DNA of 64,000 bases. It comes from Pseudonocardia sp. CNS-139. GTDB lineage: Bacteria; Actinomycetota; Actinomycetes; Mycobacteriales; Pseudonocardiaceae. Numbering within the stretch: position 1 is the stretch's first letter; each line of letters starts with the position of its first letter. Shown here in pieces: positions 1 through 64,000 of the stretch. The notes below the pieces were generated by a model, which saw nothing but the letters and a program-made list of their open reading frames with translations, was not told the DNA's origin and made no database searches. A program made the position numbers and the translations under genes. The stretch is taken from the NCBI GenBank assembly GCA_001942415.1, contig MKJX01000111.1, positions 62,001 through 126,000 of the forward strand, in the 5' to 3' direction.

Positions 1-392
1 GTAGATCGCGGTGACGGCCACGAGGATCGGTGCGATCACCGACCGCGGGTGCCGAAGAGCGCGTTCGAGAAGAGGTTGGACGTGAGGCCGGTCCGGGCGG
101 CGTGCCGGGCGAAGACGGCGTTGATCCCGCCGTAGACGAGGGCGGCGAGCACCATCCCGATGACGGCGTCCACGGTGCCGACGGTCAGCGCGACGAGGGC
201 GCCCAGGATCAGCCAGAACATGGCGCTGGCCAGCGCCCACCACACACTGGCCAGCGAGAGCCGGCCCATCCGCCAGGAGAGCGGGGTGACGTGGAGCGTG
301 TAGTCCTCGGTCGCGGCGGCGGCCACGACGGCGGGGTCGTCGGTGTCGGACAGCACGAGCGCGGGGAGGGACCGTTCGGCGGCAGAGGACAT
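1..392 (-). CDS. NCS1-family nucleobase/allantoin-type permease, N-terminal part
   Basis: This is the N-terminal part of a nucleobase:cation symporter-1 family membrane transporter, the family that imports cytosine, purines, allantoin or hydantoins. The ATG at 392 follows GGAGC at good spacing. The protein begins with a short cytosolic tail, then a stretch with two hydrophobic segments (around FWLILGALVALTV and IGMVLAALVYGGI) and the family-typical ARTGLTSNLFSNALFGTRG. A frame break near 45 (GGG read as GG) inserts a stop; in the next frame the protein continues with VIAPILVAVTAIY to the window edge. It diverges from the hyuA operon and is the likely uptake system for that operon's substrate. 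Substrate assignment is inference. Confidence 0.8.
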
Positions 393-687
393 GGCTGCTC
401 CGGCTCTGTGACGACGGCTCTGTGACGGACGGGAACCGCCTCGACCGCACTGCGGGGCAGTCGGCGGTGGTGGTCCGGAATCGTTCGTCGCGGAGCGGGG
501 GACCGGATATCCACGGCTCGGACAAAGGCGGTGCCGCCCGGGTTGTGCAGTCCGACCGGGTCGGACGTATCGGGCGGCGGTGCAGCGAACTGCCCTGATC
601 ATCACATGAGATTCAGCAGATTGTCAGGTGTGCGCGGGCGGTGCGCTCCCTACGGTCTTCCGCAACGCCGCTTCTCCAGGAGGCCAC

Positions 688-2275
688 GTGCGGATAGGGA
701 TCGACGTCGGTGGCACGAACACGGACGCCGTGCTGATCGACGGGGACACGGTGCTCGCCGAGGTCAAGGCGGCGACCAGCCCGAACGTCACCTCGGGGAT
801 CGTCGAGGCGCTGCGCGGCCTGCGCGCCCGCCACACGTTCGACCCGGCGGACGTGCGGGCGGTCATGATCGGCACCACGCACTTCATCAACGCGATCACC
901 GAGGCGCAGCGGCTCGCGCCGACGGCCGCGCTGCGCCTGGGCCTGCCGGCGACCGCGGCGCTCCCGCCGTTCTGCGACTGGCCGCGGCGGCTGGTGGACG
1001 CCGTCCGCGGCCGGGCGCACCTGTGCCACGGCGGCCACGAGTTCGACGGCCGGACGATCGCGCCGATCGACCGCAACGAGATCCTGCGCGCGGTCGAGGA
1101 CATGGCAGCGCACGGCGTGCGCTCCGTGGCGGTCTCGTCGGTGTTCAGCCCGGTCAACGCGGCGATGGAGCAGGAGGCCGCGGCGATCGTCACCGAGCAG
1201 CTGCCCGACGTGCACGTGAGCCTCTCGCACGAGATCGGCCGGATGGGGCTGCTCGAACGGGAGAACGCGACGATCATCAACGCCTGCCTGCGCGAGCTGG
1301 CCGAGCAGATCTGCGACGGCCTGTCCGGCGCGCTGACGGGCGAGGGCTTCACCGGGGCGCTGTTCCTCAGCCAGAACGACGGCACGCTCATGGACGTCGA
1401 GTACGCGCGCCAGTACCCGGTCGCGACGTTCGCATCCGGCCCGACCAACTCGATGCGGGGCGCCGCGTTCCTCTCCGGGCTCGACACGTGCGCCGTCGTC
1501 GACGTCGGCGGGACGACCACCGACGTCGGCGTCCTGCAGGGCGGGTTCCCGCGGGAGGCGACGACCGAGGTCAGCGTCGGCGGGGTGCGCACGAACTTCC
1601 GCATGCCCGACGTGCTCTCCGTCGGGATCGGCGGGGGCAGCCGGGTCCGCGCGGACACCGCCGCTCCCGCCGTCGGCCCGGACAGCGTCGGCTACCGGCT
1701 GCGGCAGGAGGCGCTGGTGTTCGGCGGCGCCACGCTGACCGCGACCGACCTCGCCGTCGCGGCCGGGATGGCCGACATCGGCGACCGGTCGGCGGTGGCG
1801 GGGCTCGACCGGGCGACCGTCCGGGCCGGGCTGGACCACATCGCCGCCGAGACCGTGCGGATCGTCGACCGGATGCGCACGAGCGCGCGCTCCGCCGGTC
1901 GTGCTCGTCGGCGGCGGGAGCATTCTGTTGCCCGACGCGCTGCCGGGTGTCCAGGCGGTGCACCGGCCGGAGCGGTTCGCCGTGGCCAACGCGATCGGCG
2001 CGGCGATCGCGCAGGTCGGCGGCGAGGTGGACCGCATCTTCTCCGTCGACCCCGGGCGCCGGCAGACCGTGCTCGACGAGGCCAAGGACGAGGCGGTCCG
2101 GCGCGCGACGGCCGCGGGCGCGGACCCGCGCACGGTCGCGGTGGTGGACGTCGAGGAGGTGCCGATCGCCTACCTGCCGGGCAACGCGACCCGGATCCGG
2201 GTGCGGGCGGTCGGCGACCTGGTCCTCGGCGCGCAGCGGGCCGAGGAACGCGCGCTGACGGGAGGCCTCGCGTGA
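688..2275 (+). CDS. hydantoinase/oxoprolinase family protein (HyuA-like)
   Basis: An ATP-dependent hydantoinase/5-oxoprolinase A-type protein of about 528 residues, expected to open a cyclic amide ring. It has the N-terminal phosphate loop DVGGTNTDAVL and the second actin-fold loop DVGGTTTDVGVL near residue 270, then GIGGGSRV. The GTG at 688 is chosen because AGGAGG lies 4 bases upstream and the fold starts at once (RIGIDVGG). A frame break near 1885-1900 separates the main body from the C-terminal part (VLVGGGSILLP onward), so 1-2 bases are wrong there or the gene is broken. Its stop overlaps the next GTG (GTGA). No HyuB-type subunit is present; a DUF917 protein takes that position. Confidence 0.82.
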
Positions 2276-3384
2276 GCACGGTGCTGACCGCCGCCGACTT
2301 GCCCGACCTCGTCTGCGGGGCGGCGCTGCTGGGCACAGGGGGCGGCGGTGACCCGCAGATCGGCCGCACGCTCGTCGCCCAGGCGCTCGGCGACGGGGCG
2401 ATCACGCTGGTCACCCCCGACGAGCTGGCCGACGACGACCTCGTCATCCCGACGGCGCTGATGGGCGCGCCGAGCGTGCTGCTGGAGCGGCTGCCGCGGG
2501 GCACCGAGCCGGTCGAGGCGCTGCGCCGGCTGGAACGGCACATCGGCCGCCCGGCGACCGCGACGATGCCGATCGAGTCCGGCGGGATCAACTCGACGAT
2601 CCCGCTGCTGGTCGCGGCCCAGCTGGGGCTGCCGGTCGTGGACGCGGACGGGATGGGCCGCGCGTTCCCCGAGCTGCAGATGGAGACGTTCGCCGTGTAC
2701 GGCGTCGACGGGTCGCCGCTCGCGATCGCCGACGAGCACGGCCACACCGCGCTCGTCGAGACCGGCGCGGACAACCGGAAGATGGAGCGGTTCGCGCGCG
2801 CCATCACCGTCCGGATGGGCGGCGTCGGCTACATCGCCGAGTACGCGATGACCGGCGCGCAGGTCAAACGCACCGCGATCGCCGGCACCCTCTCGCTCGC
2901 GCTGCGGCTGGGCCGGACCCTCCGCGTCGCCCGCGAGCGGCACCGCGACCCGATCGCGGTGCTGGCCGAGGTGCTGCCGGACACGCCGTACCGGCACGGG
3001 CGGGCGCTCTTCACCGGCAAGGTGGTGGACGTCGACCGGCGCACGGAGGACGGGTTCACCCGCGGGCTCGCCCGGATCGCCGCGTTCGAGGGCGACGCGA
3101 CCTGCGAGATCACGTTCCAGAACGAGTACCTCGTGGCGCGCGTCGACGGCCGGGTGGTCGCGCTCGTGCCCGACCTGGTCACGGCGCTGCACCTGGAGAC
3201 CGGCGAGCCGATCACCGCGGAGGCGCTGCGCTTCGGGCAGCGGGTGTGCGTGTTCGGGATCGCGACGCCGGACATCATGCGCACGCCGGAGGCCCTGGCC
3301 GTGTTCGGGCCCGCCGCGTTCGGGCTCACCGAGACGTTCGTCCCCGTCGAGAGGCTCGCCGAGCCGGTCGGAGGTGCCGCATGA
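2272..3384 (+). CDS. DUF917 family protein (S-methyl-thiohydantoin desulfurase-like)
   Basis: An intact 370-residue DUF917 protein, the family renamed after S-methyl thiohydantoin desulfurase and usually found beside HyuA-type hydantoinases. Visible family marks are the glycine-rich GAALLGTGGGGDP near the start, DADGMGRAFPELQM in the middle and FQNEYLVAR in the C-terminal half. It starts at a GTG overlapping the hyuA stop and ends with an ATGA overlap into the FAD subunit gene, so the genes are translationally coupled. Its frame equals that of the upstream part of hyuA, which makes a false 918-residue fusion possible; the true hyuA end lies in another frame. A hydrolytic role on a ring or thio-ring is family knowledge, not shown here. 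Confidence 0.85.
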   Translation: MSTVLTAADLPDLVCGAALLGTGGGGDPQIGRTLVAQALGDGAITLVTPDELADDDLVIPTALMGAPSVLLERLPRGTEPVEALRRLERHIGRPATATMPIESGGINSTIPLLVAAQLGLPVVDADGMGRAFPELQMETFAVYGVDGSPLAIADEHGHTALVETGADNRKMERFARAITVRMGGVGYIAEYAMTGAQVKRTAIAGTLSLALRLGRTLRVARERHRDPIAVLAEVLPDTPYRHGRALFTGKVVDVDRRTEDGFTRGLARIAAFEGDATCEITFQNEYLVARVDGRVVALVPDLVTALHLETGEPITAEALRFGQRVCVFGIATPDIMRTPEALAVFGPAAFGLTETFVPVERLAEPVGGAA

Positions 3385-4208
3385 CCCTGTCCCTGACGGC
3401 CGCGCAGCTACACGGTCCCACCTCGCTGGCCGAGGCCGTGCGGCTGGTCGCGGGCGGAGCGGTCCCGCTCGCCGGGGGCACGTGGATCATGCGCGGGCCC
3501 CGTGCCGGCGACCACGTCGTGCTGGCCGGGCTCGCCGAGCTGCACGGGGTCGCCACCGCGGGGGACACCGTGGTGGTCGGCGCGCTCGCCACCCACGCCG
3601 AGCTGGCCCGGCACGCCTGGCCGCCGGCGCTCGCGGCCCTGCGGACGGCCGCGGCGGAGTCGGCGTTCCCGCAGGTCCGGAACGTGGCGACGGTGGGCGG
3701 CAACATCGGGGCGGCCGGGTTCGCCGAGGCCGACCTCGTGCCCGCCCTCCTCGCGCTCGACGCGCGGCTCCGCCTCGGGGACGCGGGCGGGGCCGTCCCG
3801 CTCGCCGGCTACCTGGCCGCCCGGCCGGCCGGTGCGCTCGTGGTCGCCGTCGAGGTCGACGCGCCCGCGGGGCGGACGTCCGGGTTCGCGCGCCAGACCG
3901 TGCGCGGCGGGGGCGAGTACGCGATCGCGTCCGTGGCGCTGGCCGTCGACCGGGACGCGGCCGGTGTCGTGACGGCCGCCCGCGTGGCCGTCGGCGCGGT
4001 GGAGCCGGTGGCCCGGCGCTGCCCGGAGGCGGAGTCCGCGCTGGTCGGGGCCCCGCTGACGGCCGCGTCGGCGCGCGCCGCGGGCGCCGCGGCCGCCGCC
4101 GGGCTCCACCCGCGCGACGCCCCGGACGCCCCCGGCTGGTACCGCGCCGCCGTCCTGCCCGCCGTGTTCGAACGCGCCGCCGCGCGTGCCGCCGAGGAGC
4201 CCCGATGA
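3381..4208 (+). CDS. FAD-binding subunit of a molybdenum hydroxylase (CoxM/XdhB-like)
   Basis: Medium subunit of a xanthine-dehydrogenase-family molybdenum hydroxylase, about 275 residues and intact. It binds FAD between the iron-sulfur subunit and the electron acceptor. The N-terminal FAD motif is VPLAGGTWIMRG and the second is ATVGGNIGAA near residue 110; the family form is usually AGGT/Q then TxGG. The ATG overlaps the DUF917 stop, and its own stop overlaps the next ATG. The order FAD subunit, 2Fe-2S subunit, Mo subunit is standard for the family. Substrate is not predictable from this subunit. Confidence 0.88.
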   Translation: MTLSLTAAQLHGPTSLAEAVRLVAGGAVPLAGGTWIMRGPRAGDHVVLAGLAELHGVATAGDTVVVGALATHAELARHAWPPALAALRTAAAESAFPQVRNVATVGGNIGAAGFAEADLVPALLALDARLRLGDAGGAVPLAGYLAARPAGALVVAVEVDAPAGRTSGFARQTVRGGGEYAIASVALAVDRDAAGVVTAARVAVGAVEPVARRCPEAESALVGAPLTAASARAAGAAAAAGLHPRDAPDAPGWYRAAVLPAVFERAAARAAEEPR

Positions 4209-4668
4209 TCCAGAAGCTCACCTCAACGGCCGCGAGACGGCCGTCGACGTGGACCCGATGACCCCGCTGCTCGACGTGCTGCGCGACCGGCTCGGGCTGC
4301 GCGGCGCCAAGGCCGGTTGCGGCGAGGGTCGATGCGGGGCCTGCACCGTGCGGCTCGGCGACCGGACCGTGGCGTCCTGCCTGCTGCCGACGGTGCTCGC
4401 GACCGAGCCCGTGACCACCGTGGAGGGCATCGCCCCGCCGGACGGGCCGCTGCACCCGGTGCAGGACGCGCTGCTGGAGCACGGCGGTGTGCAGTGCGGC
4501 GCGTGCATCCCGGGGATGGTGGTGAGCATCTGCACGCTCCTCGAGTCCGACCCCGATCCGGACGAGGCGACCGTGCGGGCCGGGCTGACCGGCAACATCT
4601 GCCGCTGCACCGGCTACCAGAAGATCGTCGAGGCGGCGCTGGCCGCGGCCGGGAAGGACCAGCCGTGA
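4205..4668 (+). CDS. [2Fe-2S] subunit of a molybdenum hydroxylase (CoxS/XdhC-type small subunit)
   Basis: Small electron-transfer subunit, about 154 residues. The plant-ferredoxin cluster ligands are visible in AGCGEGRCGACTVRLG followed by VASC, and the second cluster domain in VQCGACIPGM and ICRCTGY. The ATG at 4205 gives MIQKLT; a frame break near 4222 (ACC CTC read with one C too few) shifts to the frame that carries LNGRETAVDVDP and all cysteines. The stop overlaps the GTG of the Mo subunit. The QCGACIPG variant of the usual QCGFCTPG is slightly unusual but keeps both ligands. Confidence 0.86.
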
Positions 4669-6952
4669 GCGCGATCGGGCGCCGGGTGCGCCGCTCCGAC
4701 GGGGACGCGAAGGTGCGCGGCACCGCCGTCTACGGGATGGACCACACCGAGCCGGGCATGCTGCACGCCGCCGTCCGGCGCGCGGAGGTGCCGGCGGCCC
4801 GGATCGTGCGCGTCGACACGACGGAGGCGGCCGCGATGCCCGGCGTGCGGGCGGTCGCGACCGCGGCGGACGCCCCGGGACGCTCCGGGATGCTCGTCGT
4901 GAAGGACCAGACCGTGTTCGCGGCGGGCGACGTGCGCTACGTCGCGAGCCGGTCGCCGCCGTCGCCGCCGACACGCCGGAGCAGGCCGCGGCCGCCGCCG
5001 CCGCGATCCGGGTGGAGCTGGCCGAGCTGGAACCGGTGCTCGACCTGGAGACGGCGCTCGACCCCGGCACCCGGCACGTGCACCCCGACTGGGCGGACCA
5101 CGTGACCCTCGTGCCCGGGCCGCGCGGCGGGAACCTCGCCTGGGAGGCCCGGATCGAGCGTGGCGACGTGGAGGCGGCGTTCGCGGCCGCGCACGCCGTC
5201 GTCGCCGACACCTACCGGGTGCCGCGCCAGCACCAGAGCCCCATCGAGCCGCACGCGGCCGTCGCCCGGTTCGAGCAGGGCCGGTACGTCGTGCACACGC
5301 CGACCCAGTTCCCCTACCTCGTCCGCAGCCGGGTCGCGGAGCTGCTCGGGGCGCGGCCCTCGGCCGTGCGGGTTGTCGTGCCGACGATCGGCGGTGGGTT
5401 CGGCGGCAAGCTCGACGCGCTGCTGGAGCCGATCGCCTGCGTGCTCGCCCGGAAGTCGGGACGGCCGGTGCGGGTGCTCAACACCCGGGCCGAGGAGCTG
5501 GCCACCGCGGGTCCGCGGGAGAACGCGGTGGTGCACCTGCGCACCGCCGTCGACGCCGACGGGCGCATCCTCGCGCAGGACGGGCTGGTCCTGGCCGACA
5601 ACGGCGCCAACTCCAGCGGCGAGACCGTGGCCTGCGCCGGGGTGGCCCCGCTCGCCCTCGGCGGCACGTACGCGATCCCGGCCGCCCGCTACCGCAGCCA
5701 GGTGGTCTACACCAACACCCCGCCGACCGCGGCGTTCCGCGGCGTGAACGGCGTCTACTGCACCTACGCGCAGGAGATGCACCTCGACCACATCGCCCGC
5801 GAGCTGCGGATCGACCGGCGCGAGATCCGGATGCGCAACGTGCTGCGCCGCGGCGGGGAGATGGTCAACGGCCAGGTCCTCGACGACGCGCACCTCGTCG
5901 AGGCGCTGGAGTCGGTGGAACGGCGGGCCCCGTGGGCCGGGCTGACGGCGCGCCCGCGGCCGTTGCGCGGGGTGGCGGTCGTGCCGCTGACCTGGATCAC
6001 CAACCCCGGGCCCGCCGAGGCCGCCGTCCGCCTCGCCGAGGACGGGACGTGATGGTGACCTGCGCGGGCGCGAGATCGGGACGGGCGCGATCGCCACCGG
6101 CGTGCGCCAGATCGTCGCCGAGCAGCTCGGCGTGGACGTCGACGACGTGCTGGTGGCCGCGGCGGACACCGACACCGGCGGCTACGACCACGGCGCGCAG
6201 GGCAGCCGGACCGTCTACGGGATGGGCAGCGCGGCCAACGACGCGGCCACGCAGGTCCGTGCGCAGGTCCTCGCGACGGCGGCCGGGCTGCTGGAGGCGG
6301 CCGAGTCCGACCTGGAGATCGTCGAGGGCGAGGTCCGGGTCACCGGCGCCCCCGACAGCGCGGTGACCCTCGCCGCGGTGGCCGGCGCGGCGATGTGGGG
6401 CGGTGGCCCGATCTCGGCGACCGGCCGGTTCGTCGCCCCGCCCGTCCCGTTCGACGCCGGGTGCATGACCGGTGCGTTGTTCACGCACTTCAGCGGGGCC
6501 TCGTACCACGCGCACCTGGCCGAGGTGGAGGTCGACCCGGACACGGGCGCCGTCACGGTGGTGCGCTACGTCGTCGCCCAGGACGTCGGCCGCGCGATCA
6601 ACCCGACGATGATCGAGGGCCAGATCCACGGCGGGGTGGCGCAGGGTCTCGGGTACGCGCTGTTCGAGGAGCTGCGGATCGACGACCGCGGCCGCGTGGT
6701 GGACACCGACCTGGAGCGCTACCGGCTGCGACGGCGCTCGACGTGCCGCAGGTGGACATCGAGCTGCTGGAGAACCCGTGCGCGTCCGGGCCGTTCGGGG
6801 CCAAGGGCGCGGCGGAGCCGCCGATCCTGCCGGTCGCCGCGGTGGTCGCGTGCGCGGTGGCCGACGCGATCGGCGCGCCGGTCGAGACCCTGCCGCTCTC
6901 GCCGATGCGCGTGCTGGCGGCGCTGCGGGAGCGGCAGGCGGTGGCGCCCTGA
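4665..6952 (+). CDS. molybdopterin-binding large subunit of a xanthine dehydrogenase family hydroxylase
   Basis: Catalytic subunit of about 762 residues that hydroxylates a carbon next to a ring nitrogen or similar, using water. Motifs include GGGFGGK, TAAFRGVNG, QIHGGVAQGLGYALFEE and the C-terminal GAKGAAEPP, which supplies the catalytic glutamate. The CO dehydrogenase loop AYxCSFR is absent, so this is not a form I CO dehydrogenase. The GTG at 4665 overlaps the previous stop. Four frame breaks (near 4942, 6050, 6083 and 6728) each look like loss of one base from a GG or CC pair, and rejoining them gives one continuous family protein. It forms a heterotrimer with the two preceding gene products. 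Confidence 0.84.
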
Positions 6953-6995
6953 GTGGCTGCTCGGACGTCGTGAGCGGGAGCAGGAGGTGACGACG

Positions 6996-8567
6996 ATGAC
7001 GGACGTGACCGTCGGGCACGTGCTCGTCGAGCTGGGCCAGCAGGCGGTGGACGTGCTGTGCGCCGCCGACGGCGGTCTCGGCGCGCCGGTCCGCCGCGCC
7101 CGGATCTGGGACGCCGCCGACAGCGAGCTGGCCACGGGCGACCTGGTGCTCGCGGTCGGGGTGGTGGCGGCGTCGCCGCTGCTGTCGCGGCTGCTGGCGG
7201 CCGCCGCGGTGGCGCGGGTGGCCGCCGTCGCCATCCGCGGGCCGGTCAACCTCGCGTGGGTGCGGGCCGAGGCCGAGCAGGTGGGCGTCACCGTGCTGGT
7301 CGTGCGGTGCGAGCTGTCGTGGGACCACGTCCACGGCCGGGTCCGGGCCCTGGTCGCGGGCGCGACCGAGCCGCCCTCCGGGCCCTCGGACCTGTACGTG
7401 GTGGCCAGCACCGCGGCCGCGGCGCTCGGCGGGGCGGTCGAGATCGACGACGCCCGGCTGCGGCTGCTGGCCTTCGCGCACCCGCCCGGTGGACGGATGG
7501 CGCTGGTCACCCCGCTCCCGGCGCGATCGCCGGCCTGGCTCGCCGGGTCGGACCTGCTGCGGCGGCTGCGCTGTGCCGGCGAGCCGGTGCGGGTCGACCC
7601 GCCCGGCGGCCGGGCCCATCTGGTGGTGCCGGTCCGCGCGGGTGGGGACGTGCTCGGCTACGTGTGGCTCACGGAGGGCTCCGAGCCGCTCGGGCGCCGG
7701 CACCAACGGGTGCTCGCCGGGGTCGCCCGGGTGGTGGCGGGGCACCTGCGGCGGGCCGGCGGCGCCGAGTGCCGGCCGCTGCGCGAGCTGCTCGCCCGCG
7801 CTCTCGCCCGCGGCGACACGGCCGCGCTGGCCGCGCGGCTGCGGCTCGACCGGGACACGGCGTTCGCCGTGGTCGGCTTCCGGCCGCGTGGGCGGTGGCC
7901 CGATCCCGCCGTCGACCCGCTGTACGTGCGTGACCAGCTGGAGCTGCGCGCCGAGCTGGCCGGTGGTGCCGCGGTCGTGCACGGCGACCACGTGTACGCG
8001 GTGGTGCCGGTGGGCCGGACCGATCCCGGCGATCTCACCGGGCTCGCCGCCGCGGTCGTCTCGCTGATCGCGAGTCAGCTCGGGTGGGATCTCGTGGCCG
8101 TCGCGGAGCCCGTCGCGGCCTCGCTCGACGGGCTCGCCGGCGTCCGCGAGCAGCTCGACCGGGCGCTGCACCTGCTGGCCGAGGACCCGGACCGGGCCGT
8201 GGCGACGGCCGCCGAGCTGCGTCCGCGCGTGACGCTGGCGATGGTGCGTGAGCTGGCCCGCGACCGGCCGGAGATCCTCGCCGGACCGGTGCAGACACTG
8301 CACGAGATCGACCGGACCCGCCGCACCGACTACCTCACGACCCTGCGGGCCTACTTCGACGCCGCGTCCGACCTGACCGAGGCCGCGCGCGTGCTGTTCG
8401 TGCACCGCAACACACTGCGCTACCGGCTGCGCCGGATCCAGGAGCTGTGCGGGCTCGACCTCTCGGACCCGGTGGAGCGGCTGGTGGCCGAGCTGCAGCT
8501 GCGGCTCCTCCCCGGGGACGCACCCCCGGCCCGGGTGTCGGCGGTCGAGCAGCGCGCCTCGGGCTGA
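6996..8567 (+). CDS. PucR family transcriptional regulator
   Basis: An intact 523-residue regulator. The N-terminal half carries a PucR-like domain (RIWDAADSELATGDLVLAVG) and the C-terminus the PucR helix-turn-helix, AARVLFVHRNTLRYRLRRIQ. The family regulates purine, allantoin and other nitrogen-compound catabolism. The ATG at 6996 has AGGAGG eight bases upstream. It is the last gene of the rightward hyuA-DUF917-Mo hydroxylase operon, 43 bases after the large subunit, so it probably senses that operon's substrate or product. It ends 10 bases from the oppositely oriented second PucR gene. Confidence 0.88.
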   Translation: MTDVTVGHVLVELGQQAVDVLCAADGGLGAPVRRARIWDAADSELATGDLVLAVGVVAASPLLSRLLAAAAVARVAAVAIRGPVNLAWVRAEAEQVGVTVLVVRCELSWDHVHGRVRALVAGATEPPSGPSDLYVVASTAAAALGGAVEIDDARLRLLAFAHPPGGRMALVTPLPARSPAWLAGSDLLRRLRCAGEPVRVDPPGGRAHLVVPVRAGGDVLGYVWLTEGSEPLGRRHQRVLAGVARVVAGHLRRAGGAECRPLRELLARALARGDTAALAARLRLDRDTAFAVVGFRPRGRWPDPAVDPLYVRDQLELRAELAGGAAVVHGDHVYAVVPVGRTDPGDLTGLAAAVVSLIASQLGWDLVAVAEPVAASLDGLAGVREQLDRALHLLAEDPDRAVATAAELRPRVTLAMVRELARDRPEILAGPVQTLHEIDRTRRTDYLTTLRAYFDAASDLTEAARVLFVHRNTLRYRLRRIQELCGLDLSDPVERLVAELQLRLLPGDAPPARVSAVEQRASG

Positions 8568-8577
8568 CGCCTGCTGC

Positions 8578-10110
8578 TCAGTGGCCGCCGCGCAGCACCC
8601 GGCAGGCGAGCTGGACGACGAGCCGGTCGTCCGCGCGGGTCAGGTCCACGTGCAGGAGCTGCTGGACCCGTTCGATGCGCTGGTTGACGGTGTTGCGGTG
8701 GACGCCGAGGTGGCTCGCGGTCGCCGTCGCCGACGACTCCCGGTCGAGGTAGACGGCGAGCGTGTCGAGCAGCACGTCCTGCCCGCCGAGCGGGGCGAGC
8801 AGCGTGGCGGCGTACGACGTGAACGCCTCCGACTGGTGCCAGCGGGCGAGGTACCGGCGCGCGCCCAGCCCGTCGACGTGCTCCACCGGCCCGCGCGCCC
8901 CGGCGAACAGGCTGGCCTCGGCGGCCTCCTGCAGGGTCGTCGCGATGCCGCCGCGCCCCTCGTACGGGCGGCCGACACCGGCCACCAACGGCACCTCGTC
9001 GCCGACGGTCGCCAACGCGGCCGCCACGGCGTCGCGGACCCCCCGGAAGCTCTCCGACGGTGGCTCGGTGTCCGCGGTGGTCCACAGCACCCACCCGTCG
9101 GCGCGCTCGGCGAACGCCCCGGTCAGCCCGCACCGGCGCAAGGCGTCGGCGACGGCGGCGGCGCCGGCCGGGGTCGGTGTGGCGTCGCCGGTGAGCCGCA
9201 GGTAGACCCCGGTGTGCCAGCCGTCGAGCCGCCAGCCCACGCGCAGCGCGCGTTCCACGGTCTGGCGGCCGACCGCGCGGGTGGGGTCCATCAGCTCCGC
9301 GGCGAGCGTGCTGCGGTCGCGGGCGTCGCGCTCGCCGGCCACCCGTTCCCGGGCCGTGGCCGCGGCCACCGCGAACGCCACCACCCGCAGCAGCGTCACC
9401 ACGCCGTCGACCCAGACCGGCGGGGCCTCGGGCAGCAGTGCGGCGACCCAGAGGTCCGGCCGCAGCGGGTCGTCGACGGTCACCGGGGCCAGCACGAGGT
9501 GCCCGTCGCCGGCGGGCCCGGCCTGCGCGGCCGCTGGGAGCGGGACGCCCGCCAGCGGGAGGTCCTCCGCCCCGGCGAGCACCCCGCGGTCGCGGCCGAC
9601 GAGCGCGACCGGGGTGCCGAGCCCGCCGTGGAGCGCGTCGAGGATCTGCGCGGTGGTCGCCCCCGCCGGCAGCCGCCGCACCACCTGCAGGACGCGGGCC
9701 GTGGCCAGGTGCACCGGGTCGTGCACGTGCCGGGCCAGCGCGGCGGCGATCCCGACCGGCTGCGCGTCCGGCACGGAGACCAGCGGCAGCGCGAGCCGGT
9801 CGCACATGCGCCGGGTGGAGGTGAGCACCCGGCGCCGCCCGGTGGTGACGAGCCCGGCGAGACCGCGGGCGTGCCCGGCCCGCGCCACGACCTCCAGCTC
9901 GTAGCCGAGCGGGTTGCGGAAGGCCGTGACGGCCAGCGTGCCGGCCGGGAGCGTCTCGACGTCGCCGAGCACGTGCACGACGGCGACGTCCGCGATCTCG
10001 CGGTCGAGGCCGGCGGCGCCGCCGACCAGCTCCGCCCCGGCCAGCTCCGCGACACCCAGCAGGTGCGCCACGCGCAGCCGGCCCCCGGGCGCCGGCCCGG
10101 GCGCGCTCAC
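8578..10110 (-). CDS. PucR family transcriptional regulator (second)
   Basis: An intact regulator of about 510 residues with an N-terminal PucR domain (LLGVAELAGAELVGG, then VHVLGDVETLPAGTLAVTA) and a C-terminal helix-turn-helix, ATASHLGVHRNTVNQRIERVQ. The GTG at 10110 is preferred because it overlaps the stop of the DUF917 gene as GTGA. A longer reading to 10194 lies inside DUF917 and has no PucR similarity. It closes the leftward Mo hydroxylase operon, mirroring the PucR gene at 6996. The two regulators differ clearly in sequence, so this is not a recent duplication. Confidence 0.87.
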   Translation of the reverse strand: MSAPGPAPGGRLRVAHLLGVAELAGAELVGGAAGLDREIADVAVVHVLGDVETLPAGTLAVTAFRNPLGYELEVVARAGHARGLAGLVTTGRRRVLTSTRRMCDRLALPLVSVPDAQPVGIAAALARHVHDPVHLATARVLQVVRRLPAGATTAQILDALHGGLGTPVALVGRDRGVLAGAEDLPLAGVPLPAAAQAGPAGDGHLVLAPVTVDDPLRPDLWVAALLPEAPPVWVDGVVTLLRVVAFAVAAATARERVAGERDARDRSTLAAELMDPTRAVGRQTVERALRVGWRLDGWHTGVYLRLTGDATPTPAGAAAVADALRRCGLTGAFAERADGWVLWTTADTEPPSESFRGVRDAVAAALATVGDEVPLVAGVGRPYEGRGGIATTLQEAAEASLFAGARGPVEHVDGLGARRYLARWHQSEAFTSYAATLLAPLGGQDVLLDTLAVYLDRESSATATASHLGVHRNTVNQRIERVQQLLHVDLTRADDRLVVQLACRVLRGGH

Positions 10111-11161
10111 CGGGCCGTCCCGGGCACCACGTAGTCGACGTCGTAGCCGAACGCGCGCGGCCCGACCAGGCCGAGCCCGCGCCGGCTGCGCCACTGCGGA
10201 GCCCCGGGCAGCGTCAGGACGTCGACCTCCAGGCCGAAGCGGATCTCCTCGGTGGTGAGCGGGCGGCCGTCGTCGCGGCTCAGCAGGCAGATCAGGTCCG
10301 GCACGGCCGCGCGGACCTCGCCGTCGGCGAGCAGCAGCAGGTTCTCGTTCTGGAACTCCAGTCGGACGCTGCGCCCCGGCGCGCCGTCCTCCTCCAGCAC
10401 GGCGCTGCCGTAGCCGAACCGGGCCCCGGCGGCCCGCTCGACCTCCACGACCTTGCCGCGCACCAGCGTGCGGCCGCCGTAGGCGGCGACCATCCGCTCG
10501 GGGTTGCCGGCGCGCAGCATGCGGCCGATGTCCAGGGCCCGCCAGATGCTGCGCCGGATCGCCGTGTGCACCAGCGCGTCCGCGCGCTGCGGGGCGAACG
10601 CGATCATGCCCCAGCCGCCGAGGGCGACGACCGCGGCGCGGGTGAGCCGCTCGGCCGTGAGCCCGTCGACGCCGTCGACCACCAGCAGCGAGCCCTTCTC
10701 GTCCGTGACGACCACCGGGGTCAGCGAGACGCCGTGCAGGAAGAACGTGGTCTGCTCCAGCTCCGGGAACGCCCGGCCCATCCCGTCGCGTCGACGAGCG
10801 GCACCCCGAGCGCCGCGGCCGCCGCCGCCGCGAGCAGCGCGTTGACCCCGGCGGCCTCGAACCCGAGCACGGCCCCGCACGCGATCCGGGCGTGGTGCTC
10901 GACGCCCCGGACGGCGCGGGTGAACTCCGCGCCGCCCAGCGGCTTCTCCTCGAAGACGGTCACCGAGCCGACCAGCCCGACCGGCACGGCCCACGTGTCG
11001 GGCGGCAGCTCGGTCGGCGCCACCACCGGCAGCGGCCCGCCCGCCCGCAGGAGCCGGACCAGCAGCGACGCCGCCGCGCGGGTGCTCCCGCCGCCGCCCG
11101 AGCCGACGAGCGCGGCGCCGAGCGCCAGGTCGTCGACGTCGTCGGCGGTCAGCTCCCACAC
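10107..11161 (-). CDS. DUF917 family protein (second copy)
   Basis: A second DUF917 protein, about 352 residues, with GAALVGSGGGGSTRAAA near the start, DGMGRAFPELEQ in the middle and FQNENLLLLADG toward the end, matching the copy at 2272 motif for motif. The GTG at 11161 (WELTADDVDDL) follows GAGG and sits 11 bases after the 2Fe-2S gene stop. One frame break near 10789 (GCG GAC read as GCGAC) joins the two halves. It is coupled to the following PucR gene by a GTGA overlap. Here it is paired with a Mo hydroxylase but no hyuA gene, which weakens the idea that DUF917 always serves HyuA. Confidence 0.83.
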
Positions 11162-11172
11162 GCCTCGGAACG

Positions 11173-11684
11173 CTAGTGGGCGCGGTCCGCCCGGAGCACC
11201 GCCGCGGCCTCGCGGACCGCGTCCACGATGAACTGGTACCCGGTGCAGCGACAGATGTTGCCGGACAGGCCCTCGCGGATCTCCTCGTCGGTCGGGTCCG
11301 GGTTGTCGGCGAGCATCTCCTGCACAGTCATGAGGATGCCGGGCGTGCAGAACCCGCACTGGAGGCCGTGGTGCGCCCAGAACGCCTCCTGCAGCGGATG
11401 CAGCCGCGACCCGGCGGCGAGCCCCTCGACGGTGCCGATCTCCGCGCCGTCGGCCTGCACGGCGAGCGTGCAGCAGGAGCGGGCGGTACGCCCGTCCAGC
11501 AGCACCGTGCACGCGCCGCAGACGCCGTGCTCGCAGCCGACGTGCACGCCGGTCAGCCCGCAGTCCTTGCGCAGGAAGTCCGAGAGGGTCCGGCGCGGGT
11601 CGACGTGGGCGGTGACCGGCGTCCCGTTGACGGTGACGCGACCGGCACGGCGGCGGCGGTCGTGGCGGCGGTCTCGGGGCTCAT
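11173..11684 (-). CDS. [2Fe-2S] subunit of the second molybdenum hydroxylase
   Basis: Small subunit of about 170 residues. Cluster ligands are seen in VGCEHGVCGACTVLLDG with a following SC, and in LQCGFCTPGI and ICRCTGYQ. The ATG at 11684 (MSPETAATT) has AGGAG upstream and overlaps the stop of the FAD subunit. A frame break near 11643 (GGG read as GG) separates this leader from RVTVNGTPVTA and the rest. The N-terminal extension before the ferredoxin fold is a little longer than in the first operon's subunit. Confidence 0.85.
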
Positions 11685-12560
11685 GCGGCGGCGCTCCTCT
11701 CGGCCGGCGGGGCGGCCCGTTCCAGGCAGCGGCGGGTGAGCACCGCGGCGATCCGGCGCGGTAGGCGGCCGGGGCGTGGATGTCGTCGACGGGGTCGGTG
11801 GCCGCGGCGACGGCGTCGGCCGCCGCGCGCCACGCGGCGGGCCCCGGGGCCTGCCCGGCGAGCAGTTGCTCGGCCGCCTCGGCCCGCACCGGAACGTGCC
11901 CGGCCCCGGCCACCGCGATCCGGGCTCCGCCACCAGACCGGCCGGGTCGAGCCGGACGGCGGCGAACACGGCGACCAGCGCGAAGTCGCCGTGGCGGCGG
12001 GCGAGCTCCTCCACCGCCACCCGGGTCGCCGGGGCCTGCTTCGGGACCCGCAGCGCGGTCAGCACCTCGTCGGGGGCCAGCGCCGTCTGCAGGAAGCCCT
12101 CGAAGAACGCCGCGGCGGGGATCGTGCGGCTCCCCGCCGGGCCGGTCGCGAGGATCTCCGCGTCCAGCGCCCGCAGCACCGCGGGCAGCTCGGCGGCCGG
12201 GTCGGCGTGCGCGGTGCTGCCGCCGGCGGTGCCGCGGTTGCGGATCGTCACGTGCCCGACGTGCCGCAGCGCGGCCGGCAGCAGCGGCACGGCTGCGGCG
12301 ACGAGCGGGTCGGTCTCGACGGTGCGCGTGCGGGTCATGGCGCCGATCCGCACGTGCGTGCCGTCGTCGGTGACGCCGGCCAGGCCGTCGATCCCGGCCA
12401 GGTCGACGAGGGCGGTCGGCTGGGTCAGGCGCATCGCGAGCAGCGGCACCAGGCTCTGCCCGCCGGCGAGCACCTTGGCGTCGCCGCCGTGCTCGGCGAG
12501 CACGGCGACCGCGTGGTCGAGGTCGCGCGCCCGGACGTACTCGAACGGGGCCGGTTTCAT
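11681..12560 (-). CDS. FAD-binding subunit of the second molybdenum hydroxylase
   Basis: Medium subunit of about 293 residues. FAD motifs are VLAGGQSLVPLLAMR near residue 30 and RGTAGGSTAHADP near residue 105. The ATG at 12560 has a strong GGAAGGAGG upstream and overlaps the large-subunit stop. Frame breaks near 11935 and 11758 hide the C-terminal third; reading across them gives VPVRAEAAEQLLAG and finally a tail ending ERSAAA whose TGA overlaps the next ATG. The overlap logic at both ends supports the repaired reading. Confidence 0.84.
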
Positions 12561-14959
12561 GCCCGGTCACCCTCCTTCCGGTCGGCCTGGTCGATGAGGT
12601 CGAGCAGCCGGGGCGGGGTGACCGGCACCCGGGTGATGCGCAGGCCGAGGTCGGGCAGCGCGTCCTCGATCGCGGCGACGATAGCGGCGGCACCGCCGAT
12701 CGTGCCGCCCTCGCCCATGCCCTTGAACCCGCCGGGGATGTGGTCGGCGGTCGTCGTGAGGTGCAGGGTCTCGAACGGGGGGATCTCCGCCGCGGTGGGG
12801 ATGAGGTAGTCCATGAACGTCGTGGTGAGCGGCTGGCCCTCGGGGGAGTAGACGATCTCCTCGTACAGCGCCCCGCCGATCGCCTGTGCCGCGCCACCGT
12901 GCAGCTGCCCGTCCACGATCGTCGGGTTGATCACCGTGCCGCAGTCGTGCGCGATGAGGTAGTCGAGCAGGGTCACCCGGCCGGTCTCGCGGTCCACCTC
13001 GGCGAGCACCGCGGTGGTGCCGTAGGAGAACGCGACGTTGTCCGGGTCGAGCACGTCGCGTTCCTCCAGCGTGGGGGTCTCGCCGGCCGGCAGGCGGCCG
13101 TCGAGGCGGCGGTAGGTGGCGTCGCCGATCTCGCGCATCGTCACCGACGGCCCGCCCGCCGCACCGGCCACGAAGATCCGCCCGTCCTCGACGACGAGGT
13201 CGTCCGCGGACGCCTCCAGGATCTCCGCGGCGATCCGCAGCACCTTCTCCCGCAGCCGGGTGCTGGCCCGCAGCAGCGCCCCGCCGCCGAGCGCGGCACC
13301 GCGGCTCGCGCCCGTGCCGTACCCGGTGAACGGGCTGTTCTCCGTGTCGCCGGAGAGCACCGTGACCGAGTCCAGCGGCACGCCGAGCGTCTGCGCGGCG
13401 ACCTGGGCGAGCGCGGTCTGGATGCCCTGGCCCATCGCGGAGAGCCCGGTCCGGACGGTGACGCCGCCGGTCGAGTCGATCCGCACCACCTCCTCGTCGA
13501 ACGAGGAGTGCTGGAGCCCGGCCTGGTTCATGATCCGGGTCGGGCCGAGCGCGGTGATCTCGATGTGGAACGAGTAGCCGACGCCCAGCGACCGGCCCTC
13601 CTCGGCGGCCTCGGCGCGGCGTTTTCGCCCAGCCGCGGTCGGCCACGGCCTGCTCGGCGAGCGTGAGGCACTCCCGGTAGTTCCCGCTGTCGTAGTAGAA
13701 GACCGGGCTGACGTACGGGAAGGCGTCCGGGGCGATCAGGTTCCGGTGCCGGATCTCGTTGGCGCTCGTGCCGAGCGCGGCGGCGAGCTTCTCGATCATC
13801 CGCTCGTGGGCGAAGTTGCACTTGGGCTGGCCCCAGCCGCGGTAGGAGCCGTACGGCGAGCGGTTGGTGACGACGCCGACCACCGTGCCCTCGACGTTCG
13901 GGATGTCGTACGGGCCGCGAGCAGCGCCATCGTGAGCCAGACCGGGCCGATCCCGACGGTGGCGAGCTGCCCGCCGAGCACCCCGTACACGGTGCCGCGC
14001 AGTCCGGTGATGGTGCCGTCCGCGCGGGCCGCGAGCTCGACCTCGATGCGCTGCTCGCGGGAGTGCGCGTCGCGACGAAGCTCTCCAGCCGGTCCTCGAT
14101 GATCTTGACGGGACGGCCGGTGCGCTTCGACAGCAGCGCCGCGAGGACCTCCTCGGCGTAGAAGTCGAACTTGTTGCCGAACCCGCCGCCGACGTCCGGG
14201 GTACGCACCCGGACGTGGTCGACGGGCAGGCCCAGCACCTCGCCGAACAGGTCACGGGCGAGGTTCGGCGACTGCGTCGAGAGCCAGACGTCCAGGTGGT
14301 CGGTGAACGGGTCCCAGGTCGCGACGACCCCGCGGGTTTCCAGCGGCGTGCCCATCTGGCGGCCGTAGGTGAAGGTGTCGCTGACCACGACGTCGGCCGC
14401 GGCGAACGCGGCCGCGACGTCGCCCTTCGGGATGGTCTGGCGGCAGCTGACGTTGTCCGGCCAGTCCTCGTAGAGCAGCGGGGCGTCCGGGGCCAGCGCC
14501 TCGTCGAGCGTGCTCACCGCGGGGAGCGGCTCGTAGTCGACTTCGACGAGGCCGAGCGCGTCCTCCGCGACGTACCGGTCGACGGCGGCGACCGCGACGA
14601 CCGGCTGGCGACGTAGCGCACCTTGTCCGTCGCGAGCGCGTACTGCTCGGTCATCCGCTGGTCGGGGATCATCCGCCACACCACCGGCTGCGGCGTCGCG
14701 CACGCCTGCCGGACCTCGTCCCCGGTGAGCACGGCGAGCACGCCGGGCAGCTCGAGCGCGGCGCTCACGTCGACGCCCCGGATGCGGGCGTGCGGGTGCG
14801 GGCTGCGCAGCACCGCTCCTTCCAGCATCCCGGGCAGCACCACGTCGTCGACGAACCGGGCCCGCCCGGTCAGGAGCCGCGGGTCCTCCTTGCGGCGCAC
14901 GCGGGCGCGATGAGGCCAGGTGGTACGTGCTGGTCAGGGGTGGTCGCCGTGTCAGTCAC
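12557..14959 (-). CDS. molybdopterin-binding large subunit of the second molybdenum hydroxylase
   Basis: First gene of the leftward operon; catalytic subunit of about 800 residues. Motifs: VRRKEDPRLLTGRARFVDD at the start, DVGGGFGNKFD, YGSYRGWGQPK, QLHGGAAQAIGGALYEE and FKGMGEGGTIGG with the catalytic glutamate. It lacks the CO dehydrogenase AYxCSFR loop. The GTG at 14959 is chosen because GGGAGG precedes it and its reading (VTDTATTPDQ) leads into VRRKEDP after one break near 14897. Further breaks lie near 14608, 14072, 13919 and 13622, giving five in one gene. The spread of single-base breaks in an otherwise complete protein suggests sequence error rather than decay. Confidence 0.83.
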
Positions 14960-15166
14960 TGGGCCTCCCGACGGCCGGCTGGGTGGTGGGTGCGACGTCT
15001 GCTGCGCAGCCTCTTGGCTGCACGCGTCGGTGTCCATTGACCGATCCGGAGAACCGGGACCCCCGAGGTTCGTCACAACGGGCATTGCGGCGCCCGCGGC
15101 GGCGGCCGAAGACTCGCCACCGGCAACCGTCCCGCGCCGCCGGCGCCCGTGTCCCCTGGAGGCCCC

Positions 15167-16152
15167 GTGTCGCAGACCGTGCCGGTCGGCGTGTTCGTCG
15201 CGACCTCGACCCCGCCCGAACGGATCGCCCCGCTCGCCGCGGCGGCCGAGGGGATGGGCTTCGCCGAGGTGTGGGTCGCCGAGGACTACTTCTGCTACGG
15301 CGGGTTCACCGGCGCCGCGCTCGCCCTCGCCGCCACCCGCAACGTCAAGGTCGGGCTGGGCATCGTCGCGTCGGTCGCCCGGCACCCGGCCGTCACCGCG
15401 ATGGAGATCGCGACGCTCGCCCGCGCCTACCCCGGCCGGTTCCTGCCCGGCATCGGCCACGGCGTCCCGGTCTGGACCGACCAGATGGGCCTCACGGCGA
15501 GGTCGCCGCTCAGCGCCCTCACCGAGTGCGTCGACGGGGTCCGGCGCATCCTCGCGGGCGACACGGTCGACGCGGAGGGCCGGCAGTTCGTCTTCCGCTC
15601 GGTGGCCGCGACCCACCGGCTCGACGAGGACGTCCCGATCTACACCGGCGTGCTCGGCCCGAAGTCGCTGCGGCTGTCCGGGCGGATCGCCGACGGCACC
15701 GTGATGAGCGTGCTCTCCGGCACCCGCTACCTGGAGGCGGCCGGCGAGCACATCCGGGCCGGGATGGCCGAGTCCGGCCGCACCACCCACGACGTGCCGA
15801 CGTTCGCCCTGTTCAGCGTCGCGCCCGACGCAAGGCCGCCAAGGCCGCCGTCCGCCCGACGCTGGCCGCGTACCTGCTCGCCGTCGGCCCGCACAACCCG
15901 CTGACCGCGCCGTACGGCTACAACGAGCACCTCGCGGAGCTGATCGGCGAGGGCGGCGTCGACCACCTGGCGAGCGAGATGCCCGAGGAGTGGGTCGACG
16001 AGCTGGCCGTGGCCGGCGACCCCGACGAGGTCGCGGCGCGGATCGCCGCGCTGGGCGCGGCCGGGGCGACGAGCGTCGTGCTGTCCCCGGTCAACGCCGA
16101 GACCGCGCTCGCCGAGCTGGAGCTGGTGGCCGGCACGGTCGTGGGCGGATGA
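15167..16152 (+). CDS. LLM class (F420-type) oxidoreductase
   Basis: A luciferase-like monooxygenase-fold protein of about 329 residues, probably F420-dependent as is common in actinobacteria. The start [20 protein letters not shown], the barrel segment [12 protein letters not shown] and [10 protein letters not shown] are typical of the family. The GTG at 15167 has GGAGG four bases upstream; an in-frame GTG at 15149 is less likely. A frame break near 15830 (GCC AAG read with one C too few) separates the C-terminal part, which ends in [13 protein letters not shown]. Its stop overlaps the ATG of the next LLM gene, so the two are cotranscribed. Substrate unknown. Confidence 0.8.
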
Positions 16153-16838
16153 GGGTGGTCCCCGGAACCGGCCTGCGGATCGGGTACAAGGCGTCGGCCG
16201 AGCAGTTCGGGCCGCGCGACCTCGTCGAGCTCGCCGTACTGGCGGAGCAGGCGGGGCTCGACAGCGTGTGGGTGTCGGACCACTTCCGATCTACGACTGC
16301 CCGCAGCGGCCCGTCCCGGTGTACGTCGCGGCCGGCGGGCCGATCGTCGCGAGGTACGCCGGCCGCGTCGCCGACGGCGTCATCTGCACGTCCGGCAAGG
16401 GCATGGAGCTGTACACCGGCAAGCTGATGCCGGCCCTCGCCGACGGCGCCGCCGCGGTCGGCCGCGAACCCGCGGACCTCGACCGCATGATCGAGATCAA
16501 GCTCTCCTACGACCGCGACCCGGTCCGCGCCCTGGAGAACACGCGCTTCTGGCCCCGCTCTCGCTGTCCGCCGAGCAGAAGCACAGCGTCGCCAGAAGCA
16601 CAGCGTCGCCGGCGCTGCGGAGATGGAACGGCTCGCCGACGAGCTGCCGATCCACGAGGTCGCGCGCCGGTGGATCGGCACCTGCGACCCCGACGAGGCG
16701 GTCGCGCAGATCGCGCCGTACCTCGACGCCGGGCTCGACCACCTCGTCGTGCACGGGCCCGGCCACGACCAGGCCTGTTTCCTCGAACAGTTCTGCGCGG
16801 ACGTCCTGCCGAGGCTGCGGGCGCGGCGCGCCTCTTGA
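16149..16838 (+). pseudogene. LLM/F420-dependent glucose-6-phosphate dehydrogenase-like gene with internal deletion
   Basis: The N-terminus ([21 protein letters not shown] to VWVSDHF) and the C-terminal half ([48 protein letters not shown]) match F420-dependent glucose-6-phosphate dehydrogenase-like enzymes. The family normally has roughly 120-140 residues between these parts, and here they are joined directly near 16288-16290. Downstream, one base is missing near 16552 and a 17-bp tandem duplication follows at 16576-16609. With only about 230 codons and three lesions it cannot make a full barrel. Either it is a true pseudogene or the assembly lost and duplicated sequence here. Confidence 0.72.
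16576..16609 (+). repeat. 17-bp perfect tandem duplication
   Basis: The unit CAGAAGCACAGCGTCGC occurs twice without a gap (16576-16592 and 16593-16609). Removing one copy restores the expected reading [23 protein letters not shown] piecewise in the LLM gene, so the second copy is an insertion relative to the ancestral gene and adds a frame shift. Confidence 0.93.
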
Positions 16839-16883
16839 GGCGAGTGCTGAGGCGAGCGCTGCGGCGGGACCGGGTCGGGGCCC

Positions 16884-17644
16884 TCAGGCCCGCGGGCCGC
16901 CGGCGACGTACAGCACCTGCCCGCTGACGAAACCGGCGGCCTCGCCGACGAAGAACGACACCGCGTTCGCGATGTCGTCCGGCTGCCCCACCCGGCCGAC
17001 CGGGATCTCCGCCGCCGCCGACCGGAGGTAGGTCTCCCAGTCCTGCCCGACCCGCTCGGCCGTCGCCCTGGTCATGTCGCTCGCGAGAACCCCGGGGCGA
17101 TCGCGTTGGCCGTGATCCCGAACCTGCCCAGCTCGATCGCCAGCGTCTTCGTGAAGCCCTGCAGGCCCGCCTTCGCCGCGGAGTAGTTGGCCTGGCCCCG
17201 GTTGCCCAGGGCCGAGGTGCTGGAGAGGTTGACGATCCGGCCCCAGCGCGCCTCGACCATGTGCTGCTGGACGGCCCTGGTCATGAGGAACGACCCGCGC
17301 AGGTGCACGCCCATCACGGTGTCCCAGTCCTGCTCGGTCATCCGGAACAGCAGGTTGTCGCGGGTCACGCCGGCGTTGTTCACCAGCACCGTCGGCGCGC
17401 CGAGATCCGCGGCCACGCGCTCCACCGCCGCGGTGACCTGCTCCGCGTCGGAGACGTCCGCCCCGACCGCGAGCCCGCGCCCGCCCGCCGCCTCGATCGC
17501 CCCGACGGTCTCCTTCGCGGCGGCTGCTTCGAGGTCGACGACCGCGACCGCGAGCCCGTCCGCGGCCAGCCGCAGCGCCGTCGCGGCGCCGATGCCCCGC
17601 GCCGCACCCGTCACGATCGCCACCCGCTGCGGGTGCTCGGTCAT
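16884..17644 (-). CDS. SDR family oxidoreductase (FabG-like)
   Basis: Short-chain dehydrogenase/reductase of about 253 residues, similar to 3-oxoacyl-ACP reductases. It shows the cofactor loop [14 protein letters not shown] near residue 88, catalytic serine in NLSSTSA, YSAAK with the catalytic tyrosine and lysine, and GQVLYVAGG at the end. The ATG at 17644 starts [14 protein letters not shown] frame break near 17087 (CC read as C) splits PGF from [12 protein letters not shown]. It is convergent with the LLM pair and divergent from the esterase, so the gap 17645-17844 holds both promoters. Confidence 0.85.
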
Positions 17645-17771
17645 GCGCAACTCACCCCGTCCTCGTCGGCTTGCAGCCGCAGTGTGATCCAGGACGGCAC
17701 CTGGTTGGGCGGTCGTCCGCGTGGCGGCCGTCACCCGTCGGGGTGGCCTTCACAGGACGCGTTGCGCCCGT

Positions 17772-17789
17772 GCTAACTAGTTGGTTAGC
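17772..17789. promoter_or_regulatory. inverted repeat GCTAAC-N6-GTTAGC
   Basis: A perfect 6-bp inverted repeat with a 6-base spacer (TAGTTG) in the AT-richer part of the divergent gap between the SDR (16884) and the esterase (17845). The size and symmetry fit a dimeric repressor operator such as those bound by TetR proteins. Which regulator binds is unknown; a TetR gene lies one gene downstream. Confidence 0.6.
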
Positions 17790-17819
17790 CTCCAAGCTCC
17801 AGTGTAAGTCGTACTGTCT

Positions 17820-17831
17820 AACTGTTCAGTT
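17820..17831. promoter_or_regulatory. inverted repeat AACTG-TT-CAGTT
   Basis: A perfect 5-bp inverted repeat with a 2-base spacer, 13 bases before the ATG of the esterase and overlapping its likely transcription start or leader. Together with the repeat at 17772-17789 it suggests a regulated promoter. It differs from the CACA-N13-TGTG sites further right. Confidence 0.5.
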
Positions 17832-17844
17832 GAGAGGTGGAGCG

Positions 17845-18815
17845 ATGCCTGAGCCGAGCATGAGCCGGCTGGACGTGTTCCGGGCGCGCAGGTTCCAGTG
17901 GCTGTTCCCGGTCCTGTTGCGGGCCCAGCTGACGAACCCCGCCCTCGAGTTCGCGACCAAGCGGATCGGCCGTCCGGAGCGGATCGCGATCCCCACGCGG
18001 CACGGCGCGGTGCGTTCGCTCGTGTTCGAGCCGACGAAGGAGGACCTCGCCGCACTCGCGAGCGCCGGGCGACGTCCACCGGTGCACCTGCTCGTCCACG
18101 GCGGCGCCTTCATCATCCGGGCGCCTGGCAGGACGGCAGCATCGCCCGGTACCTGGCCTCGGAGCTCGGGACGACGGTGATCGTGCCGGACTACGACACG
18201 GCGCCCGACGTCCACTGGCCGGTGTCGGAGGAGCAGGCCTACGACGTGTACCGGTGGATCCTCGACCACGGCTCCGCGTATGGCTGGGACCTGTCGCGGG
18301 TCACGATCGGCGGCGCGAGCGCGGGCAGCAAGATCGCCATGAGCGTCGTCGCGCAGGCGATCGACGACGGTGGGCCGCTGCCGATCGCGCTCACCTCGGA
18401 GTTCGGCTGCTCCGACCTGTCCCGGTCCGACGCGACGCGGACGACCACCATCGCGAACCCGGTCGTCCCGGCGGCGATGATCGGGCTCGCCCGCCGTACC
18501 TACTTCCTCGGTGCGGACCCGCTCGACCCGAGGGTGTCGGTCGCGCTGCATCCCCGGCTCGGCGAGTTCCCGCCCACGCTGATCATGACCGGCGAGCACG
18601 ACACGCTCCGCCACGAGATGAACGACCTGGCCGCCGACCTGGTGAAACGGGGTGTGCAGGTGACCCATCGCGAGTTCCCCGGCGTCGATCACGGCTTCAC
18701 CCACAACCGGCCGGTGGAGATCGCGCGCGAGGCCGTCTTCATGATCGGGGCCCATCTCCGGGCGGCCCACGCCCGGGTCGGCGAGGCGGGTGGTCCACCG
18801 TCCACCACCGGGTGA
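17845..18815 (+). CDS. alpha/beta hydrolase (hormone-sensitive lipase-type esterase)
   Basis: An esterase of about 323 residues. It has the oxyanion motif HGGAF near residue 85, the nucleophile motif GGASAGSK near residue 153, an acidic region around MTGEHDTL and the catalytic histidine in GVDHGFTHN, the order seen in hormone-sensitive lipase-type carboxylesterases. The ATG at 17845 is preceded by GAGGTGGAGC. A frame break near 18125 separates HGGAFIIR from the rest. The stop lies inside the inverted repeat preceding the TetR gene, 39 bases before that gene, so the two may be cotranscribed. Confidence 0.82.
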
Positions 18816-18834
18816 CGGACAATCGGCTGTCACC
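18811..18834. promoter_or_regulatory. inverted repeat GGTGAC-N12-GTCACC upstream of the TetR gene
   Basis: A perfect 6-bp inverted repeat with a 12-base spacer ends 20 bases before the TetR start codon and overlaps the esterase stop codon. Position and symmetry suggest autoregulation of the TetR gene. Its arms share TGAC/GTCA with the shared catabolic operator but in the opposite orientation, so binding by the same protein is not assured. Confidence 0.5.
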
Positions 18835-18854
18835 GACCGACAGGAGGCTGCGGG

Positions 18855-19448
18855 ATGCCGGGAGATGCCGAGACGACCCGACGGCGGCTGATCGAGGCGG
18901 CCACCGTGGAGTTCTCGGCCTACGGCATCGCCGGCGCGCGCGTCGACCGGATCGCCGCCGCGGCCAGGTCGAACAAGGCCCAGATCTACCACTACTTCGG
19001 CAGCAAGGACGGCCTGTTCGACGCCGCCTTCAACGCGCTGGTCGTGGCGTCGGTCCGGGCGGCGCCGCTCGACCCGCTCGACCTCCCCGAGTACGCCGGC
19101 CGGCTCTTCGACACCTACGAGGAGCGTCCGGAGATCCTGCGGTTGGCCACCTGGTACCGACTCGAGCGCGGCGGCACCACGGAGCCGCTCGCCGTCATCG
19201 TCGACAGCATCCGCGACAAGCTCGACGCGATCGCGGCTGCGCAGCAGCGCGGTGACCTGCCCGGGGAGGACGATCCGGTCACCGTGCTGGGGCTCGTGCT
19301 CCACCTCGCCCAGGTCTGGTCCTCGGCGGCCCCCGAGTTCGCGCTGTTCCTGCCGCGCCTGTCCCGGGCACAGCGGCGCGCCGCGCTCGTCGACGCCGTC
19401 CGCCGCGTCCTGACCTACGCGCCGCAGGAAGCCGGGCAGCCGCGATAG
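18855..19448 (+). CDS. TetR family transcriptional regulator
   Basis: An intact 197-residue TetR-type repressor. The DNA-binding domain covers about residues 8-55, with VEFSAYGIAGARVDRIAA and the recognition helix region SNKAQIYHYFGSKDGLF. The rest is the variable ligand-binding domain. The ATG at 18855 follows CAGGAGG at good spacing. It is the only transcription factor gene inside or beside the 19.4-64 kb catabolic region, and it sits just left of the first CACA-N13-TGTG site, so it is the best local candidate to control that site family. This is inference from position. Confidence 0.88.
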   Translation: MPGDAETTRRRLIEAATVEFSAYGIAGARVDRIAAAARSNKAQIYHYFGSKDGLFDAAFNALVVASVRAAPLDPLDLPEYAGRLFDTYEERPEILRLATWYRLERGGTTEPLAVIVDSIRDKLDAIAAAQQRGDLPGEDDPVTVLGLVLHLAQVWSSAAPEFALFLPRLSRAQRRAALVDAVRRVLTYAPQEAGQPR

Positions 19449-19456
19449 GCACTCTG

Positions 19457-19479
19457 TCACAAACTCGATGACTCTGAGA
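19457..19479. promoter_or_regulatory. shared catabolic operator, site 1 (TCACA-N13-TGAGA)
   Basis: Matches the shared palindrome with one mismatch in the right core (TGAG for TGTG). It ends 54 bases before the GTG of the first aldehyde dehydrogenase and just after the TetR stop. GACTAT directly after the site (also found at site 2) may be the -10 element. Confidence 0.6.
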
Positions 19480-19533
19480 CTATCGGGCTCGCCTCGTCGG
19501 CCGCGGCCGGCCCGGGAGAGGGAGCTGCGGTCA

Positions 19534-21002
19534 GTGACGAGTGATCTGGTGCGGTCGGTGCTGGTGCGGGACCGGTGCCTGGTGGGCGGCGCATGGGTCG
19601 AGGCCGACGACGGCCGCCGGTTCGCGGTGCGCGACCCCGCGTCGGGCGCGGAGGTCGGCTCGGTGCCCGACCTCGGCGCCGCCGACGTCCGTCGCGCGGT
19701 CGACGCGGCCGAGCGGGCACAGCGGAGCTGGGCCGCGGTGCCGGCCCCGGATCGCGCCGACGTCCTGCGCCGCTGGTTCGACCTGATCACCGACGAGACC
19801 GAGGACCTCGCCGGGATCCTCACGTCCGAGCAGGGCAAACCGCTGGCCGAGGCCCGGGGCGAGATCCGCTACGCCGCGTCCTACGTGCGGTTCTACGCGG
19901 AGGAGGCACGCCGGATCGCGGGGGAGGTGCTGCCGGCGCCCGTCGCCGACACGCGCATCGTGGTGCTGCGCCAGCCGGTCGGGGTCGTCGCTGCGATCAC
20001 CCCCTGGAACTTCCCCGCGGCGATGGTGACGCGCAAGGTCGCACCGGCGCTCGCCGCGGGGTGCGCCGTCGTGCTGAAGCCGGCCGGGCAGACCCCGTTG
20101 ACCGCGCTGGCGCTGGGGGCGCTCGCCCAGCGCGCCGGCCTGCCGGACGGTCTGCTCAACGTCGTCACCGGGGACGCCCGGACGATCGGCGGCGTGCTGT
20201 GCGGGCACCCGGTGGTGCGGGGGCTGTCCTTCACCGGTTCGACGGAGGTCGGACGGACGATCGCGGCGCAGTGCGCGCCGACCGTCAAGAAGGTCGCGCT
20301 GGAGCTCGGGGGGAACGCCCCGTTCCTCGTCTTCGACGACGCCGACCTCGACGCCGCGGTCGCAGGCGCGGTGTTCGCGAAGTTCCGCAACGCCGGGCAG
20401 ACCTGCATCTGCGCGAACCGCTTCCTCGTGCAGGAGGGCGTGTACGACGAGTTCGTGCAGCGCTTCGGGGCCGCGGTGTCCGGGCTGCGGGTGGGTCACG
20501 GCCTCGACCAGGGGGTCGACGTCGGGCCGCTGATCGACGGCGCCGCGCTCGGGAAGGTCCGCGAGCACGTCGCGGACGCCCTCGGACGCGGTGCGCGGCT
20601 GGTGCTCGGCGGGCCACCCGGCGAGCGAGGGCTCGCCGAGCCGTTCTACCCGCCGACAGTCCTGGGGGACGCGGACCGACGATGCTCGTGGCGGGGGAGG
20701 AGACGTTCGGCCCCGTCGCGGCGGTGTTCCGCTTCCGGGACGAGAACGAGGCGATCGCGCTGGCCAACGACACCGAGTACGGCCTCGGCGCCTACTTCTA
20801 CACGCGCGACGTCGGCCGGGTGTGGCGGGTCGCGGAGGCGCTGGAGACCGGCATGGTGGGCGTCAACACCGGCGTGCTCTCCACCGAGCTGGCCCCGTTC
20901 GGCGGGATCAAGCAGTCGGGCATCGGCCGCGAGGGCTCGCGGCACGGCCTGGACGAGTACCTGGAACTGAAGTACGTCGCGCTGGGCGGCCTCGACCGCT
21001 GA
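19534..21002 (+). CDS. aldehyde dehydrogenase (succinate-semialdehyde dehydrogenase-like)
   Basis: NAD(P)-dependent aldehyde dehydrogenase of about 489 residues, closest in style to GabD-type enzymes. Motifs: [34 protein letters not shown] with the general-base glutamate, and [11 protein letters not shown] with the catalytic cysteine. The GTG at 19534 is a choice among several in-frame GTG codons; GGAG lies 11 bases upstream. A frame break near 20680 separates the C-terminal part that starts [11 protein letters not shown]. It heads a five-gene operon leading to an enoyl-CoA hydratase, suggesting oxidation of an aldehyde to an acid during substrate breakdown. Confidence 0.85.
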
Positions 21003-21011
21003 TTGCATGAT

Positions 21012-21036
21012 GACACAGTCTGTGTAACTGTGTGAC
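21012..21036. promoter_or_regulatory. shared catabolic operator, site 2 (GACACA-N13-TGTGAC)
   Basis: An exact match to the CACA-N13-TGTG core, with a further inner palindrome ACACAG-T-CTGTGT. It lies in the 75-base gap between the two aldehyde dehydrogenase genes, 41 bases before the second GTG. GACTAT overlaps and follows its right arm, as at site 1. Confidence 0.75.
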
Positions 21037-21077
21037 TATCCGCTCGCCGGAGCGGCAGTGCTGCCTCAGGAGGTCGT

Positions 21078-22524
<1,447 letters not shown>

Positions 22525-22528
<4 letters not shown>

Positions 22529-23706
22529 CTGTCACCGGCCGGGGCCGCGCGGGGACGACCCTCGACCTGCCCGTGGGATCGCTGCCACCGCAGGCGCAGT
22601 CGCTGCGGGACGAGGTCGTCGCCTTCCTCGCCGACGAGCTGCGGATCGGTGGGTTCACGCCGCGGTGCGACGCATGGATGAGCGCCGCCGATCCCGCGTT
22701 CACCCGGCGGCTGGCCGGCCGGGGCTGGGTCGGCATGACCGTGCCGGGCCTGTACGGGGGCCACGGCCGCTCTCCGCTGGAGCGGTTCGTCGTGGCCGAG
22801 GAGCTGCTGGCCGCGGGGGCGCCGGTCGCGGCGCACTGGATCGCCGACCGCCAGATGGCGCCGTCGATCCTGCGGCTCGGCACCGAGGAGCAGAAGCACC
22901 GCTACCTGCCGGCGATCGCGCGCGGCGAGTGCTTCTTCGCGATCGGCATGAGCGAGCCGGACGCCGGGTCGGACCTGGCCGCCGTCCGCACCCGGGCCCG
23001 GGAGGTGCCCGGCGGGTGGGAGGTCACCGGCACCAAGCTGTGGTCCACGGGCGCGCACCTGGCGCACGCGATCGTGCTGCTCGCCCGCACCGATCCCGCC
23101 GAGGGGAGCCGGCACGCCGGTCTCTCGCAGTTCGTCGTCGACCTCCCGTGGCCGGGCGTCACTGTCCGCCCGATCCGCACCGTGGACGGCGAGCACCACT
23201 TCAACGAGGTCGTGCTCGACGCCGCGGTGCTGCCGTCCGACGCGCTGCTCGGCACCCGGGGTGCCGGGTGGGAGCAGGTGACGGCGGAGCTGGCCCACGA
23301 GCGGTCGGGGCCGGAACGGCTGCTCAGCACGATGCCGCTGCTCGTCGCCTGGGCCGACGCGCTGGAGAAGGACGGCGCCGGCCCGGCCGCCCGCCGGGAG
23401 GTGGGCCGGCTGCTCGCGCGCGCCTGGACGGTGCGGCAGATGTCGCTGGCCGTGGCGACGGCGCTCGCGGACGGCCGGAGCCCCGCGGTGACCGCCGCAC
23501 TCGTGAAGGACCTCGGGTCGCGGTTCGAGGGCGACGTCGTCGAGACGGTGCGCCGGCTCCGGCGCGCCCCGGTCCGGCGCGGCGCGGCGGACGGCGTCGA
23601 GCGGCTGCTGCGGGACGGGCTGCTGCACTCGCCGGCGTTCACGCTGCGCGGCGGCGCCAACGAGATCCTGCGCTCGGTCGTGGCCGGGCACCTGGGGGTG
23701 CGATGA
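22525..23706 (+). CDS. acyl-CoA dehydrogenase
   Basis: An intact flavoprotein of about 393 residues that introduces a double bond into an acyl-CoA. It has the N-terminal helical domain, AIGMSEPDAGSDLAAVRT contacting the flavin in the beta domain, and a C-terminal LRGGANEILRSVVAGHLG. The GTG at 22525 overlaps the previous stop and the product's stop overlaps the next ATG. The partner gene follows directly, so the two may form a heteromeric dehydrogenase, as in steroid side-chain pathways. Confidence 0.87.
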
Positions 23707-24779
23707 CCGACCACCTCGACGACCTGCGCTCCGCCGCCGAGGCGATGTTCGCGGGGCGGGAGCCGCACGACGCGGTGCCCGACCCCGAGCTGGACACCCT
23801 GCTCTGGAAGAGCCTCGATGAGACCGGGTTCTCGCTGCTCGGCGTCCCGGAGGAGGCGGGCGGCAGCGGGGGCACGCTCGCCGACGCCGCGGCCGTCCTG
23901 GAGATCGCCGCGGCGCACCTCGCGCGCGTGCCGCTCGGTGAGACGGCCGTGCTGGCGGGCTGGATGCTCGCGGGGAGCGGGCTGGCCGTTCCGGACGGCC
24001 CGCTCGCGGCGGCCGCGGGGGATCTGGCGCTGCGCCGCGACGGTGAGTCCTGGGTCGCGCACGGCTGGCTGCCCGACGTCCCGTGGGCCCGGCACTGCGG
24101 GCACGCCGTGCTCCTCGTGCCGGCCACCGAGCCGCGTCTCGTGCTGCTCCCGCTCCGCGGGACCCCGGGCGTGGCCGTGCACCCCGACACCAACGTGGCC
24201 GGCGAGCCGCGGGACACGGTTGAGCTGACCGGGCTGACCCTGCCCGCCGCCGCGGTACGGCCGGCCGGACCCGGGATCGACCAGGACGCCTGGGAGATCC
24301 GCGGGGCACTGCTGCGCACCGTGCAGCTGGCCGGCGCCGCGCAGCACGTGCTCTCCGCGACCGTCCGGCACACCCGGGAACGCGAGCAGTTCGGGCGCTC
24401 CCTGTCCCGGTTCCAGGTGGTGCAGCACCAGCTGGCCGTGCTCGCCGGTGAGGTGTCCGCGATGCAGGTCGCCGCCCGGGCCGCGGTCCTCGCGTACGAG
24501 ACGGCTCGGGCCACCGCTGCGGTGGCCGTCGGCGCGGCGAAGGCGACGGCGTCCGCGTCGGCGCACACCGTCGCCGCGATCGGGCACCAGCTGCACGGGG
24601 CGCTCGGCTTCTCCGAGGAGCACCGGCTCGGCGCCGCGACCACCCGGCTGTGGGCGTGGCGCGAGGAGTTCGGCAACGAGGACGTCTGGCACGAGCGGCT
24701 CGGGGCGGCGGTCGCGACGGCCGGCCCGGGCGGGCTCTGGCGGCTGGCCACCGGGCGCGCCGCCGAGGTGGGGCCGTGA
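23703..24779 (+). CDS. acyl-CoA dehydrogenase, short partner-type
   Basis: An intact 358-residue acyl-CoA dehydrogenase-like protein. The C-terminal domain is clear (TREREQFGRSLSRFQVVQHQLA, then HQLHGALGFSEEHRL), while the N-terminal domain is shorter than in a canonical enzyme and the usual SEPxxGSD flavin motif is not obvious. This pattern is common in the second subunit of alpha2beta2 acyl-CoA dehydrogenases (FadE pairs). It is coupled to its neighbours by overlapping ATGA and GTGA codons. A heterotetramer with the 22525 product is a reasonable inference. Confidence 0.83.
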   Translation: MTDHLDDLRSAAEAMFAGREPHDAVPDPELDTLLWKSLDETGFSLLGVPEEAGGSGGTLADAAAVLEIAAAHLARVPLGETAVLAGWMLAGSGLAVPDGPLAAAAGDLALRRDGESWVAHGWLPDVPWARHCGHAVLLVPATEPRLVLLPLRGTPGVAVHPDTNVAGEPRDTVELTGLTLPAAAVRPAGPGIDQDAWEIRGALLRTVQLAGAAQHVLSATVRHTREREQFGRSLSRFQVVQHQLAVLAGEVSAMQVAARAAVLAYETARATAAVAVGAAKATASASAHTVAAIGHQLHGALGFSEEHRLGAATTRLWAWREEFGNEDVWHERLGAAVATAGPGGLWRLATGRAAEVGP

Positions 24780-25534
24780 GCGACGAGGTCCGCACCGAGC
24801 TCGCCGACGGCGTCGCCGTCGTCACCCTGTCGAGCCCGCGCCGGCGCAACGCGATGAACCTCGACCTGGCCGCGAAGCTCGTCGCCGCCGTGCGGTCCGT
24901 GGTCGGGGCGCCGGAGGCCCGCGCGCTCGTCGTGACGGGCGAGCCGCCGGCGTTCTGCGCCGGGGGCGACCTGGCGGAGCTGCAGCGCAGCGACGAGCCG
25001 ACCCTCCGAGCGCTCTACGCCGGGTTCCTGGAGGTGGCGGCGTGCCCGCTGCCCACGATCGCGGCCGTCAACGGACCGGCGGTCGGGGCCGGCCTGAACC
25101 TCGCCCTCGCCTGCGACGTGCGGCTCGCCGGCCCGACCGCGCTCTTCGACGCGCGTTTCATGCAGATCGGCCTGCATCCGGGCGGTGGCTACACGTGGAT
25201 GGTGCAGCGTGCGCTCGGGCCGCAGGGCGCCGCGGCGTTGACGCTGCTCGGCGACGCGCTGGACGCGGCCGAGGCCGAGCGCGTCGGGCTGGTCTGGCGC
25301 CGCTACCCGGACGACGACGGGCTGCGCGCCGCCGCGCTCGACCTGGCCGGCCGGGCGGCCGCCGCACCCCGGGACCTCCTGGCCACGACGAAGGCGACCC
25401 TGCGGCTGACCGGGGCGATGGCGACCCAGGCGGAGGCGACGGAGCTGGAGCTGCGTGCGCAGGCCGCCTCGATCGCGTCGCCCGAGTTCCAGCGGCGTGT
25501 GACGGAGCTGCAGGAGCGCCTGCGCCGCCGCTGA
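24776..25534 (+). CDS. enoyl-CoA hydratase/isomerase family protein
   Basis: An intact crotonase-fold protein of 252 residues. It has the start VAVVTLSSPRRRNAMN, the oxyanion-hole segment FCAGGDLAEL near residue 62 and VNGPAVGAGLNLALACDVRLA near residue 100. The position of the usual second catalytic glutamate reads GLHPGGGYTW, so catalytic residues may differ from classical hydratases. It ends the five-gene operon and converges with the livF gene, with only nine bases between them. Confidence 0.87.
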   Translation: MSDEVRTELADGVAVVTLSSPRRRNAMNLDLAAKLVAAVRSVVGAPEARALVVTGEPPAFCAGGDLAELQRSDEPTLRALYAGFLEVAACPLPTIAAVNGPAVGAGLNLALACDVRLAGPTALFDARFMQIGLHPGGGYTWMVQRALGPQGAAALTLLGDALDAAEAERVGLVWRRYPDDDGLRAAALDLAGRAAAAPRDLLATTKATLRLTGAMATQAEATELELRAQAASIASPEFQRRVTELQERLRRR

Positions 25535-25543
25535 CGCCGCCGG

Positions 25544-26256
25544 TCACTGCGCCGCACCTTCGCCGAGCAGGGAGCCCAGCACCGCGGTCCGGGTGTCGGC
25601 CGAACCGGCGTCGCCGCCGAACACGAGCTCCCCGCGGGACATGACACGGACCGTGTCGGCGATCTCCAGGCCGACGTCGACGTTCTGCTCGACCATGAGA
25701 ATCCCGACACCGGCGTCCGCGATCCGCCGGATGCTCGCCATGACCTCGTCGATGATCACCGGGGCCAGGCCCATGGACGGCTCGTCGAGCAGGATCGCCC
25801 GCGGCGCCGCGGCCAGCCCGCGGGCCAGCGCGAGCATCTGCTGCTCGCCCCCGCTGAGCAGCCCGGCGGGTCCCTTCCGGCGGGCCGCGAGCACCGGGAA
25901 CATCGTGTAGGCCGCCTCGACGCGCCCGCCACCTCGGACGCCGGCCGGCTGTGCGCGCCGAGCCGGAGGTTCTCCTCCACGCTCAGGGGCGCGAAGACCC
26001 GGCGGCCCTCCGGCACCAGCACCACACCGAGCCGCACCATGCGGTCAGTCCGGAAGCGCGTCACGTCCCGGCCGTCGAGCGTGATCCGCCCGCCCGTCGC
26101 CGGATGGAGGCCGGCGACCGTGCGGAGCGTCGTCGACTTGCCGGCGCCGTTCACCCCGAGCACCAGGGTGACGGTGCCGGGCTCGACCGTGAACGAGACG
26201 CCGCGCACGACGTCGCGGCCGCCGTAGCCCGCGGTCAGGCCGGTGACCTCAAGCAT
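25544..26256 (-). CDS. livF: branched-chain amino acid-type ABC transporter ATPase (LivF)
   Basis: ATPase of about 237 residues, last gene of the leftward Liv operon. Walker A is GVNGAGKST, the signature [15 protein letters not shown] and Walker B ILLDEPSMGLAP. The ATG at 26256 follows GGGGAG and overlaps the 3' end of livG by eight bases. A frame break near 25925 splits the protein before MFPVLAARRKG. It energises an importer for an organic or amino acid whose identity is not visible. Confidence 0.85.
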
Positions 26257-26987
26257 GCCGTGCTCCCCTCCGGCCGAGGTAGGACTCGCGCACCCGGGCG
26301 CCTGGACGACGTCGGCCGGGACGCCGCTGGTGACGACCTCGCCCTGCACCATCGCGACGATCCGGTCGCACAGCCCGACCAGCATCGGCACGTCGTGCTC
26401 GACGAGCACCTGGGTGACGCCCTGGTCGCGCAGCGCGGCGAGCAGGGCCGTGATCGCGTTGCGCTCGTCGGCGTTCATCCCGGCCGTCGGCTCGTCGAGA
26501 AGGAGGACCGCGGGCTCCATGGCGAGGGCCCGCGCGATCTCGACGCGGCGCTGGTCACCGTAGGAGAGCTCGTCGGGCCGCCGCTCGGCGTGCCCGGCGA
26601 TCCCGGCCCGCTCCATCGCACGGGTGACCGTCGCGTCCAGGGCCCGGCGCCGGGCCCGGGACGGGCGGCCGCGGTGCCGCACGTCGCGCCGAGCGCCACG
26701 TTCTCCCGGACCGACATCGTGGGCAGCAGCCGGGCGGTCTGGAACGAGCGGGCGACGCCCCGGGCGGCGAGGCGTTCCGGGGCCAGCCGGGTCACGTCCT
26801 CGCCGTGGAGCCGGACCGTGCCGGCGGTCGGCGTGACGAGCCGGGTGACGGCCGCCAGCAGCGTGCTCTTCCCGGAGCCGTTCGGGCCCATGATCCCGTA
26901 GAGCAGGCCGGCCTCGACGGCGAAGCTCACGTCGTCGACCGCGCGCACCCCGCCGAAGTGCACGCTCAGCCCATCCACCTCGAGCAT
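26249..26987 (-). CDS. livG: branched-chain amino acid-type ABC transporter ATPase (LivG)
   Basis: ATPase of about 246 residues: Walker A GIMGPNGSGKST, signature LSYGDQRRVEIARAL, Walker B VLLLDEPTAGM, and the typical C-terminus VRESYLG visible after repair. The ATG at 26987 has AGGAGGT upstream. Frame breaks lie near 26675 and 26285. The livM frame runs into it without a stop as sequenced, but its own ribosome site and ATG argue for a separate protein. Confidence 0.83.
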
Positions 26988-27007
26988 CGGGACCTCCTGC
27001 GCGCCGG

Positions 27008-27889
27008 TCACGAGACGGCTCCGGCCGGGGAGGGCCGCCGGCCGGCGCCGGGACCGCCGCCGGTGCCGGGCCTCGCGCAGCACGCCGACGACGCCGCCGG
27101 GCACCCAGATCGCGACGACGGCCACGATCGCCCCGTACACGACCTCCTGCCACTCGCCGACGAACTGCAGCGTGCTGGGAAGCCAGGTGAAGAACACGGC
27201 TCCGACCAGGGCGCCGACCCACGAGCCGGTACCGCCGACGATGATCATCGTCAGGGTGAGGACCACCACCGGGAACCCCATGTCCGCCGGGGTCGCGATG
27301 GTCCGGAAGGTGACGTTCACCCCGCCGGCGATCGCGCCGATCACCGCGCTGACCACGAAGACGGCCACGCGGACGCGGGTGACGGAGATGCCGGCCGTCA
27401 CCGACAGCTCCGGATCGAGCCGCACCGCCTCCAGCCGGCGCCCGAGGCGGCCGCGCTCGCTCGCCGCGGCGAGCCCCACGATCCCGGCGACGACCAGCAG
27501 GACCAGCCAGGACGGCAGCGTCGCCGGCACCCCGAAGAGACCCTCGGTGCCACCGGTGAAGTCGCCCCCGTTCATGATCCCCACCATCACGATCAGGTCG
27601 AACGCGATCGTCGCCATGCCCAGGTGCAGCCCGTCGAGCCGCCGTACGAGGAGGCCGAGCGCGCCGCAGGCCACACCGGCGACCGCGATCCCGGACCGAT
27701 CGCGGCCGTGGCGTCCCAGCCCCAGTGCAGGCTCGTGGCCGCGGTGGCGTACGTGCCGATCCCGTAGGCGCCGATGCCGGAGAACGTGAAGACGCCGGCC
27801 CGCACCGGGACCAGCAGGCTCAGCGCGAGCAGGAAGTTGACCAGCGTCGCCTGGACGAGCACGACGTTGGCGTCGAACAGGTCCGTCAC
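27008..27889 (-). CDS. livM: branched-chain amino acid-type ABC transporter permease (LivM)
   Basis: A multi-span permease of about 294 residues with the LivM signature stretch GMATIAFDLIVMVGI and GIMNGGDFTGGTEGLFG. The GTG at 27889 gives VTDLFDANVVLVQATLVNFLLALSLLV piecewise, the first membrane segment. A frame break near 27697 lies after ATAAIGPG. The stop is not in the main frame: an end at the TGA at 27008-27010, just before the livG ribosome site, needs one more small break. Otherwise it would read into livG. Confidence 0.78.
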
Positions 27890-27962
27890 GACCCCTCCTC
27901 GCTGACGCTCGTCGGTGCCGTGCCGGGCCGTGCTGCGTTGAATGGTGACCTCGCAAGCTCGG

Positions 27963-28847
27963 TCACGTCCGCACCGCCTTCCGCCGCGCGAGCAGCCCCG
28001 CCGGCCGCAGGAGCAGCAGCACGAAGATCATTCCGAAGGACACGGCGTCCACCCAGGATCCCGAGGTGAACGTGAGCAGGAGCGTCTCGGCCGTCGCCAG
28101 GATCAGCGCACCGACGGCGACGCCGACGACGCTTCCCACACCGCCGACGATGATCACGGCGAACGCCTTGATGATGAGGAACTCGCCGCTGATCGGCGTG
28201 AGCGCACCGAAGCTCAGGGTGAGCATCACCCCGGCCACCCCGGCCAGCGCCCCGGAGAACGCCATGGTCAGCACCGCCAGCCGGGCCCGGTCGACGCCCA
28301 TCATCAGCGCCGTCTCGTCGTCCACGCCGATCGCCCGCAGCGCCAGGCCGCGCCGCGACCAGCGCAGCCACGCGGCGACGACCACCGTCGTCACGGTCGC
28401 GACCGCGACGATCAGCAGCTGGACGCTCGTCACCGGCACGGACAGGATCCGGTGGACGCCGAGGTCGAACGAGCTGGTGTCGAACCCGAAGGGGTTGCCG
28501 GCGGTCGCGTGGTTCACGACGGCCACGGGGATCGCCGCGATGCCGACGCCCACGATGAGCATCTGCATCTCCCGGTCGCGCCGCAGCGCCCGCCGCCGGA
28601 TCGGCTCGAACGCGAGGTAGTGGACGAGCACGGACAGGGCGGCGCCCACCGCGGCCCCGGCCAGCACCATCGCGGCGAGCGGCAGGCGGACCTGCTCGAT
28701 CACGAGGTGCACGGCGTACGCGGAGAACAGGAACACGGAGCCGTGGGCGAAGTTCAGCACGTCGATCGTCCCCCAGCAGATGCTCAGCCCGAGGGCGAAC
28801 AGCAGGTAGACCGACGCCAGGACCACGGCGTAGACGAGCTCGGGCAT
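27963..28847 (-). CDS. livH: branched-chain amino acid-type ABC transporter permease (LivH)
   Basis: An intact permease of 294 residues with the LivH hallmark LNFAHGSVFLFSAY near residue 35 and VGGVGSVVGVAVGALIL toward the C-terminus, and about eight hydrophobic spans. It starts at the ATG at 28847, 20 bases after the solute-binding protein gene. LivH and LivM form the channel of the importer. Confidence 0.87.
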   Translation of the reverse strand: MPELVYAVVLASVYLLFALGLSICWGTIDVLNFAHGSVFLFSAYAVHLVIEQVRLPLAAMVLAGAAVGAALSVLVHYLAFEPIRRRALRRDREMQMLIVGVGIAAIPVAVVNHATAGNPFGFDTSSFDLGVHRILSVPVTSVQLLIVAVATVTTVVVAAWLRWSRRGLALRAIGVDDETALMMGVDRARLAVLTMAFSGALAGVAGVMLTLSFGALTPISGEFLIIKAFAVIIVGGVGSVVGVAVGALILATAETLLLTFTSGSWVDAVSFGMIFVLLLLRPAGLLARRKAVRT

Positions 28848-28866
28848 GTCGGGTCGGCTCGTCCGG

Positions 28867-30020
28867 TCAGGCGGCCGAGGCCAGCGTCTCGTCCCGGCCG
28901 TCCCACTGCACCAGGACACCGCGCGCCCGCGCGATGTTGTCCCGGAACGTGAGCGGCCCGAGCGCCCCGGTGAAGCCCTGGTCGGCGACGACCTTCAGGG
29001 CGTCCTTGATCGCCTCCCGGTCGGCCGAGCGGCCTGCTTGATGGCCCGGGCCAGCAGCCACGTCGCGTCGTAGGACTCGGCGGAGGCGCTGTAGGGCAGC
29101 TGGCCGCCGTTGGCGGCGGTGAACGCCCGGACGTAGGTGACGGTCGACTCGCTGGTGTCGTGCGGGCTGAAGGGTGCCGCCCAGGTGACCCCGCGCGCGG
29201 CGGCGCCGGCGGGCTCCAGCGCGCCGCCCGAGACGCCCGCCTGCGCGATGTACAGGCCGGTGTAGCCGCGCTGGCTCAGCTGCTGGATCGCGGTCGCGGA
29301 CTGGGCACCGGTCAGCTCGATCGCGACCGCGTCCGGAGCGGCGTCATGATGCGGTTGATCGGCCCGGACATGTCCACCGTCGACGACGTGATCGACGACG
29401 TGGCCACGACCTCGAACCCGTACTCCTGGCCCAGCGCCGGCAGCGTCTCCTCGGCGATGCGCTTGAGCTGCGGGTTCTCGGAGTTGACGATGACGCCGAG
29501 CCGCTTCGCGCCGTGCTCCTGCAGGTAACGGGCGTTGAGCGGGTGGAGCTCGGTGATCGGGGGTGGCGAGCAGGTAGGTGTACTCGCCGAGCACCACTCC
29601 GATGGGACTCGAGCTGCCGACGACGAACGGCAGTCCGCCGCGCTGCGCGATCGGCGCGGCCGGTGCCGCCACCGTCGTGGTCAGGTTGCCGATCACCGCC
29701 GCGTAGCCGCGGTCGGCGACCGCCCGCGACATCTCGGCCGCGGACGTCTGCGCCTTGCCGGCCACGTCCTTGCGGTCGGCCACGAGCGTCGTGTCGCCGA
29801 GGAAGCGCTGCGCGTTGATCTCCTCGATCGCGAGGTCCATCCCCGCCTCCCCTTGCCGGCCGAGGAACGACGCCGCGCCGGTGAGGTCGCTGAGCGCGAG
29901 GATCCGCACCTCGCGCGGCAGCCCGTCGACCGGGCTCGCCGGTCCGGTCGCCGCGCACGCCGTCAGGACCAGTGACGTCGCCGCAGCGACGACGGCCAGT
30001 GCCCGTTGAAGGGGGTTCAT
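28867..30020 (-). CDS. ABC transporter substrate-binding protein (type 1 periplasmic binding fold, lipoprotein)
   Basis: A lipoprotein of about 384 residues. The signal peptide MNPLQRALAVVAAATSLVLTAC ends in the lipobox LTAC, with the lipid cysteine near residue 22. The body has the Peripla_BP_6 pattern (LSDLTGAASFLGRQGEAGMDLAIEEIN in pieces, then AVIGNLTTTVAAPAAPIA). Frame breaks lie near 29570, 29345 and 29035. It is upstream of the LivHMGF genes on the same strand, so it gives the importer its specificity. The gene before it (30114) is 93 bases away on the same strand, so all may be one transcript from site 3. Confidence 0.82.
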
Positions 30021-30113
30021 GCCGCGGTGCCTCCGTCCGGAAGGGTGAGCCGGCACGCGCGGGCCGGCACGCTAACGCGAGATGTGACTACTTGTGACAA
30101 CACGTCGGCGAGC

Positions 30114-30956
30114 TCAGCCCGTCAGGCCGTGCCGCTGCAGGTCCGGCAGCACCCCGGCGAGCATGAAGCGGGCGATCGGCGCCGGGACGTCGAGCTCTCC
30201 CCCGAGCGCGGCGGCCAGTTCGAGGTCCTTGCGCCACATCGCGACCATGCCCTGCGGGCCCGTCGTGTAGCCCGCCTCCTGGGCCCGGATGCGGTCCCAG
30301 TTGTCGCTCACCCAGCTGGACCCGACGCGGCCGTGGTGGACGACGTCGAGAACCTGCTCCGCCGGCAGGCCGACGCCGCCGGCGAGCCGCAGGGCCTCCC
30401 GGACCAGCGCGACGTTGCAGGACCCCAGGAAGTTGCTGACGATCTTCATCGCCATGCCGGCGCCGACGTCGCCGAGGTGCACGCAGCGGCGGGCCATCAC
30501 GTCGAGAGCGGGCTGCACGCGGGCCACCGGCTCGGCGGGCCCGCCGAGCATGAAGGTCAGCTCGGCGGCCTCGGCCGCCACGTCGCCCCCGCCGGTCATC
30601 GCGGCGTCGACGACCGTGTGCCCGGTCCTCGCCGCGCTCGCCGCCGTCTCGCGGACGAACGCGGGGGAGAGCGTGCTGTGCAGCGCGACGACCGCTCCGG
30701 CGGGCGCCCCGGCAAGGACGCCGTGCTCCCCGTCGAGCACGCCGCGGGCCTGCTGCTCGTCGAACACGGCGACGCAGACCAGGTCGGCGTCGCGGGCGGC
30801 CGCCGCCGGGGATCCGGCGCCGCGCGCGCCGCGGCCGACGAGGTCGGCGACCGGCTCCGGCCGGATGTCATGGACGGTGACGGAGAAGCCTGCGCGGACG
30901 AGGTTGCGGGCCATCCCGCGGCCCATGTTGCCCAGGCCCACGAACCCGATCTGCAT
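30114..30956 (-). CDS. NAD(P)-dependent 3-hydroxyisobutyrate dehydrogenase-like oxidoreductase
   Basis: An intact 280-residue beta-hydroxyacid dehydrogenase. It has the cofactor loop GFVGLGNMGRGMARNLV at the N-terminus, the substrate region DAAMTGGGD and the catalytic lysine segment GAGMAMKIVSNFL near residue 165. The family oxidises 3-hydroxyisobutyrate, tartronate semialdehyde or related hydroxy acids. It is divergent from the orphan Mo hydroxylase gene, with operator site 3 between them, and a relative lies at 40588. Confidence 0.86.
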   Translation of the reverse strand: MQIGFVGLGNMGRGMARNLVRAGFSVTVHDIRPEPVADLVGRGARGAGSPAAAARDADLVCVAVFDEQQARGVLDGEHGVLAGAPAGAVVALHSTLSPAFVRETAASAARTGHTVVDAAMTGGGDVAAEAAELTFMLGGPAEPVARVQPALDVMARRCVHLGDVGAGMAMKIVSNFLGSCNVALVREALRLAGGVGLPAEQVLDVVHHGRVGSSWVSDNWDRIRAQEAGYTTGPQGMVAMWRKDLELAAALGGELDVPAPIARFMLAGVLPDLQRHGLTG

Positions 30957-31001
30957 GTGCGGCTCCCGGCTTGTCGCGACGGTGCGAGCGCTCCGAGTAT
31001 G

Positions 31002-31024
31002 TCACAGAAGCACAGTTTTCGTGC
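31002..31024. promoter_or_regulatory. shared catabolic operator, site 3 (TCACA-N13-CGTGC)
   Basis: Matches the core with one mismatch (CGTG for TGTG), between the divergent genes at 30956 and 31038. TACGGT at 31025-31030 lies 7 bases before the ATG at 31038 and could be the -10 of a leaderless or nearly leaderless transcript, so a bound repressor would cover the promoter. Confidence 0.55.
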
Positions 31025-31037
31025 TACGGTGCAACTC

Positions 31038-33316
31038 ATGATCGGTGCACGGCAGCTCCGTCTCGAGGACCCCGGCCTGCTCACCGGCGCCGATCGCTAC
31101 ACGGCGGATCTCGACGTGCCCGGTGCTCTCACCGCGGTCTTCGTCCGCTCGGTCATGGCGCACGCCCGCATCGACTCGGTCGATACGACGGAGGCCGCCG
31201 GCGCGCCGGGTGTGGTCGCCGTGTTCACGGCCGCCGACCTCGATCTCCCGGCCGTGGGGATCGCGGCCTTCACGGCGATGGTGCCCGCCGCGTTCCGCCG
31301 GTTCCCGCTCGCGCGTTCGGTCGTGCGGTTCGTCGGCGAGGCCGTCGCGGTGGTCGTCGCCGAGACCGAGGCGCAGGCCCGCGACGCCGCCGACCTCGTG
31401 GAGGTCGACTACGACCCGCTGCCCGCGCTCGTGGACCCGGTGGCCGCCGCGGCGGACGGCGCGGAGCGGCTGTTCCCGGACACCGCCTCGAACGTGGCGC
31501 TGCACCTTGCTTACGAGGCCGGTGAGCCCTGCCCGGACGCCACGGTCCGGGTGCGGACGCTGGTCGAGCACCCGCGGATGGCCGTCGCCCCGATGGAGCC
31601 GAACGCCATCGTCGCCGAGCCCGGGCCCGAGGGGCGCCTGACGATGTGGGTGTCGAGCCAGTGGCCGCACCGGATGCGTGACGTGACCGCCGAGCTCCTC
31701 GGGATGGCGCCCGCCGACCTGCGCGTCGTCTGCCCGGCGGTGGGCGGCGGGTTCGGCGGGAAGACGCCGGCCGAACCGGACTACGTGCTCGTCGCCGCGA
31801 TCGCCCGCAGGCTCGGCCGGCCGGTCCGCTGGGTCCAGACCCGCAGCGAGAACCTGCTGACGATGCAGCCCGCGGGCACCGCTTCGACGTCACCCTCGCG
31901 GCGACGCCGCAGGGCCGCGTGCGCAGCATCGAGGTCGACCTGCTGACCGATCTCGGCGCGTACCCGGGCGTCGGCATCGGGATGACGCTGACCGCGCGTT
32001 CGCTGGCCACGGGCTGCTACGACATCCCGCACGCCCGGTTCGACATCCGCGGGGTCGCGACGAACACCCCGCCGACCGGCGCCTTCCGGGGGGCCGGCCG
32101 GCCCGAGGCCATGCACATGCTGGAGCGGGCGATGGACGTGCTCGCCGCCGAGCTGGGCGTCGACCCCGTCGAGCTGCGCCGGCGCAACCTCGTCCCCAGC
32201 GACAGGTTCCCCTACCGGAACGTCATGGGCGAGTCGTACGACAGCGCGGACTTCGAGCTGGCCCTCGCCGAGGCGCTGCGGATCGTGGACTACGAGGGGC
32301 TGCGGGCGGAGCAGCGGCGGCGGGCCGGATCCGGGTCGGCGCTCGGGGTCGGCGTGTGCTGCTACGTCGAGGTCTCCGCGGGGAACGTGGGGCTCGAACG
32401 CGACGACGCCTCGGTCGAGGTCACCGAGGACGGCCAGGTGGTCGTGGTCGTCGGCACGTCCGCGCACGGCCAGGGCCACGTCACGACCTACGCGCAGATC
32501 GTCGCGTCGACCATGGGTGTGAACGTCGGCGACGTCCGGGTCGTCCAGAGCGACACCGCGGCGGTGCCGAAGGGACAGGGCACCGGTGGGTCGCGGTCGA
32601 TCCAGATCGGCGGCAGCGCGATCCGCCGGGCCTGCGACCAGGTGATCGAGCAGGCCGCCGCGCTCGCCGCGCACCTGCTGGAGGTCGCGGTCGAGGACGT
32701 GGAAGTGGTCGACGGCGGGCTCGGGGTGCGTGGCGTCCCGGGCAGCACCGTGAGCTGGGCGAAGCTCGCCGCGACGATCGGCGACGAGACCGCCCGCCCT
32801 GCCGGGTCCGCCTCCCGCCTGTTCGCCGACGAGCACTTCGACCAGGGCGGCGGCACGTCGCCCTTCGGGTGCCACGTGGCCGTGGTCGAGGTGGACACCG
32901 AGACCGGACGGGTGCGGCTGGTCCGGATCGTCGCCGTCGACGACTGCGGGGTGGTCATCAACCCGATGCTCGCCGAGGGCCAGGTGCACGGCGGGCTCGC
33001 CGCAGGCATCGGGCAGGCGCTGTTCGAGCACAGCGTGTTCGACGACGACGGCAACCCGCTCACCGCGACGTTCGCCGACTACGGGATGCCGAGCGCGGCC
33101 GACCTGCCGTCGTACGACACCGCGCACACCGTGACGCCCACCGAGCTGAACCCGCTGGGCGCCAAGGGGCTGGGCGAGGCGGGCACGACGGGGTCCATCG
33201 CCGCCGTCCACAACGCGGTGCTCGACGCACTGGCGCCGCTCGGCGTCCGGGACCTCCAGATCCCGCTGACCCCCATGCAGGTGTGGCGCGCGATCCGCGA
33301 CGCCGGCGGACGGTGA
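31038..33316 (+). CDS. orphan molybdopterin-binding subunit of a xanthine dehydrogenase family hydroxylase
   Basis: A large-subunit-type protein of about 759 residues with GGGFGGK, TGAFRGAGRPEA, QVHGGLAAGIGQALFE and GAKGLGEAGTTG, which holds the catalytic glutamate. No 2Fe-2S or FAD subunit gene lies next to it, unlike the two operons in the first 15 kb. A single frame break near 31883 interrupts it. The ATG at 31038 has no clear ribosome site and probably starts a leaderless message. The CO dehydrogenase loop AYxCSFR is absent. It may borrow electron-transfer subunits encoded elsewhere, or work without them. Confidence 0.85.
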
Positions 33317-33377
33317 GCCGCCGCCGCGCTTGACGGCCGGTGCCCGGACCTGCATGATTGTGCCGCCTGGCACCGAT

Positions 33378-33400
33378 GCACAGTTTATGTGACATAGTGC
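33378..33400. promoter_or_regulatory. shared catabolic operator, site 4 (GCACA-N13-AGTGC)
   Basis: Matches the core with one mismatch (AGTG for TGTG). It lies in the gap between the orphan Mo subunit and the TauABC-type transport operon, 74 bases before the first permease ATG. CATAGT within its right half resembles a -10 element. Confidence 0.55.
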
Positions 33401-33474
33401 CGAACAGCGTTCCGGCGCTGACCGAGGCACTGCCTCCCGATGCCTGCACGACGACGATGACGTGGAGCGACGCG

Positions 33475-34347
33475 ATGGCCGACGGACCCCAGCACCGACC
33501 CGGCCGACCGGGCGGCAGCCGTGAGCGCCCCGACCAGCGTCGTGCGGCGCCGGGACGAGGCGCCTGCCCGGCGGTCGGTGCCGCGGCGGCGGGGCCGGCT
33601 CGGCGCCGGGGTCTGGGCCGCGCGGGCGACGTTGCTGGCCGCCTTCCTGCTCGCCTGGCAGCTCGCGGGCAGCACCGCGACGGGCACGCTGCTCGTCTCG
33701 ACGCCGGCGGAGGTGCTGGCCCGGGTCGTGCGCGAGTTCGCGGTCGGCGCTGGTGGGCGGCGCTCGGCGCGACGCTCCAGGAGGCGTCGCTGGGCTTCGC
33801 CCTCGGCGTCGTCGCGGCGGTGGTCGTCGTCGCGGTCATCGTGCCCTCGCCGCTGCTGGCGCGGTTCGTCGCCCCGTTCATCGCGGCGGCGAACGCGCTG
33901 CCGCTGGTCGTGCTCGCGCCGATGTTCATCGTCTGGTTCGGGATCAGCCTGGCGTCCAAGGTCTACTTCGTCGCCACGCGATCTTCTTCATCATCTTCCA
34001 CGGCCTGTTCACCGGCATCCGGTCGATCGACGCGGTGCTGCTCGACAACGCGCGGGCGCTCGGTGCGGGCGTGCTGGACCTGGTCCGCCAGGTCTACGTG
34101 CCGGCCGTGCTGACCTGGATCATCGCCGGGCTGCGGCTGAGCGCGGCGTGGTCGCTGCTGGCCGCCGTCGTCGCCGAGTACCTCGGGTCGAACCGGGGGA
34201 TCGGCTACGAGATCGCGGCCGCGCAGCAGCAGCTCGACGCCTCCGGGGTGGATCGCCGGGATCCTCGTCGTCGCCGTCGTGGCGGTGACGCTCGACCGGG
34301 TCCTGGTCCGGGTCGAGACCCGGTTCACGCAGTGGCGGGTCTTCTGA
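33475..34347 (+). CDS. ABC transporter permease (TauC/SsuC/NitT type), first
   Basis: A membrane permease of about 290 residues. The conserved EAA-like region and spans are visible as LQEASLGFALGVVAAVVVV, LPLVVLAPMFIVWFGI and GLRLSAAWSLLAAVVAEYLG, typical of taurine/nitrate/sulfonate-type importers. The ATG at 33475 is chosen because removing one C near 33490 gives a continuous MADGP leader into the first span. Further breaks are near 33752, 33980 and 34247, so four breaks affect this gene. Its stop overlaps the next ATG by one base. Confidence 0.77.
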
Positions 34348-35106
34348 TGGCCGGGCGGGCGGCGATGGCCGCCGTGCAGGTCGCGGTCGTGGTCGCGGCG
34401 CTCGTGTCGTGGCAGTGGCTGGCGGACACCGACGCGATCAACACGTTCGTGCTCGGCTCGCCGCGGGAGATCGGCGACCGGCTGCTGGACTGGGCGGTCG
34501 ACGGCGCGCTGCTCGCCGACGTCGGCGCCACGCTGCTCGTGCTCGTCGTGGGCTACGCGGTCGGCCTGTGCGCCGGGATCGTCCTGGGGGCGGTGCTCGG
34601 CCTGTCCGCGGTGGCCCGGCAGGTGCTGGAGCCGTTCGTGCTGTTCTTCAACGGCATGCCGCGGCTGCTGCTCTACCCCCTGATCGTGGTGGTGCTCGGC
34701 TTCGGCCTGCTGTCGAAGGTGACGCTGGTGACGCTCGCGGTGGTCGTCCTCGTCGCGGTCACGATCGCCGCCGGGTTCCGCGAGATCCCGCAGGACCTGC
34801 TCGACAACATGCGGCTGATGGGGCGAGCCGGCTCGACCTCGCCCGCCAGGTGTACCTGCCGTCGCTGACGCTCTGGATCCTCGCGACCACCCGCACCACC
34901 CTCGCTACGCCTTCTCGGCGGCGATCCTCGCCGAGTTCGTGGGCGCCACCAGCGGCGTCGGGTACCGCGTCGTGCAGGGCCAGGCGGCGCTGGACGTCGA
35001 CGCGATCTGGGCGGCGATCGCCGTGGTCGTCGCCATCGCGGTGGTGGTCTACGCCCTCATCGGGCTCATCGAACGACGAGTCACCCAGTGGCTCCCCACG
35101 CGCTGA
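34347..35106 (+). CDS. ABC transporter permease (TauC/SsuC/NitT type), second
   Basis: A second permease of about 253 residues, similar in plan to the first but not a copy. Spans include VQVAVVVAALVSWQWLA, GATLLVLVVGYAVGLCAGIV and YPLIVVVLGFGLLSKV. Frame breaks near 34826 and 34905 precede the final segment with FVGATSGVGYRVV. Two different permease genes suggest a heterodimeric channel. The ATPase gene follows 16 bases later. Confidence 0.78.
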
Positions 35107-35122
35107 GGCCGGGAGGCATGTC

Positions 35123-35983
35123 ATGAGCGCATCACAGGACGCAGGTCTGCGGAACGGCGAGGTGCCCGTGGAGGTTCGGGCCACCGCCGAGCCCGCCATC
35201 GCGATGACCGGGATCCGGCGCACGTTCGAGACGGCCCGCGGGCCCTTCACCGCGCTCGACGGCGTGGACCTCGTGGCCGGGCGCGGCGAGTTCGTGTCGG
35301 TCGTCGGGCCGTCGGGGTGCGGGAAGTCGACCCTTCTGGGGCTCGTCGCCGGGCTGGCGCGCCAGCAGGCGGGGCGCGTCGAGGTGCTCGGCAGGCCGGT
35401 CAGCGGCGTGCGCCGCGACGTCGGCTTCATCTTCCAGAAGGACGCGCTGCTGCCGTGGCGCACCGCGCTGCAGAACGTCATGCTCCCGCTGCGGTTCCGC
35501 GGCGTCCCGGCCGGCGAGGCGCGTGAGCGGGCGGCCGCCTGGCTCGCCCGGGTCGGTCTCGGGCGGTTCGAGTCGAGCTACCCGCACCAGCTGTCGGGCG
35601 GCATGCGCAAGCGCGTGGCGATCGCCGCGACCCTCGTGTACGAGCCGGACGTCCTGCTGCTCGACGAGCCGTTCAGCGCCCTGGACGTGCAGACGCGCAC
35701 CCTCATGGAACGCGACCTGCTCGGACTGTGGGCCATCAACCGCCCCACGGTCCTGTTCATCACGCACGACCTGGAGGAGGCGGTCGGCCTCTCGGACCGC
35801 GTGCTGGTGATGTCCGCCGGACCCGGCCGGATCATCGGGAACCACGCCATCTCCCTGGAGCGTCCGCGCGACCTCCTGGAGATCCGGTTCGACAGCCGCT
35901 TCACCGACCTGCACCACGCCATCTGGGAGCAGCTCCGCGGCGAGGTGCTCAAGGCCGGCGAGGTCGCCGGCTCGACCGCCTGA
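35123..35983 (+). CDS. ABC transporter ATP-binding protein (TauB/SsuB/NitT type)
   Basis: An intact ATPase of 286 residues: Walker A VVGPSGCGKSTLLGLVAGL, Q-loop FIFQKDALLPW, signature LSGGMRKRVAIAATL, Walker B VLLLDEPFSALD and switch histidine ITHDLEEAV. These are typical of taurine, sulfonate, nitrate or pyrimidine-precursor importers. The ATG at 35123 is chosen over the out-of-frame ATG at 35118; GGGAGG lies six bases upstream. Confidence 0.88.
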   Translation: MSASQDAGLRNGEVPVEVRATAEPAIAMTGIRRTFETARGPFTALDGVDLVAGRGEFVSVVGPSGCGKSTLLGLVAGLARQQAGRVEVLGRPVSGVRRDVGFIFQKDALLPWRTALQNVMLPLRFRGVPAGEARERAAAWLARVGLGRFESSYPHQLSGGMRKRVAIAATLVYEPDVLLLDEPFSALDVQTRTLMERDLLGLWAINRPTVLFITHDLEEAVGLSDRVLVMSAGPGRIIGNHAISLERPRDLLEIRFDSRFTDLHHAIWEQLRGEVLKAGEVAGSTA

Positions 35984-36049
35984 ATCTCTCCCGATCACCC
36001 ACGGGCGCGCTCGGCGCTCGACCGACAACGCCGGACGAAGGAGTTCGCG

Positions 36050-37130
36050 ATGCTCAGACGGTTGCTCACACCGGGGCGGACGCTAGTCCCGATCGCCGCG
36101 GCGGCGGTCCTGCTCGCGGTGGCGGGCTGCGGCGGCGCCGACGGGACGGGCGGCGGCGCCGCCGGGGGTGATCGGACGATCACGTTCGCGACCCCGGGCG
36201 GTGCGAACGTCTCCAACACCCCGTTCCTGGTCGCGCAGGGGACCGGCGCCTTCGACCGGCACGGCCTGACGGTCGAGCCCCAGGAGTTCGCCACGGGCGT
36301 CGACGCGCTCGCCGCGCTCACCGGCGGGTCGGTCGACGTGGCCATGATCGCCGGTCTCGACCTGCTGCGGGCCGCCGAGAAGGACGCCGGCGTGCTGGGC
36401 TTCTACACCCCGTTCCTGTCCTCGGCGAGCGCGATCGTCGCGTCGACCCGGCTCCAGGCCGACCACGGCACCGATCTCGGCCGGTTCGCCGACGCGTCGT
36501 GGGGCTACGCGAAGGAGGGCACGAGCAGCACCTTCTACCTCCAGACCCTCGCGACCGCGCCGGGCTCGACTGGGACGGCCTGAACCGGGCCGCGCTCGGG
36601 TCCCAGACCGCGATGCTGGCGGCGCTGCAGGCGGGCCGCGTCGACATCGTCTCGATGGACGCGACCGTCTCCGCCAAGGCGGTGCAGCAGGGGCTCGGCT
36701 ACGTCGTCGTCAACACCAGCGACCCCGCGGCCACCGAGAAGTACTGGCCTCGCCAGCTCGGCTCGGCCTACGTCACGACGAAGCAGTTCGCCGAGCAGAA
36801 CCCGCAGCTGCTCCAGGACTTCGTCGCCGGGCTCGTGGACGGCCAGGCCCGGACCCTGGAGGCGGCCGACGACCCGGCCGCCGTGCTCGCGCTCATGCGG
36901 CCCGAGCAGCAGGCGTCTTCGCCGACTCGTGGGCGCAGCAGTGGGCGATCATGGGCCCGGCGTACGAGGGGGCCGACGGGACGGTGCCGGAGGACGTCGT
37001 GCGCAACACGCTGACCTGGGCGACGTCCAGCGGCGCCCTGCCGCCGGAGACGGCGGTCCCGGCGTTCTCGACCTTCGTCGACAACTCCTACGTCGAGAAG
37101 GCGTACGCGGACCGGCAGCAGGCGGGATGA
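36050..37130 (+). CDS. ABC transporter substrate-binding protein (NMT1/TauA type, lipoprotein)
   Basis: A lipoprotein of about 359 residues. The signal peptide ends in the lipobox LAVAGC with the cysteine near residue 27. The body shows the NMT1/TauA pattern: NTPFLVAQGTGAFDRHGL, then TGGSVDVAMIAGLDLL, and later LQAGRVDIVSMD. The ATG at 36050 has AAGGAG upstream. Frame breaks lie near 36570 and 36915. It completes the transporter encoded just upstream; the substrate could be an organic anion, but no specificity residue can be read. Confidence 0.8.
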
Positions 37131-37155
37131 CGGTTCCGCGCTCGTCCGCCGCCCT

Positions 37156-38565
37156 GTGACGGCGGACAGCGACCCCAGCGGCGAGGCGGTGCCACGGCCG
37201 TTCGGCCCGCGGTTCGTGGCACCGCTGCTGCTGGGCTCCTGCCTGAACCCGGTCAACAGCTCGATGATCGCCACCGCGCTCGTCCCTATCGGGCAGGAGC
37301 TCGGCGCCGGTCCGGCCGAGGCGGCGGCGCTCGTCGCGGTGCTCTACCTCGCGAGCGCGGTCGCCCAGCCGACGATGGGCCGGCTCGCCCAGTGGTGCGG
37401 ACCGCGCCGGGTGTTCGTCGCCGGCGCGGTCCTCGTCCTCGTCGGCGGTGTGGTCGGGGCGAGCGCGGCGAGCCTGCCGGTGCTGCTCGGGGCCCGCGTG
37501 CTCCTCGGCATCGGGACGTCGGCCGCCTACCCGACCGCGATGCTGCTCATCCGGCGGCGGGCCGACGAGCACGGTGTCGAGCCGCCGGGTTCGGTGCTCG
37601 GGTGGCTCACGATCGCGGCCCAGACCACGTCCGCACTGGGCCTGCCGATCGGCGGGCTGCTGGTCGGGCTGTGGGGCTGGCGGGCCACGCTCCTGGTCAA
37701 CATCCCGGTCGCGGTCCTGTGCGGCCTCATGGCCTGGTCGTGGGTGCCGCGGGACCCGCCCGGCCCGGCCCGGCGCCGGCCCCTGCAGATCGCCTCCGAG
37801 CTCGACGTGCTCGGGATCGCCCTGTTCTCCGCCGCCGCGACGGCGCTGCTGCTGGTCCTGCTGCCCGTGCAACGGCCGCTGCCGGTCGTCGCCGCGCTCG
37901 CCGTCGCCTGCTTCGGCGCCTTCGTGTGGTGGGAGCGCCGCGCCCGGGAGCCGTTCGTGGACGTGCGCCGGCTCGTGGCGAACGTGGGCCTCAGCCGGAC
38001 CTACCTGCGCACGGGGCTGAGCTACCTGCTGACCTACTCGGTCCTCTTCGGCTTCACGCAGTGGCTCCAGGCCGGCCGGGGCCTGTCCGCCGAGCAGGCC
38101 GGGCTGGTCATGCTGCCGATGATGGTGACGTCCGTGCTGGTCGCGGCCGCGGTCTCGCGCCGGCGCCTGGTGCGGGCTCCGCTGCTGGTGGCGGCGCTGG
38201 TGGCGCTCGCCGTGGCGGGGGTGATGCGGCTCGGCGGCGCCACGACCCCGGTGGTCCTCATCGTCGTGGTGGTCGCGGTGTTCGGGCTGACCATGGGCCT
38301 GGTCGCGGTGGGCAACCAGGCCGCGCTCTACGTCCAGGTCTCGGCGCGGGGGATGGGCGTGGCCGCCGGGCTGCTGCGCACCTCGATCTACCTGGGCGCG
38401 ATCCTGTCGTCCGCGGCGACGGGGCTGGTCTTCGGGTCGGCCGGCCTGACCGACGCCGGGCTGCACCGGCTGGCCGAGCTGCTGGCGGTGCTCGCCGCGG
38501 TGCTCGTCCTGTTCACGCTGCTGGACCGCGGGCTGCCGCGGCGGATGGAGAACGAGCGGGGGTGA
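37156..38565 (+). CDS. MFS transporter
   Basis: An intact membrane carrier of 469 residues with about 12-14 hydrophobic spans, including LNPVNSSMIATALVPIGQEL in the first span, as in drug:proton antiporters of the DHA2-like type, and GRLAQWCGPRRVFVAGA as the family loop between spans 2 and 3. The GTG at 37156 follows the solute-binding protein gene by 25 bases, so it probably belongs to the transport operon. It could export a toxic intermediate or import the substrate. Confidence 0.85.
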   Translation: MTADSDPSGEAVPRPFGPRFVAPLLLGSCLNPVNSSMIATALVPIGQELGAGPAEAAALVAVLYLASAVAQPTMGRLAQWCGPRRVFVAGAVLVLVGGVVGASAASLPVLLGARVLLGIGTSAAYPTAMLLIRRRADEHGVEPPGSVLGWLTIAAQTTSALGLPIGGLLVGLWGWRATLLVNIPVAVLCGLMAWSWVPRDPPGPARRRPLQIASELDVLGIALFSAAATALLLVLLPVQRPLPVVAALAVACFGAFVWWERRAREPFVDVRRLVANVGLSRTYLRTGLSYLLTYSVLFGFTQWLQAGRGLSAEQAGLVMLPMMVTSVLVAAAVSRRRLVRAPLLVAALVALAVAGVMRLGGATTPVVLIVVVVAVFGLTMGLVAVGNQAALYVQVSARGMGVAAGLLRTSIYLGAILSSAATGLVFGSAGLTDAGLHRLAELLAVLAAVLVLFTLLDRGLPRRMENERG

Positions 38566-38613
38566 GCCCGCCCGCTCCGGCGTCGGCAGGGGCTCGGGAG
38601 GCCTCGGGAGGCC

Positions 38614-39498
38614 TCAGGAGATGCGGTCGCGGTCCGCGTCGTCCGGGAACAGCAGCTCGCCGCGCTCGATCGCCGCGGCGAGGTCGGCGGCGGTCGTGTC
38701 GGGGCCCGGGGTGAACGCCGGCGCGGCCTCCCAGCGGACCTCGCGGACGTTCTCGGCGCTCGCGAAGACGACCTTGCCGGTGTGCGGGGCCGAGAGGTCG
38801 CTGACCATGTACAGCGCGGTCGCGGCGACCGCGTCGACGGTGAACCGGCGCTCCAGCTCGGGGGTCAGCACCCCGGCCGACGTCACGCCGATCGACCAGG
38901 CCCGGGTCGCGGCCCGCGGGGAGATCGTCCACACCCGGATGCCGTGCGGGGCGCCCTCCAGCGCCAGCACGTTCGAGAACCCGACCAGCCCGGCCTTGGC
39001 GGCTCCGTAGTTGGCCTGCCCGAGCTTGCCCCGCAGACCCGTGCGCGAGGTGGTGTTGACGATGACGCCCCCGCCGTGGGTCGTCATGTGGCGGAAGACC
39101 GGCTGGGTGGCGTTCTTCGTGCCGGTCAGGTGCACGCGCAGCACGCTGTCCCACTCCGCGTCCGACATCTCGGCGAAGGGCCGGTCGCGCACGATGCCGG
39201 CGTTGTTGACCAGCGCGTCGACGCGCCCGAAGTGGGTGAGCGCGTCATCGAGCAGCGTGGCGGCCGCGTCGGTGTCCGCGACGTCAGCGGTGTTCGCGAC
39301 CGCCTTCCCGCCGTCCGCGCGGATGGCCTCGGCGACCTGCTCCGCCGCGGACGCGCCCAGGTCGGAGCCGTCCACGGCGACGCCGAGGTCGTTGACGACC
39401 ACCGAGGCGCCCTCGGCGGCGAAGAGTTCGGCATACCGTCGCCCGAGGCCGTGGCCGGCCCCGGTGACGATCACGACCTTGTGATCCAGCAGTCCCAT
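38614..39498 (-). CDS. SDR family oxidoreductase (HSD17B4/hydroxyacyl-CoA dehydrogenase-like)
   Basis: An intact 294-residue SDR. It has VVIVTGAGHGLGRRYAELFA with the cofactor loop, DALVNNAGIVRDRPF, NTTSRTG with the catalytic serine and YGAAKAG with tyrosine and lysine. The inserted segment before position 200 and the extended C-terminus resemble 3-hydroxyacyl-CoA dehydrogenases of the peroxisomal multifunctional type. Operator site 5 ends 11 bases upstream of its ATG. Confidence 0.86.
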   Translation of the reverse strand: MGLLDHKVVIVTGAGHGLGRRYAELFAAEGASVVVNDLGVAVDGSDLGASAAEQVAEAIRADGGKAVANTADVADTDAAATLLDDALTHFGRVDALVNNAGIVRDRPFAEMSDAEWDSVLRVHLTGTKNATQPVFRHMTTHGGGVIVNTTSRTGLRGKLGQANYGAAKAGLVGFSNVLALEGAPHGIRVWTISPRAATRAWSIGVTSAGVLTPELERRFTVDAVAATALYMVSDLSAPHTGKVVFASAENVREVRWEAAPAFTPGPDTTAADLAAAIERGELLFPDDADRDRIS

Positions 39499-39509
39499 GC
39501 AGTGAATGA

Positions 39510-39535
39510 TGACACAAATCTCTAGAACTGTGTCA
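39510..39535. promoter_or_regulatory. shared catabolic operator, site 5 (TGACACA-N12-TGTGTCA)
   Basis: A perfect 7-bp inverted repeat, the best arms of the whole set, with a spacer of 12 rather than 13. It lies 11 bases before the ATG of the leftward SDR gene and downstream of the quinone oxidoreductase gene that reads toward it. Confidence 0.72.
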
Positions 39536-39554
39536 GCGTGTCAGGGCGGCCGCG

Positions 39555-40513
39555 TCACAGGACCAGGACGACCTTCCCGGTCGCCCTGCGCAGGTCGAGC
39601 ACCTGCAGGGCGGCCGCGACGTCGTCGAGGGGGTGGACGGAGCCGACCAGCGGGGTGAGCGCCCCGGCGCGCACGTGGGGTTCGAGGGCACCCCACTGGT
39701 GCCGCATCCGGGCCGGCTCGGCGAGCGCCCACGGGCCCCACGCGGCCCCGAGCACGCCGACGTTGTTCAGCAGCAGCCGGTTGACCTTCAGTTCGGGGAT
39801 GCGCCCCCGGTGAAGCCGAGCACGACGATCCGTCCCCCGAGTGCAAGGCAGCGCAGCGAGTCCGGGAAGCGGTCGCCGCCGACCGGGTCGAGCACGAGGT
39901 CGACGCGGCCGCCGGCCAGCACGGCGTCCTTGAACCCCGCCGCCGCGACCACGGCGTCGGCGCCGGCCGCCGTCGCCACCGCGCCCTTCGCCGGTGTCGA
40001 CACCACCGCGGCGACGTGCGCGGCGCCCAGCGCCTTCGCCACCTGGACGCCCGCGGTGCCCAGGCCGCCGGCCGCGCCGTGCACGAGCACCCGCTCGCCG
40101 GCGAGCAGGCGCCCCCGCTCGGCGAGCGCGAAGTGGGTCGTCAGGTGGTTCAGCGGGAACGCGGCCCCGGTCTCGTACGACCACGACGGCGGCAGCGGGA
40201 ACACGTGGCCGGCCGCGGGCGCGGCGATCTCCGCGAACCCGCCGCCGCGGCAGAAGGCCATGACCCGGTCCCCGGCGCGGAACCCGCTGTCCTCGCCGGC
40301 CTCGACCACGTCGCCCGCGATCTCGGACCCCGGGACGAACGGCAGCTCCGGCCGGGTCTGGTAACTCCCCCGCGTCTGCAGCAGGGCCGGGAAGGCGACG
40401 CCCGCGGCGCGCACCCGGACCAGCACCTCGCCGGGACCGCGGCGCGGAGCCGGGATGCTGTGCACGCGCACCGCGGCGGGGCCGCCGAGCGACTCGACGA
40501 GAGCGGCACGCAT
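39555..40513 (-). CDS. NADPH:quinone oxidoreductase-like MDR enzyme
   Basis: A zinc-independent medium-chain reductase of about 319 residues. It has RRGPGEVLVRVRAAGV, PFVPGSEIAGDVVEAGE, the cofactor loop LVHGAAGGLGTAGVQVAKALGA in pieces and LDPVGGDRFPDSLR. The ATG at 40513 is preferred because GGAG precedes it by four bases; an ATG at 40534 sits inside a short palindrome. A frame break near 39808 splits off the C-terminal IPELKVNRLLLNN segment. The family reduces quinones or enoyl compounds. Confidence 0.83.
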
Positions 40514-40529
40514 CGTCTCCGATGACTGC

Positions 40530-40560
40530 GACATAATGTCACGAATTCTAGCGCGATGAC
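40530..40560. promoter_or_regulatory. weak member of the shared operator family with palindrome GACAT-A-ATGTC
   Basis: The divergent gap between 40513 and 40588 contains the perfect palindrome GACATAATGTC at 40530-40540 and a degenerate core CACG-N13-TGAC at 40540-40560. It is the only divergent promoter in the region without a good CACA-N13-TGTG match, so membership is doubtful. Confidence 0.3.
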
Positions 40561-40587
40561 GCGCAGGCGAACGAGGGAGCGGCGGAC

Positions 40588-41411
40588 ATGGACGTACCGA
40601 ACGGCGTGCCGGCGGGCCGTCCGCGGATCGGGTTCGTGGGACTCGGGGACATGGGTGCGCCGATCGTGCGACGCATCGTCGCGGCGGGCTTCCCGACCAC
40701 GCTGTGGGCCCGGCGTCCGAGCAGCCTCGACGCGTTCGGCGGGACGGCTGCCGCGCCGTCGCCGGTCGCGCTCGGGCGGGCGAGCGACATCGCGTGTGTC
40801 TGCGTCTTCGCCGACGCCGACGTCCGCGAGGTCGTGCGGGAACCGCACGGCTTGCTGGGCGGCCTCGCCCCGGGCGCGGTGCTCGTCGTGCACAGCACGG
40901 TCGCACCGGGAACCTGCCGCGAGATCGGCGAGGCGGCCGCCCGCCGTGGCGTCGCGGTGCTCGACGCCCCCGTCAGCGGCGGCCCGTCCCGGGCGTCCGC
41001 GGGTGCGCTGTGCGCGATCGTCGGCGGCGACGCTGCGGTCCTCGACCGGGTCCGCCCGCTGCTCGCGGCCTACGCCGCGGACGTCCACCACGTCGGCGGG
41101 CTCGGGGCGGGGATGACGGCCAAGCTGGTCAACAACGCGCTCTACTTCGCGCAGCTGCACCTCGCGGGGACCGCCTCGACATCGGCGAGGGGCTCGGTGT
41201 GCGACGCGACGCGCTGGTGGAGGTCCTGCGGTCGTCGAGCGGCGCGAGCGCGAGCCTGGAGTCGCTGGTCGCGATGGGCGACGAGCCGGCCCGCGCGGAG
41301 CACGTCCGTGCGGCCGCCGGGAAGGACGTCCGCATCCTCGACGCGCTCTGCGCCGCCGCGGCGCTGGAGCCGGGCCTGCTGGGTGCCGCGGCGGCGGCGA
41401 GCGCCCGCTGA
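40588..41411 (+). CDS. NAD(P)-dependent 3-hydroxyisobutyrate dehydrogenase-like oxidoreductase (second)
   Basis: A beta-hydroxyacid dehydrogenase of about 274 residues. It has GFVGLGDMGAPIVRRIV, DAPVSGGPSRASAG (the substrate motif, closer to classical 3-hydroxyisobutyrate dehydrogenase than that of the 30114 gene) and GAGMTAKLVNNALYF with the catalytic lysine. A frame break near 41172 separates the C-terminal helix domain beginning near LDIGEGLGVRRDAL. It diverges from the quinone oxidoreductase gene and converges with an alpha/beta hydrolase gene. Confidence 0.83.
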
Positions 41412-41418
41412 TCGGCTC

Positions 41419-42294
41419 TCAGGCGGCCGGTCCCAGGCTGGGCAGGGCCCGGCCCAGCTCGGCGATGATCTGGTCGAGGAACACGTCGTTCTCGTCGCCC
41501 GCCACCATGTGCCGGGCGTTCGGGACCTCGACGTGCCGGGTGTGCGCGCCGAGCGCGGCGAAGTAGGCGACGTCGGAGTCGACGATGACGTCGCTCTCCG
41601 CACCGCGCACGAGGATCACCGGCACGTCGAGGGCCCGGATCGCCGCCGTCATGTCCTCCTGCTGGCGCAGGTACCAACCCTCGTTCGCGAAGTCCAGGGT
41701 CCGCGGGTCCCAGTGCCACACCCACCGCCCGTCCGGCGTCTCGCGCAGGTTCCGCCGGAGCCCGTCGCCCGGCGGGCGGCGCCGGTGGGACTGGTACGCG
41801 GCGACCGCCGACTGCGCCTCCGCGATGGACGCGAAGCCGTCCGGGTGCGACCGCATGAAGCCCACGATCCGGTTCACGCCGGTGCGCTGCATCGTCGGCG
41901 CGATGTCGACCAGCACCACGGCCCGGAACTTCTCCGGGCGCAGCAGCGCCGCGTGCAGGGATGTCGAGCCGCCCAGCGACGCGCCGACGGCGATGACCGG
42001 CCGCGGGTTGGCCGCCAGGATCGCGGCGAGGTCGCGGCCGTGGTCCCGGAACGAGTAGCGCCCGGCCTCGTCCCACGCGCTGGTGCCGTGCCCCCGGAGG
42101 TCGACGCTGAGGACGGACAGGCCGTGCGCGTGCAGGCGCGACCCCGTGCGGCCCCACGCCGAGCGGGTCTGTCCGCCTCCGTGCAGCAGCACCGCGTCCC
42201 ACGGCGGATCCCCCCACGCGTCGCCGGCGAGCGTCAGCCCGTCCGCCGCGGGGAGCCCCACCGTGCGCCCCGCGGCCGGGTTCCCGCCGGTCAC
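41419..42294 (-). CDS. alpha/beta hydrolase
   Basis: An intact hydrolase of 291 residues. It has LLHGGGQTRSAW with the oxyanion region, VDLRGHGTS, the nucleophile motif VGASLGGS near residue 92 and the C-terminal histidine segment NARHMVAGDEND. This is the architecture of epoxide hydrolases, haloperoxidases and C-C bond hydrolases. The GTG at 42294 overlaps the VOC gene stop (GTGA), so it follows DUF35 and VOC in one leftward operon. In an oxygenase context a ring-fission C-C hydrolase is possible, but no motif proves it. Confidence 0.85.
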   Translation of the reverse strand: MTGGNPAAGRTVGLPAADGLTLAGDAWGDPPWDAVLLHGGGQTRSAWGRTGSRLHAHGLSVLSVDLRGHGTSAWDEAGRYSFRDHGRDLAAILAANPRPVIAVGASLGGSTSLHAALLRPEKFRAVVLVDIAPTMQRTGVNRIVGFMRSHPDGFASIAEAQSAVAAYQSHRRRPPGDGLRRNLRETPDGRWVWHWDPRTLDFANEGWYLRQQEDMTAAIRALDVPVILVRGAESDVIVDSDVAYFAALGAHTRHVEVPNARHMVAGDENDVFLDQIIAELGRALPSLGPAA

Positions 42295-43228
42295 GCGGTA
42301 CCCGGCCCGCGCACCTGGAACTCCAGCTGCACACCGAGGGTCTGCGTGTGGTCGGCGAGCACGTCGACGCCGCCGTCGCCGTCGGTGCACCGGTACGCGA
42401 TCTCCAGCCGCCCGAGCCGCTCGACGGTCTCGTCCAGGCTCTCGACCTCGACCGCGATGCCGTACGGCCCCGGCCCCCAGGCCGCCGCGTACGCGCCGAC
42501 CGTGCTCGTCGCGTCGAGCGGCTGGGCGAGCTCGAGGGCCGCCGACCGCGGGTGGGCGAAGCCGAGCCGGGCCCGCCGGACGCCGTCCCGGGTCTCGACC
42601 GGCCCGTCGGGGACCCAGCCGGTGGCGGCCTCCAGCTGCTTCAGGCTCCGGTCGACGTCGGCGACGATCATGGTGCGCCGGGTGACGCGCACGACCGGGT
42701 GCTCCGCGCTGACCGGCCGCGGGACGTGGTCCGGTCCCGGCACCGGGAACCCGAAGGCGCTCGCCGGGACGAACTCGAGGAAGAGCCCGCCGTCGGCGTC
42801 GGCGTCGTAGACCCCGGGCTCGACCGCGTCGCGGCCGAGCCAGATGCGCTCGAAGCCGAACTCGCCGGCGGGCGCGTCGACGCGGAAGCGCACGCCGCTG
42901 CGGCGCAGGCGCTCGGTCATCGCGGTCATGTCGTGGATCGCGACGGGCGTGGCGTGGGTGCGGTACCACCGGTCGGACTGGTTGTCGTGGATCGCCTGCA
43001 TGTGCGGGTGCGACAGCCGGTCGTCCGGGCTGCCGTACGGCGCGATGATCTCGACGTGGGTCGGCGCCCAGGCGACGTCGAGGTTCACCCGGCACCACCG
43101 CGCGTCCAGCCCCCAGTGCGGCCACCGCTGGTGCCAGATCCCGCGCGGGTGGTACAGACCGAGGATCCCGGCCAGCCGGTCCATCGCCTGCGGCGCGACG
43201 CGACCAGCGCGTCCGCCGAGGCCAGCAT
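42291..43228 (-). CDS. VOC superfamily (glyoxalase/dioxygenase fold) protein
   Basis: A protein of about 312 residues with two betaalphabetabetabeta-type halves, typical of vicinal-oxygen-chelate enzymes. The first half has RVNLDVAWAPTHVEIIAPY and THATPVAIHDM, the second TRRTMIVADVDRSLKQLEAAT and YGIAVEVESLDETVERL. A frame break near 43200 (CCC read as CC) separates the N-terminal MLASADALVAS from QAMDRLAGILG. The ATG at 43228 lies one base after the DUF35 stop; an in-frame GTG at 43237 is an alternative. Metal ligands cannot be assigned with certainty. It could be a ring-cleaving dioxygenase or an epimerase. Confidence 0.76.
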
Positions 43229-43229
43229 G

Positions 43230-43679
43230 TCAAACACCGTCACCGTCCGTGGGAGTGAAGAGCGGGATGTGGACCTCGCCGTGCTGCTCGAACACCACGC
43301 GGACGGGCATGCCGATCGTCACCGCCTCCGGGTCGACTCCCACCAGGCGGGTCGTGAGCCGCAGGCCCGGCTGTTCGTCGAGCTCGACGACGGCGATCAC
43401 GTACGGCGGCTCGAACGCCGGGTGCCACGGGTAGTGGTTCACCGTATACGTCGCGACCCGGCCGCGACCCGAGACCGGCGTCGGCGCGATGACCCGGGAC
43501 AGGCAGCCGGGACAGACCGGCGTCGGCGGATGCGCGAAGCGCGCGCACGCCCGGCACCGGTGGATCAGGAGCTCGCCGGCGGCTCCGCCCGTCCAGAACG
43601 CCACGGTGTCGGCGGTCGGGGCCGGTAGCGGAGGCTCGATCCCGGTCAGCGATGAAACCCTCGTCGGCGTCGTCGACAT
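43230..43679 (-). CDS. Zn-ribbon/OB-fold protein (DUF35)
   Basis: An intact 149-residue protein. A rubredoxin-like zinc ribbon, CRACARFAHPPTPVCPGC, near residue 45 is followed by an OB fold (GRGRVATYTVNHYPW). DUF35 proteins bind acyl-CoA and form complexes with SCP2-type thiolases or aldolases. Such a thiolase is encoded divergently at 43747. The ATG at 43679 has AGGAGG upstream, with operator site 6 just beyond. A joint complex with the thiolase is the most likely role. Confidence 0.88.
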   Translation of the reverse strand: MSTTPTRVSSLTGIEPPLPAPTADTVAFWTGGAAGELLIHRCRACARFAHPPTPVCPGCLSRVIAPTPVSGRGRVATYTVNHYPWHPAFEPPYVIAVVELDEQPGLRLTTRLVGVDPEAVTIGMPVRVVFEQHGEVHIPLFTPTDGDGV

Positions 43680-43696
43680 GTCGCCCTCCTTGCATG

Positions 43697-43719
43697 TCAC
43701 ACTGGCACAGATTCTGTGT
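43697..43719. promoter_or_regulatory. shared catabolic operator, site 6 (TCACA-N13-TGTGT)
   Basis: An exact core match between the divergent DUF35 and thiolase genes (17 and 27 bases from their starts). TATCGT directly at its right edge is a plausible -10 for the thiolase gene. One site could control both units. Confidence 0.74.
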
Positions 43720-43746
43720 ATCGTCCACACGCCTGCCGAAGGGGTG

Positions 43747-44941
43747 ATGAGGGCGATGGAACGCTTCGAGGACCGGGTCGTGCTGTCCGGGATCGGCCAG
43801 TCCGACGTCGGGCGCCGCTGGGGCGGCAGCGACCTCGACCTGACGCTGCAGGCCTGCCTCGCCGCCCTCGACGACGCGGGCCTGCACCGCGACGAGGTGG
43901 ACGGTCTGTGCGCGTGGCCCGGGGAGGTGTTCGTCTCCGACGGCTTCAGCGGGCCGAGCGTCTCCCGCGTGCAGGACGCGCTGGGGCTGCGCCTCACCTG
44001 GCACCAGGCCGGCCTGGAGGGGCCGGGGCAGCTGGGGGCGGTCGTGAACGCGATGATGGCCGTCGCCACCGGGTTGTGCCGCCACGTGCTCGTCTACCGG
44101 ACGGTCACCGAGTCGAGCAGCCAGGGTGCCGCGACGCGCGCCTCGACGCTCGCGCTCGACCTCGCCCGGCTGCCGGCCTACCAGCAGTGGATGCTGCCGT
44201 TCGGCTCGATGTCCTCGCCCACCTGGATGGCCCCGTACGCCACCCGGTACATGGCCGAGTTCGGGATGACGCGCGAGCAGCTCGGGCAGATCAGCCTGGA
44301 CGGCCCGCGCGAACGCGGCCCTCAACGACAAGGCGATCTACCGCACCCCGCTCACCCTCGACGACTACCTCGGCGCGCGGATGATCTCGACGCCGCTGTG
44401 CCTGTTCGACTGCGACGTGCCCGCCGACGGGGCCACGGCCGTGCTGGTCTCGGCGGTCGAGACCGCGGACGACCTGCGGTGCCGGACGCTCGCGATCGAG
44501 GCGGTCGGCACGGCGCTGACCGGGCGCCCGTCGTGGGACCAGCGTGCCGACCTCACCACGATGGCCGCCGCCGACGCCGCGGCGCACCTGTGGAGCCGGA
44601 CCGACCTGCGTCCCGGCGACGTCGACGTGGCGGGCCTCTACGACGGCTTCAGCATCCTCACCGTCCTCTGGCTGGAGGCGCTCGGCTTCTGCGGGCACGG
44701 CGAGGCCGGGTACTTCCTCGACGGCGGCGCCCGCATCGCGCGGACCGGCGGCGACGTCGCGCTCAACACGGGAGGCGGGCAGCTCTCCGCGGGGCGTCTG
44801 CACGGGTTCGGTCACCTGCACGAGGTCGCGCTGCAGGTGCGCGGTGAGGCGGGGGAGCGGCAGGTTCCGGGCGCGCAGGTGGGAGTGGTTGGCGCCGGCG
44901 GCGGCCCGCTGGCGGCGGCGATGCTGCTCCGCAGCCGCTGA
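43747..44941 (+). CDS. thiolase family protein (SCP2/lipid-transfer type)
   Basis: A thiolase-fold protein of about 398 residues of the kind that pairs with DUF35. It shows VVLSGIGQSDVGRRWGG, the nucleophile-side region with GLEGPGQLGAVVNAMMAVATG in pieces, DVAGLYDGFSILTVLWLE and a late NTGGGQLSAGRLHGFGH. The classical nucleophilic cysteine is not obvious, so it may work as an aldolase/thiolase of the steroid side-chain (Ltp2) type. A frame break lies near 44310. The ATG at 43747 is one of two in-frame choices (43756 also possible). Confidence 0.82.
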
Positions 44942-44958
44942 CCACCCGCACCGCCGGA

Positions 44959-44979
44959 GGGGCCGGCGCGGCCGGCCCC
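44959..44979. terminator. GC-rich hairpin between convergent thiolase and SDR genes
   Basis: A perfect 9-bp stem (GGGGCCGGC/GCCGGCCCC) with a GCG loop lies in the 44-base gap between two convergent stops. No T-run follows, as is usual in high-GC actinomycetes. It probably serves both directions. Confidence 0.6.
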
Positions 44980-44985
44980 CGACGG

Positions 44986-45770
44986 TCACGAGAAGACGTC
45001 GAGACCGTCCATCTGCGGGCCGCCGTCCGCGTGGATCACCTCGCCGGTGAGGTAGGCGGCCTCGTCCGAGACGAGGAACCGGATGATCCGGGCGATGTCC
45101 TCGGGCTCGCCCACCCGGCGCAGCGGCATGCGCGCCTCGGTGCCGGCGACGTCCAGCCCGGCCCGCGTCCACGAGCGCTCCGCGCCCTCGGACCGGATCA
45201 GGCCGGGCGCGACGCAGTTGACGCGGATCCCGCGCGGGCTCAGCTCGGCCGCCGCGACCTTCGTGAACATCTCGACGCCGCTCTTCGCGGCGCTGTACGC
45301 GCGCCGCCGATCGTGCCGTACGACGCGGAGGACGACGAGACGTTGACGATGCTGCCCCCCTCGACCGCGAGATAGGGCAGGGCGGCCCGGGTCACGTCGA
45401 AGGCGCTGGACAGGTTGAGGCTCACGATCCGGTCCCAGTCCTGGCGGGACAGCTGCTCGATCGGGCGCAGGTAGCTCCCGCCGGCGTTGTTGACCACGAT
45501 GTCGATGCGCCCGAACGCCGCGACGGTCGTGTCGACGAGCGCGGTGACCTGCTCCTCCTCGCGGACGTCCGTGACGACGGCGATGGCCTTGCGGCCGGTC
45601 CGCTCCGCGACGAGGTCGGCGCCGGCGCGCAGCCGCTCGGGCGACCGGGAGGCGAGGACGACGTCGGCGCCGTGGTGCGCCAGGAGCAGGGCCGTGGCCT
45701 GGCCGATCCCGGTGCCACCACCGGTGATGATGGCTGTTCGTCCCTCGAACTCCGGTTGCGCTGCAGTCAT
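44986..45770 (-). CDS. SDR family oxidoreductase
   Basis: An SDR of about 261 residues: TAIITGGGTGIGQATALLLA, DIVVNNAGGSYLRP, NVSSSSASYG with the catalytic serine, YSAAKSG with tyrosine and lysine, and GEVIHADGGPQMDG at the end. A frame break near 45302 lies just before YSAAKSG. The ATG at 45770 follows GAGGA. Operator site 7 is 27 bases upstream, shared with the divergent reductase gene. A dehydrogenase for an alcohol or hydroxyacyl-CoA is likely. Confidence 0.84.
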
Positions 45771-45797
45771 GGCCGTCCTCACGTGCGATGTCATGGG

Positions 45798-45822
45798 GGC
45801 ACAAACTGCGATACATTGTGCC
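45798..45822. promoter_or_regulatory. shared catabolic operator, site 7 (GGCACA-N13-TGTGCC)
   Basis: Perfect 6-bp arms around the exact core, between the divergent SDR (45770) and the reductase (45907). TACATT at 45812-45817 overlaps the right half and fits a -10 for the rightward gene. Confidence 0.76.
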
Positions 45823-45906
45823 ATGGCAGGTGTCGGTCGAGCCATCCCGAGTCGATCGCTCCCGACCTGCCGGGCACGCGACCGTTGAGGCGAGAGGCGG
45901 GACCGG

Positions 45907-46876
45907 ATGGCTGCGCGGAGTGCGCACGCGGCCGAGGAGCAGGAGCTCGACGTCACCGTCGTCGGCCGCACGCTCCTCGCCGAGGACGTGGTGGAGCTCC
46001 GGCTGGCCAGGGCCGACGGCGCCCCGCTCCCGGCCTGGGAGCCCGGTGCGCACATCGACTGCGTGCTCGACGACGAGGGCGGGCTCGTGCGGCAGTACTC
46101 GCTGACCGGGGATCCCGGTGCGACCGCCTCCTGGACCGTCGCCGTGCTGTGGGTGCGCGACGGGCGCGGCGGGTCGGCGCGGGTGCACACCGGGCTCGAC
46201 GTGGGGTCGACGCTCCGGGTCCGCGGTCCCCGGCACCGGTTCGCGCTGGAGCCGGCCAAGCAGTACCTGTTCCTGGCGGGCGGTGTGGGGATCACGCCGC
46301 TGCTCCCCATGATCGAGACGGTCGACCGGGCCGGCGCGCCGTGGCGGCTGGTCTACGGCGGCCGGTCCTGCGCGTCCATGGCCTACCTCGACCGGCTCCG
46401 GGCGCACGGGGACCGGGTCGAGGTCGTGCCCCAGGACGTGAAGGGGCTGCCCGACCTGTGCACGATCGTCGGTGCGGCGGACGAGGGCACGGCCGTGTAC
46501 GCCTGCGGCCCCGAGCCGATGCTGTCCGCGCTCGAGGACCTGCACCGCGGCGAGGGGCGGTGGTCGCTGCACCTCGAACGGTTCACGGCGGGCCCGGCCG
46601 CCCCGACGCCGCCGGAGCGCCGATGGAGGTCGAGCTCGCCGACTCGGGGGTGTCGGTGGTCGTCGGGGCCGAGGAGAGCGTTCTGCAGGCCGTGGAGCGG
46701 GCGGCGTCTTCGTGCTGTCCTCCTGCCGCGAGGGGGTCTGCGGCACCTGCGAGACGCGCGTGCTCGCCGGCCGCGTCGAGCACCGCGACGCGTACCTGAC
46801 CGACGACGAACGCGCGGCCGGCGACGTGATGATGATCTGCGTGTCGCGCGGGACCGGGCTGCGGCTGGAGCTCTGA
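45907..46876 (+). CDS. PDR/VanB-type oxidoreductase (flavin, NAD and [2Fe-2S] domains)
   Basis: A reductase of about 323 residues that passes electrons from NAD(P)H to an oxygenase. Domains in order: flavin-binding (RQYSLTGDP), NAD-binding (FLAGGVGITPLLPMIE, then YACGPEPMLSAL) and a C-terminal plant-type ferredoxin (SSCREGVCGTCETRVLAG). Frame breaks near 46620 and 46708 lie between and within the last domains. The ATG at 45907 follows GAGGCGGGA. The class serves Rieske oxygenases such as vanillate demethylase. It lies 10 kb from the Rieske oxygenase at 56523 but under the same operator family, so it is a candidate partner. Confidence 0.84.
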
Positions 46877-46899
46877 GCCGCCGGCTCGGGCGGGCTCAG
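46873..46899. terminator. hairpin overlapping two convergent stop codons
   Basis: The inverted repeat CTGAGCC...GGCTCAG spans the stop of the reductase gene and the stop of the small leftward gene, with an internal GC-rich loop that can pair further. It probably ends both transcripts. Confidence 0.45.
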
Positions 46900-47110
46900 G
46901 CGACGTCGAAGGCGGCCGGGAGCGGGCGCGGCACGGGCCGCGCGGCGGGTGCGGCCAGGTCTCGGCCCACGTGCCGCTGCCGAGGTAGACGTAGGTGCTG
47001 TCGGCGCGCGACTCGTCGGTCAGGCGGTGGTACCAGGTCCCGTCGTGGAGCGACCAGCCGTCGCGCTCCGCCTCGGCCCGCCAGTCGAACATGTAGCCGC
47101 CGCTCTCCAT
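46896..47110 (-). CDS. small protein of unknown function
   Basis: A protein of about 70 residues starting MESGGYMFDWRAEAERDGW and containing WYHRLTDESRADSTYVYLG. I do not recognise the family. A frame break near 46965 is assumed, because the alternative frame ends in a TGA close to the convergent hairpin. Coding potential is supported by composition, by the clean position between a promoter with operator site 8 and a terminator, and by the absence of any gene on the other strand. The start is uncertain: upstream codons in frame exist to about 47146 and no good ribosome site is seen. Confidence 0.45.
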
Positions 47111-47130
47111 GCGGCCATGGTGCCAGCGCT

Positions 47131-47153
47131 TCACAAAGACGCGCAATATGTGA
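47131..47153. promoter_or_regulatory. shared catabolic operator, site 8 (TCACA-N13-TGTGA)
   Basis: Exact core with perfect 5-bp arms, between the small leftward gene and the VOC gene at 47166, which starts only 12 bases after the site. TATGTG at 47147-47152 or CATATT on the other strand may be -10 elements within the site. Confidence 0.76.
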
Positions 47154-47165
47154 CATCATGCAGGC

Positions 47166-47654
47166 GTGATCGAGGCTGCGCTGGGGCACCGGGAGTTCTT
47201 CCACATCGGCAGCGCGGTGCCGAGCCTGCGCAGCGCGATGGTGGACCTGAGCAGCTCGCTGGGCGTCGGCTGGGCGGCGCCGTACCGGCGCACCGGCGCG
47301 GTGATGACCAGGATCGGTCCGGTCCACCGGGACATGTGGATCACCTACTCCGCCCCGGGACCGATCCACCTCGAACTGATCGAGTACGTCGACGACGAGG
47401 CCTACCGGCACATGACCGGCGGGCCGCCGCAGCACCACATCGGCTTCTGGTCCGACACGTTCCACGCCGACATCGCCCGGCTGGAGAGCCTGGGCATGCC
47501 CTGCGAGGCCAGCGGCGTCGACGACGCCGGCCGGCGGACCGAGTTCGCCTACCACCGCGACCCGCACACCGGCATGTGGATCGAGCTCGTCGACACGGCG
47601 GGCCGCCGGGTCCTGCAGAAGTGGACCTCCCGGCCGGTGTCCCTGACGGCGTGA
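47166..47654 (+). CDS. VOC family protein (glyoxalase/bleomycin resistance fold)
   Basis: An intact 162-residue single-unit VOC protein. It shows HREFFHIGSAVPSLRSAMVDL, PIHLELIEYVD and HHIGFWSDTFHADIARLES, with metal-ligand-type histidine and glutamate residues in the usual strands, as in methylmalonyl-CoA epimerase-like proteins. The GTG at 47166 has no clear ribosome site and lies close to the likely transcription start. It is followed by the ThDP enzyme gene 45 bases later, in one operon with an acyl-CoA dehydrogenase and an amidohydrolase. Confidence 0.82.
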   Translation: MIEAALGHREFFHIGSAVPSLRSAMVDLSSSLGVGWAAPYRRTGAVMTRIGPVHRDMWITYSAPGPIHLELIEYVDDEAYRHMTGGPPQHHIGFWSDTFHADIARLESLGMPCEASGVDDAGRRTEFAYHRDPHTGMWIELVDTAGRRVLQKWTSRPVSLTA

Positions 47655-47699
47655 CCCGGCCGCCCCACCGCACGAGATCGACCTGAGAGGAACCCCGTC

Positions 47700-49440
47700 A
47701 TGACCACCGAGAAGCTGCTCACCGACGACGTCCGCGTCAGCGAGGCGATCGCCCGCGTCCTGGAGGAGGCGGGCATCGACATGGTGTTCGGCATCATCGG
47801 TGGCGACAGCTGGATGCTGTTCGACGCCCTCATCGAGCACGAGAAGACGATCCGCGCCGTCACGGTCCGCGAGGAGTCGCTGGCGGGCGTGATGGCCGAG
47901 GTGTACGGCCGGCTCACCGGCGGCCGGGCGTGGTCTACGGGCAGGGCGCCTGGGTGATCGCGAACGCGCTGCTGGGCACGCTGGAGGCGCACCTGTCGAG
48001 CTCGCCCATGCTGCTGCTCGCGGACCTGACCGACGGTCGCCCGTACGCCCACCATGGGGCCTACCAGACCGGTGCGGCATTCCACGGCGGGTTCGACGCC
48101 AAGCACACCCTGGAGGGCGTCACCAAGCGGACCATCGTGAGCTACCAGGCGCCGAGGCGGTGCAGAACGTCCAGCTCGGCATCAAGCACGCGCTGGCCGG
48201 TGACCGCGGACCGGTCGCTCTGCTGTTCAGCCAGAGCGCGCTCAGGACGAAGGTCGGCCCGGCCAGCCGGCCGGCGCTCTACCCGACGGCGCGCTACCTC
48301 GACCGGCCCGCGCCCGTGCCGCAGGACGCCCAGCTGCGCGAGGTGCTCGCCCTGCTCCGCGGCGCGGCCGCCCCGGCGGTCCTGGCCGGCAACGGGGTGC
48401 GGGTCGCGCAGGCCTACCCGCAGCTGCAGGCGCTGGCGGAGAAGCTGGCGCTGCCGGTGGCGACGAGCGGCGGCGGCAAGGGCGTCTTCAGCGAGGTCCA
48501 CGACCTCGCGCTCGGCGTCTGCGGCACGTTCGGGCGCCCCGCTGCCAACCACGTGCTCGGCCAGGCCGACCTGGTGCTCGTGCTCGGCTCGCGCCTCGCG
48601 CCGCCGGACACGGCCAACGAGAACCCGGCCGTCCTCGACCCGGGCCGGCAGACGATCGTCCAGGTGGACGTCGAGCCGGTCAACACGTCCTGGACGTTCC
48701 CGGCCGACGTGCCGGTCGTCGGCGACCTCGCGGCCACCCTGGACCGTCTCCTCGAACTGGGCGAGCAGGACGGCTGGATCTCCCCGGAGGTGCACGCCGG
48801 CCGCACGGCCGCCGTGACCGCGGCGCAGGACGAGCACGGCCGGTTCGACGTGGACGGGAGCTTCAGCGACGCCAGCCCGGTGCTCCCCGAACGGGTCGTC
48901 AAGGTGCTGGTCGACACGCTGCCCGCCGACACGATGGTGACCTGCGACGCCGGGGAGAACCGGCTGTTCATGATGCACCTCTACCAGACCCGGACGGCGG
49001 GGAAGTACCTCCAGTCCGCGGGTGTCGGCGGGATGGGCTACGCCGTCCCCGCGGCGCTCGCCGCCAAGCTCGTCGACCCCGGCAGCCCGGTGGTCGCGGT
49101 GTGCGGCGACGGCGGTTTCGGGATGAGCATGAACGGCATGATGACCGCGCTCGAGCAGGACATCCCGATCGTCGTCGTGGTCATGAACAACGCCGCGCTC
49201 GGCTGGGTCTACAACGGGCAGGGCGACCGGCGGATCACCGCCGAGCTCGGGTCGTACGACTACGCCGCGATCGCCCGGTCGATGGGCTGCGGCGGCACGC
49301 GGGCCACCACGGACGCCGAGTTCGCCGCCGCGCTGAAGGAGGCGCTCGCGTCGGGCCGCCCGTGGGTCGTGGACGTCAGCACGGCGCTCACCCGCGAGCA
49401 CTCGTTCCTGCAGGTCACCTCGCCGCTCGCGCAGTGGTGA
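47700..49440 (+). CDS. thiamine diphosphate-dependent enzyme (acetolactate synthase-like)
   Basis: A ThDP enzyme of about 579 residues. The N-terminal pyrimidine-binding domain has the catalytic glutamate in VTVREESLAGVMAE near residue 60, the central domain follows, and the C-terminal pyrophosphate domain carries the Mg-ThDP motif from CGDGGFGMSMNGMM to VVVVMNNAALGW. The ATG at 47700 has GAGAGGAA upstream. Frame breaks lie near 47930 and 48152. The family includes acetolactate synthase, benzaldehyde lyase, oxalyl-CoA decarboxylase and cyclohexane-1,2-dione hydrolase. Given the catabolic neighbours, C-C bond cleavage of a dione or 2-oxo acid is more likely than amino-acid synthesis. Confidence 0.83.
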
Positions 49441-50582
49441 GCGTCGGGCCGCCCGAGCCGGCGGGGCTCGGCGAGCACCACCTGGCCCTGCGGGAACGGG
49501 CCCGCGCGGTCGCGCGGAGCGTCGCGCCGTACGCCGCCGAGGCCGACGCCGCCGTCGCGCTGCATGCGAAGGTGCGCGAGGCGCTCGCCGGGAGCGGGCT
49601 CTGCGACCTCGTCGTGCCGGCGGAGTTCGGCGGCGCGGCGGACCGGCTGGACCCGCTCGCGATCGCGGTCGTGCGCGAGGCGTTCATGTACGAGTCGGCG
49701 CACCTGGACTCGATGTTCGGGATGCAGGGCGTCGGCAGCTACCCGATCGCCGTGGGCGGGACGCCGCCGGTGCAGCGGCACTGGCTGCCCCGGGTGCGCG
49801 CGCTCACCGCCGTGGCCGCGCTCGCGCTCACCGAGCCGGACGTCGGGTCGGACCTGCGCGCCGTGTCGACCACGGTCGAGGCCGTCGGCGGCGACCTGCG
49901 GCTGCGCGGGCGCAAGTCGTTCATCACCAACGCCGGCGCCGCGGACTTCTACTCGGTGTTGGCCCGGGAGGGCGAGGGCTGGTCCATGGTGCTGGTCCCG
50001 GCCGACAGCCCCGGGCTCGCGGTCACCTGCGGCGCGACCTGATCGCCCCGCACGTGCTGGGCGAGGTGGTCCTCGACGACGTCGTCGTCCCGCAGTCGCA
50101 CCGGCTGGGCGTGCCGGGCCGGGCCTTCTCCCTCATGCTGCAGACGCTCGCCGTCTTCCGGGTGTCCGTCGCGGGGTCCGCGGTCGGGCTGGCCCAGGCC
50201 GCGCTCGACGAGGCCGTGGCCACCGCCGCACGCGCGAGCAGTTCGGCCGTCCGCTCCTGGAGATCGGGGCGGTCGGGCAGGCGCTCGCCTCCTCGTGGGT
50301 GGACGTGGAGGCGTCGCGCGCCATGACGTACCTGGCCGCGTCCCGCGCCGCGGCCGACCCGCTGGCGTCGCTCGACTTCTCCTCGATCGCGAAGGTGCAG
50401 GCGACCGAGGCGGCCGCCCAGGTGGTGGACCGCGCGCTGCAGACCATGGGCCGGTTCGGGCTCGTCACCGGGTCGAAGATCGAACGGCTCTACCGCACGC
50501 CCGCCCGCTGCGGATCTACGAAGGCGCCACGGAGGTGCTGCTCGACGCGCTCGCCCGCCGCCTCGGGAAGGCCGCGCCGTGA
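49437..50582 (+). CDS. acyl-CoA dehydrogenase family protein
   Basis: A flavoprotein of about 381 residues: helical N-terminal domain, ALTEPDVGSDLRAVST contacting the flavin, RREQFG-type segment seen as TREQFGRPLLEIGAV, and C-terminal RIYEGATEVLLDALARRLG. The GTG at 49437 overlaps the ThDP gene stop. Three frame breaks, near 50035, 50228 and 50508, affect the second half. The C-terminal YEGATEV replaces the commoner YGGT/AxEI, as in glutaryl-CoA or benzylsuccinyl-type dehydrogenases. Confidence 0.82.
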
Positions 50583-51382
50583 TCATCGACGCGCACGCGC
50601 ACGTCTGGCCCGACCACGTCGCGGCCCGCGCCCTCGCCGCGAACCCGGTGCCGGGACTCGCCGCGCGCGGGGACGGCACGGCCGGCGGGCTGGAGGCGGC
50701 GATGTCGGCCTCCGGCGTCGGCCTGAGCTGCTGCCTCGCCATCGCCAACGAGGGCCGGCTGGTCGATCGGGTGAACGGGTTCGCGGCGTCCCTCGCGGCC
50801 GCGCGCCGGCTGCCGTTCGGCACGGTGCACGTCGACCTGTCCCCGGAGGAGAACCTCGCGAGCCTGCGCCGGCACGGGCTGCGCGCGGTGAAGCTGCACC
50901 CGCTGTTCCAGCGTTTCGCGCTCGACGACCCGCGACTCTGGGCGATCTTCGACGCGATGGGCGCGGACTACACGGTGATCGCGCACGTGGGCGAGGGCGG
51001 GGACGCGTACCGCAACAGCCTGTCCAGCCCGGCCATGATCGCGCGGATCGCCGGGAGCTTCCCGCGGCTCCCGCTCGTGGCCTGCCACTTCGGCGGCTAC
51101 AAGATCCTCGACGACGCCGAGGAGATGCTCGCCGGGGCCGACGTGGTGCTCGAGACGTCCTGGCCGCCGTCGCTGACGGCGCTGCGCCCGGAACGGGTCG
51201 CCCGGCTCGTGCGGCGCCACGGTGCCGAGCGGGTGGTCTTCGGGTCGGACTGGCCGATGACGGATCCGGTCGCGGAGATCGCGGCGGTCGAGGCGCTCGG
51301 GCTCGGGGACGACGCGACGAAGCTCGTGCTGGGCGGCACGATGGCGCGCCTTCTCGGCATCGGGTCGAGCTGGTCGGCCTGA
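50579..51382 (+). CDS. amidohydrolase family protein (ACMSD-like)
   Basis: An intact 267-residue metal-dependent hydrolase/decarboxylase of the Amidohydro_2 type. Metal and catalytic motifs are IIDAHAHVW at the start, VKLHPLFQ near residue 102, IAHVGEGG near residue 138, CHFGG near residue 170 and VFGSDWPMTDP near residue 220. The GTG at 50579 overlaps the acyl-CoA dehydrogenase stop. The group includes decarboxylases and lactone or ring hydrolases, fitting ring breakdown beside the ThDP enzyme. The exact reaction is not visible. Confidence 0.85.
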   Translation: MIIDAHAHVWPDHVAARALAANPVPGLAARGDGTAGGLEAAMSASGVGLSCCLAIANEGRLVDRVNGFAASLAAARRLPFGTVHVDLSPEENLASLRRHGLRAVKLHPLFQRFALDDPRLWAIFDAMGADYTVIAHVGEGGDAYRNSLSSPAMIARIAGSFPRLPLVACHFGGYKILDDAEEMLAGADVVLETSWPPSLTALRPERVARLVRRHGAERVVFGSDWPMTDPVAEIAAVEALGLGDDATKLVLGGTMARLLGIGSSWSA

Positions 51383-51413
51383 CGGCGGGCGGTGACGGGC
51401 CGCGCCCGCCGTC
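51381..51413. terminator. hairpin between convergent amidohydrolase and SDR genes
   Basis: A perfect 11-bp inverted repeat (GACGGCGGGCG/CGCCCGCCGTC) with an 11-base loop starts at the amidohydrolase stop codon. It ends before the convergent SDR stop at 51425 and can terminate both transcripts. Confidence 0.65.
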
Positions 51414-51424
51414 AAGCCCGTCCG

Positions 51425-52213
51425 TCAGCGCATCATCGTGTGGCCGCCGTCCACCGAGAGCGTCTGGCCGGTGATGTAGCGGGCGCCGGGGCTCGCGAGG
51501 AACACCAGGTAGGGCAGGAAGTCGAGCTCCGGATCGCCGAGCCGGCCGCCGACGACGATGTTCTCGGCGAGCCAGGCGTCGTGGCGCGCCAGCTCCTCCG
51601 GGGTGAGCCCGGCCCGCGTCCGCTCGTACATCGGGGTGCGGATCCCGGGGCACAGCGCGTTGACGGTGATGCCGTGGCGACCCCACTCGGCCGCGACGGT
51701 GCGCGTCCAGGACAGCACCGCGCCCTTGCTCGCCGCGTAGTGGCCGTGGTCCAGGTAGCCGCGGACCGCGGCGCCGGACGCGAAGTTGACGATCGCGCCG
51801 CCGCCGGCGCGCAGCGCCCGGAACGCGGCCTGGTTGGTGTGCAGCGTGCCGGTCGCGTTCACCGCCATCACCCGGTCCCAGTCCTCGGTGGTGACGTCCT
51901 CGGCCTTGGCGGCGTGGTTGATCCCGGCGGCGTGCACCAGGACGTCGAGGCCGCCGAGCCAGCCGGTCGCCGCGTCGAACGCGTGGTCCACGCTCGACCG
52001 GTCCGTGACGTCGCAGGTCGTGAAGCGGGCGGCGTCCCGGTCGGCGGGCTGCGCCGCCTTCACGACCTCCTCGCCCGCCACGGGGTTCAGGTCCAGCGAG
52101 GCCACGGTCGCGCCCGCGCGCACGTAGCCTCCGACGAGCGTGGCACCCATGCCGCTCGCGCCTCCGGTCACGACGATGCGCCGGCCGGCGAGCAGACCCT
52201 CGGTACTCGACAT
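51425..52213 (-). CDS. SDR family oxidoreductase
   Basis: An intact 262-residue SDR: IVVTGGASGMGATLVGGYV, DVLVHAAGINHAA (AAG replacing NAG), NFASGAAVRG with the catalytic serine, HYAASKGAVL with tyrosine and lysine, and TGQTLSVDGGHTMMR at the end. The ATG at 52213 directly follows operator site 9. On the coding strand TAACAT lies at -12 to -7 from the A of the ATG, so transcription probably starts at the start codon and the message is leaderless. Confidence 0.87.
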   Translation of the reverse strand: MSSTEGLLAGRRIVVTGGASGMGATLVGGYVRAGATVASLDLNPVAGEEVVKAAQPADRDAARFTTCDVTDRSSVDHAFDAATGWLGGLDVLVHAAGINHAAKAEDVTTEDWDRVMAVNATGTLHTNQAAFRALRAGGGAIVNFASGAAVRGYLDHGHYAASKGAVLSWTRTVAAEWGRHGITVNALCPGIRTPMYERTRAGLTPEELARHDAWLAENIVVGGRLGDPELDFLPYLVFLASPGARYITGQTLSVDGGHTMMR

Positions 52214-52214
52214 G

Positions 52215-52237
52215 TCACAATGTTACAATCTATGTGT
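52215..52237. promoter_or_regulatory. shared catabolic operator, site 9, on a bidirectional leaderless promoter
   Basis: Exact core TCACA-N13-TGTGT squeezed between two divergent SDR genes whose start codons are only 22 bases apart. TACAAT (52224-52229, rightward) and TAACAT (leftward strand) both lie inside the spacer at the right distance for start-codon transcription starts. A protein bound here would block both promoters. Confidence 0.78.
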
Positions 52238-52993
52238 GGATGTGTCATCTCTGGTGGACCTGACCGGCCGGGTGGCGCTCGTGACCGGCGCCACCCGCGG
52301 CCTCGGGCGGGCGATCGCGGAGGGCCTGGCCCACGCCGGTGCCGACGTCGTGGTCGTGAGCCGGAAGGAGGACGCCTGCGCGCAGGCCGCCGCGGAGATC
52401 GCCCGCGAGACCGGCCGCGAGGTGCTCCCGGTCGCGGCGCACGTGGGGCGCTGGGCCGATCTGAACCGGCTCGTCGAGACCGCGTACGGGCACTTCGGCC
52501 GGGTCGACGTGCTGGTCAACAACGCGGGCATGTCGCCGCTCTACGACTCCGTCGACACGGTGTCCGAGGAGCTGTTCGACAAGGTGTTCGCCGTCAACGT
52601 CAAGGGCCCGTTCCGGCTCGCCGCGCTCGTGGGCACCCGGATGGCCGCGGCGGGCGGCGGGTCGATCATCAACATCTCCAGCGGCGTGTCGGTGCGCCCG
52701 CGGTCCGAGGTGGTGCCGTACGCGGCGGCGAAGGCCGCGCTCAACACCGTCACCGTCGGCCTCGCCCACGCGCTGGGCCCCACCGTCCGGTGCAACGCGA
52801 TCGTCTGCGGCACCTTCCTCACCGACGTCAGCCGGCACTGGGACCCCGACGAGTTCGCGCAGCGCTCCGCACGCTTCGCTCTCCGGCGCGGGGGCGTCCC
52901 GACGAGATCGTCGGGACGGCCCTCTACCTCGCCGGCCCCGCCTCCAGCTTCACGACCGGCGCGCTCCTGACGGTGGACGGCGGCCAGCCCTGA
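52236..52993 (+). CDS. SDR family oxidoreductase
   Basis: An SDR of about 252 residues: VALVTGATRGLGRAIAEGLA, DVLVNNAGMSPLYD, NISSGVSVRP with the catalytic serine, YAAAKAAL with tyrosine and lysine, and GALLTVDGGQP at the end. The GTG at 52236 overlaps the operator edge; TACAAT at -12 to -7 indicates a leaderless message. A frame break near 52888 separates the final GRPDEIVGTALYLAG. It converges with the acyl-CoA ligase gene. Confidence 0.83.
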
Positions 52994-53022
52994 CGGCACC
53001 CGCAGGGTGATCACGGCGTGGC

Positions 53023-54686
53023 TCACCCCGCGACGAACTCCTTCGTCGTGCAGTCCCACACCGTCGCGGCCAGCCCGCGCTCGCGCAGCTTGTACTTCTC
53101 GACCTTCGCGTTGGTGTTGCGCGGCAGCTGCGCGACCGCGTCGAAGTAGCGCGGCACCATGAAGAACGGCAGCCGCTCGGTGCAGAACGCGTGCAGCCCG
53201 GCGTGGTCGAAGGCGGCGTCGGCGGCCACCTCGACGACGGCCAGGATGTCGTCCTCCAGCACGTCGCTGGGGATGCCGATCGCGGCCGCGTCGAGCACCG
53301 CGGGGTGCTGGCGCAGCACGTCCTCCAGCTCGACGGCCGACACGTTCTCCCCGCGCCGGCGCAGCGCGTCCTTCTTGCGGCCCTCGAAGTAGAGCCAGCC
53401 CTCGCCGTCGACGCGGGCCAGGTCGCCGGTGTGGTACCAGAGGTTGCGCAGGTAGCTCACCGTCGCCTCCGGGTTGCGCCAGTACCCGTCGAACATGACG
53501 TGCTGGCGGCGCGGGCGCACGACGATCTCGCCCACCGTGCCCGCGTCGACGTCGTCGTCCTCGTCGTCCACGATCCGGACCTCGAAGAGCTCGTCGTTGA
53601 CCCGGCCGGCGGAGTCGAGCGCGAAGTCCTCGCGGACGCCGCCCACCGTGACCTTGCAGATCTCGGTCTGCGCGTAGCAGGTCACGATCTTGCAGTGGTA
53701 GCGCTCCTCGAACTGCCGGTGGATCGAGCCGGGGATCGGCGCGGCGTAGAACACCCGCATCGGCAGCGTCGCGTCCTGCGGGGTCGCCGGGAGGTTCCAC
53801 AGCATCACCATCATCGAGCCGAGCATGTGCACCACCGTGGCGCCGGTCTCCCGGACCCGGTCCCACGTGCGGCTGGTGGAGTACTTGACGTCGAGCACGG
53901 TGTGCTGGCCGCACACGAGGCCGCCGGTGACGCCCGCGCCCTTGGTGGCGAGGTGGAAGAGCGGCATCGAGCCGAAGTAGACGTCGTCCTCGGAGCCCTC
54001 GTAGAGCAGCACCTGCTGGCGCCCGGCGGAGAGCAGGTAGTTGTGGCTGAAGGTCACGCCCTTGGACGCGCCGGTGGTGCCGGACGTGTAGACCACCGAG
54101 AGCGGGTCGCGGTGGTCGACCGTGGCCGTCGAGAGCAGCGCGCCGGTCGGTGCCGTCGCGAGCTCGTCCCACGGGAGGGCCTTGAGGCCGGCGCGCTCGA
54201 TCCGGCGCCTGCCCTCCTCGCCGCCCCGCAGCACCACCGTCTCGACCCCGCCGTCGCGGGCGGTCTCGACCACCGAGTCGAGGTAGCGCTCGTCCGCGAG
54301 CAGCACCTTGCGTCGGTGTTGCGCAGGGTCCGCCGGAGGAAGTCGCCGCTGAAGGCGGTGTTCACGGGGATCTCCACCGCGCCGATGCGGGAGGCGCCGA
54401 ACCAGCTCAGCACCATCGGCAGCGAGTTGTCCATCAGCATCGCCACGGAGTCGCCGTGGCCGACGCCGAGCTGGTGCAGCCCGTTCGCGTACCCGACAGA
54501 ACGCTCTGCGACCTGCGCGAACGTGGCGCTCTCACCGGCGATCGTGAAGCCGGGCCGGTCACCGGACAGCTCCGCCCGGCGGTCGATCACGGTGCTGAAC
54601 GGGACGCGGTCGTCCGGCTGCCATGCGTACCGGGCTTCGCTCCAGTCGCGGTCCGCGACGTGGGGGAGTGGGGTGGACTCGGGCAT
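53023..54686 (-). CDS. acyl-CoA synthetase (AMP-dependent, CaiC-like)
   Basis: An ATP-dependent acid:CoA ligase of about 554 residues. Motifs are VYTSGTTGASKGV (ATP loop), CYAQTEICKV, WYHTGDLARVDGEGWLYFEGR and NTNAKVEKYKLRE with the C-terminal lysine. A frame break near 54310 joins the N-terminal part (RIGAVEIPVNTAFSG) to LLADERYLDSVV. The ATG at 54686 follows AAGGA. It activates the acid substrate to its CoA ester, the entry step for the dehydrogenases, hydratases and thiolase around it. Similarity to crotonobetaine/carnitine-CoA ligase is by pattern only. Confidence 0.86.
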
Positions 54687-54728
54687 CCAGACCGTCCTTC
54701 TGCTCGACCGTGAACAATGAGGTCTGTG

Positions 54729-54751
54729 GCACAATGACACGTCGAATGTGC
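54729..54751. promoter_or_regulatory. shared catabolic operator, site 10 (GCACA-N13-TGTGC)
   Basis: Exact core with perfect 5-bp arms between the acyl-CoA ligase (leftward, 42 bases away) and the SDR/enoyl-CoA hydratase unit (rightward). Confidence 0.75.
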
Positions 54752-54890
54752 ATCTGCCACCGCCGGTGAGGTACATCGTCGCGCAGCACGCGGGGTGTGT
54801 GAAGCCGGTGCCGGACGAGCAGTCCCACCCGAACGAGAGGACCGCGATGACCGTCGACCCCGACCCCGCCGATGCCGGGACGGACGCGCG

Positions 54891-55654
54891 ATGAGGCCCG
54901 CGGACGGCGTCGCCCTCGTGACCGGGGGTGCATCCGGCCTCGGGCTCGCCACCGCGCGCCGGCTCGTCGACCGCGAGGTCCCGACCGTGATCGTGGACCT
55001 GCCGGCGTCGGACGGCGCCGCCGTCGCGGAGAAGCTCGGCCCGCTGTGCCGCTTCAGCGCCGCCGACGTCACCGACCCCGACGCGGTCCGGGCCGCCGTG
55101 GACGCCGCGTCGGCGCTCGGCCCGCTGCGGACCCTCGTGCACTGCGCGGGCCGCGGCGGCACCGTCCGGGTCGTCGACCGCGACGGCACGCCCGGGTCGC
55201 TGGACGCATACGCGGACATCGTCCGCGTCAACCTCGTCGGGACGTTCAACGTGCTGCGGCTCGCCGCGGCCGCCATGGTCGCGACCGAGCCGGTGGACGG
55301 CGAGCGCGGCGTCTGCGTCCTGACCGCCTCCGTCGCCGCGTGGGAGGGGCAGATCGGCCAGACCCCGTACGCGTCGGCCAAGGCCGGCGTGGTCGGCATG
55401 ACCCTCGTCGCCGCGCGCGACCTCGCGAGCCGGCTGGTCCGGGTGTGCACCATCGCGCCCGGCACCTTCGACACGCCGATCCTCTCGCGGTTCTCCGACG
55501 AGATCCGGGAGCGGCTGGCCGCCGCGGTGCCGCACCCCTCCCGCCTCGGCCGTCCGGACGAGTTCGCCGCGCTCGCCCTGCACATCGTCGAGAACCCGAT
55601 GCTCAACGGCGAGACCGTCCGGCTGGACGGCGCGATCCGGATGCCGCCCGGTGA
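54891..55654 (+). CDS. SDR family oxidoreductase (3-hydroxyacyl-CoA dehydrogenase type)
   Basis: An SDR of about 254 residues resembling type II 3-hydroxyacyl-CoA dehydrogenases (HSD17B10-like). It shows VALVTGGASGLGLATARRLV, LVHCAGRGGTVR, TASVAAWEGQIGQTPYASAKAG in pieces with serine, tyrosine and lysine, and APGTFDTPIL. The frame lacks its stop as sequenced; one base near 55645 restores MPPR and a TGA at 55652 that overlaps the next GTG. The start is uncertain: the ATG at 54847 has the better ribosome site (GAGAGGA) but needs another break near 54888. Confidence 0.8.
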
Positions 55655-56421
55655 CCGGCCCGGACGAGCCGGTGCTCGTCGAGCGGGCCGGCGCCGTGCT
55701 CGTCGTGACGATCAACCGGCCCCGCGTCCGCAACGCGGTCGACCTGGCCGCGGCGCAGGGCATCGGCGCCGCGATGGACCTGCTCGACGCCGACGACGCG
55801 CTGACGGTCGGGGTGCTGACCGGGGCGGGCGGGACCTTCTGCTCCGGGATGGACCTGAAGGCGTTCCTGCGGGGCGAGCGCCCGCGCACCGACCGCGGCT
55901 TCGCCGGGCTGGTCGAGCGGCCCCCGGCCAAGCCGCTGATCGCCGCCGTCGAGGGGCACGCGCTCGCCGGCGGCTTCGAGATCGTGCTCGCCTGCGATCT
56001 GGTCGTCGCCGCGCGCGACGCCGTCCTCGGCCTGCCGGAGGTGCGCCGGGGCCTGATCGCCGCCGGCGGCGGGCTCCTGCGGCTGCCGCAGCGGGTCCCG
56101 CTCGCACGCGCCTCGGAGTGGGTGCTGACCGGCCGGCACGTCCCGGCCGCCGAGGCGGCGGACGCGGGGCTCGTGAACCGCCTCGTCGAGCCCGGGAGCG
56201 CGCTCGGCGCCGCGCGGGACCTGGCCGCCGAGATCGCCGCCAACGGGCCGCTGGCCGTCCGCGCCAGCAAGCGGGTGCTCGCCGAGTCGCCGGGCTGGCC
56301 GCGCGAGGAGGCCTTCGCGCGGCAGTGGGAGGTCTACGAGCCCGTGCGCTCGTCCGCCGACGCCCGGGAGGGCGCCCGGGCGTTCGCCGAGCGCCGCGCG
56401 CCCCGGTGGACCGGTCGGTGA
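55651..56421 (+). CDS. enoyl-CoA hydratase/isomerase family protein (second)
   Basis: An intact crotonase of 256 residues: VLVVTINRPRVRNAVD, oxyanion segment FCSGMDLKAFLRGE near residue 67, VEGHALAGGFEIVLACDLV near residue 102, and LPEVRRGLIAAGGG with the usual second glutamate position. It is a more classical hydratase than the 24776 product. The GTG overlaps the SDR stop, so the SDR and hydratase form a matched pair for two consecutive beta-oxidation steps. Confidence 0.87.
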   Translation: MTGPDEPVLVERAGAVLVVTINRPRVRNAVDLAAAQGIGAAMDLLDADDALTVGVLTGAGGTFCSGMDLKAFLRGERPRTDRGFAGLVERPPAKPLIAAVEGHALAGGFEIVLACDLVVAARDAVLGLPEVRRGLIAAGGGLLRLPQRVPLARASEWVLTGRHVPAAEAADAGLVNRLVEPGSALGAARDLAAEIAANGPLAVRASKRVLAESPGWPREEAFARQWEVYEPVRSSADAREGARAFAERRAPRWTGR

Positions 56422-56446
56422 GCGCCGTCCCGGTGGCTGTCATGGC

Positions 56447-56471
56447 GACACATTGATTGTTACAGTGTGAC
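56447..56471. promoter_or_regulatory. shared catabolic operator, site 11 (GACACA-N13-TGTGAC)
   Basis: Exact core between the hydratase stop and the Rieske oxygenase, 51 bases before its ATG. TACAGT at 56461-56466 overlaps the right half and fits a -10 element, giving a leader of about 50 bases. Confidence 0.76.
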
Positions 56472-56522
56472 ACACAGCGGCGGGTGTCGACGACGCGATC
56501 CGCCAGGAACAGGGAGGTGGGG

Positions 56523-57594
56523 ATGACCGCGACCGACGAGATCCCGGCGATCCGGCAGTACGGTACCGGCTGGTACGTGGCGCTGTGGAGCGGCGACCTC
56601 GGCGTCGGCGACGTGATGCCCCTGCGCTACTTCGGGGCGGATCTGGTGGCCTTCCGCGGGGAGTCCGGCGAGGTGTTCGTGCTCGACGCGCACTGCCACC
56701 ACATGGGGGCCCACCTCGCCTACGGCGGCGAGGTGACCGGGGACGACATCATCTGCCCGTTCCACCACTGGCAGTGGCGCGGCTCCGACGGGGCCAACAC
56801 CAACATCCCCTACCTCGACCGCTGCGTGAAGGTGGCGCTGCGCCGGTGGCGCACCCTCGAACAGGACGGGATCGTCTACCTCTGGTTCTCCCGGAAGGGC
56901 GACGAGGAGCCGACCTACCTCCCGCCGCGGATCGCCGAGGCCGACGACCCGTCGTACTACCCGCTGCACCCGCACGGGATCGGCAAGGCCGTCGTCGGCT
57001 TCCCGCCGCAGTTCGCCTTCGAGAACGTGGCCGACATCAGCCACCTGCGCACGGTGCACAAGTGGTCCGACGAGCCCGTCCTCAACGCGCCGGGGCCCAC
57101 GGCGACATGTTCCACACCGACTTCACCGGCCACGTGCCCACGCGTGCGGGCGACGCCGTCGTGCGCGTCGAGAACTGGCAGTGGGGCCTCGGGGTGGTCT
57201 ACAGCCGGCTGCACGGGCTGCACCCGACCGCGCAGATCAGCGCCATCACCCCGATCGACCACGACAGCTCGGTCTACAGCCTGTCGATCTGGGTCGGCCG
57301 GGTCGACGACGGCGACGAGCCGCGCGGGCGCGCGAAGGCCGTGATCGCGGAGCAGTTCAAGCAGGCGCTGACCGCGGGCGGAACGACCGGGTCATCTGGG
57401 ACCACCAGATCTACCGCGAGAACGCCCCGCTGGTCGGCGACGAGCGCAAGACGATCGGGGTCTTCCGGGCCTGGTGCCGGCGGTTCCGGGAGGACAACCC
57501 GCCGCCGCTCCCGCCCGCCACGACGGTGCCCGAGGGCACCCCGTACCCCGAGCCGCCGGTGCGCTACCGGCCGGCTGCCGTCTCGGCGTCCTGA
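56523..57594 (+). CDS. Rieske non-heme iron oxygenase (KshA-like)
   Basis: Oxygenase component of about 357 residues. The Rieske cluster is ligated by AHCHHMGAHL near residue 60 and CPFHHWQWRGSDG near residue 79. The catalytic iron site has FENVADISHLRTVHKW near residue 167, with Asn, Asp and two His in KshA-like spacing. The ATG at 56523 follows GGAGGTGGGG. Frame breaks lie near 57103 and 57382. The class includes 3-ketosteroid 9alpha-hydroxylase and other alicyclic or aromatic hydroxylases. No reductase is adjacent; the VanB-type protein at 45907 is a candidate. A steroid substrate is not implied, since no KstD-type or Mce genes are seen. Confidence 0.85.
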
Positions 57595-57681
57595 CGCACG
57601 TCGCGGCTCCCCTCACCGTCGCCTGGGGCCCTCGGCCCCAGGGCGACGGCCGGGTCTCCACAGTCGAAAGGCAGTCCCCTC

Positions 57682-58554
57682 ATGAGCAGGAACTGGTTCG
57701 TCACCGGGGCGTCGCGCGGCCTCGGCCGCGCCGTCGTGTCCGCCGCGCTGGCCGCCGGCGACCGGGTCGCCGCGGCGCTGCGCCGTCCCGCGGACCTGGC
57801 CGACCTGGTGCACGAGCACCCCGGACGGCTGGTCGCCGTCCCGCTCGACGTCACCGACCCCGACGCGGTGCAGGCCGCCGTGCAGGCGGCCACCGACGCG
57901 CTGGGCGACCTCGACGTGGTCGTCAACAACGCCGGGTACGCCGACCTCGTCTCGATCGAGGACTCGACGCCGGAGCAGTTCCGCCGCCAGATCGACACCA
58001 ACCTCCTCGGGGTGGTGTACGTGACGAAGGCGGTGCTGCCGCGGATGCGGGAACGCGGGCGCGGGCACATCGTCAACGTCTCGTCGGTCGGCGGCCGGCT
58101 CGGCAACCCGGGGCTCGGGGCCTACCAGGCGGCCAAATGGGCGGTCAACGGGTTCACCGAGGTGCTGGCCGCCGAGGTGTCGGGGCTGGGGGTCCGGGTC
58201 ACGGCCATCGAGCCCGGCGGCATGGCGACCGACTGGTCGGGGTCCTCGATGACCGTCCCCACGCCGAGCGCGCCCTACAAGGAGACCGTCGGGGTGCTCG
58301 CGGACCTGTTCCAGGAGGGGGCGATCCGGCCCCTCGGGGACACCGCGAAGGTCGCCGACCTCGTCGTGTGGCTCGCCGGCACCGACGACCCGCCCGTGCG
58401 CCTGCTGGTCGGCTCGGACGCGCTGGCGGCCGCCCGCGCAGCGGCTCGGACGACGGCGGCCCGCGACGCCGAGTGGGAGCAGCTGACCAGGTCGACCGAC
58501 CGCGACGACGCCACGGCGGCCGAGCGCGACCCGCTCGGCAACGAGGACGCCTGA
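57682..58554 (+). CDS. SDR family oxidoreductase (classical, extended C-terminus)
   Basis: An intact 290-residue SDR: NWFVTGASRGLGRAVVSAAL, DVVVNNAGYADLVS, NVSSVGGRLG with the catalytic serine, YQAAKWAV with tyrosine and lysine, and IEPGGMATDW. The longer C-terminus with LLVGSDALAAAR is typical of a broad actinobacterial SDR group. It lies 87 bases after the Rieske oxygenase gene, probably in the same operon, and may oxidise the hydroxylated product. The end of the gene is part of a strong hairpin. Confidence 0.87.
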   Translation: MSRNWFVTGASRGLGRAVVSAALAAGDRVAAALRRPADLADLVHEHPGRLVAVPLDVTDPDAVQAAVQAATDALGDLDVVVNNAGYADLVSIEDSTPEQFRRQIDTNLLGVVYVTKAVLPRMRERGRGHIVNVSSVGGRLGNPGLGAYQAAKWAVNGFTEVLAAEVSGLGVRVTAIEPGGMATDWSGSSMTVPTPSAPYKETVGVLADLFQEGAIRPLGDTAKVADLVVWLAGTDDPPVRLLVGSDALAAARAAARTTAARDAEWEQLTRSTDRDDATAAERDPLGNEDA

Positions 58555-58575
58555 ACCGCGGCTCAGGCGTCCTCG
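58542..58575. terminator. long hairpin spanning the SDR stop codon
   Basis: A perfect 13-bp inverted repeat, arms 58542-58554 and 58563-58575, with an 8-base loop (ACCGCGGC). The left arm encodes the last residues and TGA of the SDR gene. It sits just before the convergent metallo-hydrolase stop at 58587 and can end both transcripts. Confidence 0.7.
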
Positions 58576-58586
58576 CGGGCTCCGTC

Positions 58587-59486
58587 TCACGCCTCCCAGT
58601 CGATGTGGCGCCGACCGTCGGTCCGGCGCAGCCGGCCGAAGACCCGGTTCGGGAAGTGCCCACCGGCGAACCAGGTGGCCGGCTCGGCCAGGATGCGGTC
58701 GATCGCGGCGCGGCTCCCGGCGGCGAGCCCGTGGTGCTCGTCGAACACGAACGTCTGGCCCGGGTGGACGAGCTCGATCGGGCAGTGCAGCGCGTCGCCG
58801 AGGATCAGCGCCCGGCCCGTGCTGCCCTGCACGTGCACGCAGGCGTGCCCCGGGGTGTGCCCGGGCGTGGGCACCAGCGTCACGCGGGACGTGACCGTGT
58901 GTCGCCCGGCGGGCGTCTCGATCCGCTCGCTCAGCAGCGCGACCTGCGCCTCGGTGACCGAGGTGCCCAGCGCCATCCGCTCGGGACGGCGCCAGTGGTT
59001 CCACTCGTCGCGAAGCACGAGGTAGCGGGCGCGTTCGAAGGTGTGGCGGGCCGGATCCTCGGGGCGGCCGAGCCAGCCGACGTGGTCGATGTGCAGGTGC
59101 GTGAACACGACCGTGTCGACGCGGTCCGGCGTCAGGTCCACGGCGGCGAGGCTGTCGAGCAGCCGGCCGCCGACGAGGTCGCCACGGTGGGCGCCGTTCG
59201 TGACGTCGGCGATGTCGATCGTCCGCGGCCCGAACCCGAGGTCGACGAGGACGACCTCGTCCGGCGTCCGGACGAGGACCGAGCCGACGCTCATCACGAG
59301 CATGCCGTCGCGGTCGAAGACCTCGGGGTGCGCGTGCCAGATGGCCCGTGGCGTGGTCGGGAACTGGCTGTGGGCCTCGACGTGGTGGACGCCGTCGGGC
59401 AGGAAGGCCAGCTCGACGTCGCCCAGGTCGAGGCGCGTGATCGGGGCGCTGTCGGCCTGCCCGGACAGCTCGGTGCGACTGGTCAT
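58587..59486 (-). CDS. metallo-beta-lactamase fold hydrolase
   Basis: An intact 299-residue metallo-hydrolase. The metal motif is VVFTHLHIDHVGW near residue 109, with further ligands in TPGHTPGHAC and LGDALHCP. The motif plan matches lactonases such as AttM/AiiA-type and related enzymes. The ATG at 59486 follows GGGAGAG. It diverges from the second Liv importer, with operator site 12 between, so it could open a lactone intermediate of the pathway. A quorum-quenching role is not supported by context. Confidence 0.84.
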   Translation of the reverse strand: MTSRTELSGQADSAPITRLDLGDVELAFLPDGVHHVEAHSQFPTTPRAIWHAHPEVFDRDGMLVMSVGSVLVRTPDEVVLVDLGFGPRTIDIADVTNGAHRGDLVGGRLLDSLAAVDLTPDRVDTVVFTHLHIDHVGWLGRPEDPARHTFERARYLVLRDEWNHWRRPERMALGTSVTEAQVALLSERIETPAGRHTVTSRVTLVPTPGHTPGHACVHVQGSTGRALILGDALHCPIELVHPGQTFVFDEHHGLAAGSRAAIDRILAEPATWFAGGHFPNRVFGRLRRTDGRRHIDWEA

Positions 59487-59538
59487 ACGCGCTCTCCCGT
59501 CGTTGGGGGTGCCGCCGGCATCGAGGCGGCGGACGTGT

Positions 59539-59564
59539 TGACACAATCTCATGAATCTGTGACA
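59539..59564. promoter_or_regulatory. shared catabolic operator, site 12 (TGACACA-N12-TGTGACA)
   Basis: Core arms with a 12-base spacer, as at site 5, between the divergent metallo-hydrolase (52 bases) and the second Liv importer operon (109 bases). Confidence 0.68.
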
Positions 59565-59673
59565 GTCTCTACCGCCGTTCGCCGTGAGGCCCACCTCACA
59601 CCACACTGTCGCACGGAACGCATACCTGTGACAGGGCGCGCACGGTGATCATCGAGGATCGAAGGGACCAGAG

Positions 59674-60410
59674 GTGTCGAGCCAAGTACCCCTCGTCCAG
59701 GCCGAGCCCTCCGCGCGGGTTACGGCGCGGCCGCGGTCGTCCGCGACCTCGACCTGACCGTGTCGCGCGGCGAGATCGTCGCGCTGGTCGGCCCGAACGG
59801 CGCGGGGAAGACGACAACCCTGCTGACGCTCGCGGGGGAGCTGCCCCCCATGGGCGGCACGATCCGCTTCGGCGGCGACCCCCGGCGCAGACGCCTGCAC
59901 CAGCGGGCGCGGGCCGGCCTCGGCTTCGTCACCGAGGAGCGGTCGGTCTTCATGAGCCTGACGACCCTGGAGAACCTGCGCGTCGGCCGCGGGGACGTCG
60001 GCTACGCGCTGGAGCTGTTCCCCGAGCTGCGCACCAAGCTCGGCATGGTCGCCGGCCTGCTGTCCGGGGGCGAGCAGCAGATGCTCACCCTCGGCCGGGC
60101 GCTCAGCCGGAAGATCGACCTGCTGCTCGTCGACGAGCTCTCGCTCGGGCTGGCGCCGATGGCGGTCGACCGGCTGCTGGCCGCGGTCCGCCGGGCCGCC
60201 GACGACGGGCTCGGGGTGCTGCTCGTGGAGCAGCACGTCGACAAGGTCCTGCGCATCGCCGACCGCGGAGTCGTGCTGCGCCGCGGCACGGTCCAGCTCA
60301 GCGGCCCGGCCGCAGAGCTGCGCGAACGGCTGCACGACATCGAGAGTTCCTACCTGGCGGGCGGCCGGGCCGGCGCGGTCGCCGGGCCCGAAGCGGAGGT
60401 CCGGGCATGA
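59674..60410 (+). CDS. livF: branched-chain amino acid-type ABC transporter ATPase (LivF), second system
   Basis: ATPase of about 246 residues: Walker [15 protein letters not shown], signature [15 protein letters not shown] and Walker [14 protein letters not shown], where DEL replaces the usual DEP. The GTG at 59674 ([11 protein letters not shown]) follows GGGA; one frame break near 59710 leads into [16 protein letters not shown]. Its stop overlaps the ATG of the fused permease gene. It belongs to an importer distinct from the one at 25544-30020. Confidence 0.83.
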
Positions 60411-63169
60411 CCTGGTTGCAGTACGCCCTCCTGGGCATCGGCATGGGCAGCGCCTACGTGCTGCTGGCCCAGGGCATCGTGCTCATCTACCGGGCATCGG
60501 GCGTGGTCAACTTCGCGCACGGCGGCCTCGCCATGCTCGCCGCGTACCTCTACAACGTCGAGTTCCGGGCCGGTCTGGGGTGGGCGGTGCTCCCGTCCCT
60601 GCTCGCCGCCGTGGGCCTCGTGACCGCCTTCTCGGCGCTGATCCACCCGCTGGTCATGCGGCCGCTGCGGGCGTCGTCGCCGCTGACCCGGGTGATCGCG
60701 ACGCTCGGCATCCTGATGGTCGTCCAGTCGGCCGCCTCGCTGCGCTGGGGCACCGCCTCGGTCGCCACGGCGACCGTGCTGCCCGGAAGCACGGTGACCC
60801 TGCCCGGCGGCATCGTGCTGTCGACGGACCGGATCTGGCTGCTGGCCATCGCCGTGATGATCACCGTCGGCCTGCACGCCTACAGCCGGCACACCGTCTC
60901 CGGCATCGCGACACGTGCGGCGGCGGAGAACCAGCGCGGCACGTCGGCGCTCGGCTGGTCCCCCGACGCGCTCGCGACGGTCAACTGGGCCGCGGGCGGC
61001 GCGCTCGCCGCCGTCGCCGGGATCCTGATCACGCCGTACGCCGGGCTGAACATCACGAACCTCACGCTCGTCGTGATCGCCGCGCTGGCGGCCGCACTCA
61101 TCGGCCAGTTCGGCTCGTTCTGGCTGGTGCTCGCCGGCGGCATGCTCATCGGGGTGCTGCGCAGCCTGCTCGTCGGGCCGCTGGCCGAGGTCATCCCGTT
61201 CCGGGGCGCCGAGGAGGCGATCCCCTTCCTGATCATCCTCGGCTACATGGTGGTCCGCGGGCGGGGCATCCCGGCCCGCAGCTCGGTGAGCGAGCGCCTG
61301 CCCTCGATCGGCACCGGCCGGATCCGGCTGGAGATCGTGCTGCCGGTGCTCGCCGCCGCGCTCCTGCTGGTGCTGCTCGCCTTCGACGACGAGTGGAACA
61401 TCGCCTTCGGCGTGATGGTGATCGCCGCCGTGATCATGCTGTCGGTCGTCGTGCTCACCGGGTACACGGGGCAGCTGTCGCTCGCCCAGTACGCGCTCGC
61501 CGGCCTCGGCGGGCTGTTCGGGGCGCGGCTGGCCATGGGGGCGTGGGAGTGGCCGTTCTGGTCGGCGCTGGTCGTCGGCACGGTCACCGCGTCCCTGTGC
61601 GGGGTGGTGCTCGCCCTGCCCGCGCTGCGGACCCGGGGCGTGAACCTCGCGGTCATCACGCTCGGGCTGGGGCTCGCGATCCAGTCCGTGATCTTCACCA
61701 ACGACACGTTCGCGGGCGGGGTGCAGGGCGTCGCGGTCGAGCCGCCGTCGGTGTTCGGGATCTCGCTCGACCCGATCCTGTACCCCGCGCGGTACACGGC
61801 GTTCAGCATCGTCGTGCTCGCGGTCGTGTCGATCGCCGTCGCCAACCTCCGCCGCGGTCCGGCCGGCCGCCGGCTGATCGCCGTCCGCACCAGCGAGCGC
61901 ACCGCGGCGAGCCTCGGGATCCACGTCGTGCGGGCGAAGATCTTCGCGTTCGCGATCTCCGCGGGGATCGCCGGGCTCGGCGGCACGCTGCTCGCCCTGC
62001 AGAACCCGGTGGTGCTGTTCGGCGTCGGGTACGAGCCGATGGACTCCATCGAGGCCGTCGCGCTCGCGGTGGTCGGCGGCACCGGCTGGGTGATGGGGCC
62101 GCTGATGGGCGCCGGCCTGCACCCCGGCGGCCCGGGCCGCGTCATCACCGACTACTTCACCGCCATCGACGGGTGGATCCCGCTCATCGGCGGGGTCGTG
62201 CTGCTCGTCATCCTCGTGACCCATCCCGACGGGCAGGCGAGCGTGACGGCGAAGTCGTTCACGCGACTGCTCCGCCTGGACCGCTGGGGCACCGGGGGCG
62301 TGCGCGCGGCCGTCCCGCCCAGCGACGTGGCCGGCGCCGTGAGCGCCGTCAGCGCGGTGCGACCCCTGCCCCTCGTGCTCGACGGGATCACCGTGCGCTA
62401 CGGCGGTGTCGTCGCCCTCGACGAGGTCTCGCTGCGGGTCGAGCCGGGCCAGGTCGTGGGTCTCATGGGCCCCAACGGAGCCGGCAAGACCACGCTCATC
62501 GACGCGGTGTCGGGGTTCGCCAAGGTGTCCGGCGGCCGGATCCGCATCGGCGACGTCGACGTCACGTCGCTGCCCGCGCACCGGCGGGCCGCGCTGGGCA
62601 TGGCCCGGTCGTTCCAGTCGCTGGAGCTGCTGGAGGACGTCACGATCCGCGAGAACCTGATGGCCGCCGCGGACACCGCCGGTGACCTGTCCTACCTCAC
62701 CGACCTCGTCCGGCCGGCCCGCCCGCCCTTCTCCGCGGCGGCGTCCGCCGCGGTCCGCGAGTTCGACCTCGCGGACGTGCTCGACAAGCGGCCCGGGGAG
62801 ATCCCCTACGGCAAACGCCGGCTCGTGGCGATGGCGCGCGCCGTCGCCGCGAACCCGTCGGTCCTGCTGCTCGACGAGCCGGGTGCCGGGCTCGACGACA
62901 ACGAGAGCGCCGAGCTCGGCCGGCTCGTGCGCCGGCTGGCCGACACCTGGGGGATGGCGATCCTCCTGATCGAGCACGACGTGCGCACGCTGATGGACAC
63001 CTGCGACCGGATCACCGTGATCGACTTCGGGCGGCCCATCAGCGAAGGCACCCCCGACGACGTCGCCGCAGATCCGGCAGTCGTCGCCGCGTACCTCGGC
63101 GAGCCGCCCGCGGGGACCGCTCCGCGCGAGGCCCCGGCGAGGACCGCGGAGCTGTCCGGCGCTCCCTGA
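60407..63169 (+). CDS. fused LivH-LivM-LivG ABC transporter protein
   Basis: An intact single protein of 920 residues. Residues 1 to about 290 are a LivH permease ([17 protein letters not shown]), about 300-620 a LivM permease ([17 protein letters not shown], then [20 protein letters not shown] in the typical place) and about 660-890 a LivG ATPase (Walker [16 protein letters not shown], signature [14 protein letters not shown], Walker [14 protein letters not shown]). The segment between permease and ATPase is a polar linker with alanine and proline. Such fusions are known in actinobacteria. It is by far the longest unbroken gene here, which supports the reading that breaks elsewhere are local. 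Confidence 0.9.
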
Positions 63170-63236
63170 GCGCTCACCTGCTCGACGTCCCGCTTCCTCA
63201 CCAGCACGCCCGCGTGCCACGAACGAAGGAACCACC

Positions 63237-64000
63237 ATGCAACGACGTCGTTGGGCAGCGGCCATCGCGGTCGCCTGCAGCGCGCTCGTCGTCGCCGGCT
63301 GCGCCGGCGCCGAGTCCCCGTCCGGCGGGGACGCCATCCAGATCTCGATGATCGTCCCGACGGAGACCACCGGCGGGAACTACCCGGAGGAGGTCTCCGG
63401 CGCGCAGGCCGCGGTGCGCTCCATCACGCGCAGGGCGGGGTGAACGGGCGCCGGCTGGAGATCGTCTACTGCAACGAGCGGCTCGACATCAACGAGGCCG
63501 CCTCCTGCGCCCGCCGGGCCGAGGGCGGCGACTCGATCGCCCTGCTCGGCACCAACAGCACCAACTCGGTCCAGGGCGTCCTGCCGTACCTGCGGACGAT
63601 CCCGAACGTCGGCCCCTTCTCCCTGAGCCCCGACGACGTGGGCTGCCCGACCTGCTACGCGTACGACTCCCTGATGCTCGGACAGCTCATGTCCACGCAG
63701 GCGCTCATCCAGCAGAGCAAGATCACCGGCTCGGTGCAGATCGTCACCCTCGACATCCCGGCAGGCCATGACAGCCAGAACCGGGCCTACGAGGCGATGA
63801 AGTCGGCCGGCATCGACGTCAAGCCGGTGCTGTTCCTGCCGCCGACGACCTCGGACATGTCGACCTACGCGCAGCGGATCAAGGACAGCGGGGCCGCCGC
63901 GGTCGTGCCCGCGCTGCCCAACCAGGGCGTGTTCGCGCTGCTCCAGGCCCTCAAGCAGATCGACTACCAGCCGATCGTGCTGACCAACGACACGCAGGTG
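63237..64000 (+). CDS. ABC transporter substrate-binding protein, N-terminal part (type 1 binding fold, lipoprotein)
   Basis: The start of a lipoprotein that runs off the window. The signal peptide ends in the lipobox VVAGC with the cysteine near residue 22. After a frame break near 63432 it continues with VNGRRLEIVYCNERLDINEAASCARR, in pieces, and LGTNSTNSVQGVLPYL, a Peripla_BP_6 pattern. The ATG at 63237 has GAAGGA upstream. It follows the fused LivHMG gene by 67 bases and gives this second importer its specificity. Three cysteines in the mature part (VYCNE, ASCAR, GCPTCY region) are unusual for the family. Confidence 0.83.

What the first reader, a model, noticed from the sequence alone, without database searches (positions are those of the whole stretch)
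19457..59564. One palindromic operator, TGNCACA-N13-TGTGNCA, heads nearly every transcription unit of a 40-kb catabolic region
Reading all promoter gaps shows the same symmetric element. Exact CACA-N13-TGTG cores are at 21014, 43698, 45800, 47132, 52216, 54730 and 56449. N12 versions are at 39513 and 59542. One-mismatch versions are at 19458, 31003 and 33379, and a weak one is at 40540. Each lies upstream of a gene, and most lie between divergent genes. An 8-base specified pattern is expected about once per 65 kb at even base composition, and less often in DNA this GC-rich, so this clustering is not chance. The linked units encode uptake, CoA activation, oxygenation, beta-oxidation and ring-cleavage-type enzymes, so this looks like a single previously unnamed regulon. 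I do not recognise the motif as KstR, KstR2, FadR or CRP type.
Basis: partly seen in the sequence, partly recalled or inferred. Interest (0 to 1): 0.88.

Follow-up and report, generated by a model that had tools for sequence, protein, structure and literature searches.

The report
One operator across a catabolic island
A bacterium carries the same 35-letter DNA switch in front of nearly every operon of a large gene island for breaking down an unknown compound, so one regulator probably turns the whole pathway on and off.

Summary
CACA-N13-TGTG occurs 8 times in the window against 0.58 expected. TGNCACA-N13-TGTGNCA with at most one mismatch occurs at 8 places in the 7.1-Mb genome, all within 55 kb of one contig. 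Two corrections. (1) The element is larger: 35 bp, four half-sites, TGNCACA-N-TGNCACA-N5-TGTGNCA-N-TGTGNCA; in 10 of 15 elements a second palindrome overlaps the first, shifted 8 bp. (2) The island runs past the window: strong sites continue at contig 129235, 134237, 136779 and 137721, and at 174486. Two of them flank a second TetR gene (TetR2, contig 136944-137657). Best reading: a pathway-wide repressor, most likely TetR2, binds these elements over promoters; it works like KstR with a longer operator. No KstR, KstR2 or CRP site was found in 83 kb, and an ECF41 promoter does not fit. The 41-bp model finds nothing in the 61 other genomes of the genus. Regulator identity, stoichiometry and inducer are inferred; the substrate is unknown.

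The parts
19447..19481 (.). operator element, dyad 19464, before an aldehyde dehydrogenase gene
21003..21037 (.). operator element, dyad 21020, before aldehyde dehydrogenase - two acyl-CoA dehydrogenases - enoyl-CoA hydratase
30073..30099 (.). weak site (15.7 bits, within background range) before the branched-chain-type ABC transporter genes
31000..31034 (.). operator element, dyad 31017, between HIBADH-like dehydrogenase and molybdenum hydroxylase large subunit
33368..33402 (.). operator element, dyad 33385, before an SsuABC-like transporter and MFS carrier
39510..39535 (.). N12 form with perfect half-sites, before an SDR gene
40537..40563 (.). weak site between a quinone-oxidoreductase-type gene and a HIBADH-like gene
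43695..43729 (.). operator element, dyad 43712, between OB-fold (ChsH2-like) and lipid-transfer-type thiolase genes
45789..45823 (.). operator element, dyad 45806, between an SDR and an FAD/NAD oxidoreductase gene
47129..47163 (.). operator element, dyad 47146, before glyoxalase-fold, TPP-enzyme and acyl-CoA dehydrogenase genes
52213..52247 (.). operator element with four clear half-sites, dyad 52230, between two SDR genes
54727..54761 (.). operator element, dyad 54744, between a CoA ligase and an unknown gene followed by enoyl-CoA hydratase
56438..56472 (.). operator element with four clear half-sites, dyad 56455, before a Rieske oxygenase gene
59539..59564 (.). N12 form with perfect half-sites, between a metallo-beta-lactamase-fold gene and a second branched-chain-type ABC transporter
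59599..59633 (.). weaker element, dyad 59616, in the same gap
19534..63169 (.). catabolic genes headed by the elements (continues beyond the window to about 78000 in continued coordinates); TetR2, the proposed repressor, is outside the window at contig C111:136944-137657, with elements at continued coordinates 67239, 72241, 74775 and 75725

Best explanation
The elements are operators of one ligand-responsive repressor that silences the whole island until its substrate or an intermediate is present. The operator is a 35-bp element of four 7-bp half-sites (TGNCACA-N-TGNCACA-N5-TGTGNCA-N-TGTGNCA: two 15-bp arms around a 5-bp spacer), with dyads 2 to 136 bp from the nearest predicted start codon, where a bound protein would block RNA polymerase. 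The repressor is most likely the TetR-family protein TetR2, encoded at contig C111:136944-137657, 11 kb beyond the window's right end; its gene lies between two elements and would be autoregulated. More than one dimer per element is likely, as with QacR. Shown: the element, its architecture, its intergenic placement and its confinement to the island. Inferred: that TetR2 binds it, repression rather than activation, stoichiometry, inducer.
For: Enrichment and confinement. Intergenic placement, 9 of 15 between clearly divergent genes. Architecture. A site outside the matrix training set, found by the two-mismatch pattern, scores 29.6 bits. TetR2: an element 169 bp upstream of its start, a weaker copy at C111:136879-136905, and an element just downstream before a thiolase gene. 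Other nearby regulators are worse placed: TetR1 has its own palindromes; a GntR/FCD gene lies 3.6 kb past the last core site. Homologues of TetR2 sit beside similar genes: R. koreensis plasmid (33%: P450, AMP-ligase, aldehyde dehydrogenase), M. intracellulare plasmid (30%: P450s, OB-fold protein, thiolase), G732 (39%: branched-chain-type ABC transporter, linalool dehydratase/isomerase family). A loosened pattern [CT]ACA-N12/13-TGT[AG] lies within 400 bp upstream of the tetR homologue in 2 of 5 homologue loci (G732 and M. intracellulare), about 0.10 expected over the five; the pattern was chosen after seeing G732. KstR is the precedent for a TetR repressor heading a large catabolic regulon (PMC1995591, abstract and passages).
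Against: No binding or expression data. Half-sites 20 bp apart are wider than in published single-dimer TetR operators (PMC6018408 and PMC6821364, passages), so more than one dimer must bind, or something else does. Both N12 and N13 spacers occur, which a rigid assembly would not predict. Three of five homologue loci (R. koreensis twice, G363) show no such site upstream of tetR, and by the same loosened exact pattern TetR2's own upstream region shows none either, because its element carries CGTG in place of TGTG. C111 has further TetR genes near 177.4 kb, 181 and 196 kb, and the genome has 111 TetR_N matches, so other regulators are not excluded. The element at 59616 scores within background. 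The assembly is 250 contigs, 78.5% complete.
Confidence: 0.55

Rival explanations
1. Same regulon, but the regulator is another protein, unlinked or elsewhere on the contig, perhaps of a family that forms tetramers and naturally spans two turns of DNA; it may repress or activate.
For: The 20-bp half-site distance is unusual for TetR. Several other TetR genes lie on C111 and 111 TetR_N matches in the genome. The outlying site at C111:174486 is about 3 kb from a TetR1 paralogue at 177362.
Against: TetR2 is the only regulator that the family searches found inside the core island with elements on both sides; two reading frames there have no family match and not every frame was scanned.
Confidence: 0.32
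2. TetR1 at 18855-19448, the reader's candidate, is the regulator.
For: It lies at the island's edge; the first element stands just downstream of it.
Against: No element upstream of its own operon; different palindromes there, resembling those upstream of its 58% orthologue in G010 and of one further homologue in G027; the other 9 homologue loci searched show neither palindrome. No CACA-N11-15-TGTG in the homologue loci L017-L023.
Confidence: 0.06
3. TGTCACA is the -35 box of ECF41 sigma-factor promoters.
For: Consensus TGTCACA-n16-CGTC and association with carboxymuconolactone decarboxylases and oxidoreductases (PMC3426412 passages); one such decarboxylase-family gene is in the island.
Against: Only two loose matches to the bipartite promoter in the island; the elements have a symmetric second half; no sigma-factor gene turned up in the proteins scanned.
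Confidence: 0.02
4. The matches are chance or a dispersed DNA repeat without regulatory role.
For: Away from C111 the two-mismatch pattern is not above its reversed control.
Against: 8 of 8 one-mismatch places in 0.8% of the genome, intergenic placement, only the half-sites conserved while spacers vary.
Confidence: 0.02

Closest known systems
KstR regulon (TetR repressor, lipid/cholesterol catabolism, mycobacteria)
   Same: One palindrome in many intergenic, often divergent, promoters of a large catabolic gene set, next to the regulator's own gene (PMC1995591, abstract and passages).
   Different: KstR motif is 14 bp, TnnAACnnGTTnnA, bound as a dimer; no copy in the 83 kb examined. Here 35 bp and four half-sites; not found in the 61 other genomes of the genus.
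QacR-type TetR repressors (pair of dimers on one operator)
   Same: Two overlapping palindromes in one element; QacR half-sites of 15 bp with a 6-bp spacer (PMC4486848 passages; PMC6018408 passages), here 15 bp with a 5-bp spacer.
   Different: Half-sites within each palindrome are 20 bp apart, wider than reported; QacR controls an efflux pump, not a catabolic island. Stoichiometry untested here.
SmeT / TtgR
   Same: By sequence, SmeT (2w53) is TetR2's best solved-structure match, E 2.5e-10, with TtgR among the next; SmeT binds a 28-bp pseudopalindrome (PMC3128119 passages).
   Different: Similarity lies mainly in the DNA-binding half; these regulate efflux pumps.
ECF41 promoters
   Same: TGTCACA box (PMC3426412 passages).
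   Different: No symmetric partner; needs CGTC about 16 bp on; not met.

Membership tests
KstR regulon | operator TnnAACnnGTTnnA | tested here: not met
   0 matches in 83 kb; motif from PMC1995591
KstR2 regulon | operator AnCAAGnnCTTGnT (recalled) | tested here: not met
   0 matches in 83 kb
CRP/GlxR regulon | TGTGA-N6-TCACA (recalled) | tested here: not met
   0 exact matches in 83 kb; half-sites face the other way
ECF41 promoter | TGTCACA-n16-CGTC | tested here: not met
   two loose matches only in the island
TetR-controlled catabolic regulon | one shared palindromic operator in intergenic promoters | tested here: met
TetR-controlled catabolic regulon | operator next to the regulator's own gene | tested here: met
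   elements on both sides of TetR2
TetR-controlled catabolic regulon | the TetR protein binds the operator and a ligand releases it | not testable with these tools
   needs gel shift and ligand tests
TetR-controlled catabolic regulon | motif conserved upstream of orthologues | tested here: inconclusive
   no second genome with the island found; 2 of 5 distant TetR2 homologues have a loosened match upstream
QacR-type pair-of-dimers operator | two overlapping palindromes in one element | tested here: met
   8-bp shifted second palindrome in 10 of 15 elements; other shifts 3-40: mean 0.57, largest 5 of 15
QacR-type pair-of-dimers operator | half-site spacing that one TetR dimer can bridge | tested here: inconclusive
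   20 bp centre to centre, wider than published

The most novel reading that the evidence does not exclude
The island is governed by a TetR-family repressor with an undescribed DNA-recognition geometry: four half-sites, two turns of helix between partners and an 8-bp register shift, so that pairs of dimers assemble cooperatively on about 18 elements and switch an entire, so far uncharacterised (possibly terpenoid) pathway as one sharp unit.
Probability: 0.25. Interest if true: 0.68.

Novelty: new member of a known kind. Interest (0 to 1): 0.5.

Why it matters
The operator ties together about 24 promoter directions over at least 56 kb (15 elements, 9 of them divergent), so it defines the membership of an uncharacterised catabolic pathway from sequence alone and gives a handle for finding the inducer. 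If the geometry is confirmed it adds an operator type to the TetR family, and the operator-repressor pair could serve as a substrate sensor.

Tried and rejected
Conservation in relatives was looked for and not found. TGNCACA-N13-TGTG was counted in 390 family genomes, own included: own 8 against a reversed control of 3; several others have as many or more matches, and a few show a like excess (G591 7 against 2, G411 5 against 0). These were not followed up as clusters; G411's handle comes from the order set, and a set of the same size drawn the same way lists no model match for it; G591 was not tested further. The CoA ligase has one match at E up to 1e-90 among 389 other family genomes, 44% identical. 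TetR2 has one match at E up to 1e-25 among 396 others of the order and one among 285 others drawn from the phylum; only a few candidates per genome were scored. The 41-bp model R1 finds no match in the 61 other genus genomes at E up to 1, and one weak place each in 4 of 396 other order genomes at E up to 0.5, under stricter filters. R1 was built from 15 elements, so recovering 14 of them is by construction; only its silence elsewhere is informative. A named-genome scan with TetR2 gave three distant loci, none actinobacterial by title.

The match at C173:91 lies in what I read as a 23S-5S rRNA spacer (sequence printed) and is taken as chance; 42330 is coding. The 233-kb background includes loci fetched because they hold CACA-N13-TGTG, which makes it a strict background. 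GCGTTTC-N17-GAAACGC upstream of the G363 homologue was seen and left as possible chance. Substrate: the P450's best PDB matches are 5y1i and CYP105Q4, the TPP enzyme's BbmA and, lower, cyclohexane-1,2-dione hydrolase, the thiolase piece's a thiolase (4u4e) and a lipid-transfer protein, and the reading frame taken for the Rieske protein none at E up to 1e-5; no single substrate follows. Literature searches for the motif or such a regulon gave no matching regulator; of these I saw listings and starts of abstracts. Passages only were seen of PMC3426412, PMC3128119, PMC4486848, PMC6018408 and PMC6821364; abstract and passages of PMC1995591. The library lacks most subscription journals.
Full report
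Setting. The window is contig C111:62001-126000 of a 7.1-Mb assembly in 250 contigs, 78.5% complete, 74.5% GC. No call names the organism; an actinobacterium is my inference from GC content and from the homologues. Coordinates above 64000 are window coordinates continued along the contig (contig position minus 62000; L004 position plus 63000).

The motif is real. CACA-N13-TGTG: 8 in the window, 0.58 expected, largest of 100 shuffles 3; 20 places in the genome, 9 on C111, reversed control 14. TGNCACA-N13-TGTGNCA with up to one mismatch: 8 places, all on C111 between 83011 and 137734, control 4. With up to two: 43 places, 17 on C111, control 55, so away from C111 it is background. N12 with perfect half-sites: 2 places, both in the window; with one mismatch allowed 6 places, 2 on C111, control 15. 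Across spacers 0 to 30 in 83 kb, N13 has 9 matches and no other spacer more than 2. A matrix from 17 centres (15 elements) gives leave-one-out scores of 21.6 to 33.1 for the main centre of 14 elements and 11.0 for the fifteenth (59620); the maximum in 233,551 background bases is 15.8.

For each of 15 elements I asked whether a second palindrome overlaps the first at a given shift. At 8 bp, 10 of 15 do; over the other shifts from 3 to 40 the mean is 0.57 of 15 and the largest 5, at shift 20. The aligned elements read TGnCACn-n-TGnCACA-nAnTn-TGTGnCA-n-nGTGnCA. Elements 21020, 52230 and 56455 show four half-sites clearly; many others show three. In several elements one inner half-site is poor while the pair 20 bp apart is kept, for example 75725 and 59616.

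Placement. 14 of 15 dyads are intergenic in my gene table, the fifteenth at the edge of a doubtful small ORF; intergenic DNA is 7.3% of 19449-77000. Start codons are predictions. Nine elements lie between clearly divergent genes. Leaving out the doubtful ORF, dyads are 2 to 136 bp from the nearest start. This is the geometry of promoter occlusion, so I infer repression.

What is governed. Families come from NCBIfam and Pfam: aldehyde dehydrogenases, acyl-CoA dehydrogenases, enoyl-CoA hydratases, two branched-chain-type ABC transporters, an SsuABC-like transporter, an MFS carrier, a molybdenum hydroxylase large subunit, 3-hydroxyisobutyrate-dehydrogenase-like enzymes, a ChsH2-like OB-fold protein beside a lipid-transfer-type thiolase, glyoxalase-fold proteins, a TPP enzyme, an amidohydrolase, a CoA ligase, a Rieske oxygenase, SDRs, and beyond the window a P450 and a reductase, aldehyde and alcohol dehydrogenases, a hydrolase, a carboxymuconolactone-decarboxylase-family protein and a thiolase.

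Extent. L004, the next stretch of the contig, has elements with dyads 67239, 72241, 74775 and 75725. A further place, C111:174473-174499, not in the matrix training set, came from the two-mismatch pattern and scores 29.6 bits, just upstream of another NAD_binding_2 dehydrogenase. The other stretches of C111 fetched (L001-L003, L005, and the rest of L040-L042) have no hit above 13.6 bits.

The regulator. TetR1 (18855-19448) lies at the island's edge. It follows a hydrolase gene whose upstream DNA has CTAACTAGTTGGTTAG and CTAACTGTTCAGTT; the 58%-identical orthologue in G010 has CTAACCGTCTAGTT and CTAACCGTTTAGAT upstream of its start, one more homologue (G027) has TAACTGGCTAGTTA, 9 other homologue loci have neither by the patterns used, and no other copy was found in the 83 kb. 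I read this as a local operator. TetR2 (L004:11944-12657) has element 74775 upstream, a weaker copy at C111:136879-136905, and element 75725 just downstream. Its best solved relative by sequence is SmeT. Homologues of TetR2 on an R. koreensis plasmid, on an M. intracellulare plasmid and in G732 sit near P450, CoA-ligase, OB-fold/thiolase, a limonene-epoxide-hydrolase-family gene, a branched-chain-type ABC transporter and a linalool-dehydratase/isomerase-family gene; this hints weakly at terpenoid-like substrates. In G732 the tetR homologue is preceded by TGTTACA-N12-TGTACTA, and in M. intracellulare by TACA-N13-TGTG. With [CT]ACA-N12/13-TGT[AG], 2 of 5 homologue loci have a match within 400 bp upstream of tetR, about 0.10 expected in all; the pattern was chosen after seeing G732, and TetR2's own upstream region does not match it exactly. 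Suggestive, no more.

How it would work. Without inducer TetR2 occupies the elements, probably as more than one dimer on overlapping palindromes, the topology described for QacR, and blocks transcription; a substrate or CoA-linked intermediate releases it and all units open together. The awkward point is the 20-bp distance between half-sites, wider than in the TetR operators that I saw described: either the pairing is not the one I draw, or the geometry is new, or another protein binds. I give TetR2 about 0.55 and an unidentified regulator about 0.32.

Comparison. It works like KstR, but no KstR or KstR2 site was found in 83 kb. It is not CRP-like or ECF41-like. The operator model is silent in the 61 other genomes of the genus and TetR2 is rare in the samples searched, so the island looks like a rare accessory module; transfer was not tested.

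Verdict. A genuine island-wide regulon whose motif I did not find in print in the searches made, with a longer operator than first described: a known kind of system with an unusual operator.

Noticed in passing
window 17845-18815, 19534-21002, 21078-22528, 36050-37130, 43729-44941, 44986-45770; L004 9243-10276: Many enzyme genes change reading frame in mid-gene (coding signal or family matches split over two frames), pointing to assembly errors or decay.
   Followed up: partly
window 17773-17831; L017 about 2086-2140; L026 1458: CTAAC..AGTT-type palindromes upstream of hydrolase-TetR1 and of two TetR1 homologues: a likely separate operator family.
   Followed up: partly
   Followed up: no
L055:10275-10307 and L056:9765-9797: Single good matches to the 41-bp operator model in two other genomes of the order (G247, G328), no second full match in the stretches fetched.
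   Followed up: partly
window 54872-55654: A 260-aa reading frame in the regulon without any Pfam match even at E up to 1.
   Followed up: no
genomes G591 and G411: Excess of TGNCACA-N13-TGTG over the reversed control (7 against 2, 5 against 0) similar to that of the window's genome; whether the places cluster was not examined.
   Followed up: no
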